Below are positions 1 to 51,916 of a stretch of 51,916 nt of DNA, in pieces; the first letter of the stretch is position 1, and each line of letters opens with the position of its first letter. The position numbers were made by a program, and so were the translations under genes. This DNA is from Burkholderiales bacterium (lineage in GTDB: Bacteria > Pseudomonadota > Gammaproteobacteria > Burkholderiales > SG8-39). Below the pieces are notes generated by a model. The model was not told where the DNA came from and made no database searches. It saw nothing but the letters and a program-made list of their open reading frames with translations. The stretch lies in contig JACZJV010000026.1 of NCBI GenBank assembly GCA_014860355.1, positions 1 through 51,916 of the forward strand. Direction: 5' to 3'.

Positions 1-704
1 ATCTCGTCCACGGTGATGGACTCGACCTCGACGGATGCGCTGCCCGCGCCGGTGTAGCCGAGCTTGTATGCCGCGGCGTAGGACAGATCGATAATGCGTC
101 CGGCAAGAAACGGCCCGCGGTCGTTGATGCGCACGATCACGCTGCGTTCGTTGGCGAGGTTGGTCACGCGCGCGTAGCTCGGAATCGGCAGCGTGGTGTG
201 CGCCGCGGTCATGGCGTACATGTCATAGATTTCGCCGCTGGAGGTGCGCTGGCCGTGAAACTTGCGTCCGTACCAGCTGCCGACGCCCCGCGCGCGGTAG
301 GGCGCGAGGGTCTTGCGCGGCACGTATTGCTGGCCGAATACCGTATATGGATTGTTGGCGGCGCGTGCGAGCGGCTCGAACCGCGGCTCGGCATCCGCGA
401 TCTGATCCAGGTTCGCCGGCGGGTTGTCGCCCGGACCGTCGTCCTGATAATAGCCGCCGCCGCGTCTGTTGCGTGTCGCCGCCGCGGACGCGGACTTTTG
501 CGCGCCGGCGCCCGTGTCGCGCTCCGGCGCCGGGCGCTTGGGCGAACTGCCGCAAGCCGCGAGCAGCGCTATCATGCCAAGCGCAAGCAGAGCATTGAAA
601 AAATGTCGTCGAACTGCGGCAACGAGCCCCGGGGGCGCAAACGAAACCGGACCGAAACCCGTCTCTCCCCGGCGGTGTAATCGAATTGTGGCACTAGTGT
701 TCAA
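1..704 (-). CDS. rlpA: RlpA septal-ring lipoprotein (partial, C-terminus outside window)
   Basis: RlpA proteins are outer-membrane lipoproteins with a double-psi beta-barrel lytic transglycosylase domain acting on denuded peptidoglycan at the septum. The reading frame is open to the window edge, so the C-terminal part (usually a SPOR domain) is not visible. Seen here are a lipobox (LLAAC, Cys encoded at 554-552), a low-complexity linker and the barrel signature GVGSWYGRKFHG, TSSGEIYDMYAMTAAH and VRINDRGPF. The start is unclear. The first ATG (575) gives only seven residues before the Cys and leaves out the basic residues (RRHFF) that precede the hydrophobic stretch. The only other usual start in frame is a TTG at 704 that overlaps the rodA TGA stop, chosen here. 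It is the last visible gene of the mre-mrd block. Confidence 0.85.
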   Translation of the reverse strand, partial: MNTSATIRLHRRGETGFGPVSFAPPGLVAAVRRHFFNALLALGMIALLAACGSSPKRPAPERDTGAGAQKSASAAATRNRRGGGYYQDDGPGDNPPANLDQIADAEPRFEPLARAANNPYTVFGQQYVPRKTLAPYRARGVGSWYGRKFHGQRTSSGEIYDMYAMTAAHTTLPIPSYARVTNLANERSVIVRINDRGPFLAGRIIDLSYAAAYKLGYTGAGSASVEVESITVDE

Positions 705-1816
705 GTCTGAACCAGTTTGCGGTGCCTGTGGATGCTCATCAGTATGCCGATACCGAAGAACAGTGTCACTAGCGCGGTACCGCCAAAGGATATCAGCGGC
801 AGTGGCACGCCCACCACCGGCAGGATGCCGCTGACCATGCCCATGTTGACGAAGGCATAGGTGAAAAACGTCAGCGTCACCGCCCCCGCGAGTAGGCGCG
901 CGAAAAAGGTGGGCGCGTTGGCGGCGATCGCGAGGCCGCGGGCTATCAGCAGCAGGTACAGCAGCAGCAGCAGGCAATTGCCGATCAGCCCGAATTCCTC
1001 GGAAAATACCGCGAAGATAAAGTCGGTGGACCGCTCCGGAATGAACTCCAGATGAGCCTGCGTGCCCCGCAGCCAGCCCTTGCCGGCCAGCCCGCCCGAG
1101 CCCACGGCGATGACCGACTGGATGATGTGATAGCCCGCGCCTAACGGGTCGGAGGCGGGGTCGAGCAGGGTCAGAATGCGCCGGCGCTGGTAGTCGTGCA
1201 TCAGCGACCACAGGAAGGGCAGGCTGGCGCAGCCCGCAAGCAGCACGCCGACCAGGAGTTTCCAGGAAAGTCCGGCGAGAAAGATCACGTAGAAACCCGC
1301 CGCCGTCACCAGCATTGCGGTTCCGAGGTCGGGCTGGCGGGCGATCAGCATCACCGGCACCAGCAGCAGCAGGGTGGCGACGAAGTACTCGCGCAGCCTC
1401 AAGGTCGCCTCGTGCTTGTCGAAATACCAGGCCAGCATCAGCGGCATGGCGATTTTCATGATTTCCGAAGGTTGAATGCGGACGATGCCCAGGTTGAGCC
1501 AGCGGCGCGCGCCGTTGACGACATCGCCGAACAGCGCCACCGCGAGCAGCAGTGCGAGCCCGAGCACATACGCCGGGACGGCGAAGCGCATCATCGTCTG
1601 CGGCTGGAATTGCGCCACCGCCCACATTACCGCCAGCGCCACCAGAATGCTGGCCACCTGGCTGCTGATGCGCGCCGGAGTATCCTGTGCGGCGCTGACC
1701 AGCGTGATCAGGCCGAGCGCCAGCAGGGCCAATGCGAGCGCGAACAGCGGCGGATCGATGTTGTCGGTGAAGCTCAGCCACAGGTTCTTGAGCGGCTGTT
1801 GCAGGTTTCCCAGCAT
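701..1816 (-). CDS. rodA: Rod-shape SEDS peptidoglycan polymerase RodA
   Basis: RodA is the SEDS-family glycosyltransferase that polymerises lipid II during lateral wall growth, working with PBP2 in the inner membrane. The 371-residue product is almost wholly hydrophobic, with about ten membrane segments. It carries the family landmarks GARRWLNLG (about residues 102-110), QPSEIMKIA, the RQPDLGTAML loop (about 160-169) and FIPERSTDFIFAVFSEEFG (about 257-275), then VGVPLPLISFGGTAL near the C-terminus. Length matches the family. A clear AGGAG ribosome site lies about 8 bases before the ATG. It follows mrdA after a 129-bp gap, and its stop overlaps the proposed rlpA start, consistent with one transcript from mreB through rlpA. 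Confidence 0.97.
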   Translation of the reverse strand: MLGNLQQPLKNLWLSFTDNIDPPLFALALALLALGLITLVSAAQDTPARISSQVASILVALAVMWAVAQFQPQTMMRFAVPAYVLGLALLLAVALFGDVVNGARRWLNLGIVRIQPSEIMKIAMPLMLAWYFDKHEATLRLREYFVATLLLLVPVMLIARQPDLGTAMLVTAAGFYVIFLAGLSWKLLVGVLLAGCASLPFLWSLMHDYQRRRILTLLDPASDPLGAGYHIIQSVIAVGSGGLAGKGWLRGTQAHLEFIPERSTDFIFAVFSEEFGLIGNCLLLLLYLLLIARGLAIAANAPTFFARLLAGAVTLTFFTYAFVNMGMVSGILPVVGVPLPLISFGGTALVTLFFGIGILMSIHRHRKLVQT

Positions 1817-1945
1817 CAGGGTTTCTCCTGCCTGCCGCCGCGCTGCGCCGGGCGCAACAGCAGCCGACCGGGGGGATATAAGTGGGGCCGGGGCAGCGGC
1901 GCGGACCCTTGCCTTCCCGTCCTGCCCTCCTTAGTCGCCGCCCGC

Positions 1946-3844
1946 CTAGTCATTGCTCTCGTCTCCGGGGGCCTCGGCGGCGGGCTGCGGGATGTGCTTG
2001 CCGAGCAGGTAATAGTCGAGTATTTCGCGCGCGATCGGCGCCGCCGCGCGAGCGCCGAAGCCGGCGTTTTCAACCACTACCGCGAGCGCGATCTTGGGGC
2101 TTTCCAGCGGAGCGAAAGCGATGAACAGGGCGTGGTCGCGATGGCGTTCGGCCACGTTCTTCTCGTTGTACTTCTCGTTCTGTTTTATCGCCACCACCTG
2201 CGCCGTGCCGGTCTTGCCGGCGCTGGTGTACTCGGCCTTGGCGAAGGCGCGCGCGCCCGTGCCCTCGATGTTCACCCCGGCCAGGGCACGCTTGATGAAC
2301 TCGAGATTCTCCGGTTTCAGCCTTATCGTGCGTTCGATCCGGGGCTCGATCGGGCTGCGCTCGCCGCTGCCGATGTTCTCGATGTAATTCACCAGATGCG
2401 GGCGGTAAATTGTGCCGTTGTTGGCCAGCGCCGCCATCGCCTGCGCCATCTGCAGCGGCGTGTAGGTGTTGTAGCCCTGGCCGATGCCGATGCTGATGGT
2501 TTCGCCCGGATACCACTTCTTCTGCTCTGGTTTCTTGAAGCGCCGGCGCTTCCACTCCTGCGAGGGCAGCACGCCTGTGGCTTCGCCTTCGACGTCGATG
2601 CCGGTTTTGGCGCCGAAACCGAACTGGCCGATGAAGCGCGCGATGTTGTCGATGCCGAGGTCGTTGCCGAGCACGTAGTAATAGGTGTCGCAGGACTGGA
2701 CGATCGATTTGTACATGTCGACTACGCCGTGGCCGCCGGGCTTGTCGTCGCGGAAGCGGTGATTTCCAAACTGAAAATAGCCCGGATCATTGATCGTCTG
2801 CTGCGGCGTGCGCTTGCCCAGTTCGAGTGCCGCCAGCGCCATGTAGGGCTTGAAGGTGGAACCCGGCGGGTAGGTTCCAGCCAGCGCGCGGTTTACCATC
2901 GGGCGCTCTGACGAGGTATTGAGCTGGTCCCAGCTGGCCGGGTCGATCCCGTCGACGAACAGATTCGGATCGAAGCCGGGCCTGGAGACGAAGGCGAGGA
3001 TGCCGCCGGTGGAAGGCTCGATCGCCACCAAGGCACCGCGCTTGTCGCCAAACGCCTGCTCGGCCACCTGCTGCAGCCGGATGTCCAGCGTCAGCACGAG
3101 GTTGTTGCCCGGGGTGGGGGAGCTGCGCGAGAGCGTTCTCACGCCGCGGCCGGCCGAATCCACTTCGACCTGCTCGTAGCCGGTGACACCGTGCAGCTCG
3201 CCTTCGTAACTTTGCTCCAGCCCGGTCTTGCCGATGTGGTCGGTGCCCTTGTAGTTCGGCCCGAGGCCGGCTTCTTCTATGCGCGCGACGTCACGGTCGT
3301 TGATGCGGCCGATGTAGCCCGTCACATGCGACGCCAGCTCGTTCAGGGGATACTGGCGGAACAGGCGCGCCTGTATGTCGACGCCGGGAAAGCGGTAGCG
3401 GTTGACGGCGAACCTGGCCACTTCTTCGTCGCTGAGGCGCGTGCGGATCGGCAGGCTGATCGCCCCCTTGGCTTCGATCATCAAGCGCTTGAAGCGGGCG
3501 CGATCGCTCGCGCGGATCTCGACGATGGTCTCCAGTTCGTTGATGGTCTTCTCCAGGTCGTTCACCTTTCCCGGAGAAATTTCCAGCGTGTAAGCCGAAT
3601 AATTGCGCGCGAGCACGGTGCCGCCACGATCCAGAATGAGCCCGCGGTTGGGCCGGATGGGCACGATGGAGATGCGGTTGTCCTCGGCCTTGGTGCGGTA
3701 GTAGTCGTACTGCACTATCTGCAGATAGACGAAACGCAGCAGCAGCAGCGAAAAGGCGGCGAGCACGAACGCCGCGGCGATGCCGATGCGAAGCTGAAAA
3801 TGATGCAGCTCGCGCTGATGGTCCTTGAATTCGGTTAGCCGCAT
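1946..3844 (-). CDS. mrdA: Penicillin-binding protein 2 (elongation transpeptidase)
   Basis: PBP2 cross-links peptidoglycan made by RodA in the elongasome. The 632-residue protein has one N-terminal membrane anchor (about residues 20-45), a dimerisation/pedestal region beginning IRPNRGLILDRGG, and a transpeptidase domain. All three active-site motifs are visible: STFK (Ser329/Lys332), SCD (Ser384-Asp386) and KTG (544-546). It lies 10 bp after mreD. The C-terminal tail after about residue 610 is a short polar extension (AAEAPGDESND). Length and motif spacing are normal, so I expect an active enzyme. Confidence 0.97.
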   Translation of the reverse strand: MRLTEFKDHQRELHHFQLRIGIAAAFVLAAFSLLLLRFVYLQIVQYDYYRTKAEDNRISIVPIRPNRGLILDRGGTVLARNYSAYTLEISPGKVNDLEKTINELETIVEIRASDRARFKRLMIEAKGAISLPIRTRLSDEEVARFAVNRYRFPGVDIQARLFRQYPLNELASHVTGYIGRINDRDVARIEEAGLGPNYKGTDHIGKTGLEQSYEGELHGVTGYEQVEVDSAGRGVRTLSRSSPTPGNNLVLTLDIRLQQVAEQAFGDKRGALVAIEPSTGGILAFVSRPGFDPNLFVDGIDPASWDQLNTSSERPMVNRALAGTYPPGSTFKPYMALAALELGKRTPQQTINDPGYFQFGNHRFRDDKPGGHGVVDMYKSIVQSCDTYYYVLGNDLGIDNIARFIGQFGFGAKTGIDVEGEATGVLPSQEWKRRRFKKPEQKKWYPGETISIGIGQGYNTYTPLQMAQAMAALANNGTIYRPHLVNYIENIGSGERSPIEPRIERTIRLKPENLEFIKRALAGVNIEGTGARAFAKAEYTSAGKTGTAQVVAIKQNEKYNEKNVAERHRDHALFIAFAPLESPKIALAVVVENAGFGARAAAPIAREILDYYLLGKHIPQPAAEAPGDESND

Positions 3845-3854
3845 TTTCTGAAGG

Positions 3855-4376
3855 CTAGATCAGCCGGTTCTCGTCCATTGCTTCGGCCTGGCGCTGCGGC
3901 AGCAGCAGCAGGTAACCCAGCGCCGGCCAAAGCGCCGCGCAGATGAGGCTGCCGGCGAAATAGGTCCAGCCGGGGAAGTCCCCGCCGGCGGCGATGCGTA
4001 TTACCAGCGTCAGCAGTTGCGTCGACAGCAGCAGCAGCAGCAGGTGCAATGCCTGCTGCCAGGGCGGGAACCAGAGTATGCGCCGGTGCACCGCGAAGGC
4101 GAGAAAGGCGAGCACCGAATAGCCGAGCGCGTGCTGGCCGAGCAGTGCGCCGTTACCGACGTCCAGCAGCAGTCCCAGTGTCCAGGCGATGCCGATGCCG
4201 ACCCTGCGCGGCTGGTGGATGCACCAGAAGGCGAGCACCGTCGCCGTGAGGTCCGGCACGCCCGCGATGCCGCCCCAGGGCAGCAGGTTGAACAGCAGGC
4301 CCAGCGCCAGGGTCAGCGTGATGAAACTGCCTTTGGCGGGCAGCAGGATGCGCTGCGGATGCGCTTGCAGTTCCAT
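3855..4376 (-). CDS. mreD: Rod shape-determining membrane protein MreD
   Basis: MreD is a small integral membrane protein of the elongasome, partner of MreC. The 173-residue product has about five hydrophobic segments and the usual features FNLLPWGG and WCIHQPRRVGIGIAWTLGLL (about residues 30-73), followed by HALGYSVLAFLAF. It begins one base after the mreC stop and ends 10 bp before mrdA, the standard gene order. Runs of CTG leucine codons make CAG-repeat-like stretches on the plus strand but are simply membrane-segment coding. Confidence 0.95.
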   Translation of the reverse strand: MELQAHPQRILLPAKGSFITLTLALGLLFNLLPWGGIAGVPDLTATVLAFWCIHQPRRVGIGIAWTLGLLLDVGNGALLGQHALGYSVLAFLAFAVHRRILWFPPWQQALHLLLLLLSTQLLTLVIRIAAGGDFPGWTYFAGSLICAALWPALGYLLLLPQRQAEAMDENRLI

Positions 4377-4377
4377 G

Positions 4378-5280
4378 CTAGCCGCCCTTGCGCGGGCGCT
4401 TGGTCCGCACCGGCTTGCGTGCCGGCGGCGCGGGTTGCGGCGGCGGCGGTTTGGCTTCGTTCGAGAGCACCAGCACCTGGCGATAGCGGTCGGTGCCCGC
4501 GGTCGGCATCAGGGTGATGCTGGCAAACGCGTACGCCGCATCGCGTTCGATGCGCACCACCGTGGCCACCGGCAGCCCCGGCGGGTAGGTCCCGTCTATG
4601 CCCGAGGTGACCAGGGTGTCTCCGTTCCTGATGTCCGCGTTCGCCGCCATGAAACGCAGGTCGAGCATGCCCCCCTCGGCGCCATAGGCGACCGCGCGCA
4701 GCCCGTTTCTGAGCACCTGCAGCGGGATCGCCTGGTCCTTGTCCGAGAGCAGGGTCACTTCGCTCACGAGAAAATATACGCGCGTCACCTGGCCGATCAC
4801 GCCGACGTCGTCGATCACGGGTTGACCGGGCAGGATGCCGTCCTGCGAGCCTTTGTCGATCACCACCTTGCGCGAGAACGGGTCGCGCGCGGCGTAGAGG
4901 ATTTCGGCAAAAACCGATTTGCGCGGCAGGCGCTCGCGCGCGTCGAGCAAGCGGCGCAACTGGCCGTTTTCCTCCTGCAGCGCCGCCAGCTGCAGCAGCC
5001 CCTGAGCCGCGCGCAACTGCCTCGCCCTGAGCGCGCTGTTTTCCTCGCGCAAAGCCGTGGTGCTGCTGAAATAATCGACCACGCCATGGAACAGGTTCAC
5101 TGGCGCCATGGCGACGAGCTGTATCGGATAGGCGGCGAGCGCCACCACCTGGCGCACGTTCTCGGCATAGCGAAAGCGCGCATCGAGGACCATCAGCAGG
5201 AACGCGAGCGAAACGAAGAAAGCGAGGCGGACCAGGGGTGCCGGGCCACGATTGAAGAACGGTGGCGGCTGGTGTTCCAT
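4378..5280 (-). CDS. mreC: Rod shape-determining protein MreC
   Basis: MreC is a periplasmic, single-pass scaffold linking MreB filaments to PBP2 and RodA. The 300-residue protein has an N-terminal membrane segment (about residues 17-35) and a coiled coil (about 70-110, rich in REENSALRARQLR-type heptads). A two-barrel core follows, with VIDKGSQDGILPGQPV (about 155-170) and VTSGIDGTYPPGLPVATV (about 225-242). The C-terminus is a proline/lysine/arginine-rich tail that looks disordered. It sits 71 bp downstream of mreB. Confidence 0.96.
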   Translation of the reverse strand: MEHQPPPFFNRGPAPLVRLAFFVSLAFLLMVLDARFRYAENVRQVVALAAYPIQLVAMAPVNLFHGVVDYFSSTTALREENSALRARQLRAAQGLLQLAALQEENGQLRRLLDARERLPRKSVFAEILYAARDPFSRKVVIDKGSQDGILPGQPVIDDVGVIGQVTRVYFLVSEVTLLSDKDQAIPLQVLRNGLRAVAYGAEGGMLDLRFMAANADIRNGDTLVTSGIDGTYPPGLPVATVVRIERDAAYAFASITLMPTAGTDRYRQVLVLSNEAKPPPPQPAPPARKPVRTKRPRKGG

Positions 5281-5351
5281 ATCGGCGCTAACTGACGAAG
5301 GGTGCCGGGCGGTGAGCCACCTTGCTCATTGCCCCTCAACCATTGCCGGGT

Positions 5352-6475
<1,124 letters not shown>

Positions 6476-6763
6476 ATGTCCCTGTCTTTACCCGAAGTCA
6501 AACGCATCGCCTGGCTGGCCCGCATTGAAATTACTGATGCCGAGGCGGGGGCCGCGCAGGGCCATCTGAACGACATCTTCACGCTGATCGAGCAGATGCA
6601 GTCGGTCGATACCGAGGGCGTCGCGCCGATGGCGCACGGCCAGGACGTGGTGCAGCGGCTGCGCGAGGACCGCGTCACCGAGACCGACCTGCACGCGCTC
6701 TACCAGGGGATTGCGCCGCAGGTGGAGGGCGGGCTGTATCTGGTGCCCAAAGTGATCGAATAA
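6476..6763 (+). CDS. gatC: Asp-tRNA(Asn)/Glu-tRNA(Gln) amidotransferase subunit C
   Basis: GatC is the small belt subunit that holds GatA and GatB together in the enzyme that amidates Glu-tRNA(Gln) and/or Asp-tRNA(Asn). The 95-residue sequence has the family pattern: [19 protein letters not shown] at the start, a central [22 protein letters not shown] and a C-terminal LYLVPKVIE. It is followed by gatA after 57 bp and then gatB, a complete gatCAB operon. Confidence 0.96.
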
Positions 6764-6820
6764 GACCCGGGACGCGGGACCCGCGCTGCATCGGCAGCGG
6801 GTCGAGCGCCCTGCGCCAAC

Positions 6821-8302
6821 ATGTTCAACGCCTCCCTAAAACAGCTGTCCGCCTTGCTCGCGCAGAAGAAACTGTCCAGCACCGAGCTGACGCAGTCCTA
6901 TCTGGACCGCGTGGCGCGGCTCAATCCCGGGCTGAATGCATTTCTGAGCGTCGACGCCGAACGCAGCCTGGCGCAGGCGCGAGCCGCCGACGAGCGCATC
7001 GCCGCGGGCAAGGCGCAGCCGCTCACCGGCATTCCGGTGGCGCACAAGGATATTTTCTGCGCCAGGGGCTGGCTCACCACCTGCGGCTCGAAAATGCTCG
7101 CCAACTTCGTCAGCCCGTACGACGCGCATGTGGTGGAGCAGCTCAACGCTGCCGGGGCGGTGATCCTGGGCAAGACCAACATGGACGAATTTGCCATGGG
7201 CTCGTCCAGCGAAACCGGTTTCCGGGGCCCGGTAAGAAATCCCTGGGACCGGACCCGGGTTGCGGGCGGTTCCAGCGGCGGTTCGGCTGCGGCGGTGGCC
7301 GCGCGCATCGCGCCGGTGGCGATAGGCACCGACACCGGCGGGTCGATACGCCAGCCCGCGGCGCTTACCGGTATCTGCGGCTTGAAGCCCACTTATGGCG
7401 TGGTTTCGCGCTACGGCATGATCGCCTTCGCCTCCAGTCTGGACCAGGGCGGGCCGATGGGGAAAAGCGCGGAGGACCTCGCGCTGTTGCTCAACGTGAT
7501 GGCGGGTTTCGACGCGCGCGACTCGACCAGCCTCGAGCGGCCTGCCGAAGACTATGCGCGCCTGCTCGATGCGCCGCTCACGGGGGACCACGCCAAGCCG
7601 CTCAGCGGCCTGCGCATCGGTGTGCCCAGGGAGTATTTCGGCGAGGGCCTTTCCGGCGACGTCGCCGCGGCGGTGGAGGCGACGCTGGCGCAGTTCGAGA
7701 AACTGGGTGCGACACGCATCGCCATCAGCCTGCCCAACTCCGGGCTGTCGGTGCCCGCCTATTACGTCATTGCACCGGCCGAGGCATCGAGCAACCTATC
7801 GCGCTTCGACGGCGTGCGCTATGGTTATCGCGCCGCCGAGTACGGCGACCTCGCCGATATGTACCGCAAGACCCGGGCGCAGGGTTTCGGCGCCGAGGTG
7901 AAGCGGCGCATACTCATCGGCACATACGTGCTGTCGCATGGATATTACGACGCGTACTATCTCAAGGCGCAGAAGATACGCCGGCGGATCGCACAGGATT
8001 TTGCCGCAGCCTACAAGCATTGCGACCTGATTCTGGGGCCGACCTCGCCCAGCGTCGCTTTCGGCCTGGGCGCCAAGGTCTCGGACCCTGTGCAGATGTA
8101 CCTGATAGACATCTATACGGTCGCGGCGAACCTCGCCGGCCTGCCGGCGATGTCCATCCCCTGCGGCTTCGGCGAGGGCGGCATGCCGGTCGGACTGCAG
8201 CTGGTCGGAGACTATTTCGCGGAAGCGCGCATGCTGCAGGCCGCGCACCAGTTTCAGCTCGCGACCGACTGGCATCTGCGACAGCCGGCAGGCACGGAGT
8301 AG
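6821..8302 (+). CDS. gatA: Amidotransferase subunit A (glutaminase/amidase)
   Basis: GatA is the amidase-signature subunit that releases ammonia from glutamine for tRNA-bound Glu/Asp amidation. The 493-residue protein has the Ser-cisSer-Lys triad: Lys76 in [10 protein letters not shown], Ser151 in [13 protein letters not shown] and nucleophile Ser175 in [11 protein letters not shown]. Spacing matches that of characterised GatA proteins. The C-terminal region includes the [14 protein letters not shown] segment typical of GatA. It is separated from gatB by three bases, so the two are probably translated together. Confidence 0.98.
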
Positions 8303-8305
8303 GCG

Positions 8306-9739
8306 ATGGACTGGGAGACCGTCATCGGCATCGAGACCCACGCGCAGCTCTCGACTGTGTCGAAGATTTTTTCCGGGGCGTCGACTGCGTTCGGCGCCGC
8401 CCCCAACGTGCAGGCGTGCGCGGTGGACATCGCGCTGCCCGGGGTGCTGCCGGTGCTGAACAAGGGCGCGGTCGAGCGAGCCGTCCGGTTCGGGCTTGCG
8501 GTGGGCGCGGACATCAGGCGCCGCTCGGTATTCGCGCGCAAGAATTATTTTTATCCTGACCTGCCCAAGGGTTATCAGATCAGCCAGTACGAACTGCCGG
8601 TGGTGCAGGGCGGGTCGCTATCGGTGATGCTAAAGGGCGGGGAAAAGACCGTGCGGCTCACGCGCGCCCACCTGGAAGAGGATGCGGGCAAATCCCTGCA
8701 CGAGGATTTCCACGGCATGAGCGGCATCGATCTCAACCGCGCCGGCACGCCGCTGCTGGAAATCGTGACCGAGCCCGACATGAGTAGCGCGGAAGAAGCG
8801 GTGGCCTACGCGAAGGCGCTGCACGCCCTGGTGCGCTGGATCGGCATCTGCGACGGCAACATGCAGGAGGGATCGTTTCGCTGCGACGCCAATGTCTCGG
8901 TGCGACGCAAGGGCGCGGACGTGCTGGGCACGCGCTGCGAAATAAAGAACCTCAATTCCTTCCGCTTTCTCGAAGAGGCCATCAATTACGAAGTGCGCCG
9001 CCAGATCGAATTGATCGAAGACGGCGGCAGCGTGGTGCAGGAAACACGGCTCTACGACCCGGATCGCAAGCAAACGCGTTCGATGCGTTCCAAGGAGGAT
9101 GCGCACGACTACCGCTATTTTCCCGATCCGGACCTGCTGCCCCTGGCGATAAGCGCCGAAACCATCGAACAAATCCGTTCCGAACTGCCGGAACTGCCGG
9201 CGGCGAAACGCAAGCGCTACGTAGACGAATATCAGCTTTCGGCCTACGACGCCGGCGTGCTGACCTCATCGCGGGAAGTGGCCGATTATTTCGAAGACCT
9301 GGTCGGCGCTCTCGGGGGCGGCTACAAGCTTGCGGCGAGCTGGATTGCGGGAGAGCTTTTCGGCGCGCTGAAACGCGCCGGTCTCGAAGTTTCCCAGTCG
9401 CCGCTGAGCAGCCGGCAGCTTGCCGGCCTGCTGCGCGAGATCCAGGACGGCGTCATTTCCGGCAAGACCGCCAAAGATGTGTTCGATGCCATGTGGAACG
9501 GCGGGGGCGAAGCAGCGGACATAATCGCCGCGAGCGGGCTGAAACAAATCTCCGATGCGGGCGAACTCGAGCAGGTGATAGACGCCGTACTCGCGGCCAA
9601 CTCTAAGTCGGTCGAGGAATACAGGGCAGGCAGGCAGAAAGCCTTCAATGCGCTCGTCGGACAGGCGATGAAAGCGACCAGGGGCAAAGGCAATCCTGCC
9701 CAGATCAACGAGATCCTGAAGAAAAAACTGGCGGGCTAG
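8306..9739 (+). CDS. gatB: Amidotransferase subunit B
   Basis: GatB binds the misacylated tRNA and activates the side chain with ATP. The 477-residue product begins [13 protein letters not shown] and includes [16 protein letters not shown] (about residues 80-95), the [10 protein letters not shown] and [13 protein letters not shown] kinase-site motifs (about 122-155), [17 protein letters not shown] and the [17 protein letters not shown] segment (about 260-276). A helical and YqeY-type tail follows. The stop codon abuts the end of the convergent DUF4124-like gene with no spacer, so no independent terminator fits between them. Confidence 0.98.
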
Positions 9740-10381
9740 CTATTTCTTCGGCGATGCGGCAGCCTGCGCCTTTATGCCCTTGATCTCGCGATAGCGCCGC
9801 AGGTCTTCGTCGTATTTGGCGTTGATGTCCTCGACTTCCTTCTTGCGCCCGGCCAGCGCATTCTCCTGCAACTGGAGGTCGGACTCGTTGTTGCTGATAT
9901 CCTCCCTCAGTTTTTTCGGCATCGGTTTCTTGACATAGAATTCCTTTTCCGCCGCCAGCGTCTTGGCGCGCTTATGCGCCTCGGCAATGCGTTTTTCGAT
10001 TTCCTTCGTCGCCAGTTCGGCCTGTTTCAGCGCTCGCAGCCTGCCATCCTCGATGTCCTTCTCGCTCGAATAGGTGTTGAGCAGCGCCTGGTTCTTGCGC
10101 TTTTCCTCCTTGGCGAGAGCGTCCTGCTCCGCCTTGCGCTTTCGATCCTCCTCGCGCGCTGCAAGTTGCTCCGGCGTCAGCGCGGCCTCGCGCTTCTTCA
10201 GCACCGACCCCTGTCTTGACAGTTCTTCCATTTCCTTGCCCAGGCATTCGGGGGGCGGCGTCTGGGTGTAGTAGGTTACTCCCTTGCTGTCCTTGCACTT
10301 TATCATGCGGGTCTGCGCGGACGCGGGCGCAGCCGCGAGCGCGAGGAGGCTTGCGAAAACGAGAATCCGCAGCTTAAGCAT
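9740..10381 (-). CDS. Secreted DUF4124-like protein with long coiled coil
   Basis: Function is unknown. The 213-residue product has a clear signal peptide (MLKLRILVFASLLALAAAPASAQ), a short DUF4124-like domain with Cys residues (MIKCKDSKGVTYYTQTPPPEC, about residues 26-46) and then a highly charged Lys/Glu/Arg coiled coil to the end. I chose the start at 10381 because it begins the signal peptide; an upstream ATG at 10396 adds only five residues. The start overlaps the end of pyrE by 8 bp, suggesting co-transcription from pyrE. Proteins of this type are common and uncharacterised in betaproteobacteria. Confidence 0.85.
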   Translation of the reverse strand: MLKLRILVFASLLALAAAPASAQTRMIKCKDSKGVTYYTQTPPPECLGKEMEELSRQGSVLKKREAALTPEQLAAREEDRKRKAEQDALAKEEKRKNQALLNTYSSEKDIEDGRLRALKQAELATKEIEKRIAEAHKRAKTLAAEKEFYVKKPMPKKLREDISNNESDLQLQENALAGRKKEVEDINAKYDEDLRRYREIKGIKAQAAASPKK

Positions 10382-11024
10382 GTGCGTCGGCTCCATAGAG
10401 TTGGCGATAATGTTCGATTTCGATCAGCTCTCGTGCCAGCTCGGGTCTTGCGCCGAGATATTGCACCAGGTCGTCGAGGTCGGCGATGGCGATCACCGGC
10501 AGTCCGAAATTCTCCCGCACCTCCTGCACTGCCGAGCGCTCGCCGGCGCCGCGCTCCAGCCGGTCAAGCGCGATAACCACGCCGCAGGCGGCGGCGCCCT
10601 CGGCGCGGATCAGCTCGACCGATTCGCGCACCGAGATGCCGGCGGAGATCACGTCATCGACGATCAACACCTGTCCGGCGAGTGGCGCGCCTATCGTGCG
10701 TCCGCCCTCGCCGTGGTCCTTCGCTTCCTTGCGGTTGAAGCTGTAGGCGACGTTGCGCCCGGCCTGGGCCAGGGCGATCGCCACGCTTGCAGCCAGGGGA
10801 ATTCCCTTGTATGCGGGTCCGAACAGCATGTCGAACGGCTGGCCCGCGGCGAGGATTGCTTTCGCGTAGAATTGACCGAGGCGCCCGAGCATTGCCCCGT
10901 CGTTGAACAGGCCGGCGTTAAAAAAATAAGGCGACATGCGCCCGGCCTTGGTCTTGAACTGGCCGAAACGCAGTACGCCGCAATCAATGCAGAAGGAGAT
11001 GAACTCGTTGCGAAAATCCGACAT
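10374..11024 (-). CDS. pyrE: Orotate phosphoribosyltransferase
   Basis: PyrE converts orotate and PRPP to orotidine monophosphate in pyrimidine synthesis. The 216-residue protein starts MSDFRNEFISFCIDCGVL and has substrate residues in GRMSPYFFNAG, the active loop segment NRKEAKDHGEGG (about residues 96-107) and the PRPP-binding motif VLIVDDVISAGIS (about 118-130). The open frame extends upstream across the divergent xth gene, but conserved sequence begins at 11024. pyrE next to xth on opposite strands is a recurrent proteobacterial arrangement. Confidence 0.97.
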   Translation of the reverse strand: MSDFRNEFISFCIDCGVLRFGQFKTKAGRMSPYFFNAGLFNDGAMLGRLGQFYAKAILAAGQPFDMLFGPAYKGIPLAASVAIALAQAGRNVAYSFNRKEAKDHGEGGRTIGAPLAGQVLIVDDVISAGISVRESVELIRAEGAAACGVVIALDRLERGAGERSAVQEVRENFGLPVIAIADLDDLVQYLGARPELARELIEIEHYRQLYGADAHA

Positions 11025-11067
11025 TTGCCGATCCTGGTGCGCCCAGCCCGGCGCCTGATATCCGGTC

Positions 11068-11844
11068 ATGTTACGCATTATCACACTCAACCTCAACGGC
11101 ATACGTTCGGCGGTGAGCAAAGGCCTGCTCGACTGGCTCGCAGCGCAGGAGGCCGATGTGGTCTGCGTGCAGGAAGTGAAGGCGCAGTTGACCGACATCG
11201 CGCCTGCGATTCTCAACCCGGATTCCTATTCTGGTCATTTCAGCTGCGCTGAAAAGAAAGGCTACAGCGGCGTCGGCCTGTATTGCCGCGAGGCGCCGGA
11301 CAAGGTGATCAGCGGCTTTGGTTCCAGAGAGTTCGACGCCGAAGGCCGCTATCTGCGCGCCGATTTCGGCAATCTCAGCGTGATCTCCGTATATCTGCCC
11401 TCGGGCTCGAGTTCCGAGGAGCGTCAGCAGGCGAAATTCCGCTTCATGCGCGAGTTCATGCCGCACCTTGCCGGGTTGAAGGCGAGCGGGCGCGAAATCC
11501 TGATCTGCGGCGACTGGAACATCGCGCACAAGGAAATCGACCTGAAGAACTGGCGCGGCAACCAGAAGAATTCCGGCTTTCTGCCCGAAGAGCGAGCCTG
11601 GCTAGGGGAAGTATTCGAGCAGTGCGGCTGGGTCGACGTGTTCCGGCGGCTGAATCAGCAGCCGGAACAATACACCTGGTGGTCGAACCGCGGCCAGGCC
11701 TGGGCAAAGAACGTGGGCTGGCGCATCGACTACCAGATCGCCACGCCGGGGGTGGCGCAGGGCGCTAAGTCCGAGTCAATCTACAAAGAGCAGCGCTTCA
11801 GCGACCACGCGCCGCTGACCATCGACTACGACTGGACCCTGTAG
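11068..11844 (+). CDS. xth: Exodeoxyribonuclease III family AP endonuclease
   Basis: This is a DNA-repair enzyme of the ExoIII/EEP fold that cleaves at abasic sites and has 3'-end exonuclease activity. The 258-residue protein carries the metal and catalytic motifs LNLNGIRSA (residues 7-15), VQEVKA (about 34-39), GDWNIAHKEIDLKNW (about 149-163) and SDHAPL near the C-terminus. Length is typical. It is divergent from pyrE with a 43-bp gap. A small hairpin (CCGGGA-TTG-TCCCGG, 11860-11874) follows the stop but lacks a T tract. Confidence 0.96.
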   Translation: MLRIITLNLNGIRSAVSKGLLDWLAAQEADVVCVQEVKAQLTDIAPAILNPDSYSGHFSCAEKKGYSGVGLYCREAPDKVISGFGSREFDAEGRYLRADFGNLSVISVYLPSGSSSEERQQAKFRFMREFMPHLAGLKASGREILICGDWNIAHKEIDLKNWRGNQKNSGFLPEERAWLGEVFEQCGWVDVFRRLNQQPEQYTWWSNRGQAWAKNVGWRIDYQIATPGVAQGAKSESIYKEQRFSDHAPLTIDYDWTL

Positions 11845-12121
11845 CGTCGGCAGGGCTGGCCGGGATTGTCCCGGACTTCGTGTCGCGCGGTGAAACCGCT
11901 GTTTTACCGCTGTTGCAGCCTGTCCTCGGCGCTACCAAGAGCGCCGCCGGTCGCGCGGCCGCAAGATAGTCGCCGGCAAGCCCGCCCGGCTTCGCCGCCT
12001 GGATAGTCGCCCCTCCCCCGTCTTTTGCGCCGACCGTATGCAGCAGAAATCACGGCTGGGGCAAACAGTACATTGCATTGCGATACAATTCATGAGGATG
12101 AGCAACACGCCGGGCCCAGCC

Positions 12122-13465
12122 ATGAATACTCATACCACCGCGTCGGCTGCCGCTACTTCGGCCTGCGATGTACTGGTAATCGGTGGCGGGCCCGCAGGCG
12201 CGACAGCCGCCGCGCTGCTGGCCGAGCGCGGCTACCGTGTGACCCTGCTGGAGAAGGCGCGCCATCCGCGATTTCATATCGGCGAATCGCTGCTCCCAGC
12301 CAATCTGCCGCTTTTTGAAAGGCTAGGCGTGGCGGATGCCGTCGAGGCCATCGGCATGGAAAAATGGGGCGCAGAATTTGTCTCGCCCTGGCATGAGCAC
12401 AAACAATCGTTCGAATTTTCCGATGCCATGGACAAGTCCATGCCCATGGCCTACCACGTGCGCCGCGCCGAGTTCGACGAAATTCTGCTGCGCAACGCCA
12501 GCCGCAGGAATGCCCGAGTTGTGGAAGGCTGTCAGGTACGGGACGTCGATTTCCTGCCCGACAAGGGCGGTGCGCGGGTGCAAGCCCGGCACGATGACGG
12601 CAGCATCGAAACGGTGCATGCACGGTTTGTGCTGGATGCCTCGGGCCGCGAGACCTTTCTTGGCAATCGCTTGAAGTCCAAGCGGCGCAACAGGAAACAC
12701 AACAGCAGCGCCATCTACGCCCATTTTTCGGGAGCCAAGCGCAATCCGGGCAAGGCCGCAGGGGATATCACCATCTACTGGTTCGAACACGGCTGGTTCT
12801 GGCTGATCCCGCTCGCGGGCGGCACGGCGAGCGTCGGCGCGGTGACGTGGCCGTATTATCTGAAATCGCGCAACAAGAAGCCGCTCGAACAGTTCTTTCA
12901 GGAAACCATCGCGCTGTGCGCGCCCTTGAGCGAGCGGCTGAAGCATGCACAACCGGTCTCGCCGGTAGAAGCCACCGGCAATTATTCCTACGTCTGCGAG
13001 CGCACCCACGGCAGCAATTATCTGCTGCTGGGCGATGCCTACACCTTCATAGACCCGGTGTTTTCCTCCGGCGTGATGCTGGCCATGCAAAGCGCCTTTG
13101 CGGCGGCCGACGCCGTGGACGTCTGCCTGCGCTATCCGCAGCGGTCGGCCGCTGCGCTGAAAAAATTCGACCGCACTATGCGGCTCGGTCCGGAGGCGTT
13201 TTCCTGGTTTATTTACCGGGTCACCAACCCCACCATGCGCGACATGTTCATGCAGCCGCGCAATGTTCTTCGCGTAAAGGAGGCACTGCTGTCAGTGCTG
13301 GCCGGTGACATATACGGCAGAACCCCGATTCGCGGCCCGCTGCTGCTGTTCAAGGGACTGTACTACGCGACCAGCCTGCTCAATTTCAGGCGCACATTGA
13401 AGTCATGGCGGGCGCGCCAGCGCAACCTCCGGGTTGTGGATGAAACTGGCGCGACGGTGGATTGA
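12122..13465 (+). CDS. Halogenase-like FAD-dependent oxidoreductase of the aryl-polyene locus
   Basis: A flavoprotein of the FADH2-dependent halogenase/geranylgeranyl-reductase fold. Numbered from the start used here (447 residues), it has a dinucleotide motif GGGPAG (21-26), GESLLP (54-59) and the FAD-contacting LLLGDAY (301-307). It also has both signatures associated with flavin halogenases: WxWxIP as WFWLIP (225-230) and FxxPxxSxG as FIDPVFSSG (309-317). Lys81 in EKWGAEF lies where the catalytic lysine of tryptophan halogenases lies. Relatives occur in xanthomonadin-type clusters, where pigments are brominated. Halogenation is inference; a reductase or desaturase role is possible. Alternative starts are at 12092 and 12098. 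A TACAAT -10-like hexamer lies at 12084-12089. First gene of a three-gene plus-strand unit. Confidence 0.85.
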   Translation: MNTHTTASAAATSACDVLVIGGGPAGATAAALLAERGYRVTLLEKARHPRFHIGESLLPANLPLFERLGVADAVEAIGMEKWGAEFVSPWHEHKQSFEFSDAMDKSMPMAYHVRRAEFDEILLRNASRRNARVVEGCQVRDVDFLPDKGGARVQARHDDGSIETVHARFVLDASGRETFLGNRLKSKRRNRKHNSSAIYAHFSGAKRNPGKAAGDITIYWFEHGWFWLIPLAGGTASVGAVTWPYYLKSRNKKPLEQFFQETIALCAPLSERLKHAQPVSPVEATGNYSYVCERTHGSNYLLLGDAYTFIDPVFSSGVMLAMQSAFAAADAVDVCLRYPQRSAAALKKFDRTMRLGPEAFSWFIYRVTNPTMRDMFMQPRNVLRVKEALLSVLAGDIYGRTPIRGPLLLFKGLYYATSLLNFRRTLKSWRARQRNLRVVDETGATVD

Positions 13466-13467
13466 TC

Positions 13468-14289
13468 ATGCGTGCTGCATTGCGTGTGTTGCTCAATGGC
13501 TACGATTGCCTGGTGCTGTATCTCGGCTTGGCCTGGCTCGGGATACTGTGCCTGGCCTGGACGCCCGTCGCGATGATCATGTACGCGCTGCTCTCCGAGC
13601 GCCGGGGGCGGGCGCTGGGGCGCTATGTAATCATGGTGGCATTTCGGCTTTACCTTGCCAGCCTGAGCGTGTCGCGCCGGTGCAGCTTTGACCTGGAGGC
13701 GCTGGATGCCCTGCGCGATGGACCGCCGCTGATCATTGCGCCCAATCATCCGTGCATGCTGGATGCCGTGATGGTGATTTCACGCCTGCCCAATGTCGCC
13801 TGCGTGCTCAAAGCCGATTTGATGAACAATATCTTTCTCGGCGCGGGCAGCCGGCTGGCGCGCTATATCCGCAATGAGCCGGTGCGGCGCATGGTGCAGC
13901 TGGCAAGCGAAGATTTTGCCTGTGGCAGCCATCTGCTGTTATTCCCGGAAGGTACCCGCACCACCGTGTCCCCGGTCAATCCGTTCAAGGGCAGTGTCGG
14001 CCTGATCGCGCGTCATGCACAGGTGCCGGTGCAGACGATACTGATAGAAACCGACTCGGAATATCTGAGAAAGGGCTGGCCGCTGTTCCGCAAACCGCCC
14101 ATGCCGATCCATTACCGGGTGCGGCTGGGACGGCGCTTCGATCCACCGACGCATATCCGGCGCTATATGGCGGAACTCGAGCACTACTTTGCGCAGGAGC
14201 TGGTACCAGGCGCGGCATTTAAGCCGGTCAACTCCCTGCCCAGGCAGGCTGAGCGTAGGCCAGAACTCACTTCGCGCACGCCGCCATGA
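13468..14289 (+). CDS. PlsC-like lysophospholipid-type acyltransferase
   Basis: The 273-residue protein has two N-terminal hydrophobic segments (about residues 5-40 and 50-65) followed by a PlsC domain. The acyltransferase motif HX4D is visible as NHPCMLD, and the substrate-binding motif as FPEGTRT. Such enzymes occur in aryl-polyene clusters and are thought to acylate the lipid or glycolipid part of the pigment. The ATG at 13468 begins two bases after the stop of the halogenase-like gene; a TTG at 13462 in the same frame overlaps that gene. The end overlaps the glycosyltransferase start by 4 bp. Confidence 0.88.
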   Translation: MRAALRVLLNGYDCLVLYLGLAWLGILCLAWTPVAMIMYALLSERRGRALGRYVIMVAFRLYLASLSVSRRCSFDLEALDALRDGPPLIIAPNHPCMLDAVMVISRLPNVACVLKADLMNNIFLGAGSRLARYIRNEPVRRMVQLASEDFACGSHLLLFPEGTRTTVSPVNPFKGSVGLIARHAQVPVQTILIETDSEYLRKGWPLFRKPPMPIHYRVRLGRRFDPPTHIRRYMAELEHYFAQELVPGAAFKPVNSLPRQAERRPELTSRTPP

Positions 14290-15050
14290 TGGCTGCCTCG
14301 AGCACGCATCTGGTCATCATTCCCAGCTATAACCCCGGCACCAAAGTCTACGAAACCGTGCGCGCGGCGCGCCGATACTGGACCCCGGTTTGGGTAGTGG
14401 TCGACGGCAGCACCGACGGCAGCGCCGAACGCCTGCTGGCGATGGCGGAGCAAGACGCCGGCCTGCGCGTGATCGTCCTGCCGCGCAATCAGGGCAAGGG
14501 CGCGGCAGTGCTGCACGGCCTGGACCAGGCGGCAGCGGCCGGATTCAGTCACGCGCTGACCATGGATTCGGATGGTCAGCATGCGCCCGAACGCATCCCG
14601 GCGTTCATGTCGGAATCCACAAGGCAGCCGGCTGCAATGATACTGGGGGTGCCGGTATTCGATGCCAGTGCGCCGGGCTTGCGCGTGAAAGGGCGGCGCA
14701 TATCCAACTGGTGGGCCAATCTGGAAACGCTGTGGGCAGGCATAGGCGACTCGCTCTTCGGCTTCCGCGTGTATCCGGTCGAAGCCTTGCGGCGGGTGAT
14801 GCGCGCTCAGCCGTGGATGCGCCACTTCGATTTCGACCCCGAGGCCGTGGTGCGCCTGTGCTGGCGCGGGGTGAGGCCGGTCAATCTGCCCGCCCCGGTG
14901 CGCTACTACAGCGCGGCGGAGGGCGGCGTGTCGCATTTCCGCTACCTGCGCGACAACCTGTTGTTGACCTGGATGCACGCGCGCCTGTTTGTCGGATTCG
15001 TATTGCGCCTGCCCGTTTTGCTGGCCAGGCGTGCGCGGGGACGGTTCTAG
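14286..15050 (+). CDS. GT2-family glycosyltransferase of the aryl-polyene locus
   Basis: The 254-residue product is a GT-A fold family 2 glycosyltransferase of the dolichyl-phosphate-mannose-synthase type. It shows the entry motif IIPSYNPG, the nucleotide-binding VVVDGSTDGS (about residues 37-46), the metal-binding DxD in MDSDGQH (about 95-101), and FDFDPEAVVRLCWRG further on. The C-terminus has a hydrophobic stretch that may sit at the membrane. In aryl-polyene clusters GT2 proteins are expected to add sugar to the pigment or its lipid. It overlaps the upstream acyltransferase gene and ends facing the minus-strand operon. Confidence 0.88.
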   Translation: MMAASSTHLVIIPSYNPGTKVYETVRAARRYWTPVWVVVDGSTDGSAERLLAMAEQDAGLRVIVLPRNQGKGAAVLHGLDQAAAAGFSHALTMDSDGQHAPERIPAFMSESTRQPAAMILGVPVFDASAPGLRVKGRRISNWWANLETLWAGIGDSLFGFRVYPVEALRRVMRAQPWMRHFDFDPEAVVRLCWRGVRPVNLPAPVRYYSAAEGGVSHFRYLRDNLLLTWMHARLFVGFVLRLPVLLARRARGRF

Positions 15051-15114
15051 GACGATGATAGTCAAACATGGGGACTTGGATCGCGCCCCCCGTTCGTTGC
15101 AGAGTTGCGCCTGG

Positions 15115-15195
15115 TGCGCGGACGAGAGGCCGTCCGCGCGGATCGTGGCCTGCGCACGGATGATGAAGCCATCCGTACGCAATCGACGATCTTGT
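15115..15195. repeat. 81-bp palindromic dispersed repeat, copy A
   Basis: An ungapped 81-bp match to 30320-30400 (66 identical positions by my hand count). It contains two hairpins. The first, GCGCGGACG (15116-15124) with CGTCCGCGC (15131-15139), is perfect and kept in both copies. The second pairs GATCGT..CACGGATG with CATCCGTACG..ACGATC and is imperfect here. A degenerate third arm (CGTACGCAAGCCACGATCTT) follows near 15229-15248. It lies between the convergent glycosyltransferase and methyltransferase genes, the usual place for REP-like elements. Confidence 0.8.
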
Positions 15196-15281
15196 ATCGA
15201 AACCACGCCATCCTTGTATCAACCATACGTACGCAAGCCACGATCTTTGACGAACCCGGTTTCCATATTTTGAAATTGGCT

Positions 15282-16052
15282 CTAAGTCAATGCAGAATCG
15301 GCCTTGAGCGCCTGATATTCCGAAAACACGCCGAGTTCCAGATGCCGTTTAACCTGCGTCAGCCCCGCAGCACTTAGGGTCGTCAGCACCTGCTCTGGGG
15401 GCACGCAGGCTTCGATGCTGTCCCAGTGATAGCGCCAGATCGTCGCGGTATCTTTTTGACGGGAAACGAATCGCGTCAGGAACGGCAGCACGCCGCGCAT
15501 ATAGGTTTTGAGCAGCCATGCCCCGACACGGTTCTGCGCCTGGGTAATTTCAAGCAGGCATAATCGGCCACCGGGCTTCAACACCCGTTCGAACTCGGCA
15601 AAGGCCACGCCCAGATCGCTGAAATGGCGCAGCGCATAACCCATGCTCAAGAAATCAAAATGATCGTCGGGAAAAGGCAGGGATTCGGCCCGACCTTCGA
15701 TCAACACCATTGCCGCGGGTAACTTTGCGGCGGCCATCATGCCGGGGCTGGGATCGACCCCGGTGACCAGGGCGGCATCGCCGGCCAAAATGCAGGCCTG
15801 CGCCGCGACCAGTCCGGTACCCACGCCGACGTCCAGTACCTTCATCCCGCTTCTCAGGCCACCGCGTACGAGCGCCTGGCGCCGGTAGCGGGAACCGGAG
15901 CCCCATGCAAATATCGCCTCGATGTGGTCGTAATCCGGCGCGGTCTTGTCGAACATCTCGCGCAGATACGCTTGCCGATCCTGCTCTGTCCGGTAGTAAT
16001 CGGTCAGCGGGATATGCGGTGCATGCACTGGCGCGGGTTTGGTGGGGTTCAT
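15282..16052 (-). CDS. SAM-dependent methyltransferase (UbiE-like) of the aryl-polyene locus
   Basis: A class I methyltransferase of 256 residues. SAM motif I is VLDVGVGTGLVA (about residues 71-82), followed by a TGVDPSPGMM segment and LSMGYALRHFSDL, a UbiE-like signature, then VLKPGGRLCLLEI. In this context it probably methylates the aryl head group or a ring hydroxyl, as proposed for aryl-polyene clusters; the substrate is not shown by sequence. The start at 16052 (MNPTKPAPVH) was chosen because the 78 bases of open frame upstream overlap the ketoreductase gene. It is the last gene of the minus-strand block, 13 bp after the ketoreductase. Confidence 0.88.
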   Translation of the reverse strand: MNPTKPAPVHAPHIPLTDYYRTEQDRQAYLREMFDKTAPDYDHIEAIFAWGSGSRYRRQALVRGGLRSGMKVLDVGVGTGLVAAQACILAGDAALVTGVDPSPGMMAAAKLPAAMVLIEGRAESLPFPDDHFDFLSMGYALRHFSDLGVAFAEFERVLKPGGRLCLLEITQAQNRVGAWLLKTYMRGVLPFLTRFVSRQKDTATIWRYHWDSIEACVPPEQVLTTLSAAGLTQVKRHLELGVFSEYQALKADSALT

Positions 16053-16065
16053 ATTGCCCTGATCG

Positions 16066-16785
16066 TCAAACGATGCCGCCGTTGATGGAGATAATCTGCC
16101 CGGTGATATAGGCCGCCTGCATTGAGGCAAGAAATCCGATCAGATCGGCAACCTCTTCCGGGGTGCCGGCGCGTTTCATCGGTACCATGCGCGCGATAGC
16201 CTCGGCGTCGAACGCAGATTCGCTCATGGGGGTATCGATGACGCCGGGCGCTACGGCATTGACGGTGATGCCCCGGCTGGCGACTTCCTGCGCCAGCGAC
16301 TTGGTGGCTGAATTGAGTGCGCCCTTGGCCGCGGAATAATTGACCTGACCGCGATTGCCGGTCAGGGCGGCGATGGAAGACACATTGATGATGCGCCCCC
16401 AGCGGCTGCGTATCATCGGCAGCATCAGCGGCTGGGTGACGTTGAAAAAGCCGTTGACCGACACGTCTATCACCCGGCGCCACTGCTCGGCGCGCATGCC
16501 CGGGAACACCGCGTCGTCATGGATGCCGGCATTGTTGACCAAAATCTGGACCGGCTGGTGTTCGACGAGGGACATCAGTACATCGGCTGTCGCCCGGCTG
16601 TCCGTCACATCGAAGGCCAGCGCCTGCGCGCTGCCGCCGCCCGCACAAATGGCATCGGCCAGCGCCTGCGCGGCTTGCACTGCGCGATGGGCATGAATGT
16701 ACACATGGCAGCCATCGGCGGCGAGACGGCGGCAGATGGCAGCGCCAATGCCGCCGCTGCCGCCCGTAACCAGGGCGTTTTTCAT
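16066..16785 (-). CDS. 3-oxoacyl-ACP reductase (FabG/ApeQ-like)
   Basis: A short-chain dehydrogenase/reductase of 239 residues with the NADPH motif TGGSGGIGAAI (residues 7-17), NNAG (about 86-89), the catalytic Ser in INVSSIAAL (about 137), and the YSAAKGAL Tyr/Lys pair (about 153/157). The C-terminus (GQIISINGGIV) is FabG-like. It should reduce the beta-keto group of the growing ACP-bound polyene. Its start overlaps the stop of the upstream dehydratase gene (ATGA type), implying translational coupling. Confidence 0.93.
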   Translation of the reverse strand: MKNALVTGGSGGIGAAICRRLAADGCHVYIHAHRAVQAAQALADAICAGGGSAQALAFDVTDSRATADVLMSLVEHQPVQILVNNAGIHDDAVFPGMRAEQWRRVIDVSVNGFFNVTQPLMLPMIRSRWGRIINVSSIAALTGNRGQVNYSAAKGALNSATKSLAQEVASRGITVNAVAPGVIDTPMSESAFDAEAIARMVPMKRAGTPEEVADLIGFLASMQAAYITGQIISINGGIV

Positions 16786-17258
16786 GGTGCCTCTCCCGCA
16801 GTGTGTGCGGGTGCGGCAGCATTGAGCACGACCGCTGCGCGCCCGCCGAGCAGCAGGCGACCCGCTGCGCTGACGCTGAACTGATAAAGAACATTGTTTT
16901 CGCTGCGCGCGATGCAGCTGGCATCGACCAGTAGATCGGCGGTGACGTCGTCCAGCCGCGACACATGCAACTGTGTGCCGCGCACGCTGACCAGATAACC
17001 GACCCGGGCGCGGGAACCCTCCGGCGGCGCCATCAGGGCACCGTGCACGGCCATGGCCTGCGCCGCGTATTCGATGCCGCAGGCGGCGCCAAGCCGGCCG
17101 TAAGCGCGCATTGGGTTGTCAGCCGCGCGGTGGCTGCTCGCGCGACACTGAATGCGCCGCTCATCCCATTCCTCGACGCGATCCAGCAGGCACATGCTGC
17201 CCCGATGCGGGATGCGACGGGCAATCCAGGCGCGGTCCAGTCCGGTTTGATTCAGCAT
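16782..17258 (-). CDS. Hot-dog 3-hydroxyacyl-ACP dehydratase (ApeP-like)
   Basis: A 158-residue hot-dog-fold protein with the FabA/FabZ-like opening RRIPHRGSMCLLDRV (about residues 14-28), where His18 is the likely catalytic residue. In aryl-polyene systems this type (ApeP) pairs with a smaller FabZ-like partner (ApeI, here at 24749-25054) to form a heteromeric dehydratase. Presence of both types in one locus is a strong marker of polyene synthesis. It overlaps the end of the chain-length-factor-like gene by 7 bp and the reductase start by 4 bp. Confidence 0.87.
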   Translation of the reverse strand: MLNQTGLDRAWIARRIPHRGSMCLLDRVEEWDERRIQCRASSHRAADNPMRAYGRLGAACGIEYAAQAMAVHGALMAPPEGSRARVGYLVSVRGTQLHVSRLDDVTADLLVDASCIARSENNVLYQFSVSAAGRLLLGGRAAVVLNAAAPAHTAGEAP

Positions 17259-18049
17259 GGCGTGACTGCCACGGCGAGACGCGTGCTGTCGAGGTAATCC
17301 AGCACGACGTGTTGGTCTTGCCGCAATGCGATAGCGCGCAACAGCGGCAAGCCGCGTGCGGCGGGGATGGCGATGCGCAGATTTTCAAGCACGGGATCGT
17401 CGAGGAGGTCTGCGCTGGCCTCAGTCAGGCCGACGCGGATTTGCGCCAGCGCCCGTGCGCTGCGGTGCGGCGCCAGCACCAGCGCGATGCCAAGCGCATC
17501 GGGGATGGGACGGGCGCTGTACAAGGGCTCCGGGTAAGCGGTGTCACAGGCGAGCAGAACGCAGGGTATGTTATCTGCCACAACCTGGGTCAGCGCTTCC
17601 AGCAGCCCCGCGCCGAAACTGGCGTCAAAAGCGCTCAGCACCGACGACGTGGTCATTGCGCCGGTGGCGATACCCCAGTATCCGGCAGCAACGTTATGCA
17701 CGGAATTGTGAAACCGGGTTGGGGAGATTTGCCGGTCATCCGAGGCAAGCATTTCACAAATGATGTGACAGTTTTCCCCGTCGCCGCCAGACGCGGAAAA
17801 CACGCTGGGCAGGCTGGCTGCGTCGAGTCCGGCCGCCGCGATCGCTTCCAGTCCGGTCGCCAGGGTGAGCTTGACAATTGCGCAACTGCGCCGCCGTTCC
17901 GCCGCGGGCAGCAGCGCGGGCGGCGGCAGCACCGTCTTGTGCGGCCGATAGGGCTCGCGCCCGCCTAGGACGGCCTGACCGGCCGGCCAGTCGGCCAGAC
18001 CGGGTCCGAGCAGGCCGACGCCTTCAATGTATGCGCTGAGCGGGTGCAT
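17252..18049 (-). CDS. Ketosynthase-like chain-length factor (ApeC-like)
   Basis: A 265-residue ketosynthase N-terminal-domain homologue lacking the nucleophile. The segment aligned with the active-site Cys of the next gene (SSACSSSA) reads LSAFDASFGAG, with Phe in place of Cys. The downstream HGTAT and GH histidine motifs of a full ketosynthase are absent and the protein is about 130 residues shorter. It matches the 'chain-length factor' partner that forms a heterodimer with the ketosynthase in aryl-polyene type II synthases. The start at 18049 (MHPLSAYIEG) is 4 bp after the ketosynthase stop. Confidence 0.85.
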   Translation of the reverse strand: MHPLSAYIEGVGLLGPGLADWPAGQAVLGGREPYRPHKTVLPPPALLPAAERRRSCAIVKLTLATGLEAIAAAGLDAASLPSVFSASGGDGENCHIICEMLASDDRQISPTRFHNSVHNVAAGYWGIATGAMTTSSVLSAFDASFGAGLLEALTQVVADNIPCVLLACDTAYPEPLYSARPIPDALGIALVLAPHRSARALAQIRVGLTEASADLLDDPVLENLRIAIPAARGLPLLRAIALRQDQHVVLDYLDSTRLAVAVTPC

Positions 18050-18053
18050 GGAT

Positions 18054-19247
18054 TCAATCCGCGCGCGCAAAAACCAGGCTGCAATTGGTGCCGCCGAATC
18101 CAAACGAATTGCTGAGCACGCGCGCCACCGGCTGCTCGCGATTGTGCAGCAGATAGTCCAGGCCCAGCGCCGGGTCGACTTGTTCGGTGTTGATCCCCGC
18201 GGGCAGCATGCCGTGCTGCAAGCTCAGGGCGCAAATCACTGCTCCCACGCCGCCGGCCGCCCCCAGGGTATGCCCGGTCGCGCCCTTGGTGGAACTGCAC
18301 GGCATGTCCGGGCCGAATACATGTCGGACCGCCTGGGCCTCCGCGGCGTCGTTGCTCTGGGTAGCCGTGCCGTGCAGGTGGATATAGTCGACTTCAGACG
18401 ACTTCAATCCCGCCATTTCCAGCGCATCCTGCATCGCCACGCGCGCACCCAGGCCATCCGGATGCGGCGATGACATGTGATAGGCATCGCTGGACTCACC
18501 TATGCCGAGCAGCAGCACGGCGTCCTCGTCCAGCTGTGCCGGAGCGCGTTCCAGCAGCGCGAAGGCTGCCGCCTCGCCAATCGAGATGCCGTTGCGTTGC
18601 GCATCGAACGGGCGGCATGCACGTTCGGAAATCAGGCCGAGCGCGCTGAAACCATACAGCGTCGTCAGACACAGCGAATCCACGCCCCCCACCACGGCCG
18701 CGTCTATCAGCCCCGTCGCCAGCATGCGGCGCGCTGAGGCAAATACCTTCGCGCTGGACGAACATGCCGAGGACACTACGACCGCCGGACCGGTCAGCCC
18801 AAAATAATGCCGCGTGAAATCGACGACGGAGAACGTGTTGTGTGTGGTGCGGTAATTGAAGTCCGCGGGGAGTGCGCCGGTCACCGGGTCGCGCCGCCGG
18901 TAGGCCAGCTCGGTTTGCAGAATGCCGGAGGTGCTGGTGCCGAGAAACACGCCGATGCGCTGCGCGCCGTATTCTGCGATGGCAGCGCGCACCGCCCCGG
19001 CAAATCCGTCCTGGGTCAATCCCAGCAGCGCAAGCCGGTTGTTGCGGCAATCAAAGTCGGCCAGATGGGCGGGAAGCCGCACTGCATCCACGTCCGCCAC
19101 CTCGCCTATGTAAGTCGCCAGGTCCACCGTCTCGAACGCGCACGGCGCGAGCCCGCCGCGACGCTGGCGCAGCGCGGCCAGCGTCTGCTCGAGGCCGCGG
19201 CCGATGCTGCTGGTCGCAGTGAAATGGGAGAGCCAGAGCGGGTTCAA
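18054..19247 (-). CDS. Beta-ketoacyl-ACP synthase (ApeO-like)
   Basis: A 397-residue condensing enzyme with the full Cys-His-His set: Cys162 in SSACSSSAK, His292 in HLHGTATQSND and His326 in KGATGHTLGAAGG, ending NSFGFGGTNCSLVF. It should elongate the aryl-primed ACP chain with malonyl units together with the chain-length-factor-like protein just downstream. It is the only catalytically complete ketosynthase in the window. A 90-bp gap precedes it, longer than most in this operon, so an internal promoter is possible, though I see no strong one. Confidence 0.95.
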   Translation of the reverse strand: MNPLWLSHFTATSSIGRGLEQTLAALRQRRGGLAPCAFETVDLATYIGEVADVDAVRLPAHLADFDCRNNRLALLGLTQDGFAGAVRAAIAEYGAQRIGVFLGTSTSGILQTELAYRRRDPVTGALPADFNYRTTHNTFSVVDFTRHYFGLTGPAVVVSSACSSSAKVFASARRMLATGLIDAAVVGGVDSLCLTTLYGFSALGLISERACRPFDAQRNGISIGEAAAFALLERAPAQLDEDAVLLLGIGESSDAYHMSSPHPDGLGARVAMQDALEMAGLKSSEVDYIHLHGTATQSNDAAEAQAVRHVFGPDMPCSSTKGATGHTLGAAGGVGAVICALSLQHGMLPAGINTEQVDPALGLDYLLHNREQPVARVLSNSFGFGGTNCSLVFARAD

Positions 19248-19337
19248 GGAAAGACAGGCCGATCGCGATTAAATGGGAAGTCTACCAAGTTCCGGTGATT
19301 GGTTTGGGTCAGTTAGACGGCTGGCGGGTTTGTCCGA

Positions 19338-20012
19338 CTATGCCCTACCGGTTCCGGCGCGCACGCGATGTCGCAATGACAGAGTGGCAGCCAGCACCCC
19401 CAGCGCCAGACCGGCCAGCACATCCACCGCCACATGCTGGCGTGTGGCCAGAGCCGAATATACGATGCCGATACACCACATCCAATTGAAGATTAGCATC
19501 CACAAGGGTGCGCCAAAGCGGCGCAGCAGGTAATGCAACCAGATTCCCGAAAAAACGGCTGTGGCGACGTGAAGAGACGGGCAGGCATTGCCCGCTGCAT
19601 CGATGCCCTTAAGGAAGGCCACGTCGGGATACCGGTCCCAGTCGATGTCGGCCGCGGGTACTGCCGTGGGCCAGAAATAAAACACGAGCAGCGCCGCAAG
19701 GCAGGTACCTGCCATGGCCGATCCATAGCCATACAACTCGCGCCGCGTCGCCAGCAATGCCGGGGGAAGGGAAACATAGGCCCACAGCGATAGATACAGC
19801 GGCAGGGCCCCGGGCTGAAAGCCGATCAGGCGATCGAGCAAGGTGATGGGCATCACCGTCGTCGGGTAGGCCGGCTGTTTGAGCAAATAGAAGTAAGCAC
19901 CGAAAAACAGGCCGATGAAAAGCGGCGTTCCGACACTCTTGAGAACCAAATGCCTGGATATTGCCGCGGCAGCCTGGCGGTACCAGGGCGTCTGCTGACT
20001 ATTCTCGCTCAC
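19338..20012 (-). CDS. PAP2-family membrane phosphatase
   Basis: An integral-membrane protein of about 224 residues with five or six hydrophobic segments and the PAP2 active-site pieces CPSLHVATA (PSxH) and TRQHVAVDV (R-x-x-H...D). The spacing is like the PAP2_3/inositol-phosphorylceramide-synthase subgroup. Such enzymes remove or transfer lipid-linked phosphates. In this operon it may dephosphorylate a lipid carrier or lipid intermediate of the pigment; the substrate is unknown. No ATG fits after the deacetylase stop (20041). GTG codons at 20012 and 20024 are the candidate starts; I chose 20012. Confidence 0.82.
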   Translation of the reverse strand: MSENSQQTPWYRQAAAAISRHLVLKSVGTPLFIGLFFGAYFYLLKQPAYPTTVMPITLLDRLIGFQPGALPLYLSLWAYVSLPPALLATRRELYGYGSAMAGTCLAALLVFYFWPTAVPAADIDWDRYPDVAFLKGIDAAGNACPSLHVATAVFSGIWLHYLLRRFGAPLWMLIFNWMWCIGIVYSALATRQHVAVDVLAGLALGVLAATLSLRHRVRAGTGRA

Positions 20013-20040
20013 GTCTGGTACCACATGGGCAGGCTGCTGT

Positions 20041-20844
20041 TCATGAGAGGGCGTGACGCAGGGTGACAAGCCGCAGATTGGCCGCTTTCGCTGCGGCCAG
20101 AACGCCGGGGAGCACTTCGACAATAACGGGAACGCCATCGGGCGCGCGCGCGGCGTTGCCATCGTGCAGCAGCAAAATGGCGCCCGGGCGCAGGCCGCGC
20201 AACAGCCTGTTCCTAACGCGGGCGGCGTCGCCGACGTGGGTGTCGAAACCGCGCGCGGACCAGCTCGCAAGCCGCAGCCCCAGCCGGGCGAGCACCGGGT
20301 CTAGAAGAGGGTTGCGCAAGCCGGCCGGGGCACGAAAGAACAAGGGACGCTGGCCGGTGATTGCAGTGAGCGTGTCCTGGGCGGCCTGCAGTTCGCGCAT
20401 CAAGCCGCAATATCCCGTCAGCGCAAAATGATGGCGGTGATGCTGGCTGTGGTTTTCCACGCGATGGCCACGGCGCACGATTTCCCGGCACAAGTCCGGG
20501 AAACGCGCGGCTTTCTCACCGACGCAGAAAAAGCTCGCCTGGACAGCGTGACGATCGAGCAACTCCAGCACCTGCGGCGTAACGACGGGATCGGGGCCGT
20601 CGTCGAAAGTCAGGGCAATTTCATTTCTGGCGCTGGCCGCAGCGGGTAGCCGTGTCCAGTTCGGCCCCAGCCAGCGGCTGCGCGGCCACAGTCCGACCAG
20701 CGTCAACAGGGCGTGATTGGCAAGCACGGCGCCCAGCGCCCAGTGCCAAAATTCAGGCGCGGCGATGACGGCAATCAAGGCGAGCAGATGCAGCGCGATG
20801 GACGCGCGGATCAACAGCGTGGGTTGCCAGCGGGAACTATGCAC
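20041..20844 (-). CDS. NodB-type polysaccharide/chitooligosaccharide deacetylase, membrane-anchored
   Basis: The 267-residue protein has two N-terminal hydrophobic segments (about residues 9-30 and 35-52) and a NodB domain with motif 1 TFDDGPD (about 77-83), motif 2 HSQHHRH (metal-binding His pair, about 130-136) and motif 3 RAPAGL (about 170-175), then LLLHDGNA. These are the residues for metal-dependent removal of N-acetyl groups from sugars. It is not part of the aryl-polyene gene sets I know. It overlaps the exporter gene end by 8 bp, so it is integral to this operon. With the GT2 enzyme it suggests an amino-sugar step. Confidence 0.88.
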   Translation of the reverse strand: MHSSRWQPTLLIRASIALHLLALIAVIAAPEFWHWALGAVLANHALLTLVGLWPRSRWLGPNWTRLPAAASARNEIALTFDDGPDPVVTPQVLELLDRHAVQASFFCVGEKAARFPDLCREIVRRGHRVENHSQHHRHHFALTGYCGLMRELQAAQDTLTAITGQRPLFFRAPAGLRNPLLDPVLARLGLRLASWSARGFDTHVGDAARVRNRLLRGLRPGAILLLHDGNAARAPDGVPVIVEVLPGVLAAAKAANLRLVTLRHALS

Positions 20845-23209
20845 GCGCTTGCCTGGCGAAAATGGCCGAGTAAATCAGCGCCAGGACGACCCCCGGCGCC
20901 ACGGTTACGCCCATTGCCTGCAATACCGACACGCTGGAAAACGACAGCAGTCCGAAACCCGCGGCTGTAGTGAGGCCGGCAAACAGCATCGAGGCAAGCG
21001 TGCGGGAGGAGGCAGCGTGGGCTAGCGGATCGGGCCCGGCGATCGGCGCATGCTCGGCCCGATCAAAAAACAGCGCGTAATTGGAGCCCACCGCGACCAC
21101 CAGCAGCAAACCGACCAGATGCAAAATAATCATTTGCTGTCCAAACACGGCCAATCCGGCCGTAACGGTAATGACCGCGGCCGCAAGCGGCGCGATGATA
21201 CGCACCACGCGCATGGGCGAGCGAAAAACGAACAACAGCAATCCGATAATGGCAACCAGCCCTCCCAGCGACAAGCGGATGGCTTCATGCAAATAGCCGG
21301 AATACAAATTATCGGACTCGGTTTTCATATCCACAAACAGCACATCGGGCAAACCCGTGGCGTCGAGCGCAGCGCGAATCCGCCTTGCATTGATGCTGCC
21401 ATCCTTGGGTGCGGTGAGCGGCAATAAGGCGCTCCAGTGGTCGCCTTGTTCGATGAGGAGCGCAGCCACCGCCATGGCCATCGAGGTCTGTTCGAGATCG
21501 GCAGCCCGCAGCAGGGGCTGGCTGCGCGCGGCTGCGGCATCGGCAAGAAACGGCGCAAACAGCTGCGTACTCACCGGCAGGCCCTGAACCGCCTGCGCCA
21601 GCCGCGTTTCCAGCTCACCCGGGGAGGGCAGGCTCAACCGGCGGGCGCGCTGCGTCGCGGTGCTGGGAAGATAACGGCTGGGGCTCTCGAACCTGCCGAG
21701 TTCGCCTTCATCGACTTGCGTCTGCAATATCGCGGAAACCTGTTCGCAAGACCTCAATACCGATTCCATGCTCGCGCCGCTTACCACCACCAGATAACGC
21801 ACATCAGGCGCACCGGTGTCGGTGCGCAGGCTTGCATCGAGCGCGACATCGGTTTGCGAAACCGGACTCAACGAGGCTATCTTGTCATCCCATAAACTCG
21901 CGCGGTGCGAGAACAGAATGGCACAGGCCGCCAGCAGCAGGATCGCGGCAGCCCATCGCAGTGCGGCGGCGCGCTGTACCAGCCGGGACAGGGCGTAGCC
22001 GATGGCCGATACATCATGAATGCGAAAATTCGCCGGCAGCAAATGGGGCAGGACAAAACGGGTAACCGTCGCGGCGGCGATGAGGCCGGTAATCGAATAC
22101 AGGCCGAGCTGCGCCAGACCCGGAAAGCCCGACAGCAGCAGCGACGCAAAGCCGGCTACCGAGGTCAGCACGCCGAGACGGATGGTGGGCCAAAGACGCT
22201 CGATCCAGTTCTGCCGGTCTGAACCGCCCAGTTCCGACTGCACAAACAGGTAAATCGAATAATCGACCGCTTCGCCGATCAGTGCGGTGCCAAATCCCAG
22301 GGTGATGCCATGCACCACGCCAAAGCCCAGGCTGACTGCCGCGATGCCGGCCAGCGCGCCGCTGATAACGGGCAAAAAACCCAATGCCAGTGCGCTAAAG
22401 GAACGATAGACCAGCAATAGCAGCGTCGCGATGAATGCAATGCTGATGATGGCCAGGCGGCTGACCTGATTTTTGATGGTGTCGCGTGAAGTCACCGAAA
22501 ACACACCCGGGCCGCTCATCACCAGTCTGGCGGAAGGGGTTGCGCCGGATGCCTTTTCAAACGCCTGCCGGATGGCATCCATGGCGCGTTGCTGGGCGTC
22601 GATATCGGAACCCGAGGCGCGCGTTTGCAGCAGCATCAGGGCACGCGCGCCGTCGGCTGATGCCCAGGCGCCATCGACCATCTTCGGGCGGGCGCCGCCG
22701 TTGAGTTGTTCAAGCAATTGCACCATTTCGCCGGTCGGGTCGCGCGGCAGCAGCGACTTGACCAGCAGGCCGGCAGGCGAAGCGAGCAGGTCGATGCTCT
22801 CGCTCAAGGCGGCATGCAGTCCGTCTGCGCTGAAGCGTGCAGGCGTGACTGCAGGACTTAGCAGGTAGCGATGGTCGAACAGAAAAGCTCGGTCGCGCTC
22901 GGCGCTGACGGGCTCGCCGTTATTGACGGTGACAAAAGCAGGGTCGGCGCGCAATTGCGTGGCGGTCTGTCTGGAAAGCCAGGCACGGGTGGGCGCATCG
23001 GCGCCTTCGATGCCTACCAGAATCAGGCGCGAGGCCAGGCCGTCGCGTATCTGCTCCATGAGCAACTGCTGTGCCGGCGTCGGGTTGCGCGGTAAAAAGG
23101 CGGATAAATCCGTGGTGAACTGGCTGCGGCTGATAACGATCCCACAGGCGAGGATGAACGCCAGCCACAGTGCGATCGCCGCCCGGCCGCGCGCCGGCGC
23201 CTGCTTCAC
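20837..23209 (-). CDS. MMPL/RND-superfamily exporter of the aryl-polyene locus
   Basis: A 790-residue inner-membrane transporter with the RND-like plan: one N-terminal membrane helix, a large periplasmic loop (about residues 30-245), five helices, a second single helix and periplasmic loop (about 410-610), and five final helices. Conserved pieces are GFGTALIGEAVDYSIYLFV (about 304-322) and VAVGSNYALFFDRAE (about 700-714), which carry the charged residues used in proton-driven transport. MMPL proteins are the hallmark transporter of aryl-polyene clusters, expected to move the pigment lipid out of the inner membrane. Its start overlaps the LolA-like stop by 4 bp. Confidence 0.92.
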   Translation of the reverse strand: MKQAPARGRAAIALWLAFILACGIVISRSQFTTDLSAFLPRNPTPAQQLLMEQIRDGLASRLILVGIEGADAPTRAWLSRQTATQLRADPAFVTVNNGEPVSAERDRAFLFDHRYLLSPAVTPARFSADGLHAALSESIDLLASPAGLLVKSLLPRDPTGEMVQLLEQLNGGARPKMVDGAWASADGARALMLLQTRASGSDIDAQQRAMDAIRQAFEKASGATPSARLVMSGPGVFSVTSRDTIKNQVSRLAIISIAFIATLLLLVYRSFSALALGFLPVISGALAGIAAVSLGFGVVHGITLGFGTALIGEAVDYSIYLFVQSELGGSDRQNWIERLWPTIRLGVLTSVAGFASLLLSGFPGLAQLGLYSITGLIAAATVTRFVLPHLLPANFRIHDVSAIGYALSRLVQRAAALRWAAAILLLAACAILFSHRASLWDDKIASLSPVSQTDVALDASLRTDTGAPDVRYLVVVSGASMESVLRSCEQVSAILQTQVDEGELGRFESPSRYLPSTATQRARRLSLPSPGELETRLAQAVQGLPVSTQLFAPFLADAAAARSQPLLRAADLEQTSMAMAVAALLIEQGDHWSALLPLTAPKDGSINARRIRAALDATGLPDVLFVDMKTESDNLYSGYLHEAIRLSLGGLVAIIGLLLFVFRSPMRVVRIIAPLAAAVITVTAGLAVFGQQMIILHLVGLLLVVAVGSNYALFFDRAEHAPIAGPDPLAHAASSRTLASMLFAGLTTAAGFGLLSFSSVSVLQAMGVTVAPGVVLALIYSAIFARQARA

Positions 23210-23775
23210 GGCGCTGCCAGCTTTTCAATCAGCATCAGCGAGCTGTCGCCATCTGCCTGGGTGATTTCGATGCTGCGCAGCGTGTCGCGCGCCCCCGCAA
23301 TTCGGATGCGCGATACCACGGCCTGAATTCCTTCCTTCAGCGGCAGCAGCTGCAGTGTCCAGTGCTCGGCTGTGCCATCCAGGCTCAAGCGGTAACTGCG
23401 TTCGAGTGCCTCACGGTCACCCGCCAGGGTGCCGCGTATGCTGTCGATGAAAGCCGCCAGCTCCGGATAATCCTGCAATTGCATGTCGCGTCTATGGCGA
23501 CCGCGCTCGATCACCAAGGTGCCGTGGTCCAGGATCACGGATTCGGGTTTGGGCTTGATCGTGCGCCTTTCCAGGTAGTCTGGCGCCCTGTAGAACAACT
23601 CCCCGGAGGATTCCAACGGCTGGTCGAGCATGGCGATGAATTTCTTCTCGACAAAGCTGGAATGGTCGGTGCGGACCTGCGCCAGGCCGCGCATTAGCTG
23701 GTCAATATCCCACTGAGCGGCGTGACTGACGACGGATGCCGGCATCAGTGCCAACGCAAGCAGTAGGTGGCGCAT
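23206..23775 (-). CDS. LolA-like periplasmic lipid carrier
   Basis: A 189-residue secreted protein with signal peptide MRHLLLALALMPASVVSHA and a LolA-type half-barrel sequence (SSFVEKKFIAMLDQPLESSG, then LFYRAPDYLERRTIKPKPE). LolA-like proteins in aryl-polyene loci are thought to ferry the pigment or its lipid to the outer membrane. The open frame starts at 23817, overlapping the previous stop as ATGA and adding 14 residues, so that start is also possible. I used 23775 because it gives a normal signal peptide. It is coupled to the exporter gene. Confidence 0.85.
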   Translation of the reverse strand: MRHLLLALALMPASVVSHAAQWDIDQLMRGLAQVRTDHSSFVEKKFIAMLDQPLESSGELFYRAPDYLERRTIKPKPESVILDHGTLVIERGRHRRDMQLQDYPELAAFIDSIRGTLAGDREALERSYRLSLDGTAEHWTLQLLPLKEGIQAVVSRIRIAGARDTLRSIEITQADGDSSLMLIEKLAAP

Positions 23776-23813
23776 CACGCGCGGAAAAACGACGCTGGAG
23801 GCGTGCAGGATCA

Positions 23814-24692
23814 TCATGGTTCCGGCCGCGCGGCAGCGCTTGCAGGCTGCCAGAAATCGAAAAAATTGAACCAGTTGTAGGGTGCCTCGCGGCAGTATCG
23901 ATCCAGTAGCGCGGCGTAACGGGCGATGGCCGCTCGCACGGCGGTATCGCTTTGATCGCGCGCAACCGTGGAAAAATCCGCCAGCGAATCGAAGTGGATG
24001 GCGTAGCGGTTGCCGCCCAGGTACAGCCCGGTCATGAACACCACCGGACGCCGCAGCAGTGCGGCCATGCGCAACGGTCCGCCGGGCAGGTTCGCGTCAG
24101 CGCCGAGGATCTGCACGGGATACAGGGAGTCGTTGCCCAGGGTGCGATCGGCCAACATGCCGACCGCACAGCCTTCGTTCAGGTACTCCCGCACTTTGAG
24201 CATGGAATCAACCTGTCCCAGCGCAATGACATCCTGCACCGCCTCCGGATTGATGGCAGCCAGCATGGCGTTGATCATTTGTGCGTTTTCCTGGTGCATG
24301 AGCATGGCGACGCGAAGATTCGCGTGTTTGCGGCCCAGCGCACGGATGACTTCGAAGCTGCCCAGGTGCGCGCCCATCAGGAACAAGCCTTTGCCGCCGG
24401 CAAGCAGGCCGAGCAGCGCATCCTCGCCGTACACTTCGAGATTGAACAACTCAAAGCGGTGGTTGACCAGATAGACACGGTCATGAATCGTCGCGGCAAA
24501 AGTGTAAAAATGCCGGTACAGATCGCGCCAGCGGGGAGTGCGGCCCAGGGCACGCCTGAGAAAGTCCTTCGAAGCGCGACGACTGGCTGGTGCAAACAGC
24601 AAAAAATAAGCGGCTATCGGGTGCAGCACGACTCGCCCTGCGCGCCGCCCCAGGCGCAGCGAAATCCAAGCCATGGCGCGCAAGGTGAGCAT
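23814..24692 (-). CDS. LpxL/HtrB-like acyltransferase
   Basis: A lipid-A-type lauroyl acyltransferase homologue with an N-terminal membrane segment, GAHLGSFEVIRALG containing the HX4E-type catalytic pair (His in GAHLGSFE), and a C-terminal APYNWFNFFDFW typical of the family. It probably acylates the pigment carrier or a lipid anchor. The first ATG in frame is at 24692 (292 residues). However, homologues in such clusters usually begin further upstream with a W...ERS segment, and here that sequence (WAQTPERSN) lies just before the ATG. The only codon able to start it is a CTG at 24752 overlapping the previous TGA stop, which would add 20 residues. Confidence 0.87.
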   Translation of the reverse strand: MLTLRAMAWISLRLGRRAGRVVLHPIAAYFLLFAPASRRASKDFLRRALGRTPRWRDLYRHFYTFAATIHDRVYLVNHRFELFNLEVYGEDALLGLLAGGKGLFLMGAHLGSFEVIRALGRKHANLRVAMLMHQENAQMINAMLAAINPEAVQDVIALGQVDSMLKVREYLNEGCAVGMLADRTLGNDSLYPVQILGADANLPGGPLRMAALLRRPVVFMTGLYLGGNRYAIHFDSLADFSTVARDQSDTAVRAAIARYAALLDRYCREAPYNWFNFFDFWQPASAAARPEP

Positions 24693-24748
24693 GTTGCTGC
24701 GCTCCGGGGTTTGCGCCCAGGCGGCCGGTCTGCTTGTCGGGCGCGATG

Positions 24749-25054
24749 TCAGACGGGCAATCCCGGCAGGATACTGCCGCTGGCAATTTTGCGCGCGCCA
24801 GCCACGACGTCGAAGCGTATCGCCCCGCCGGCTGAAACGATGTGCTGGATCACCAGTACTTCGCCCGGGCCTGCCGGACTCAGAAACTTGACCGAGCTGA
24901 TCTCGCAGGTATCCAGCGCGATGCCGGTGGCAGCGGCGATTGCGTCGAGCACTGCGTCGAGCAGCATCGCGCCGGGGAGAATAGGCATGTCGGGAAAATG
25001 ACCGGCAAAAACGGGATGATCCGGCGGAACCGTCCAGCGCGTAGTGTTGTTCAT
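24749..25054 (-). CDS. Small FabZ-like dehydratase (ApeI-like)
   Basis: A 101-residue hot-dog protein with the FabZ-type sequence HPVFAGHFPDMPILPGAMLLDAV (residues 13-35), in which His19 of GHFPD is the likely catalytic His. In aryl-polyene synthesis the ApeI type acts with the ApeP type (here 16782-17258) to dehydrate 3-hydroxyacyl-ACP intermediates. Both its start (overlapping the ligase stop, ATGA) and its stop (overlapping the possible acyltransferase CTG start) suggest tight coupling. Confidence 0.88.
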   Translation of the reverse strand: MNNTTRWTVPPDHPVFAGHFPDMPILPGAMLLDAVLDAIAAATGIALDTCEISSVKFLSPAGPGEVLVIQHIVSAGGAIRFDVVAGARKIASGSILPGLPV

Positions 25055-26394
25055 GCGGAATTGCGCGCGCCGCGCGTCCTAAACAGGGCTTGCAGCGCGG
25101 CGCGCGGCAGTTTTCCCGTGTGGTTGCGCGGCAGCGCATCGACAAGCAGCAGGGGGCGCGGCAGGAATACCGGGTCTACATGTTCGCGCAGCGCCGCCAA
25201 CAGGCGCGGCGCGTCCATGCCCGGAGCCACCACACACGCGGCTAGCCGCGTAACGCGGGCATCACCGGATTCGTCCGGCATGTAAAAAGCGCCGTCCACT
25301 ACGCCCGGAATGCTGTTGAGCAGGTGGTCCAGACTCGCCAGCGAGTGCCGTTTGCCCGCGATATTGACCAGATCGGCGATGCGCCCATGCAACAGGAAAT
25401 GGCCGACTGCAACAGGCTCAATGACGTCGTTCATGGTGATCGTTGATTCGATGTGACCGCCGCAAGCGCGCACGCTATCACCCTCCACGCTCAACTTTAC
25501 TCCGGGAAACAGCGTCCATTGCGCAGTTTGCGTGGAGCGCCGGGAGGCAATCTGGCCGGTTTCGGTGCTGCCGTAGATTTCCATCAATTCGGTATGGCAT
25601 TGCGCCTCAATTTCCTGCGCGAGCTGGGCAGACAGCGGTGCCGTGGCGGAGACTACCCGTGCAATTTCCGGCAATGCCAGCCCCGCATCCAGCAAGGCGC
25701 GCAGATGCACGGGCGAGGACACCAGCACTCGCGGCGGGGGCACAGCTGCCAGCGCCGCGCGGATGTCAGCCGGGTAAAACGGTTGCGCATGGCTGAGCGC
25801 GTTGCCGCTGTGCCATGCCATCAGCACCGTGGACTCAAACCCGTACATGTGTTGCGGCGGGACCGTGCCAATGATCGTGCTGGGCGTGTTGCGCAGCAGC
25901 TCGAGGTGCAATGCTTCGGCCTGCACACAAGCGACCAGTGCACCCCAGGCTTTCGGATGAGGTTGCGGGACGCCGGTCGAGCCCGAAGTAAACACCACCG
26001 CGACTCGCTGACTGCTGTCGATTTGCGGAATTGCAATTGAGCCGGCCCGGCCGATGGCCATGGCCGGGTATTGCAGCTGAGGCAGATCGACCGGACGCAG
26101 GTCGCTGTCGGTCAGGCAAAACACATCCGGGGCAAAGGCCTGGACCTGGCGCACCACTTCCGGCGTGGGGGTGGGTGGCAGCAGGCTGACTTTGCCGGCG
26201 ACAATGGCGGCCGCCAGACCCACGCTGAAACGGTAACGGTCGCTGCACATATTGAGCAGGTGGCCCCCTGCGGGCAACAGGGCGGCAAGCTGTCTGACTT
26301 CGGCCAGGAACTGGCGCAGCGTCACCGCGCCCTCGGCGCGCCAGGCGATGATGCTGTCCGGGGAGGGGTGTGACACCAGCGGCAGCAAAGACAT
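25051..26394 (-). CDS. AMP-dependent acyl-ACP/CoA ligase (ApeH-like)
   Basis: An ANL-superfamily ligase of 447 residues, shorter than typical acyl-CoA synthetases, as is usual in aryl-polyene loci. The phosphate loop FTSGSTGVPQPHPK (about residues 132-145) and the adenine region EIYGSTETGQIASR (about 273-286) are present. The catalytic lysine motif NHTGKLPR occurs near the C-terminus (about 428-435). It should adenylate the aromatic starter acid and load it onto the ACP. It follows the membrane-protein gene by 17 bp and overlaps the ApeI-like gene by 4 bp. Confidence 0.9.
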   Translation of the reverse strand: MSLLPLVSHPSPDSIIAWRAEGAVTLRQFLAEVRQLAALLPAGGHLLNMCSDRYRFSVGLAAAIVAGKVSLLPPTPTPEVVRQVQAFAPDVFCLTDSDLRPVDLPQLQYPAMAIGRAGSIAIPQIDSSQRVAVVFTSGSTGVPQPHPKAWGALVACVQAEALHLELLRNTPSTIIGTVPPQHMYGFESTVLMAWHSGNALSHAQPFYPADIRAALAAVPPPRVLVSSPVHLRALLDAGLALPEIARVVSATAPLSAQLAQEIEAQCHTELMEIYGSTETGQIASRRSTQTAQWTLFPGVKLSVEGDSVRACGGHIESTITMNDVIEPVAVGHFLLHGRIADLVNIAGKRHSLASLDHLLNSIPGVVDGAFYMPDESGDARVTRLAACVVAPGMDAPRLLAALREHVDPVFLPRPLLLVDALPRNHTGKLPRAALQALFRTRGARNSA

Positions 26395-26411
26395 GATTCA
26401 GCCGGTAAGGA

Positions 26412-27050
26412 CTAGCGCGGACGCGCCGGGGTGTTCGTGTACGCCCGCACCGCATCGAGGATGCGCATGTGGCGCATATCCGGTAGGGCCCGCCGGCGCA
26501 CCCAGTATTCGGCAATGAACATCAGCGCGACCAAGGGCAGCGTAAAGAAATTGGCAAAGACCGACCATGTGGCCAGGGGCGCCAGAAAAAAGAGCAGAGT
26601 GGAGGCTAGCGCCATCGCGGCAAAAAACAGGGTCCAGGCGATCGTCACCTGGCGGGTGTAGATTTCATGCTGCGGCGTCACGACCGCGTGCACCGCATGT
26701 GCCAGGCGCGTGCACAGCGGTTGCCGCCCTGCAATCAACGTACGGCCAAACGCGATGAACAGGACCAGCAGCATAGCCATATTCTGCAACCAATACACCA
26801 GCCCCAAATGGTTCTCTAGCGCCGACCAGCCTGCCCACAGCGCGATACACAGCAGCACCAGCACGCCGAGCATGACGATACGACGGGGTGAGCGCCAGGC
26901 CAGCACCAGCGCAATTAACGCTACCGGCGCGATCGCGACCAAAGCGCCGAGCGTACCGCCGTGCGTGGATTCATTGGTGTAATGCGCCAGCAGCGGATAG
27001 CAGATCAGCAGCGCAGCAATGCCCAGCCAGGGCACGATGCGGCCTGGCAT
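26412..27050 (-). CDS. COG4648-type membrane protein of aryl-polyene loci
   Basis: A 212-residue integral-membrane protein with about six hydrophobic segments, of the COG4648 kind (ApeG in the E. coli locus). No enzymatic motif is visible and its role is unknown. It occurs almost always beside the ACP and ligase genes in aryl-polyene clusters, as here. Conserved-looking pieces are LVYWLQNMAMLLVLFIAFGRTL (roughly residues 94-115) and the soluble stretch HEIYTRQVTIAWTLFF. Its ATG shares one base with the TAA stop of the ACP gene. Confidence 0.82.
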   Translation of the reverse strand: MPGRIVPWLGIAALLICYPLLAHYTNESTHGGTLGALVAIAPVALIALVLAWRSPRRIVMLGVLVLLCIALWAGWSALENHLGLVYWLQNMAMLLVLFIAFGRTLIAGRQPLCTRLAHAVHAVVTPQHEIYTRQVTIAWTLFFAAMALASTLLFFLAPLATWSVFANFFTLPLVALMFIAEYWVRRRALPDMRHMRILDAVRAYTNTPARPR

Positions 27051-27340
27051 TAGCGCGTTCTCTGTGCTGCTATATGGTCGGACAGGCTGCGCAGCGAGCC
27101 GAAAATGGTCTTGTTGTCCTCGCTGTCGCTTTGCAGTTGCAGACCATAACGCTTGGAGACCTCCAGGGCAACTTCCAGCACATCAATCGAGTCCAGGCCC
27201 AGGCCTTCGCCATACAAGGGGGCGTCAACGGCGATTTGATCTGCGCTGATCTCGAGGTTCAGGCACTCGACCATCAATGCGGCAACTTCACGCTGCAACT
27301 CTGCGGTACTAGAGGCAGTAGGATTCTGATTAATTTGCAT
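27050..27340 (-). CDS. Acyl carrier protein
   Basis: A 96-residue acidic ACP with the 4'-phosphopantetheine attachment motif GLDSIDVLEVALEV; the modified Ser is about residue 55. It carries the polyene chain between ligase, ketosynthase, reductase and dehydratases. It appears to be the first gene of the minus-strand block. The roughly 280 bp upstream (27341-27619) contains no gene I can support, only AT-rich -10-like sequences (for example TACAAT on the minus strand near 27460). Two ACP genes are common in aryl-polyene clusters; only this one is in the window. Confidence 0.93.
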   Translation of the reverse strand: MQINQNPTASSTAELQREVAALMVECLNLEISADQIAVDAPLYGEGLGLDSIDVLEVALEVSKRYGLQLQSDSEDNKTIFGSLRSLSDHIAAQRTR

Positions 27341-27619
27341 GGTGCCTGTAGTGTAGTCGTGGACAACTGAATAATAAATGGACGTTGCGCTTGCGAGGCG
27401 GTGAACCGGGTCGGTGTATCGTACTTTGATCCGTCCTCAAGGCCGGTTCGCGCTTAAATTGTAGCGTTTTATCGATTATCAGGCCGGGCTAACTGGCAGT
27501 TTCCTGCCGCGCCGCTGCGACCCCGGTCTTCGATTCACTGAGTATCCAGACGATGAAAAATCCCCCGCCACGCCCTGCCTGTCCTTGACCAGTGCGTTGT
27601 CCGCGATCGCCCAGGACTT

Positions 27620-27934
27620 TCAAGCAGGACTGCTGCCCGGCGGCAGGTTCTTGCGCAGGTTGTTCTGCCGGCGCCGGTCCAGCCACCAGGCGAGCGCGGG
27701 CAGCACCACAAACGAACCGGGCATCACCATCACCGCAAGATAGGGGCTGACCATCGACAGGCGGCGCAGATGGTCGATGATCTGGCGCTTGTCCTCCGGT
27801 GTCCATTTCTGCCGGTTGCGCGGTTTCATCAGCAGCGGCATCAAGCCGGTAATCTGTACCACCTCACCGAGGACATATTTTCGCTCCCGGGCCATGATAT
27901 CCATTACGGACCGGACGATGACTGGCTTGTACAT
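27620..27934 (-). CDS. LETM1-domain-like small membrane protein
   Basis: A 104-residue protein of unknown function. The sequence from about residue 30 (GLMPLLMKPRNRQKWTPEDK) through RQIIDHLRRLSMVSPYLAVM and a membrane segment (VMPGSFVVLPALAWWLDRR) resembles the LETM1-like domain, a membrane-anchored ribosome-binding-type module best known in mitochondria. It starts 3 bp after the yqjK-like gene, so it is the last gene of the yqjD-like operon. Identification rests on overall resemblance. Confidence 0.72.
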   Translation of the reverse strand: MYKPVIVRSVMDIMARERKYVLGEVVQITGLMPLLMKPRNRQKWTPEDKRQIIDHLRRLSMVSPYLAVMVMPGSFVVLPALAWWLDRRRQNNLRKNLPPGSSPA

Positions 27935-27937
27935 GCG

Positions 27938-28225
27938 CTATACCGCTATTTTGGTTTTCAGCCAGCGATATCCCTGCCACAGGCCGAAGGCGCGTCGTGC
28001 CCATCTGATTGCACTGCGCGGGCGCAGCAGCACCAGCGCGAGCGCAGCGCCGGCCACCAGCGGCGGGCGCGAGACGACAAAGCGCAGCGCATCCAGACAG
28101 CGGTCGACGAAGCCCAGCGGATGCTCCCATAGCTGCAGCGATTGCGCCACCTCGGCGCGCTCGAGCGCGGCGCGCTCGAGCAGGCGTGCGCGCCTGGATT
28201 CGATTGCGACTAGGCGCCGGTCCAC
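27938..28225 (-). CDS. YqjK-like protein
   Basis: A 95-residue protein beginning at a GTG (28225) two bases after the yqjE-like stop. It has an Arg/Glu-rich N-terminal helix (RRLVAIESRRARLLERAALE) and a hydrophobic segment (PPLVAGAALALVLLRP) with a basic C-terminus (AFGLWQGYRWLKTKIAV). This is the YqjK plan. The open frame extends upstream but overlaps yqjE. Function is not established; it belongs to a stress-associated yqjDEK operon. Confidence 0.82.
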   Translation of the reverse strand: MDRRLVAIESRRARLLERAALERAEVAQSLQLWEHPLGFVDRCLDALRFVVSRPPLVAGAALALVLLRPRSAIRWARRAFGLWQGYRWLKTKIAV

Positions 28226-28227
28226 GC

Positions 28228-28620
28228 CTACAGCTCGCGCAGCATGGCGCCGTCCTTGGCGAGCTCGCTGCGCGTAATCACGAACGGCTTGGGCCGCGAT
28301 TTCACTCGCGCGCGCAGGATCCAGCCCAGCGCTGCGGCGACGGCCAGGAACGCCATTGCAAGCAGTCCGACGGCGAGCAGCCGGTGCGTGTCCCAGAAAT
28401 AGATCAGCACGAAAGTGACGCACAGCACCATCGCCATGCCCAGGCAGAATCCCGCGGCCAGGGCGATGAGCAGGAGCTGCTCCAGCCGCAGTCGCTCTTC
28501 CTCGATCTCCGTGGCGAAGATTTCCAGGCGCGTATGCGCCGCGCCGAGCAGGGTGTGCCCCAGATACTTGATCGAGTGCAGAAGGCCGCCGCGCGCAGCA
28601 GCGCCCCCCCGTTCCGCCAT
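28228..28620 (-). CDS. YqjE-like phage-holin-family membrane protein
   Basis: A 130-residue inner-membrane protein of the YqjE/holin superfamily III type. It starts with an amphipathic region and HTLLGAAHTRLEIFATEIEEERLRLEQLLL, then two adjacent membrane segments (about residues 50-72 and 78-100), then a basic tail. It lies between the yqjD-like gene (2 bp) and the yqjK-like gene (2 bp). In E. coli the yqjDEK proteins are linked to stationary phase, with YqjD binding ribosomes at the membrane; no lysis role is implied. Confidence 0.88.
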   Translation of the reverse strand: MAERGGAAARGGLLHSIKYLGHTLLGAAHTRLEIFATEIEEERLRLEQLLLIALAAGFCLGMAMVLCVTFVLIYFWDTHRLLAVGLLAMAFLAVAAALGWILRARVKSRPKPFVITRSELAKDGAMLREL

Positions 28621-28622
28621 GA

Positions 28623-28934
28623 CTAGCGGCGGCTTATCAACATGCCGATGACCAGGCCGACGGCGCCGGCGATGCCCACGGCGCCCCAGGGATGGTCGTG
28701 CACATAATCGTCGGTGGCGCGCGCCGCGGCCTTGGTCCTGTCGACCATGACTTCCTCCGCCCGCGCGAGTTTGTCCTTGGCGATGCGCAGGCTTTCCTGA
28801 ATGCGCTCGCGCGCGACGACCGCCTTTTCCCCCATCTGGCCGGCGGTTGCGCGCAGCAGTTCCTCCGCATCAGCGATGACGATCCGCAGATCGGATCCGA
28901 GCTTTTCGCGGGACATATCGGTATTGGTGTTCAT
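28623..28934 (-). CDS. YqjD/ElaB-like DUF883 membrane-anchored ribosome-associated protein
   Basis: A 103-residue protein with a long charged helix (residues about 1-75: EKLGSDLRIVIADAEELLRA, then ARERIQESLRIAKDKLARAEE) and a C-terminal membrane anchor WGAVGIAGAVGLVIGMLISRR. This is the DUF883 pattern of YqjD/ElaB, which tether ribosomes to the inner membrane in stationary phase in E. coli. I placed the start at 28934 (MNTNTDMSREK); an upstream in-frame start would add 20 non-conserved residues. First gene of the operon, divergent from ampG. Confidence 0.9.
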   Translation of the reverse strand: MNTNTDMSREKLGSDLRIVIADAEELLRATAGQMGEKAVVARERIQESLRIAKDKLARAEEVMVDRTKAAARATDDYVHDHPWGAVGIAGAVGLVIGMLISRR

Positions 28935-29058
28935 GATGTCTTGCCTCACTGACTGGAATTTTCCGCTCTCGCTAACACACTGGCGGAAGACCACAAGGCT
29001 ACCGGTTTTCGCCCGCTAAATCAACCTTAACCGACTGTAACGCAGGTAGAATCGGCCC

Positions 29059-30309
29059 ATGCCGTCGCCCTATCTGGAGATTCTGCGCAGCCCGCGCGTT
29101 GCCGCTGTGCTGCTGCTCGGGTTTTCCTCGGGGCTGCCGCTGGCGCTTACCGGGAGCACGCTGCAAGCCTGGCTCACTGTGTCCGGCGCGGACATCATGA
29201 CCATCGCCTGGTTTTCCTGGATCGGCATTCCCTATCTGCTAAAGTTCCTCTGGTCTCCGTTGATGGACCGCTATGTGCCGCCGTTTCTCGGCCGTCGTCG
29301 CGGCTGGATGCTGCTGACGCAACTGGCCTTGGTCGCGGGCATCGCCGGCATGGCAATTTCGTCTCCCGGTTCCAATCTGTGGCTGTTCGGCTGCCTGGCG
29401 CTGTGGGTGGCGTTTGCGTCGGCTTCGCAGGACATCGTCATCGATGCCTATCGCACCGATCTGCTGCCGGCGAACGAACGCGGCATGGGCGCTGCGGTGA
29501 GCGTGCTCGGCTACCGCGTTGCGATGCTGGCCTCGGGCGGGCTCGCGCTGATCCTGGCCGACCAGATCGGCTGGCGGCAGACGTTTTTTGCGATGGCTGC
29601 ACTGATGGGCATCGGCATGATGACCAGCGCGCTCGCGCCCGAACCCGCGCAGCGCGGAACGCCGCCGCGCAGCCTGCGCGACGCCGTGGTGGAACCGCTC
29701 AGGGATCTCATGTCGCGGCCCGGCGCGCTGCAGTTGCTCGCGCTGATCGCGCTGTACAAATTCGGCGACGCGCTCGCCGGCACGCTGACCACGGCATTTC
29801 TGATCCGCGGCGTGGGCTTTTCGCTCACCGACGTCGGCACCATCAACAAAGTCCTGGGGCTGGTTTCACTGCTGCTCGGCGGCCTGGTCGGCGGCCTGCT
29901 GCTGGTGCGCTTTAGCCTGATGCGCGCGCTGCTCCTGTTCGGCGTGCTGCAGGCGGTCTCCAACCTGTCGTTTGCGGTGCTCGCCTGGGCGGGCAAGAGC
30001 TATCCGCTGCTGGTGTTCGCGGTCGGCTTCGAAAACCTCGCCAGCGGCATGGGCACCGCGGCTTTCGTCGCGTTCGCGATGGCGCTGTGCAACCACAGCT
30101 ACAGCGCCACCCAGTACGCGCTGCTCTCGGCGATCGCCTCGCTCGGGCGCATCCTGTTCGGCCCGGTCACCGGCGGCCTGGTCGCAACCTGGGGCTGGGC
30201 GAATTTCTTCGTGCTCACCTTCGCCGCTGCGCTCCCCGGACTCTGGCTGGTCTGGCACATGCGCGCGCAGATCGATGCGGTGGACGGTTCAAGAAATATC
30301 GAGCAGTAG
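29059..30309 (+). CDS. ampG: AmpG-family muropeptide permease
   Basis: A 416-residue major-facilitator transporter with about 12 membrane segments. The N-terminal GFSSGLPLALTGSTLQAWL (residues 21-39) and KFLWSPLMDRYVPP (about 62-75), with LGRRRGW, are AmpG signatures. AmpG imports GlcNAc-anhydroMurNAc peptides for peptidoglycan recycling. It fits the morphology genes at the left of the window only by theme. It ends 10 bp before a palindromic repeat and faces metW. Confidence 0.9.
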   Translation: MPSPYLEILRSPRVAAVLLLGFSSGLPLALTGSTLQAWLTVSGADIMTIAWFSWIGIPYLLKFLWSPLMDRYVPPFLGRRRGWMLLTQLALVAGIAGMAISSPGSNLWLFGCLALWVAFASASQDIVIDAYRTDLLPANERGMGAAVSVLGYRVAMLASGGLALILADQIGWRQTFFAMAALMGIGMMTSALAPEPAQRGTPPRSLRDAVVEPLRDLMSRPGALQLLALIALYKFGDALAGTLTTAFLIRGVGFSLTDVGTINKVLGLVSLLLGGLVGGLLLVRFSLMRALLLFGVLQAVSNLSFAVLAWAGKSYPLLVFAVGFENLASGMGTAAFVAFAMALCNHSYSATQYALLSAIASLGRILFGPVTGGLVATWGWANFFVLTFAAALPGLWLVWHMRAQIDAVDGSRNIEQ

Positions 30310-30319
30310 CGTTCGCGCT

Positions 30320-30400
30320 TGCGCGGACGGCGGCCCGTCCGCGCGGATCGTCGATAGCGCACGGATGAAAAGCACATCCGTGCGCTATCGACGATCTTGT
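30320..30400. repeat. 81-bp palindromic dispersed repeat, copy B
   Basis: Second copy of the element at 15115-15195, in the same orientation. It forms a 9-bp perfect hairpin, GCGCGGACG (30321-30329) with CGTCCGCGC (30336-30344). A second perfect 22-bp inverted repeat has arms 30346-30367 (GATCGTCGATAGCGCACGGATG) and 30375-30396, with a 7-base loop. It lies between the convergent ampG and metW genes and could act as a bidirectional terminator or REP-like element. No protein is encoded. Confidence 0.85.
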
Positions 30401-30454
30401 CCAAAACCCCCGCGCCTGGCCACGCAGCGGTATTCGGGACGCCGCAATTACAGC

Positions 30455-31066
30455 TCAAACTTTTTCGAAGCGGTAAACGGCCACGCTGGCGCGCAGGTTC
30501 GGGGCGAAGCTGATGCGCCGGTCGCCCTGCATGACGATGCGCTCGAGGATGCGCACGCCGTGGGTGGCGCAGAAATCCTCGAAGTCCGCCAGCGTGCACA
30601 GATGCACATTGGGCGTGTCGTACCACAGGTAGGGCAGTACATCGGACACCGGCATGCGCCCGCGCATGATCTGCAGGCGCTGCGGCCAGTAGCCGAAATT
30701 GGGGAAGGAGACGATGCCCTGGCGCCCGACGCGCAGGATCTCCATGATGATTTCCTCGGTATGGCGCATGGCCTGCAGCGTCTGCGACAGGATGACGAAA
30801 TCGAAGGACCCCGCGTCGAAGCCCGCCAGTCCCGCCTCCAGGTCGCTCTGGATCACGTTGACCGAGTTTTTCACGCAGGCGAGCACATTGTCGTCGCTGA
30901 TATCGATGCCGTAGCCGCGCACTTCGCGGCTTTCCTGCAGGTATTTGAGCAGCAGGCCTTCGCCGCAGCCCAGGTCGAGCACGCTCGCGCCCGGCGGCAC
31001 CCAGGCGGCGATGGCATCGAGGTCGGCGCGGCCGACGATCGCCGGGACCGGAAGCGTAGCGTTCAT
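30455..31066 (-). CDS. metW: Methionine biosynthesis protein MetW
   Basis: A 203-residue methyltransferase-fold protein with SAM motif [15 protein letters not shown] (about residues 28-42), [15 protein letters not shown], the [15 protein letters not shown] segment and the MetW-typical [22 protein letters not shown]. MetW accompanies MetX in many proteobacteria and is needed for homoserine acylation or methionine synthesis. The start at 31066 overlaps the metX stop as ATGA, so the pair is translationally coupled. Confidence 0.95.
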
Positions 31067-32208
31067 GCGGTCTTCTTCGCGCAGCACTCGGCGGCGACAT
31101 TTTCGAAGTAGGCCCGCACCAGCGCCATGTAGCGCGCATCGTCGAGCAGGAACGCGTCGTGCCCGTGCGACGCATTGATCTCGGCGTAACAGACGTCGGC
31201 GCGATTATCGAGCAGGGCTTTGACGATCTCGCGCGAGCGCTCCGGCGCGAAGCGCCAGTCCGAAGTGAATGAAACCACGAGAAATCGCGCCGTCGCCGGG
31301 GCGAGCGCGCGCGCGAGCTCGCCGCCGCAGGCATCGGCAGGATCGAAATAGTCGAGCGCCCGCGTGATCAGCAGATAGGTATTGGCATCGAAATACTCGG
31401 AAAACTTGTCTCCCTGATGGCGCAAATACGATTCGACCTCGAAGTCGACGTCGAAATGGAAGTTGATCGAGCCCGAGCGCAGGCTGCGCCCGAATTTTTC
31501 CATCATCGCGTCGTCCGACAGGTAGGTGATGTGGCCGATCATGCGCGCGAGGCGCAGGCCGCGGCGCGGCAGCACGTTGTAGGCGTAGTAATCGCCGCCG
31601 TGGAAATCCGGATCGGTGGTGATCGCCTGCCGCGCCACCTCGTTGAAGGCGATGTTCTGCGCCGAAAGCTTGGGCGCGGCGGCGACGACTATGGAATTCG
31701 CGATCCGCTGCGGATAGGCGATCGCCCACTGCAGCGCCTGCATCGCGCCGAGGCTGCCGCCCATCACTGCGGCGAAGCGCTCGATGCCGAGGCGGTCTGC
31801 GAGCCGCGCCTGCGCCTCAACCCAGTCCTCTACGGTGACCATCGGGAAGCTGGAGCCATAGGCCTTGCCGGTCCTGCGGTTGATCGACGCCGGACCGGTG
31901 GAGCCGAAGCAGCCGCCGAGGTTGTTCACCCCTATGACAAAGAACTTTTCCGTGTCCAGGGGCTTGCCCGGGCCGATCATGTTGTCCCACCAGCCCACGT
32001 TCTTCGGATCCTCGGCGTAAAAGCCGGCGACGTGGTGCGACGCGTTGAGCGCATGGCAGACCAGCACGGCGTTGGATTTTGCCGCGTTCAGCGTGCCGTA
32101 GGTCTCGTACATCAGGTGGTAGTCGTCGAGCACCGCGCCGCTCCTGCATGCGAGCGGCGTATCGAAGTGCATGGTCTGCGGCCGGACTGCGCCTACTGAA
32201 TTGCTCAT
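31063..32208 (-). CDS. metX: Homoserine O-acyltransferase MetX
   Basis: An alpha/beta-hydrolase-fold enzyme of 381 residues that acylates homoserine, the first committed step to methionine. The nucleophile is Ser152 in [10 protein letters not shown]; the [12 protein letters not shown] loop (about residues 98-109) and [12 protein letters not shown] with the catalytic His near the C-terminus are present. From memory, the GSTGP form is more like the succinyl-transferring MetX group of Pseudomonas-type bacteria than the acetyl-transferring group, and metW partnership agrees, but acyl-CoA preference is not proven. The start has an AGGAAG ribosome site. Confidence 0.95.
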
Positions 32209-32550
32209 CTTCCTTCGCTTGGAAAAACCTTCGGACCGACTTCGGCCTGCGCGCGGTAGCGCATAGTCCGCCTGATACCGGCACCCGGCGCATCGCGAGG
32301 CACGAGCCTCTAAACAGCGGGCGCTAGGGTCACGCGCCCGCGGTCCTATAACGCAAAAAACCCGTTCAGCTTGTTCGCTAAACGGGTTTCCCGCGCTTTA
32401 GCCGTATTTGTTTTTCACTCGGTCGCACCTATGACCGGCGGCGCCCGCAAGCTGACCATCAAATCGGCGCTGGGGGAAAGATACCCGCGAAGCCGGGGCG
32501 CTGTCAATCGGCGCGGTACGGGTGCCATGCCCGCCAGGACCGCCCCCGCC
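32209..32550 (-). promoter_or_regulatory. metX leader with two hairpins (intergenic ptsI-metX)
   Basis: This 342-bp gap has no gene I can support. Read toward metX it holds a perfect 8-bp stem, GCGGGCGC/GCGCCCGC (32317-32324 with 32334-32341), then a 5-bp stem, GAGGC-TCGT-GCCTC (32297-32310), then the metX start. The structures could form an attenuator-like leader. I could not match them to SAM-I, SAM-II or SAH riboswitch consensus sequences. The upstream part, 32391-32550, is plain GC-rich sequence after ptsI. Confidence 0.35.
32355..32389 (-). terminator. Rho-independent terminator after the ptsI operon
   Basis: On the minus strand the sequence forms a 9-bp stem, AAACCCGTT (32389-32381) with AACGGGTTT (32366-32358), loop about 14 bases, followed directly by a T tract (complement of the A run at 32355-32360). 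It lies about 160 bases downstream of ptsI and upstream of metX, so it should separate the two units. Confidence 0.75.
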
Positions 32551-34275
32551 TCAGGCGTTGAGCTTTTCCAGCAGCCGCCTTGCGATTTCCGGATCGTCCG
32601 CGCGCAATATCCTGGCGGAGAGTTTGGCCAGTTCGCCGAGGTCGCTCTTGAGCACCTGCTGTTTGATCGTGAGCAGGTTCGCCGGATGCATGGAAAACTG
32701 GCGCAGTCCGAAGCCGAGCAGCAGGCGCGTCAGCGCAACGTCGCCGGCCATCTCGCCGCACACCGCCACCGGCACCTTCATGCGGCTGCCCGTCTTGATG
32801 GTGTTGGCGATCAATTGCAGCACCGCCGGGTGCAGCGGGTTGTACAGGTGCGACACGCTGTCGTCGGTGCGGTCTATGGCGAGCGTGTACTGGATCAGGT
32901 CGTTGGTGCCGATCGACAGAAAATCGAGCTTGCGCACGAACACGCCTAGCGACAACGCCGCGGCCGGCACTTCGATCATGCCGCCGATCTCGATGCCGGG
33001 GTCGAAGGGCTCGTTCTGTTCGTGGAGAAACTGTTTCGCCTGCGCAATCATGTTGAGCGCCTGCTCGATTTCGTGCGCGTGCGCGAGCATCGGAATCAGC
33101 AGGCGGATCTTGCCGTAATGCGACGCGCGCAGGATGGCGCGCAGTTGCGTCAGGAACATCTGCGGCTCCGCCAGGCATAGCCGGATAGCGCGCAAACCCA
33201 TGGCCGGGTTGGGCCCGCCGCGCGCGCTGCCGTTTAGGGCCTTGTCCGCGCCCAGGTCGAGCGTGCGTATGGTCACGGGCAGGCCGCGCATCGCCTGCGC
33301 CACCTGCCGATAGGCCTCGAACTGCTCGTCCTCGCCGGGCAGGTCGTCGCGGTTCAGGAACAGGAACTCGCTGCGGAACAGGCCCACGCCGGTGGCGCCG
33401 GATTCGCGCACCTGTTCGATGTCCTGCGGCAACTCGATATTGGCGTGCAGGTCCACCGCGGTGCCGTCTCGCGTGGTGGTGGGCGTGGCGCGGATGCGCT
33501 TGAGCTTCTGCCGCCCCAGCTCGATCTGGCGCTGGCGCAGCTTGTACTGCTCGAGCACCATGCGATCGGGATCGACGATGAGCACGCCGTGCACGCCGTC
33601 GACGATCACCAGCTCGCCTTCGCGCACCATCTGCCGCGCCGTGTGCGCGCCGACGATGGCGGGAATGTCGAGGCTGCGCGCGAGGATCGCGGTGTGCGAG
33701 GTCACCCCGCCCAGGTCGGTGACGAAGCCGGCGTACTGGTGCTGCTTGAACAGCATCATGTCGGCCGGCGACAGGTCATGCGCCACCACGATCAGGCTCG
33801 CCTCGTGCGCGGGCGCCGGACTGGCGCGCCCCGGCTGCTCCTGCATCGCCTTGAGCGTGCGCTCCACCACCTGCACCACGTCGGCCTTTCTTTCCCGCAG
33901 GTACGGATCCTCGATCTTGTCGAACTGCGCGACCAGGTAATCCATCTGCTGCACCAGCGCCCATTCGGCGTTGCAGCGCAGGCTGCGGATCAGGTCGCGC
34001 GGCGCCTGCGACAGCGTCGCGTCGTCGAGGATCATCAGGTGCAGGCTGAGAAAGGCGCCGAGTTCTGCAGGCGCGCTCGCGGGCACGTTGCGGCGCAGCC
34101 CCTGCAGTTCCGCGCGGACCTTGTCCACCGCCGTCGAGAAGCGCATCACCTCGAGCTCGAGTTGCTCGGGGGCGACCGCGTAATGCGCCACCTCCAGCCG
34201 CGCGCTGGAGATCAGGTGCACCTGTCCGATCGCGATGCCGCCGCCTACGCCCGAGCCGTGGAGGGTGAAGCTCAC
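32551..34275 (-). CDS. ptsI: Phosphoenolpyruvate-protein phosphotransferase (enzyme I)
   Basis: Enzyme I takes phosphate from PEP and passes it to HPr. The 574-residue protein has the phosphorylated His in GGVTSHTAILARS (about residues 182-194), the PEP-binding domain with RSEFLFLNRDDLPGE, the IRTLDLGADK segment and the C-terminal GEMAGD and LLGFGL. I set the start at a GTG (34275) overlapping the ptsH stop; the sequence then begins VSFTLHGSGVGGGIAIG, typical of betaproteobacterial enzyme I. An upstream in-frame start would add 11 residues within ptsH. Confidence 0.95.
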   Translation of the reverse strand: MSFTLHGSGVGGGIAIGQVHLISSARLEVAHYAVAPEQLELEVMRFSTAVDKVRAELQGLRRNVPASAPAELGAFLSLHLMILDDATLSQAPRDLIRSLRCNAEWALVQQMDYLVAQFDKIEDPYLRERKADVVQVVERTLKAMQEQPGRASPAPAHEASLIVVAHDLSPADMMLFKQHQYAGFVTDLGGVTSHTAILARSLDIPAIVGAHTARQMVREGELVIVDGVHGVLIVDPDRMVLEQYKLRQRQIELGRQKLKRIRATPTTTRDGTAVDLHANIELPQDIEQVRESGATGVGLFRSEFLFLNRDDLPGEDEQFEAYRQVAQAMRGLPVTIRTLDLGADKALNGSARGGPNPAMGLRAIRLCLAEPQMFLTQLRAILRASHYGKIRLLIPMLAHAHEIEQALNMIAQAKQFLHEQNEPFDPGIEIGGMIEVPAAALSLGVFVRKLDFLSIGTNDLIQYTLAIDRTDDSVSHLYNPLHPAVLQLIANTIKTGSRMKVPVAVCGEMAGDVALTRLLLGFGLRQFSMHPANLLTIKQQVLKSDLGELAKLSARILRADDPEIARRLLEKLNA

Positions 34276-34541
34276 TCGGCCTCTCCAAACCTGTCGACTA
34301 TCAAACACAGCAGCGCCTGCAGCGCCGCGTCGGCGTCGCTGCCGTCGGTTTCGATGTCTATCTTCGCACCCTTGCCGGCGGCGAGCATCATCACGCCCAT
34401 GATGCTCTTGGCGTTGACGCGGCGGCCGTTGCGCGTGAGCCAGATTTCGCTCTGAAATCCGCTCGCGAGCTGGGTCAGCTTGGCCGCTGCGCGCGCGTGC
34501 AGCCCGAGCTTGTTGACGATTTCAACCTCGGTTTGCAGCAT
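34272..34541 (-). CDS. ptsH: Phosphocarrier protein HPr
   Basis: An 89-residue HPr. With the start at 34541 the active His falls exactly at position 15 (NKLGLHARAAAK) and the regulatory Ser at 46 (NAKSIMGVMML), as in standard HPr, which supports this start over the ATG three codons upstream. Ser46 and its surroundings suggest control by an HPr kinase, which is not in the window. It overlaps the EIIA gene by 20 bp and ptsI by 4 bp. Confidence 0.95.
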   Translation of the reverse strand: MLQTEVEIVNKLGLHARAAAKLTQLASGFQSEIWLTRNGRRVNAKSIMGVMMLAAGKGAKIDIETDGSDADAALQALLCLIVDRFGEAE

Positions 34542-34935
34542 TGCAGGCATCGGTATTGAGGTGGATCACTCCAGCGACGCCGCCGCTGATGGCTTTTTCG
34601 GCAACGACGGCGAGCGCTTCTTCGCGATAGGTCAGGGCGCGGATCAGCATCGGCAGGTTGACGCCGGAAATTCCCTCGACCCGCTCCGGCGCGAGCAGGC
34701 GCGTGGCGATATTGGAGGGCGTGGCGCCCAGTATGTCGCTGAACACCAGCACCCCCTGGCCCTGGTCGAGCTGCTTCACCAGTTCCACGGCCTGCGGCAG
34801 GATGGCCTCGGGGTCGTCGTGGATGGTGACGCCGAGCTGGAGCACCTGCGGCGGGCGCCTGCCCATCACATGGCTGGCGCAATGGATCAGGGCTTCGCCG
34901 AATGCCCCGTGGGCAACTATCAGGATTCCGACCAT
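34522..34935 (-). CDS. PTS EIIA component, mannose-family type
   Basis: A 137-residue EIIA-Man domain protein. His9 in MVGILIVAHGAFGEAL is the phosphorylation site; FSDILGATPSNIA (about residues 66-78) and SGVNLPMLIRAL (about 90-101) are typical. With HPr and enzyme I but no EIIB or EIIC nearby, this looks like the incomplete PTS of many betaproteobacteria, thought to act in regulation rather than sugar uptake. It starts 43 bp after gshB. Confidence 0.93.
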   Translation of the reverse strand: MVGILIVAHGAFGEALIHCASHVMGRRPPQVLQLGVTIHDDPEAILPQAVELVKQLDQGQGVLVFSDILGATPSNIATRLLAPERVEGISGVNLPMLIRALTYREEALAVVAEKAISGGVAGVIHLNTDACNAANRG

Positions 34936-34978
34936 GGCAAATCCTCTGAGATTGGATGGTTGATTGCGGATATCAGCT

Positions 34979-35923
34979 TCAGGCTGAGCACGCTTTCTCC
35001 AGTGCGTCGATGAACAGCGCGGCGACGTTGAAGCTCGTCTGCTCGCGAATTTCCTGAAAACAGGTCGGGCTGGTGACGTTGATTTCGGTGAGGTAGTCGC
35101 CGATCACGTCCAGTCCCACCAGCAGCAGGCCGCGCCGCGCCAGTTCCGGCCCGAGCGCGCGTGCGATCTCCAGGTCGCGCGCCGACAGAGGCAGCGCCAC
35201 GCCCCTGCCGCCGGCGGCCAGATTGCCGCGGGTCTCGCCCTCTTTGGGGATGCGCGCGAGGCTGTAAGGCACCGGCACGCCGCCGACAAGCAGGATACGC
35301 TTGTCGCCCTCGCGTATTTCCGGGATGTAGCGCTGCGCCATGATCGAGCGCGTGCCGTGCCAGGTGATCGTCTCGACGATCACGTAGCGGTTGGGGTCGG
35401 CGTCGGTGACGCGGAACACCTGCGCACCGCCCATGCCGTCCAGGGGCTTCACCACCACGTCGGCGTGCTCGTCGATGAAATGGTGGATCTGCTTTTCCAG
35501 CCGCGTCACCAGCGTCGGGGCGGTGAATTGCGGGAACTCGGCGATCGCCAGTTTCTCGCTGTGGTCGCGCAGCGCGCGCGGGTCGTTGAACACCTTGGCC
35601 CCCTGGCGCACGGCCAGCTCCAGCAGCCAGGTGGCGGTCACGTACTCCATGTCGAAGGGCGGGTCCTTGCGCATCAGCACCGCGTCGAATTCCGCAAGCA
35701 CGTTTTCACGCGGCAGGTCGATGTGGTACCAGCGCTCCTTCTCGCCGGTGAGTTCGAGGCGGCAGGACTCGCCGAACACCAGGCCGTGCTTCCACATCAC
35801 GCCGTCCTGCATCAGGATGTGCAGTTCGTGCCCGCGTCCGGCCGCCTCCGCCATCATCGCGTAAGTCGTGTCCTTGTAGGTCTTGATCCCGTCCAGCGGA
35901 TCGAGGATTATCGCTATCTTCAT
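34979..35923 (-). CDS. gshB: Glutathione synthetase
   Basis: A 314-residue ATP-grasp enzyme that joins gamma-glutamylcysteine and glycine. It begins MKIAIILDPLDGIKTYKDTT, with the substrate segment LMRKDPPFDMEYV, the ATP-grasp parts VVVKPLDGMGGAQVFRV and NLAAGGRGVALPLS, and the C-terminal GLDVIGDYLTEINVTSPTCFQEI. Length is standard. It is first in a gshB-EIIA-ptsH-ptsI arrangement seen in other betaproteobacteria. Confidence 0.97.
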   Translation of the reverse strand: MKIAIILDPLDGIKTYKDTTYAMMAEAAGRGHELHILMQDGVMWKHGLVFGESCRLELTGEKERWYHIDLPRENVLAEFDAVLMRKDPPFDMEYVTATWLLELAVRQGAKVFNDPRALRDHSEKLAIAEFPQFTAPTLVTRLEKQIHHFIDEHADVVVKPLDGMGGAQVFRVTDADPNRYVIVETITWHGTRSIMAQRYIPEIREGDKRILLVGGVPVPYSLARIPKEGETRGNLAAGGRGVALPLSARDLEIARALGPELARRGLLLVGLDVIGDYLTEINVTSPTCFQEIREQTSFNVAALFIDALEKACSA

Positions 35924-35956
35924 TCGACGGCCGCTTCAGTTCCGGTTCGGGCGAGG

Positions 35957-35989
35957 CAAGCCTGCGGACCATGCGTCCGCGCAGGCTTG
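35957..35989 (-). terminator. Hairpin between tctA-like gene and gshB
   Basis: A stem CAAGCCTGCG/CGCAGGCTTG (35957-35966 with 35980-35989), with a further GGAC/GTCC pairing inside it, lies in the 91-bp gap between the transporter operon end and gshB. No strong T tract follows on the minus strand, so termination is probable from position rather than proven. Confidence 0.45.
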
Positions 35990-36014
35990 TCGGATGTGGG
36001 ATTTTAGCAGTGAC

Positions 36015-37508
36015 TTAGGTGCGGGTGCGCGATACCGTGCGCAAGCCCCGGGAGGCAAGCGGCCAAAACCAGATTAATAGCGTCAGGATTCCCAAACCGG
36101 CGGCGATCGGTCGCTCGAAAAAGGCCAGCAGGCGTCCGTCGGACTTGATCATGGAACTGATGAAATTCTCCTCCAGCATGGAGCCGAGGATCACGCCGAG
36201 GATCGCAGGCGCCACCGGGTAGCCGTTCTCCTCCATGAAGTAGCCCGCCAGTCCGAACACGAGGATGACGCTCACCGCGAATACGGTGTTGTTGATGGCG
36301 AACGAACCGACCACGCAGAACAGCAGGATGATGGGCATCAGGATGTTGCGTGGAATGTGGAGGATGCGCTTTGCGGCCTTGATCGCCACCCAGCCAAACG
36401 GAATCATCAGCAGGTTGGCGAGGAAGAACACGATGAACACGGCGTAGATGTTCTCCGGATGGTTGATGAAAATCATCGGCCCGGGATTCATCCCCTTGAT
36501 ATAGAGCACGCCGATCACGATTGCGGTGATCGAATCTCCCGGGATGCCGAACACCAGCGCCGGGATCCAGGCACCGGCTAGCGCGCTGTTATTGGCTGCG
36601 CCGGCCTCGACGATGCCCTCGACGTGGCCGGTGCCGAATTTTTCCGGTTCCCTGGACAATTTCTTGCTCACGGCGTAGGCCATCCAGGCGGCGATGTCCG
36701 CACCTGCACCCGGCAGCGCGCCAACGACCGTGCCGAGTACGCTTCCGCGCAGGGCCTGCAGGCGGTAGCGCCTGAACAGACCCCACAAGCCGCGAAATAC
36801 GTTGCCGATCTGCTTTTTGAAGATCTGCGCCTTCGCCTGCGGCTCGACCGCGAAGCGCAGGATTTCGGAGATGGCGAACATGCCGATCATCATCGGAATC
36901 AGGCCTACCGAGCCGAGCAACTCTATCGAGCCGAAGGTAAAGCGTGGATAGGCGGCCGGGTTGTCCAGACCGATGGCTGAGATCAGCAGGCCGAGCAGCA
37001 GCGAAACCACGCCCTTGAGCGGGTCGCCGACGGTGATCATGACCGCGGAGGACAAGCCCAGCAGCACCAGCCAGAAATATTCGAAGGAACTGAACTTGAG
37101 CGCAATTTCGGCGAGCTGCGGTGCGGACAGGACCAGCACCACAGTTCCGAACAGACCGCCGATGACTGAGAACGCGAGGTCAGCGCCGAGTACCGTCTCC
37201 GCCTGGCCTTTGCGCGTCATCGCGTAGGATTCGTCGGTGTAGGCGGCCGACGCGGGCGTGCCTGGAATGCGCATCAGCGCACCGGGAATGTCGCCCGAAA
37301 AGATGGCCATGGCAGTAGCGGTGACAATTGCGGCGATGGCGGGCACCGGCGGCATGAAGAAGGTGACCGGGACCAGCAGCGCGGTCGCCATGGTCGCTGT
37401 AAGCCCCGGGATCGCGCCGACCAACAAGCCGAACGCAGCCGACAACAGAATGACCGAAAGGGTGTAGGGCTGAAACACCATGCCGAAGGCGGTCGCGATG
37501 TCAGCCAC
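36015..37508 (-). CDS. Tripartite tricarboxylate transporter large permease (TctA family)
   Basis: A 497-residue inner-membrane protein with about 11-12 segments. It has TctA signatures: GLLVGAIPGLTATMATALL (about residues 25-43), FSGDIPGALMRIPGTPASAAYTDE (about 70-93), GTVVGALPGAGADIAAWMAY (about 257-276) and LVFGIPGDSITAIVIGVLYI (about 315-334). It works with the small TctB subunit and a periplasmic TctC-type binding protein to take up carboxylates, driven by ion gradients. Last gene of the unit, 3 bp after tctB. Confidence 0.93.
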   Translation of the reverse strand: MADIATAFGMVFQPYTLSVILLSAAFGLLVGAIPGLTATMATALLVPVTFFMPPVPAIAAIVTATAMAIFSGDIPGALMRIPGTPASAAYTDESYAMTRKGQAETVLGADLAFSVIGGLFGTVVLVLSAPQLAEIALKFSSFEYFWLVLLGLSSAVMITVGDPLKGVVSLLLGLLISAIGLDNPAAYPRFTFGSIELLGSVGLIPMMIGMFAISEILRFAVEPQAKAQIFKKQIGNVFRGLWGLFRRYRLQALRGSVLGTVVGALPGAGADIAAWMAYAVSKKLSREPEKFGTGHVEGIVEAGAANNSALAGAWIPALVFGIPGDSITAIVIGVLYIKGMNPGPMIFINHPENIYAVFIVFFLANLLMIPFGWVAIKAAKRILHIPRNILMPIILLFCVVGSFAINNTVFAVSVILVFGLAGYFMEENGYPVAPAILGVILGSMLEENFISSMIKSDGRLLAFFERPIAAGLGILTLLIWFWPLASRGLRTVSRTRT

Positions 37509-37511
37509 GCG

Positions 37512-37982
37512 TCACCATCCGGCCATGAACTGCAGTATTCCCCAGGGCAGCGGCACCCGGAGCAATTTGTAAAACAGCAGGTGGAACACCAGCGCCGCGA
37601 CCACCGCGACCACGGTCGCGGACAAAGGCCGCACTCCGAGCTTAAGGAACAGCGCCAGCAGCAGCAGCGAGCCGGTCGCCATGAAGCCCAGCGTCTCGGC
37701 CGCGAAAATGTAGAACAGCAGCGCGCCGCACACGAGTGCGAAATTCGCGGCGAGCGGCGCCGCGCGGGTCCAGGGCGCGAACTCGAACGCGGGCGCTTTC
37801 GCGCGCAGTCCGCGCGCGAGCAGCAGTGCGCCGCAGGCGGCAAGCCCGGCCGCGATCAGGCCGGGAAACAGCGCGGCGCCGTAATTCTGTCCCGGCATCC
37901 GGGGGAAGCCGCTGACATAGATGCCGATGGCTGCGGCGAGCACAAGCAGCAGCCCGCCCATCACCGTGTCGCTGAGCTTCAA
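37512..37982 (-). CDS. Tripartite tricarboxylate transporter small permease (TctB family)
   Basis: A 156-residue protein with four membrane segments, the usual size for TctB. It opens MKLSDTVMGGLLLVLAAAIGIYVSGFPRMPGQNYGAALFPGLIA, a pattern common in the family, and has a long linker between segments one/two and three/four. It forms the membrane complex with the large permease. There is 87 bp between it and the binding-protein gene. Confidence 0.88.
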   Translation of the reverse strand: MKLSDTVMGGLLLVLAAAIGIYVSGFPRMPGQNYGAALFPGLIAAGLAACGALLLARGLRAKAPAFEFAPWTRAAPLAANFALVCGALLFYIFAAETLGFMATGSLLLLALFLKLGVRPLSATVVAVVAALVFHLLFYKLLRVPLPWGILQFMAGW

Positions 37983-38069
37983 CGGCTCATCATCCCGGCA
38001 GGCATGCCGCGGCAGCGCCTGGCGGCAATCGAATTGCCGCCTATGCTTTGCCGATCGCGGCTTGCGCGA

Positions 38070-39038
38070 TCACTTGACGATGCCCACCGCTTTCATCGTG
38101 GCGCCCAGGTCGTTCGAGGACTTCGCCATGAATTTGGCGAACTCCTCCGGCGGCAGGTAGATGACGCCGTAGCCCCGGCTGCTCATGAAGTCCTTGTATG
38201 CCTTGCTGTCGTAGACCTTCTTGATCGCCGTCGCGAGATGGTTGCGCACATCATTCGGGATCCCCTTGGGCGCTACCATGCCGCGCCAGGCAGCCATGGT
38301 CCAGTCGCTGCCGGCAGCCTGTTTCAGGGTCGGCACATCGGGATACAGCCCGGACGGATGCGCGTCCATGATGGCCAGGCTTTTCACCTTTCCGGCATCG
38401 ATGAGCGAGCGCGCTTCGGGAAGCGAACAGGGCACTATTTCCACGCCTCCCGCGACCATGTCCTGAAGGCCGGGTGCGGCGCCGTTGGACGGTACCCAGG
38501 GTACCGAGGCGGGATCGATCTTGAGATCTTTCAGCATGCCTGCGATCGCCAGATGCCAAATGCCGCCCTGGCCGGTGCCGGAGGCCTTGAACTTGCCCGG
38601 GTTGGCTTTGATAGCCGCGAGCAGGTCGCCCAGATTCTTGTACGGGGCGTCGGCGCGCACCTGCACGCCGGCCGGGTCCGCGTTGACCAGGCCCAGCGGC
38701 GTGTACGAGGCGCCGGTGAGCTCGGTCAATCCCTGCCAGTGCATCATGCCGATTTCCACGGTGATGAGGCCGAGGGTGTAGCCGTCGGGAGCGCCTTGCG
38801 CTATGGCGGAGTGGCCCACTACCCCGGAGCCGCCGGTGCGGTTGACCACGTTCACCGGCTGGCCCAGTTCCTTTTCCAGCAGGCTGCCGATGATGCGCGC
38901 AGTGGCGTCGGTACCGCCACCCGCACCCCAAGGCACGATCAGCGTTATCGGCCGATCCGGATAGGCGGCGAATGCGGATGAGGCCGCGAGCGCGGCGGCG
39001 AACATAGTCCAGGCGAAACGCGACACGAGCTTGAGCAT
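38070..39038 (-). CDS. Bug-type periplasmic substrate-binding protein (TctC family)
   Basis: A 322-residue secreted protein with signal peptide ending AASSAFA and the Bug-family opening YPDRPITLIVPWGAGGGTDATAR (about residues 25-47), then VVNRTGGSGVVGHSAIAQGAPDGYTLG and a C-terminal YLPPEEFAKFM. These proteins bind small carboxylates for the TctAB permease. The ligand cannot be read from sequence. A strong AGGAGG ribosome site lies 8 bases before the start. First gene of the transporter operon. Confidence 0.93.
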   Translation of the reverse strand: MLKLVSRFAWTMFAAALAASSAFAAYPDRPITLIVPWGAGGGTDATARIIGSLLEKELGQPVNVVNRTGGSGVVGHSAIAQGAPDGYTLGLITVEIGMMHWQGLTELTGASYTPLGLVNADPAGVQVRADAPYKNLGDLLAAIKANPGKFKASGTGQGGIWHLAIAGMLKDLKIDPASVPWVPSNGAAPGLQDMVAGGVEIVPCSLPEARSLIDAGKVKSLAIMDAHPSGLYPDVPTLKQAAGSDWTMAAWRGMVAPKGIPNDVRNHLATAIKKVYDSKAYKDFMSSRGYGVIYLPPEEFAKFMAKSSNDLGATMKAVGIVK

Positions 39039-39191
39039 TTTCTACTCCTCCTAGAAGGTACCTCGCCGGCACCTGCGTTCGGCAGCGCTTGCTGCCTGCC
39101 CGCGAACCGGAAACGTGCAAAAGATGGCGGAGTCTGACTCCGGCACGGCGCGTCTGTCAATCAACCCGAATCGGGACGGATACAAAATAAG

Positions 39192-39213
39192 AAAGGCGGA
39201 CTAGCCGCCTTTT
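39192..39213 (-). terminator. Rho-independent terminator after the cytochrome c gene
   Basis: A perfect 8-bp stem AAAGGCGG (39192-39199) with CCGCCTTT (39205-39212) and a 5-base loop, about 20 bases downstream of the cytochrome stop. On the minus strand it is followed by a T-rich stretch (TTCTTATTTTG). It separates the cytochrome gene from the transporter operon. Confidence 0.75.
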
Positions 39214-39234
39214 ATCGTGATCTGCCCCCTACGG

Positions 39235-40032
39235 CTATTTGACCAGCCCCACCAGGTAATCGACCGCCGCCCTGAGCTCGGCTTCGCCGAGCGCGGCGTT
39301 GCCGCCTTTGGGGGGCATGGCGCCCTTGCCCTTGAGCGAGTTCGCATAGAGCGCATTCATGCCGGATTTGAGGCGCGCCTCCCAGGCGGCCTTGTCGCCC
39401 GCCTTGGGCGCGCCGGCCGCGCCCGTGGCATGGCAGGCGAAGCAGGTGGTATCGTATATTTTCTTGCCGTCGACCGAGCCGGCTGCCGCTTGCTCCGGCG
39501 CCGGTGCGGCCGCGGCCGCAGCCGCGGGCTCGGCGAACTTGCCTCCGGCGGCGTTGGCGATGTAGACGACGGCGCGCTCCAATTCGAAGTCGCTCAAATC
39601 GGCGCCGCCGCCGCGCGGGGGCATCGCGTTCTTGCCCTGGATTACCGAAGCCAGCAGCGTCTTCATGTCCAGATTGACGCGCGCCGCCCAGGCCGCCTGG
39701 TCGCCGAATTTGGGTGCGCCGGCCGCGCCGCTCGCATGGCAGGCGCTGCATACCGATTTATAAATCTCCTCGCCGCTCCTGGGCGCCCTGGCCGCACCGT
39801 CCCCGGCGTCGGCGAAGGCCAGGTCGCCCACGGGCTTCAGGCGCGTGGCCACGGCGTTGGGCGACATCGCCGCGCTGTCCATGTCGACGCTGCGGATGTT
39901 GGCCACGAACTGCGAAATCATGACGATGAGCAGTATGGGGACTAGGAACGCGAGCACGACGGTGACGATCAGCTGTTTGGGCGTCTTGATCGGGCTCTCG
40001 TGTCCTTCCGCGGCGTGCTCGTTCTGGCTCAT
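39235..40032 (-). CDS. Membrane-anchored dihaem cytochrome c (c5-like tandem domains)
   Basis: A 265-residue protein with an N-terminal membrane anchor (LIVTVVLAFLVPILLIVMISQF, about residues 22-43) and two homologous c-type domains. Each has a CxxCH haem site (CSACH, about 94-98, and CFACH, about 196-200), a GAAGAPK segment and a Met ligand (AMPPRGG and AMPPKGG). They are joined by an Ala/Pro linker. The domains look like an internal duplication of a cytochrome c5 unit. It probably carries electrons in the periplasm between a respiratory complex and a terminal oxidase or reductase; no partner is nearby. Confidence 0.9.
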   Translation of the reverse strand: MSQNEHAAEGHESPIKTPKQLIVTVVLAFLVPILLIVMISQFVANIRSVDMDSAAMSPNAVATRLKPVGDLAFADAGDGAARAPRSGEEIYKSVCSACHASGAAGAPKFGDQAAWAARVNLDMKTLLASVIQGKNAMPPRGGGADLSDFELERAVVYIANAAGGKFAEPAAAAAAAPAPEQAAAGSVDGKKIYDTTCFACHATGAAGAPKAGDKAAWEARLKSGMNALYANSLKGKGAMPPKGGNAALGEAELRAAVDYLVGLVK

Positions 40033-40150
40033 TGGCGTCCTTCGCTACTCTAAGTCGTTGCAAACGCGCGCATTATAGTCGCAATTTCCCGGCGCTTAAA
40101 GGCATTACAGTGCGCAGCAGCGGCGCAAAAGCCGGTATACTTTGGCCCAG

Positions 40151-40227
40151 GCGCCCGTAGCTCAGCTGGATAGAGTGTTGGTTTCCGAAGCCAAAGGTCA
40201 CAGGTTCGACTCCTGTCGGGCGCGCCA
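40151..40227 (+). tRNA. tRNA-Arg (anticodon CCG)
   Basis: A full cloverleaf can be drawn by eye: 7-bp acceptor stem GCGCCCG/CGGGCGC, D-arm AGCTCAGCTGGATAGAGT, anticodon stem around loop TTCCGAA with anticodon CCG at 40185-40187 (reads CGG, arginine), and T-arm with GGTTCGACTCC. Discriminator G is at 40224 and an encoded CCA at 40225-40227. It stands alone between a cytochrome gene (opposite strand) and the kdp locus. Confidence 0.95.
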
Positions 40228-40487
40228 CTACGCACACAAGCACTTACGCCGGCTGCGTTGGCGATCGGGTCTGCCGAACGTAGCTCGAACCTAGATATTT
40301 TCTCCCGCGCCACAACACCTAGCGGCGAAGACGGCTCGACGCATTGCGCCGGATGCTCGCTCGAAAGCTGAGCGTACCGGCGCGTCAGCTCCTCTGTTCC
40401 CCACCGCCCGGCTGCTGCAGCACATGCAAGTGATTGCGCACTGCGCATACCGGTCTTTATGTCCGGCTTACGCCCGTGGCGTGATTC

Positions 40488-40520
40488 TTTACGTCATTTT
40501 TACGGGCCGCTTCCTATAGT
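40488..40520 (+). promoter_or_regulatory. Candidate KdpE operator and kdp promoter
   Basis: Two TTTACG hexamers (40488-40493 and 40499-40504) are spaced 11 bp apart, one helical turn. The E. coli KdpE site has the same layout, TTTATA-N5-TTTACA. A TATAGT -10-like hexamer follows at 40515-40520, with no good -35, as expected for an activated promoter. The rest of the 403-bp gap 40228-40630 holds no gene I can support. The start of the first small open frame is 110 bases downstream of the -10. Confidence 0.5.
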
Positions 40521-40630
40521 TGAATCCGGATTCTCACAGGCTGCCTGGTGCGTTTTGATTGACCGATATCTCTATCGTCCGGCGACTTTGGCGGAACGCC
40601 GGCAATCGAATGATCTTGCAGGGGGTGAAC

Positions 40631-40723
40631 ATGGACATTTTCTATCTTGGGCTGGTGGTGTCGTTTTTCGCCTTGAGCGTCGCGCTCGTCTATGCCCTGG
40701 AAATACTGCGGAGGCCGCAATGA
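40631..40723 (+). CDS. 30-residue membrane peptide upstream of kdpF
   Basis: A short open frame of 30 codons: one hydrophobic helix (FYLGLVVSFFALSVALVYAL) with a basic C-terminus (EILRRPQ). It has a strong ribosome site (AGGGGGTG, about 5 bases before the ATG), and its TGA stop overlaps the kdpF ATG as ATGA, indicating coupled translation. Similar short membrane peptides precede kdpF in some proteobacteria, but I know no function. It may be a second small subunit or stabiliser of the Kdp complex. Support is its start signal, coupling and membrane-peptide composition. Confidence 0.7.
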   Translation: MDIFYLGLVVSFFALSVALVYALEILRRPQ

Positions 40724-40809
40724 GCTGGCTCTACCTGCTGAGCGGGGCGCTAGCTCTCGCAATCGTTGTCTATCTGATCGTCGCCTTGCTGTTTCCGGAG
40801 AAATTCTGA
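40720..40809 (+). CDS. kdpF: Potassium-transporting ATPase small subunit KdpF
   Basis: A 29-residue single-helix peptide, MSWLYLLSGALALAIVVYLI followed by VALLFPEKF, the usual KdpF size and ending. KdpF stabilises the KdpABC complex in the inner membrane. A GGAGG ribosome site lies about 6 bases upstream, and its stop overlaps the kdpA start (ATGA). Confidence 0.9.
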   Translation: MSWLYLLSGALALAIVVYLIVALLFPEKF

Positions 40810-42617
40810 TGAACGCCAATGGCTACCTGCAGCTGGTCGCCTACGTCGTCGTCCTGCTCGCGCTGGCAAAGCCGCTCGGCACCTACATGGCTCGCATCTA
40901 CGAAGACGAGCCGGCGCTGCTCAACCGGATCGGCGCGCCGTTCGAGCGCCTGATCTACCGTGTGTGCGGCATAGCCCCGGCCGAGGAAATGCGCTGGACC
41001 CAGTATGCCATGGCTACGCTCTGGTTCAGCCTGGCGGGCACGCTCGCCGTGTATGCGCTGCAGCGGCTGCAGCTTGCGCTGCCGCTCAACCCGCAGGCGC
41101 TGGCCGCGGTAAGGCCGGATTCCGCGTTCAACACGGCGGCAAGCTTTGCCACCAACACCAACTGGCAGGGCTACGGCGGCGAATCGACCATGAGTTATCT
41201 CACGCAGATGCTCGCGCTCACGGTGCAGAACTTCGTCTCCGCCGCCGCCGGCATGGCGGTGCTGATTGCGCTGATTCGCGGCTTCGCGCGCCAGGGCGCC
41301 CAGACCATCGGCAACTTCTGGGTGGACCTGACGCGCGGCACGCTCTACATCCTGCTGCCGCATTCGATCGTGCTCGCGCTCGCGCTGGTAAGCCAGGGCG
41401 TGGTGCAGACCTACTCCGCCTACCACAGGGTGCCGCTCATCGAATCGGTCGAATACGACAAGCCGAAAATGGATGCCGACGGCCAGCCGCTCAAAGATGA
41501 CAAGGGCGCGCCGGTCACCGAGAAGGCGACGCAGAAAGAACAGGTGATTGCCGTCGGCCCGGCGGCTTCGCAGATTGCGATCAAGCAGCTCGGCACCAAC
41601 GGCGGCGGCTTTTTCAACGTCAACTCGTCGCACCCGTTCGAGAACCCGACGCCGCTTTCGAACTTCCTCGAAATGCTGGCCATTCTGCTGATCCCGGCGG
41701 CGCTGTGCCACACCTTCGGGCTGATGGTGGGTGATATCCGCCAGGGTTGGGCGATACTCGCGGCGATGACCATCGTGTTTGTCGCGCTGCTTGCCGTATG
41801 CGTCAGCGCGGAGCAGGCCGGCAATCCGACGCTGGCCAAGCTGGGCGTGGACCAAGCTGCCTCGGCGACGCAGTCCGGCGGCAACATGGAAGGCAAGGAG
41901 ACGCGCTTCGGCATCGTCAATTCCGCCCTGTGGGCGACCGCGACCACCGCGGCATCGAACGGTTCGGTCAATTCCATGCACGATTCGTACACGCCGATCG
42001 GCGCAATGGTGCCGATGTGGCTGATGCAACTGGGCGAGGTCATTTTCGGCGGCGTCGGCTCGGGCCTGTACGGCATGATCGTGTTCGCCATCGTCACGGT
42101 GTTCATCGCCGGCCTGATGATAGGCCGCACACCCGAATACCTGGGCAAGAAGATCGAGGCCTTCGAGATCAAGATGGCGGCCATCGTGGTGCTGATTCCG
42201 CTTGCCATGGTGCTCGGCGGGACGGCGCTGGCCGTCATGCTCGAAGCCGGCAGGGCCGGCGTCGCCAATCCGGGCGCGCATGGTTTCTCCGAGATCCTCT
42301 ACGCGTTTTCCTCGGCCGGCAACAACAACGGCAGCGCCTACGCCGGGCTGTCGGCGAACGCGCCCTTCTACAACACGGCGCTGGGCATGGTGATGCTGTT
42401 CGCGCGCTTCTGGCTGATGCTGCCGACGCTCGCCCTGGCCGGCGCGCTCGCGGCGAAGAAAAGGGTACCCGTCGGGCTGGGCACGCTGCCCACGCATACG
42501 CCGCTGTTCGTGTTCTTCCTCATCGGCGTCGTGCTCATCGTCGGCTCGCTGACCTTCATCCCCGCGCTGGCGCTGGGTCCGGTGATCGAGCACCTCGTGC
42601 TGTACGGCATCAAGTAG
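40809..42617 (+). CDS. kdpA: Potassium-transporting ATPase channel-like subunit KdpA
   Basis: The 602-residue subunit that selects and conducts K+. About ten membrane segments are visible, with selectivity-loop sequences NTNWQGYGGESTMSYL (about residues 116-131), QLGTNGGGFFNVNSSHPFENPT (about 260-281), TTAASNGSVNSMHDS (about 380-394) and FSSAGNNNGSAYAGL (about 500-514). These are the four pore motifs of the family. The start at 40809 is set by the ATGA overlap with kdpF and a GGAG site; open frame continues upstream through kdpF but is not coding in that frame. Confidence 0.97.
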   Translation: MNANGYLQLVAYVVVLLALAKPLGTYMARIYEDEPALLNRIGAPFERLIYRVCGIAPAEEMRWTQYAMATLWFSLAGTLAVYALQRLQLALPLNPQALAAVRPDSAFNTAASFATNTNWQGYGGESTMSYLTQMLALTVQNFVSAAAGMAVLIALIRGFARQGAQTIGNFWVDLTRGTLYILLPHSIVLALALVSQGVVQTYSAYHRVPLIESVEYDKPKMDADGQPLKDDKGAPVTEKATQKEQVIAVGPAASQIAIKQLGTNGGGFFNVNSSHPFENPTPLSNFLEMLAILLIPAALCHTFGLMVGDIRQGWAILAAMTIVFVALLAVCVSAEQAGNPTLAKLGVDQAASATQSGGNMEGKETRFGIVNSALWATATTAASNGSVNSMHDSYTPIGAMVPMWLMQLGEVIFGGVGSGLYGMIVFAIVTVFIAGLMIGRTPEYLGKKIEAFEIKMAAIVVLIPLAMVLGGTALAVMLEAGRAGVANPGAHGFSEILYAFSSAGNNNGSAYAGLSANAPFYNTALGMVMLFARFWLMLPTLALAGALAAKKRVPVGLGTLPTHTPLFVFFLIGVVLIVGSLTFIPALALGPVIEHLVLYGIK

Positions 42618-42661
42618 TGCCCGAGCAATAGTTTGAGTCTGCAGAACTCAGGAGTCAGTCG

Positions 42662-44764
42662 ATGACCACCCAAGCCCTTGTCCCCGGCCCCGCGGTTTCC
42701 CGGGGGCTGGTCACACCCGGCATCCTGCGCTCGGCACTCATCGAGTCCTGCGTGAAGCTGCTGCCGCAGCATCAGTGGAGAAATCCGGTGATGTTCGTGG
42801 TGTATGTCGGCAGCATCCTGACCACCATCCTGTGGCTCGATGCGCTAGGCGGCCACGGGGAGGCCCCGGCCGGCTTCATCCTCGCGGTGAGCATCTGGCT
42901 GTGGTTCACCGTGCTGTTCGCCAACTTCGCCGAGGCCGTGGCCGAGGGGCGCAGCAAGGCGCAGGCGGCCGCGCTGCGCGGCGCCAAGCGCGACACCATG
43001 GCGAAAAAGCTCGATGCGCCGCGCAAATCTGAAAACTGGTCGCTCGTCTCCTCGGCCACGCTGCGCAAGGGCGACATATTCCTGGTCGAGGCCGGCGACT
43101 TCATTCCCGCCGACGGCGAGGTCATCGAAGGCGTGGCCTCGGTGGACGAGTCGGCCATCACCGGCGAATCGGCGCCGGTGATCCGCGAGTCCGGCGGCGA
43201 TTTCTCCTCGGTCACGGGCGGCACGCGCCTGCGCTCGGACTGGCTGGTGGTGCGCGTGAGCGTCAACCAGGGCGAAGCATTTCTCGACCGAATGATCGCC
43301 ATGGTCGAGGGCGCGCGGCGGCAGAAGACGCCGAACGAGATCGCGCTGACCATCCTGCTGGTGAAAATGACGCTCGTGTTCATGCTCGCCACGGTGACCC
43401 TGCTGCCCTTCTCCATCTACGGCGTGGAACTCGCCAAGTCCGGAAGCCCCGTGACCATCACCGTGCTGGTGGCGCTGCTCGTCTGCCTGATTCCGACCAC
43501 CATCGGCGGCCTGCTTTCGGCCATCGGGCTCGCAGGCATCGGCCGCATGCTGCGCGCCAATGTCATCGCCACGTCGGGCCGCGCGGTCGAAGCGGCCGGC
43601 GATGTCGACGTGCTGCTGCTCGACAAGACCGGCACCATCACCCTGGGCAACCGCCAGGCCACCGCCTTCATGCACGCCGCCGGCGTCACCGAGCGCGATC
43701 TGGCAGATGCGGCCCAACTCGCCTCGCTTGCCGACGAAACGCCCGAAGGCCGCAGCATCATGGTGCTCGCGAAGCAGAAATTCAAACTGCGCGAGCGCGA
43801 CATCGCCGCGCTCGGCGCTAGCTTCGTGCCGTTCTCGGCGCACACGCGCATGAGCGGCGCCGACATCGGCGAACGCCAGATCCGCAAGGGCTCGGCCGAC
43901 GCGATCCGCGCCTGGGTGGAGTCGCAGCACAAGCGGGTTCCCGCCGAGGTGCTGGTCATCATCGACAACGTGGCTCGGCGCGGCAGCACCCCGCTGTTGG
44001 TGGCCGAATCCACTGCGGACCACGTCAAGGTACTGGGCGTAATCGAGCTCAAGGACATCGTCAAGGGCGGCATCAAGGAACGCTTCGCGGAACTGCGCCG
44101 CATGGGCATACGCACAGTCATGATCACCGGCGACAACAAACTGACCGCCGCGGCCATCGCCGCCGAGGCCGGCGTCGACGACTTCCTCGCCGAAGCGACC
44201 CCGGAGGCCAAGCTGAAGCTGATCCGCGAAACCCAGGGCCAGGGGCGCCTGGTGGCGATGACCGGGGACGGCACCAACGATGCGCCGGCACTCGCGCAGG
44301 CCGACGTGGCGGTGGCGATGAACACCGGCACCCAGGCGGCGAAAGAAGCCGGCAACATGGTCGACCTCGACTCCAATCCGACCAAGCTGATCGAGATCGT
44401 CGAAATCGGCAAGCAGTTGCTGATCACGCGCGGCTCGCTCACCACCTTTTCCATCGCCAACGACGTCGCGAAGTATTTCGCCATCATCCCGGCCGCGTTC
44501 GCGAGCACCTATCCGCAGCTGAACGCACTCAACCTCATGGGGCTCGCGAGCCCGGCGAGCGCCATACTTTCGGCGGTGATTTTCAATGCGCTCATCATCG
44601 TCGCGCTGATCCCGCTCGCCTTGAAAGGGGTGCGCTACCGCGCGGTAGGGGCTGCGGTGCTGCTCCGGGACAACGTGCTCATTTTCGGCGTCGGCGGCAT
44701 GATCGCGCCTTTCATCGGCATCAAGCTGATCGACATGCTCATCGCCGGCCTCGGCCTCGCCTGA
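42662..44764 (+). CDS. kdpB: Potassium-transporting P-type ATPase subunit KdpB
   Basis: The 700-residue catalytic subunit. The phosphorylated Asp is Asp321 in [13 protein letters not shown]; the actuator motif is [10 protein letters not shown] (about residues 163-172), with the hinge [30 protein letters not shown] (about 537-566) and six or seven membrane helices. ATP hydrolysis here drives K+ uptake through KdpA at low external K+. An AGGAG ribosome site lies 8 bases before the ATG. 44 bp after kdpA. Confidence 0.98.
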
Positions 44765-44786
44765 CTTTCGAAGACAGGAATACACC

Positions 44787-45359
44787 GTGTTGACCGAGCT
44801 CAGACGCGCACTGCTGATGCTGTTGCTGTTGACCGCAGTCACCGGCATTGCGTATCCGCTAGCCGTAACCGGCATTGCGAACGCGGTCTTTCCGGACCAG
44901 GCGGCCGGCAGTTTGATCGTGCAGCATGAGAAAGCGCTGGCTTCCTCGCTGATCGGCCAGCCGTTCGCGGACACTAAGCATTTCTGGAGCCGCCCCTCGG
45001 CGACGTCGCCTCATCCATACAACGCAGGTTCATCTGCCGGCTCGAATCTGGGCCCGCTGAATCCCGCGCTCGCCGAGGCCGTGACGGCGCGCGTCAAAGC
45101 GCTGCGCGATGCCGATCCGGGAAACGCGGCTCCGGTGCCCGTGGATCTGGTCACCGCCTCGGCCAGCGGCCTCGATCCGCACATCAGCCCAGCCGCCGCC
45201 GAATACCAGGTCGCGCGCGTCGCCAGGGCGCGCGGCCTCGATGGGCAGAGGGTACGCGCGCTGGTTGCGCAAGCCACCGAAGAGCGCCAGCTCGGATTTC
45301 TCGGCGAGCCGCGCGTCAACGTCCTGCGCCTCAATCTGGCGCTGGACGATTTGCGCTGA
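44787..45359 (+). CDS. kdpC: Potassium-transporting ATPase subunit KdpC
   Basis: A 190-residue subunit with one N-terminal membrane helix ([22 protein letters not shown]) and a periplasmic domain carrying [28 protein letters not shown] (about residues 66-93) and [22 protein letters not shown] (about 126-147), both typical of KdpC. It starts with GTG 22 bp after kdpB. KdpC is needed for complex assembly and ATP affinity. Confidence 0.96.
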
Positions 45360-45466
45360 GCGCCGGATCGAAATGCCGGCGCAGGACCACACCGAACCGC
45401 AGAACCCGGGCGAACTGGGCCGGATCGGCTAAAGTAGTCGCATGACCATGGTCCAGGGATAGCCTC

Positions 45467-48265
45467 ATGTCCGCCTTCGAGCCCGAGAAGCGCCCGGATC
45501 CGGACGCGCTGCTCGCGCGCGTGCAGCAGGACGACGCGCGGCAGCGGCGCGGCAAGCTGAAGGTGTTCTTCGGCGCGAGCGCGGGCGTGGGCAAAACCTA
45601 CGCCATGCTCGAAGCCGCGCGCAAGCGCAAGGCGGAAGGCATCGATGTGGTGGTCGCTTATGTCGAGCCCCACGGCCGCGACGAAACCGAGCGCCTGCTC
45701 GAGGGCCTGGAGCAGCTGCCGCCGCGCATCGCCGAGTACCGCGGCGCCAGCTTGCGCGAGTTCGACCTAGACGCGGCGCTCGCGCGCAAGCCGGCGCTCG
45801 CGCTGGTGGACGAATTCGCGCACACCAACGTGGCCGGTTCGCGCCACGCCAAGCGCTGGCGGGACGTGGAGGAGCTGCTCGCGGCCGGCATCGACGTCTA
45901 CACCACGGTCAACGTTCAGCACATCGAAAGCTTGAACGACGTCGTCGCCCAGATCACCGGCGCGCGCATGCAGGAAACCGTGCCCGACAAAGTGTTCGAT
46001 GAGGCCGACGAGATCGAACTCATCGACATCACGCCCGACGAGCTGCTGCAGCGGCTGAAGGAAGGCAAGGTCTATGTGCCGGAACGGGCGCAGCACGCGC
46101 TGGAGAATTTTTTCCGCAAGGGTAACCTGATCGCCCTGCGCGAGCTCGCCATGCGCGCGGCTGCCGACCGCGTGGATGCGGAAATGCGCGAGTACCGCGA
46201 CGAACACGCGATCCGCGACACTTGGGCCGCGGGCGAAAACCTGATGGTATGCGTCGGACCGGATGCGCAGGCGGAGAAGCTGGTGCGCGCCGGCAAGCGC
46301 ATGGCCGCTGCCCTGCATGCGCGCTGGCTGGTGGTCTACGTCGAAACACCGGAGCTGCTGCGCATGCCGGAAACCGAGCGCAACCGGCGCATCGACCTGC
46401 TGCGGCTGGCCGAATCCCTGGGTGCCGAGAGCGTGACGCTGGACGGGCCGAGCGCAGCCGAGGCGATCCTCGAGTACGCCAGGGCGCGCAACGTCAACCG
46501 CGTGCTGGTGGGCAAACCGAACCGGCGCGGCTGGAGAAGCTGGCTGCGGCCCTCGACCACCAGCCAACTGGTAAGACAGGCCCGCGACATCGACGTGTAC
46601 GTGGTAAGCGGGGAGGATGCTGCGCGGACGCGCCTCGCCCCGGTGCTCGCGCGCAGTAGCGCCTACCTCGGACTTGCCCCCGAAGGCTCGGGCAAGAAGC
46701 GCGCGCCCGGCTATGTCTGGGCGGTCGCCACCAGCGCCTTGTGCACTGCGATCTGCTGGGGACTCAAAGCCCGCTTCGATCTGCCCAATCTGATCATGAT
46801 CTACCTGCTCGGCGCGGCGATGATCGCCGCGCGCTTCGGCCGCGGACCGGCGGTCGCATCCGCGATACTCAACGTCGCGGCGTTCGATTTCTTCTTCGTG
46901 CCGCCGTTTTTTACGTTTGCGGTTGCCGATACCCAGTATGTGGCGACGTTCGCGGTCATGCTCGCGGTCACGCTGATCATCGGCAACCTCACCGCGAGCG
47001 TGCGCCTGCAGGCGCGGGTCGCCGGCCATCGCGAGCGGCGAACGGCGTCGCTTTACGCCATGAGCCGCGAACTGGCCGCCACGCGCGGCGCCGAAAACCT
47101 GGCGAGGATTGCGGTGCGCCACACGAGCGAAGTGTTCGACAGCCAGGTCGTGCTGCTGCTGCCGGACGCCGACGGTCGCATTGCGCATCCGCGCGAGGCC
47201 AGCCTGCCGGGCTCGCTGCGCGGCGCCGACCTCAGCGTGGCGCAATGGGTATACGACCACGGCCAGAACGCGGGACTCGGAACGGACACGCTACCGGGCG
47301 GTGACGCCATTTATCTGCCGCTCAAGATCACCGGGTCCTCGCTGGCCGAGACCGGCGCCAAAAAGCAGGCCGCGGCAAGCCCCCCGGCGCCTGCTCTGGG
47401 CGTGCTGGCGCTGCTACCCGCGAACCCGCGCCGCGTGCTCCTGCCCGAACAACTGCACCTGCTCGAAACCTTCGCCGGCCAGGTCGCGCTGGCGCTAGAG
47501 CGCGTGCACCTCGCCGACCAAGCGCACCAGACCGAAATCGATGCCGAAAACGAGCGCATGCGCAATTCGCTGCTGTCGGCGATTTCGCACGACCTGCGCA
47601 CCCCGCTCGCGGTGATCGCCGGATCGGCAAGCACCCTGGTCGAAGGCGGAGCGGCGCTGGCCGAGCCCAATCGCAAGGCGTTGGCGCAGGCGATTTGCGA
47701 TCAGACCAGGCAAATGACCCAGCAGGTGAACAACATCCTCGACATGACGCGCTTCGAGATCGGCGCACCGAAACTCAACCGGCAATGGCAGCCGCTGGAG
47801 GAAATCGTGGGAGCCGTGCTCAACCGGATGCAGCCCGGCCTGCAGGGACGCAAACTGGTGGTGAACCTGCCCGGGGATCTGCCGCTGGTGCTGATCGACG
47901 GCGTGCTGATCGCGCAGGTGCTGTCCAACTTGCTCGAAAACGCCGGCAAATACACTCCGCCTGGATCGCCGATCGAGATCGAGGCCTGGGCTGCCGGCGA
48001 CGAGATCACGGTAAGCGTGGTGGATCGGGGCCCGGGCATCAAGCCCGGCGACGAGGAACGCGTATTCGAGAAATTCCACCGCGGAGCGCCGGAGGGCGCG
48101 GACAGCGGCGCGGGCCTGGGCCTGACCATCTGCCGCGCCATCGTCGACGCGCACGGCGGCCGAATCTGGGCCGAAAACCGCTTTGTCGGGGGAGCGATGT
48201 TCTGCTTCACCCTGCCATCTGGCGGGACGCCGCCGACGGTCGAGCGGGAAACGGACTTCGCATGA
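45467..48265 (+). CDS. kdpD: Sensor histidine kinase KdpD
   Basis: A 932-residue sensor for K+ limitation. Order of domains: N-terminal KdpD domain with a Walker A motif GASAGVGKTYAM (about residues 36-47); a USP-like domain around CVGPDAQAEKLVRAGKRM; four membrane helices (about 410-515); a GAF-like region; and a histidine kinase with the phosphoacceptor His708 in SAISHDLRTPLAVIAG, then N-box NLLENAGKYTP and G-box GPGIKPGD...GAGLGLTIC. Slightly longer than the E. coli protein. The 107-bp gap after kdpC has no recognisable gene. Its stop overlaps the kdpE start. Confidence 0.97.
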   Translation: MSAFEPEKRPDPDALLARVQQDDARQRRGKLKVFFGASAGVGKTYAMLEAARKRKAEGIDVVVAYVEPHGRDETERLLEGLEQLPPRIAEYRGASLREFDLDAALARKPALALVDEFAHTNVAGSRHAKRWRDVEELLAAGIDVYTTVNVQHIESLNDVVAQITGARMQETVPDKVFDEADEIELIDITPDELLQRLKEGKVYVPERAQHALENFFRKGNLIALRELAMRAAADRVDAEMREYRDEHAIRDTWAAGENLMVCVGPDAQAEKLVRAGKRMAAALHARWLVVYVETPELLRMPETERNRRIDLLRLAESLGAESVTLDGPSAAEAILEYARARNVNRVLVGKPNRRGWRSWLRPSTTSQLVRQARDIDVYVVSGEDAARTRLAPVLARSSAYLGLAPEGSGKKRAPGYVWAVATSALCTAICWGLKARFDLPNLIMIYLLGAAMIAARFGRGPAVASAILNVAAFDFFFVPPFFTFAVADTQYVATFAVMLAVTLIIGNLTASVRLQARVAGHRERRTASLYAMSRELAATRGAENLARIAVRHTSEVFDSQVVLLLPDADGRIAHPREASLPGSLRGADLSVAQWVYDHGQNAGLGTDTLPGGDAIYLPLKITGSSLAETGAKKQAAASPPAPALGVLALLPANPRRVLLPEQLHLLETFAGQVALALERVHLADQAHQTEIDAENERMRNSLLSAISHDLRTPLAVIAGSASTLVEGGAALAEPNRKALAQAICDQTRQMTQQVNNILDMTRFEIGAPKLNRQWQPLEEIVGAVLNRMQPGLQGRKLVVNLPGDLPLVLIDGVLIAQVLSNLLENAGKYTPPGSPIEIEAWAAGDEITVSVVDRGPGIKPGDEERVFEKFHRGAPEGADSGAGLGLTICRAIVDAHGGRIWAENRFVGGAMFCFTLPSGGTPPTVERETDFA

Positions 48266-48960
48266 TCAACGCCGGACACCTGATCCTGATCGTGGAGGAC
48301 GAGCCGCAGATCCGGCACTTCCTGCGCACCACCCTGACGGCGGAGGGCTATCGCGTGATCGAGGCCGAAAACGGCCAGCGCGGCGTGCTCGAAGCCGCCA
48401 CGCGCAAACCCGACTTGGTGATGGTCGACCTTGGCCTGCCCGACATCGACGGGGTCGAAGTGATAAAGCGCATACGCGCGTGGTCGGCGCTGCCTATCCT
48501 GATCCTGTCGGCGCGCGACGCCGAGGCCGACAAGGTCGCCGCGCTGGACGCCGGCGCCGACGACTACGTCACCAAACCTTTCGGGGTGGGCGAACTCACG
48601 GCACGCATACGCGTCGCGCTGCGGCACGCCGTGCACGGCGGAAAGCGGGACGCTCCGGCGAGCTTGCGCCTCGGAGACATCGAAGTCGACCTGGAGCGCC
48701 GCCTCGTTCGCACGGACGGCAAGGACATTCACCTGACGCCGATCGAATACCGCCTGCTCGGATGCCTCGCGAAACACGCCGGCATGGTACTGACGCACCG
48801 GCACCTGCTGCGCGAAGTGTGGGGCCCGTCCCACGTCGAGCAGTCGCATTACCTGCGCATCTACATGGGGCAACTGCGGCACAAGCTCGAGCCGGATCCG
48901 GCGCGCCCGCGCTTCCTGCTCACCGAAACCGGCGTGGGCTATCGGCTCGCCGCCGAATAG
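48262..48960 (+). CDS. kdpE: Response regulator KdpE
   Basis: A 232-residue OmpR/PhoB-type regulator. The receiver domain has the phosphorylated Asp56 in MVDLGLPDIDG and Lys in YVTKPFGVGEL; the winged-helix domain carries LTPIEYRLLGCLAKHAGMVLTH and ends LTETGVGYRLAAE. It should activate the kdp promoter, where a TTTACG-N5-TTTACG repeat is present. Start at 48262 overlaps the kdpD stop (ATGA). It faces pgm with a 32-bp gap. Confidence 0.96.
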   Translation: MINAGHLILIVEDEPQIRHFLRTTLTAEGYRVIEAENGQRGVLEAATRKPDLVMVDLGLPDIDGVEVIKRIRAWSALPILILSARDAEADKVAALDAGADDYVTKPFGVGELTARIRVALRHAVHGGKRDAPASLRLGDIEVDLERRLVRTDGKDIHLTPIEYRLLGCLAKHAGMVLTHRHLLREVWGPSHVEQSHYLRIYMGQLRHKLEPDPARPRFLLTETGVGYRLAAE

Positions 48961-48992
48961 ACTCGACCTGCCTGACGGTGCACCGCGCGGGG

Positions 48993-50630
48993 TCAATCGC
49001 GCAGCGCAGCACTCACGATTTCCTGCGCTTGCGCCACGATCTGCGCCAGATGCTCCGCGCTATTGAAGCTCTCGGCATACAGCTTGTAGATGTCCTCGGT
49101 ACCGGAGGGCCGCGCGGCGAACCAGCCTGCTGCGGTGCTCACCTTGAGGCCGCCGATGGGTGCATCGTTGCCGGGCGCGCGGGTGAGCTTGGCGAGGATA
49201 AGGTCGCCGGCGAGTTCCGTGGCCTGCACGCTCGCGCTGCCCAGGCGCTTGAACGCGGCCTTCTGCGCCGGCGTGGCGGGCGCGTCCACGCGCACGTAAT
49301 GCGGGGTGCCGAACTGCGCCGCCAGCTCGAGGTAATAGCGCCCCGGATCCTTGCCGGTGGTGGCGGTGATTTCCGCGGCCAACAGGCCGAGGATGATGCC
49401 GTCCTTGTCGGTGGTCCAGGCCGATCCGTCGCGGCGCAGGAAGCTCGCGCCGGCGCTCTCCTCGCCGCCGAAGCAGAAACTGCCGTCGAGCAGCCCCGCC
49501 GAAAACCACTTGAAGCCCACCGGCACCTCGACCATGCGTCGGCCGAGGCCCGCGACCACGCGGTCGATGAGCGCGCTCGACACCAGCGTCTTGCCCACGG
49601 CTGCCGTCTGCGGCCATTGCGGTCTATGGCCGAGCAGATAGTGAATCGCGACCGCCAGGTAGTGGTTGGGGTTCATCAGCCCGGCCGCAGGCGTCACGAT
49701 GCCGTGGCGGTCGACATCGGCGTCGTTGGCCCAGGCGATGTCGAAGCGCTGTTTCAGCCCGACCAGGCTCGCCATGGCATAGGGGCTGGAGCAGTCCATG
49801 CGGATCTTGCCGTCGTGATCCAGGCTCATGAAGCCGAAGGCGGGATCGACCTTCGGGTTGACCACCTCGATGTCCAGGCCGTAGCGCTGCGCGATCGGCT
49901 TCCAGTACGCCACCGCCGCACCGCCCAGGGGATCGACGCCGATCTTGAGTTTGGCGGCGCGTATCGCCTCCATGTCGATCACGTTTCCCAGGTCCGCGAT
50001 ATAGGGCGCGGCGTAGTCCTCCTCGCGCGTCGTGGCAGCGGCCAGCGCTTCGGCATAGGGCAGGCGCCGAACCGCGCGGTTGTCCTGCGCGAGCAGCGCG
50101 TTGGCGCGCTGCTCGATCCAGCCGGTGATGTCGGTATCCGCGGGGCCGCCGTTGGGCGGGTTGTATTTGATGCCGCCGTCCGCCGGCGGGTTGTGCGAGG
50201 GCGTGATCACCAGGCCGTCGGCGCGCGCCGCGCCGGGCGCGCGGTTATGCACGAGGATGGCGCGCGATATCACCGGCGTCGGAGTGTAGCCCTGATCGCT
50301 CTGGATGTGAGTGCATACTCCGTTGGCCGCGAGCACCTCCAGCGCGCTGCGCTGTGCGGGTTCGGACAGGGCATGCGTATCCTTGCCGAGGTAGAGCGGG
50401 CCGGTGATCGCGTTCTGCGCGCGGTACTCGCATACCGCCTGCACGATGGCGAGGATGTGGGCTTCGTTGAAACTGCGGCTGAACGCGCTGCCGCGGTGTC
50501 CGCTGGTGCCGAAGGCCACGCGCTGCTGCGGATCGTTCGCGTCCGGCTTGTCCTGGTAAGCGCGCAGCAAAGCGGGCAGGTCCACGAGGACGGAGGCGGG
50601 GGCGGGTTTGCCGGCGAGTGGATGCACCAT
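48993..50630 (-). CDS. pgm: Phosphoglucomutase (alpha-D-glucose phosphate-specific)
   Basis: A 545-residue alpha-D-phosphohexomutase that interconverts glucose-1-phosphate and glucose-6-phosphate. The phosphoserine is Ser145 in [13 protein letters not shown]; the metal-binding loop NDADVDRHG (about residues 302-310) and sugar-binding [10 protein letters not shown] (about 393-402) are present, with [11 protein letters not shown] near the N-terminus. Size matches the E. coli enzyme. I set the start at 50630 ([11 protein letters not shown]); 21 more codons are open upstream but do not look conserved. Confidence 0.96.
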
Positions 50631-50734
50631 ATGATTTCCTGGAAGGCAGTGTTCTGCAGAACGTGCTCGCGCCATTGTCGCCAATTGCGTCACCCGGCGC
50701 CAGCGCGCTGGCGGCCGGCGCGGCGCCGGTGCCG

Positions 50735-50748
50735 TTGATTTGGATCAA
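50735..50748 (+). promoter_or_regulatory. Perfect FNR/CRP-family binding box
   Basis: TTGAT-TTGG-ATCAA is an exact match to the FNR/ANR consensus TTGATN4ATCAA. A -10-like TAGCAT lies at 50770-50775, which would put a start near 50782 and the box centre at about -41, the standard class II activation position. Downstream on the plus strand are the peroxidase-related gene and a small membrane-protein gene. pgm lies on the other side, with its start about 105 bp from the box. Confidence 0.65.
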
Positions 50749-50889
50749 ATGCGCTGCAGGTGGCTGGGCTAGCATCTGCACTGATACACTGACAGGTCGC
50801 CACCCCGCATATCGTCTACCGGGCCGCGGGCAGGGCATTGCAGCATTTCCGGCCCGCCGCAACCCCCGGGGCACAACCAGGAGCCCAGC

Positions 50890-51462
50890 ATGAACGCCAT
50901 CAGCCGTTTCCCCGTACCCGAGCTCGAAGACCTGCCGCAGGACATCCGCGAGCGCATCGTCGCGGTGCAGGAGAAGTCCGGCTTCGTCCCCAATGTGTTC
51001 CTCACCCTGGCGCACCGGCCGGACGAGTTCCGCGCGTTCTTCGCCTATCACGACGCGCTCATGGAAAAGGCCAGCGGCCTCACCAAGGCCGAGCGCGAAA
51101 TGATCGTGGTCGCAACATCCGGCGCCAACCAGTGCCAGTACTGCGTGGTCGCCCACGGCGCGATCCTGCGCATACGCGCCAAGAACCCGCTGATTGCCGA
51201 CCAGGTGTCGGTCAACTACCGCAAGGCCGACATCACGCCCAAGCAGCGCGCCATGCTCGATTTCGCCATGACGACAGCGCTCGAGCCCTGGACCATAGGC
51301 GACGCCGATTTCGAGGCCCTGCGCGCGCACGGCTTTTCCGACGAGGACATCTGGGACATCGGCGGCGTCGCCGCGTTCTTCGCCCTGTCCAACCGCATGG
51401 CCAACCTGATCAACATGCGGCCCAACGACGAGTTCTACACCCTCGGGCGCGAAAAGCGCTGA
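50890..51462 (+). CDS. AhpD-family peroxidase-related protein
   Basis: A 190-residue all-helical protein of the carboxymuconolactone decarboxylase/AhpD superfamily, 'peroxidase-related enzyme' subgroup. The redox motif is CQYC with a following His (Cys82, Cys85, His89 in NQCQYCVVAHG), and the opening FPVPELEDLPQDIRERI plus the C-terminal MRPNDEFYTLGR are typical. It probably reduces peroxides with a thiol partner; substrate unknown. It follows a perfect FNR-type box by about 140 bp and is 3 bp ahead of the next gene. Confidence 0.9.
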   Translation: MNAISRFPVPELEDLPQDIRERIVAVQEKSGFVPNVFLTLAHRPDEFRAFFAYHDALMEKASGLTKAEREMIVVATSGANQCQYCVVAHGAILRIRAKNPLIADQVSVNYRKADITPKQRAMLDFAMTTALEPWTIGDADFEALRAHGFSDEDIWDIGGVAAFFALSNRMANLINMRPNDEFYTLGREKR

Positions 51463-51465
51463 TAG

Positions 51466-51882
51466 ATGCGCATCCTCGTCGTCTGGCTGATCAACGCACT
51501 GTCGCTGCTCGCCGTGCCCTATGTGCTGCCCTCGGTCAGCGTCGACAGCATCTACGCCGCCCTGGTAACGGCGCTGCTGCTGGGCCTGATCAATGCCCTG
51601 ATCCGGCCGGTCCTGGTGCTCATCACCCTGCCGATCACCATCCTCACCCTGGGACTGTTCACCCTGGTGATCAACGGCTTCCTGTTCTGGTTCGTGGCCT
51701 CGTTCGTCGAAGGCTTTCGCGTCGGCGGCTTCTGGTCGGCATTCTGGGGCGCCATCGTCTACAGCCTGATCTCCGCCGTGGCGAGCTGGCTGGTGCTGCC
51801 GCGCCCGCCGCCGCCGCAGCGGCCGCCGGGGCCGCCGCCACCGCCCGGGGACTATATCGATTCGACCGCGCGCCGGCTGTAA
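51466..51882 (+). CDS. Phage-holin family IV / YvlD-like small membrane protein
   Basis: A 138-residue protein with four membrane segments: residues about 3-22, 30-50 (ALVTALLLGLINALIRPVLVL), 55-78 and 88-112. The NALIRP motif and FTLVINGFLFW are typical of the YvlD-like family. The C-terminus has a proline-rich stretch (PRPPPPQRPPGPPPPPGDY), probably disordered in the cytoplasm. Despite the family name, no lysis role is implied. It is 3 bp after the peroxidase-related gene, likely the same operon. Confidence 0.88.
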   Translation: MRILVVWLINALSLLAVPYVLPSVSVDSIYAALVTALLLGLINALIRPVLVLITLPITILTLGLFTLVINGFLFWFVASFVEGFRVGGFWSAFWGAIVYSLISAVASWLVLPRPPPPQRPPGPPPPPGDYIDSTARRL

Positions 51883-51916
51883 CAGGCGAAGCGCGCCTGC
51901 GCGAGCAGCGCTGCCT

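What the first reader, a model, noticed from the sequence alone, without database searches (positions are those of the whole stretch)
12122..27340. A 17-gene aryl-polyene (APE/xanthomonadin-type) pigment locus in two opposed units
Ketosynthase plus chain-length-factor-like protein, ketoreductase, two hot-dog dehydratases (ApeI-like and ApeP-like), ACP, short AMP ligase, COG4648 membrane protein, LpxL-like and PlsC-like acyltransferases, GT2, LolA-like carrier, MMPL exporter, methyltransferase and a flavoprotein occur together. Most neighbours overlap by 1-8 bp. This combination is the hallmark of aryl-polyene synthesis (established family knowledge), but the gene order and content differ from the E. 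coli ape set as I know it.
Basis: partly seen in the sequence, partly recalled or inferred. Interest (0 to 1): 0.75.

Follow-up and report, generated by a model that had tools for sequence, protein, structure and literature searches.

The report
Ordinary bacterial yellow-pigment gene cluster
These 17 genes look like a standard set for making an aryl-polyene, a yellow antioxidant membrane pigment found in many Gram-negative bacteria; the unusual part is a sugar-deacetylating enzyme that travels with this branch of clusters and whose job is not worked out.

Summary
Confirmed: 12122-27340 holds 17 intact genes in two convergent units, an aryl-polyene (APE) locus. The ketosynthase falls on the ApeO side of a 100/100 branch, away from FabF, FabB and ApeR; the half-size chain-length factor matches only the two solved ApeC proteins; all 17 genes show dN/dS 0.12-0.53 against sister copies. 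It lacks the second ACP, ApeR, ApeK, ApeN and ApeA of E. coli ape. Its order matches the Azoarcus BH72 arcuflavin genes but without the chorismatase; searches of its genome for chorismatase, UbiC, ammonia-lyase and DarB were empty, so the starter's origin is open. Most likely the polyene is placed on a glycolipid whose N-acetylhexosamine is deacetylated, then exported; that role is inferred. The site is empty in four sister species. New member of a known kind.

The parts
12122..13465 (+). FAD-dependent halogenase-like flavoprotein (447 aa), position of Azoarcus ArcA
   Evidence: NCBIfam CmlS 211 bits, below its cut-off of 900; best PDB matches are halogenases; WFWLIP and HIGES motifs (patterns recalled)
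13462..14289 (+). PlsC-like acyltransferase (ApeD/ArcD position)
   Evidence: PF01553 50 bits; NHPCMLD and EGT motifs
14286..15050 (+). GT2 glycosyltransferase (ArcE position; counterpart of the GT half of E. coli ApeJ)
   Evidence: PF00535 73.2 bits; the only 3 PDB matches at E 0.001 are ArnC; D94, D96, G97, Q98, H99 invariant in 58 of 58 rows
15282..16052 (-). UbiE-like SAM methyltransferase, probable aryl O-methyltransferase
   Evidence: PF01209 99.5 bits; start inferred
16066..16785 (-). 3-ketoacyl-ACP reductase (ApeQ/ArcH position)
   Evidence: FabG equivalog NF004200 362.8 bits, over its cut-off of 273
16782..17258 (-). ApeP-like hot-dog dehydratase partner
   Evidence: Weak match to 6qsr_B (E 0.046, below better-scoring unrelated chains); no Pfam or NCBIfam hit; profile hits in 71 of 81 loci
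17252..18049 (-). half-size chain-length factor (ApeC/ArcJ), 265 aa
   Evidence: PF13723 80.5 bits; only PDB matches up to E 1 are 7f28_A and 6qsp_B; Gln155 shared with Lysobacter and Xanthomonas-group rows
18054..19247 (-). ApeO/ArcK-type ketosynthase
   Evidence: NF006618 562.5 bits over cut-off 407; 7f28_B, 6qsp_A; tree; CSSS, HGTAT, GATGHTLG
19338..20024 (-). PAP2-superfamily membrane phosphatase or phosphotransferase
   Evidence: PF01569 42.7 bits, PF14378 35.1 bits; PSLH and TRQHVAVD; GTG start at 20024 inferred
20041..20844 (-). CE4 polysaccharide deacetylase (ArcN), N-terminal helical hairpin plus catalytic domain
   Evidence: PF01522 97.5 bits; TFDDGP, HSQHH, RAP, LLHD; model pLDDT 94.9, closest solved folds 7fbw (acetylxylan esterase) and 4l1g (peptidoglycan GlcNAc deacetylase)
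20837..23209 (-). MMPL/RND transporter (ApeM/ArcP)
   Evidence: PF03176 73.8 bits
23206..23817 (-). LolA-like periplasmic carrier (ApeL/ArcQ)
   Evidence: PF19574 92.4 bits
23814..24692 (-). LpxL-like acyltransferase (ArcR position; counterpart of the acyltransferase half of ApeJ)
   Evidence: PF03279 29.4 bits; HLGSFE motif; start inferred
24749..25054 (-). ApeI-like hot-dog dehydratase (ArcS)
   Evidence: PF07977 33 bits; 6qsr_A E 2.2e-4, below several FabZ chains
25051..26394 (-). AMP-forming aryl-acid:ACP ligase (ApeH/ArcT)
   Evidence: PF00501 58.7 bits; TIGR02372 4-coumarate ligase 124.5 bits, below its cut-off of 334.7
26412..27050 (-). COG4648-type membrane protein (ApeG/ArcU position)
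27050..27340 (-). acyl carrier protein (ApeE/ArcV)
   Evidence: NF006617 130.6 bits over cut-off 70; GLDSI

Best explanation
This is an aryl-polyene locus of the arc/xanthomonadin type. A ligase loads a hydroxybenzoic acid on the ACP. The KS with its half-CLF adds malonyl units, and the KR with the ApeI/ApeP pair turns each into a double bond, giving an aryl-polyenoyl-ACP. The ring is O-methylated and possibly halogenated. The GT2, PlsC-like and LpxL-like enzymes then attach the polyene to a glycolipid. The deacetylase frees the amino group of its N-acetylhexosamine, probably on the cytoplasmic face, and the PAP2 protein removes or exchanges a lipid phosphate. COG4648, MMPL and LolA move the lipid to the outer membrane, where it acts as an antioxidant. 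Shown here by sequence: gene content, core-enzyme identity, expected catalytic motifs, purifying selection, linkage of the deacetylase. Inferred from characterised relatives: polyene synthesis and export. Inferred only: glycolipid chemistry, the roles of deacetylase and PAP2, and halogenation.
For: KS in the ApeO-type group, 100/100; CLF matches only the ApeC chains of 7f28 and 6qsp (both entries identified as ApeO-ApeC in PMC8358021 passages); ACP and KS over curated cut-offs. The gene set matches Azoarcus arcA-arcV, where (polar) disruption of arcK or arcT gave colourless cells (PMC3949708). Deacetylase linked to the locus: 41 of the 64 loci with an MMPL gene in view (81 loci examined, window included), 36 of those 41 between MMPL and KS; 19 of 20 APE genomes of the family against 2 of 78 others, Fisher p 5e-17 with no correction for kinship; D81, D82, H132, H136, R171, H227 and D228 kept in 39-41 of 41 rows. 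N-acetylglucosamine as a polyene acceptor is stated in PMC8776678 (passage). dN/dS 0.12-0.53 for all 17 genes, each against one to three sister copies.
Against: No gene for the aryl starter was found: no XanB2-like chorismatase or PF21168 (neither search rang in any genome, so absence is not proven), no UbiC PF04345 (0 of 98 family genomes, E. coli control rang), no PF00221. ApeP and ApeI matches to the solved pair are weak and not the best hits, and the KR scores as a FabG equivalog. No chemistry is available. The Azoarcus pigment was proposed to be a dialkylresorcinol ester, not a glycolipid. G051 has an APE locus and no deacetylase hit, so the enzyme is not indispensable. PAP2 is missing in one sister copy (G009) and the halogenase from the locus in another (G017).
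Confidence: 0.85

Rival explanations
1. The locus makes an aryl polyene that is esterified to a dialkylresorcinol, as proposed for Azoarcus arcuflavin, and the sugar enzymes serve something else.
For: The closest published gene set is proposed to make exactly that. One relative, L059, carries DarB- and DarH-type genes beside the locus.
Against: A DarB query from L059 found nothing at E 1e-15 in the window's genome or four sisters (no positive control in that search). The GT2, deacetylase and LpxL-like genes remain unexplained.
Confidence: 0.06
2. The deacetylase (and PAP2) are neighbours that act on peptidoglycan or an exopolysaccharide and have no part in the pigment.
For: The CE4 enzymes closest in sequence and fold act on xylan, peptidoglycan and chitin. 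Some APE loci lack it: 23 of the 64 loci with MMPL in view, and G051.
Against: It stays in the APE locus in at least three arrangements: MMPL-deacetylase-KS; MMPL-deacetylase-COG4648 in G026 and G028; divergent beside MT-GT2-flavoprotein in G043 and G045. In L113 one open frame joins deacetylase, PAP2 and methyltransferase. Genome co-occurrence 19 of 20 against 2 of 78.
Confidence: 0.2
3. The type II PKS makes a polyene on a non-aromatic starter, because the genome has no recognisable hydroxybenzoate source.
For: Chorismatase, UbiC and ammonia-lyase searches were empty.
Against: The ligase's best NCBIfam model is 4-coumarate--CoA ligase, though below its cut-off, and the ACP is of the PRK09184 family; the KS is nested among arc-type rows; UbiC is undetected in all 98 family genomes, which points to an unrecognised 4-hydroxybenzoate route rather than to a special starter here.
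Confidence: 0.08

Closest known systems
Azoarcus sp. BH72 arc genes (arcuflavin), PMC3949708
   Same: KS, half-CLF, DH, KR, GT, acyltransferases, halogenase, exporter, LolA, AMP ligase, ACP and a 'PS-deacetylase' (arcN), in matching local order
   Different: There split in two loci, with chorismatase arcB, MipA arcC, antiporter arcG, arcF, arcO, two-component genes and a separate dar cluster; here one block, no chorismatase, PAP2 between deacetylase and KS, UbiE-like methyltransferase after the KR
Azospirillum ramasamyi plasmid locus NZ_CP029832 (L122)
   Same: Nearly the same order, including MMPL - deacetylase, then KS - CLF - DH - KR, and opposed GT2 - PlsC - flavoprotein
   Different: A methyltransferase sits where the window has PAP2; no UbiE-like gene directly after the KR
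Xanthomonas / Lysobacter xanthomonadin loci
   Same: Half-CLF beside KS, CSSS motif, halogenase gene in Xanthomonas but not L. enzymogenes (PMC3691225); single ACP in Xanthomonas (PMC8253772)
   Different: No deacetylase hit in the four Lysobacteraceae loci with MMPL in view (L106, L108, L116, L117; elsewhere in those genomes not searched); a starter-making gene belongs to the published loci
E. coli CFT073 ape, PMC8253772
   Same: Homologous core and export genes
   Different: E. coli: 18 genes on one strand, two ACPs, ApeR, ApeK, ApeN, ApeA, and glycosyltransferase/acyltransferase in one protein, ApeJ

Membership tests
Aryl-polyene / xanthomonadin-type gene cluster | ApeO-type ketosynthase | tested here: met
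   Tree of 36 rows, 29 ApeO-type on one side, 100/100; NF006618 over cut-off
Aryl-polyene / xanthomonadin-type gene cluster | half-size CLF of the ApeC type next to the KS | tested here: met
   Only PDB matches are 7f28_A and 6qsp_B; 80 rows at 200 bits or more, window included, share the HNSVHN block
Aryl-polyene / xanthomonadin-type gene cluster | ApeI:ApeP dehydratase pair | tested here: inconclusive
   Both small genes present and conserved in position, but PDB matches to 6qsr are weak (E 2.2e-4 and 0.046)
Aryl-polyene / xanthomonadin-type gene cluster | aryl-acid ligase, dedicated ACP, KR | tested here: met
   substrate of the ligase not tested
Aryl-polyene / xanthomonadin-type gene cluster | LolA, MMPL, COG4648 and acyl/glycosyltransferases | tested here: met
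   the COG4648 protein by position and similarity to relatives only
Aryl-polyene / xanthomonadin-type gene cluster | yellow aryl-polyene product | not testable with these tools
   No chemistry available
Azoarcus arcuflavin (arc) cluster | polysaccharide deacetylase in the export operon | tested here: met
   20041-20844 overlapping MMPL
Azoarcus arcuflavin (arc) cluster | XanB2-type chorismatase | tested here: not met
   Not among the 17 genes; no hit in own genome, with the caveat that nothing rang in those searches; the Pfam model does find the gene in L043 and L040
Azoarcus arcuflavin (arc) cluster | dialkylresorcinol genes in the genome | tested here: not met
   DarB query found nothing in G000 and four sisters, no positive control
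E. coli / Xenorhabdus ape cluster | ApeR second KS, second ACP, ApeK, ApeN, ApeA | tested here: not met
   None among the 17 genes. Outside the window the two strong PF00109 hits of the genome are a FabF-like KS and FabB; five weak hits of 21-29 bits were not examined

The most novel reading that the evidence does not exclude
The arc-type branch makes a chemically distinct aryl-polyene lipid: a GT2 and a CE4 deacetylase form an ArnC/ArnD-like pair that adds and de-N-acetylates a hexosamine on the inner face, and the LpxL-like enzyme puts the polyene on the freed amine, giving an amide-linked or cationic amino-sugar pigment unlike the N-acetylglucosamine-linked form reported for other APE producers.
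Probability: 0.3. Interest if true: 0.5.

Novelty: new member of a known kind. Interest (0 to 1): 0.27.

Why it matters
[quoted passage not shown] coli pigment unknown. The tight linkage of a deacetylase with intact catalytic motifs to one large branch gives a direct handle on the anchor chemistry. The locus also sits as a clean presence/absence block between sister species. The lack of any recognisable hydroxybenzoate source, family-wide for UbiC, flags an open question about the starter and about ubiquinone.

Tried and rejected
Rejected: an E. coli-type ape cluster (missing genes); an arcuflavin cluster proper (no chorismatase or DarB found); chance assembly of unrelated genes.

Led nowhere: the COG4648 model (pLDDT 92.8) had no PDB match at E 0.001 or better (best E 3.1), so the 'pyrophosphatase' label of PMC8253772 is neither supported nor excluded. 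Promoter and terminator scans were at chance level (5 found against 4.7 expected, 13 against 14.0). Of the 4.9-kb DNA at the same site in G014 three + frames gave no NCBIfam hit; its - frames were not scanned. The first PAP2 profile drifted and gave false hits; PAP2 counts were redone with the single window sequence (16 of 81 loci). An apparent deacetylase fusion in G026 and G028 was only overlapping open frames.

Counting notes. The 20 family genomes with the APE ketosynthase are those with E of 7e-96 or better; G027 (E 3.5e-68) was counted among the 78. Its locus (L140) holds two KS genes and no deacetylase, so it looks ape-like rather than arc-like; counting it would make 19 of 21. The deacetylase count of 41 needs 200 bits; L082 (156 bits) was left out and would make 42. 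L085 fell outside the 36 because its KS frame is extended upstream; it is probably a 37th. The tree of 81 KS rows left 17 rows unlabelled for want of an MMPL gene in view. The tree used 26 of those 81 rows plus 3 from plasmid records on the ApeO side; the 5 fatty-acid rows were picked by motif (L030 and L038 dropped as too short), and the E. coli ApeO/ApeR and Pseudoalteromonas labels are mine, from gene order. dN/dS used three sister copies: one has 16 of the 17 genes, two are cut by contig ends. Hydropathy alone saw one N-terminal helix in the deacetylase, the model two, so its topology is inference. Motif meanings and the gene name xth are recalled.

Papers: PMC8253772 abstract, sections 5 and 6 and part 1 of section 10; PMC3691225 abstract and sections 6, 8; PMC3949708 abstract, sections 18, 20, 21, 22 and passages; PMC8776678, PMC8358021, PMC8041823, PMC9177418, PMC11547657, PMC9966250, PMC8865838 passages only; all others search listings. 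The APE-lipid structure preprint (Grammbitter 2020) is not held and was not seen.
Full report
WHAT IS THERE. The window carries 17 uninterrupted genes at 12122-27340. Three lie on + (flavoprotein, PlsC-like, GT2) and 14 on - (ACP, COG4648-type, ligase, ApeI-like, LpxL-like, LolA-like, MMPL, deacetylase, PAP2, KS, half-CLF, ApeP-like, KR, methyltransferase). They converge on a 231-base gap. With the starts used, nine of 16 neighbour pairs overlap by 1-8 bases. The flanks are ordinary: RodA-, PBP-, MreB-, amidase/GatA-, GatB- and exonuclease III-like genes on one side, YqjK, DUF883 and AmpG-type genes on the other.

IT IS AN ARYL-POLYENE LOCUS. The KS scores over the curated cut-off of NF006618 and the ACP over that of NF006617. 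In the PDB the KS is closest to 7f28_B and 6qsp_A, and the CLF matches only 7f28_A and 6qsp_B; a paper identifies 7F28 and 6QSP as the ApeO-ApeC complexes of Acinetobacter baumannii and Xenorhabdus doucetiae (PMC8358021 passages). A tree of 36 rows puts the window KS among 29 ApeO-type rows, separated with 100/100 support from 7 FabF/FabB/ApeR-type rows; the program warned about long branches among the latter. The half-CLF keeps Gln155, shared with the five Lysobacter/Xanthomonas-group rows looked at and with 56 of 80 rows in all; equating it with the essential Q166 of Lysobacter ORF16 (PMC3691225) is inference. All 17 genes have dN/dS of 0.12-0.53 against at least one sister-species copy; the flavoprotein could be compared in one copy only.

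WHICH TYPE. E. coli ape has 18 genes on one strand with two ACPs, ApeR, ApeK, ApeN and ApeA (PMC8253772); none of these extras is among the 17 genes. The genome's other strong KS hits are a FabF-like one and FabB. The order instead matches the Azoarcus BH72 arc genes, where plasmid-insertion (polar) disruption of arcK or arcT gave colourless cells (PMC3949708), and an Azospirillum plasmid locus. One scan of a collection of one genome for each of 84,980 species kept the best 80 of at least 589 confirmed KS loci; by profile the same core recurs in them, as far as contig ends allow.

THE DEACETYLASE. Of 81 loci (80 plus the window) 64 show an MMPL gene; 41 of these have the deacetylase at 200 bits or more and 23 do not. 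In 36 of the 41 it lies between MMPL and KS. On the KS tree the trait needs 4 changes against a shuffled mean of 18.9; in the 44-row group that holds the window (support 90, not starred) 38 have it, 3 lack it and 3 cannot be judged. In 98 genomes of the window's family, 19 of 20 with the APE KS have the deacetylase and 2 of 78 others do. Of the two, G053 is a 4.9-kb contig with GT2, PlsC, methyltransferase and flavoprotein hits beside it, and G085 has flavoprotein pieces beside it. The exception the other way is G051. The gene stays in the locus in at least three arrangements, and in L113 one 914-codon frame joins deacetylase, PAP2 and methyltransferase domains. The residues expected for CE4 catalysis (recalled) are conserved in 39-41 of 41 rows. 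The model is confident (pLDDT 94.9); its closest solved folds are an acetylxylan esterase (7fbw) and peptidoglycan GlcNAc deacetylases, with ArnD at rank 39. A predicted N-terminal helical hairpin with arginines on its outer sides suggests a cytoplasmic active site (inference). The GT2's only PDB matches are ArnC. A genome-analysis paper states that in some products the polyene is linked to N-acetylglucosamine by ApeJ (PMC8776678 passage). Together these suggest de-N-acetylation of the sugar anchor. The gene itself is not new: it is arcN in the 2014 table, and in that paper the word deacetylase occurs twice, both times in that table row. Six searches of the paper library with aryl polyene, arylpolyene or xanthomonadin and deacetylase or arcN gave no listing that pointed to a function for it; the papers listed were not all read, and subscription papers and preprints are not held.

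PAP2 AND OTHER PERIPHERY. PAP2 is found in 16 of 81 loci at E 1e-8 (the L072 hit is short) and lies directly after the deacetylase gene in seven, the window included. A sister copy (G009) lacks it, and another (G017) lacks the halogenase gene at this site. So the periphery turns over while the core stays.

STARTER. Relatives often carry a chorismatase: 22 of 80 loci share a protein cluster of which two members were identified as FkbO/Hyg5-type (L043, L040). None was found in the window's genome or four sisters, nor by PF21168 in 98 family genomes, nor UbiC (0 of 98), nor an aromatic ammonia-lyase in the window's genome. E. coli rings for UbiC; the chorismatase searches rang nowhere, so that absence is unproven. 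The source of the aryl acid is unknown.

SITE. The APE KS is in 5 of 14 genomes of the genus, the window's included. In G010, G011, G013 and G021 the matches to the exonuclease side and to window 27630 onwards lie 22-83 bases apart, where the window has about 15.8 kb. G017 has the locus at the same place; G014 has 4.9 kb of other DNA there, with no hit to any of the 17 proteins. In G009, G015, G016, G018 and G019 the flanking genes are missing or on separate contigs, and in G012 and G020 one or both were not found, so these seven cannot be judged.

VERDICT. What remains interesting is the unexplained but tightly linked deacetylase and the missing starter source.

Noticed in passing
window 11852-27629: Clean presence/absence: the block is missing from four sister species (G010, G011, G013, G021) at this site, and a fifth (G014) has 4.9 kb of other DNA there.
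   Followed up: partly
window genome and its family: No UbiC (PF04345) match in any of 98 family genomes, so the 4-hydroxybenzoate source for ubiquinone is unrecognised in this family.
   Followed up: partly
L113 15226-17970: Single 914-codon frame with deacetylase, PAP2 and methyltransferase domains in a Panacagrimonas MAG, next to a second MMPL gene.
   Followed up: partly
window 26412-27050: The COG4648-type protein has a confident all-helical model with no solved relative found and nine invariant residues in 26 rows (H23, T136, W139, W162, S163, N167, R185 among them); its 'pyrophosphatase' label deserves a test.
   Followed up: partly
L140 (G027): Same family, but an ape-like locus with two KS genes and no deacetylase.
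   Followed up: no
L105: A contig filed under Candidatus Planktophila (Actinomycetota) carries a KS of the Xanthomonas/Variovorax group and APE genes; possibly mis-binned.
   Followed up: no
window 12122-27340 and flanks: Third-position GC of the locus genes (about 0.69-0.78) is below that of many neighbours (about 0.79-0.91).
   Followed up: no
L043, L044, L050 and others: In several relatives the ApeI-like profile scores 690-810 bits over one long frame, suggesting a ligase-dehydratase fusion.
   Followed up: no
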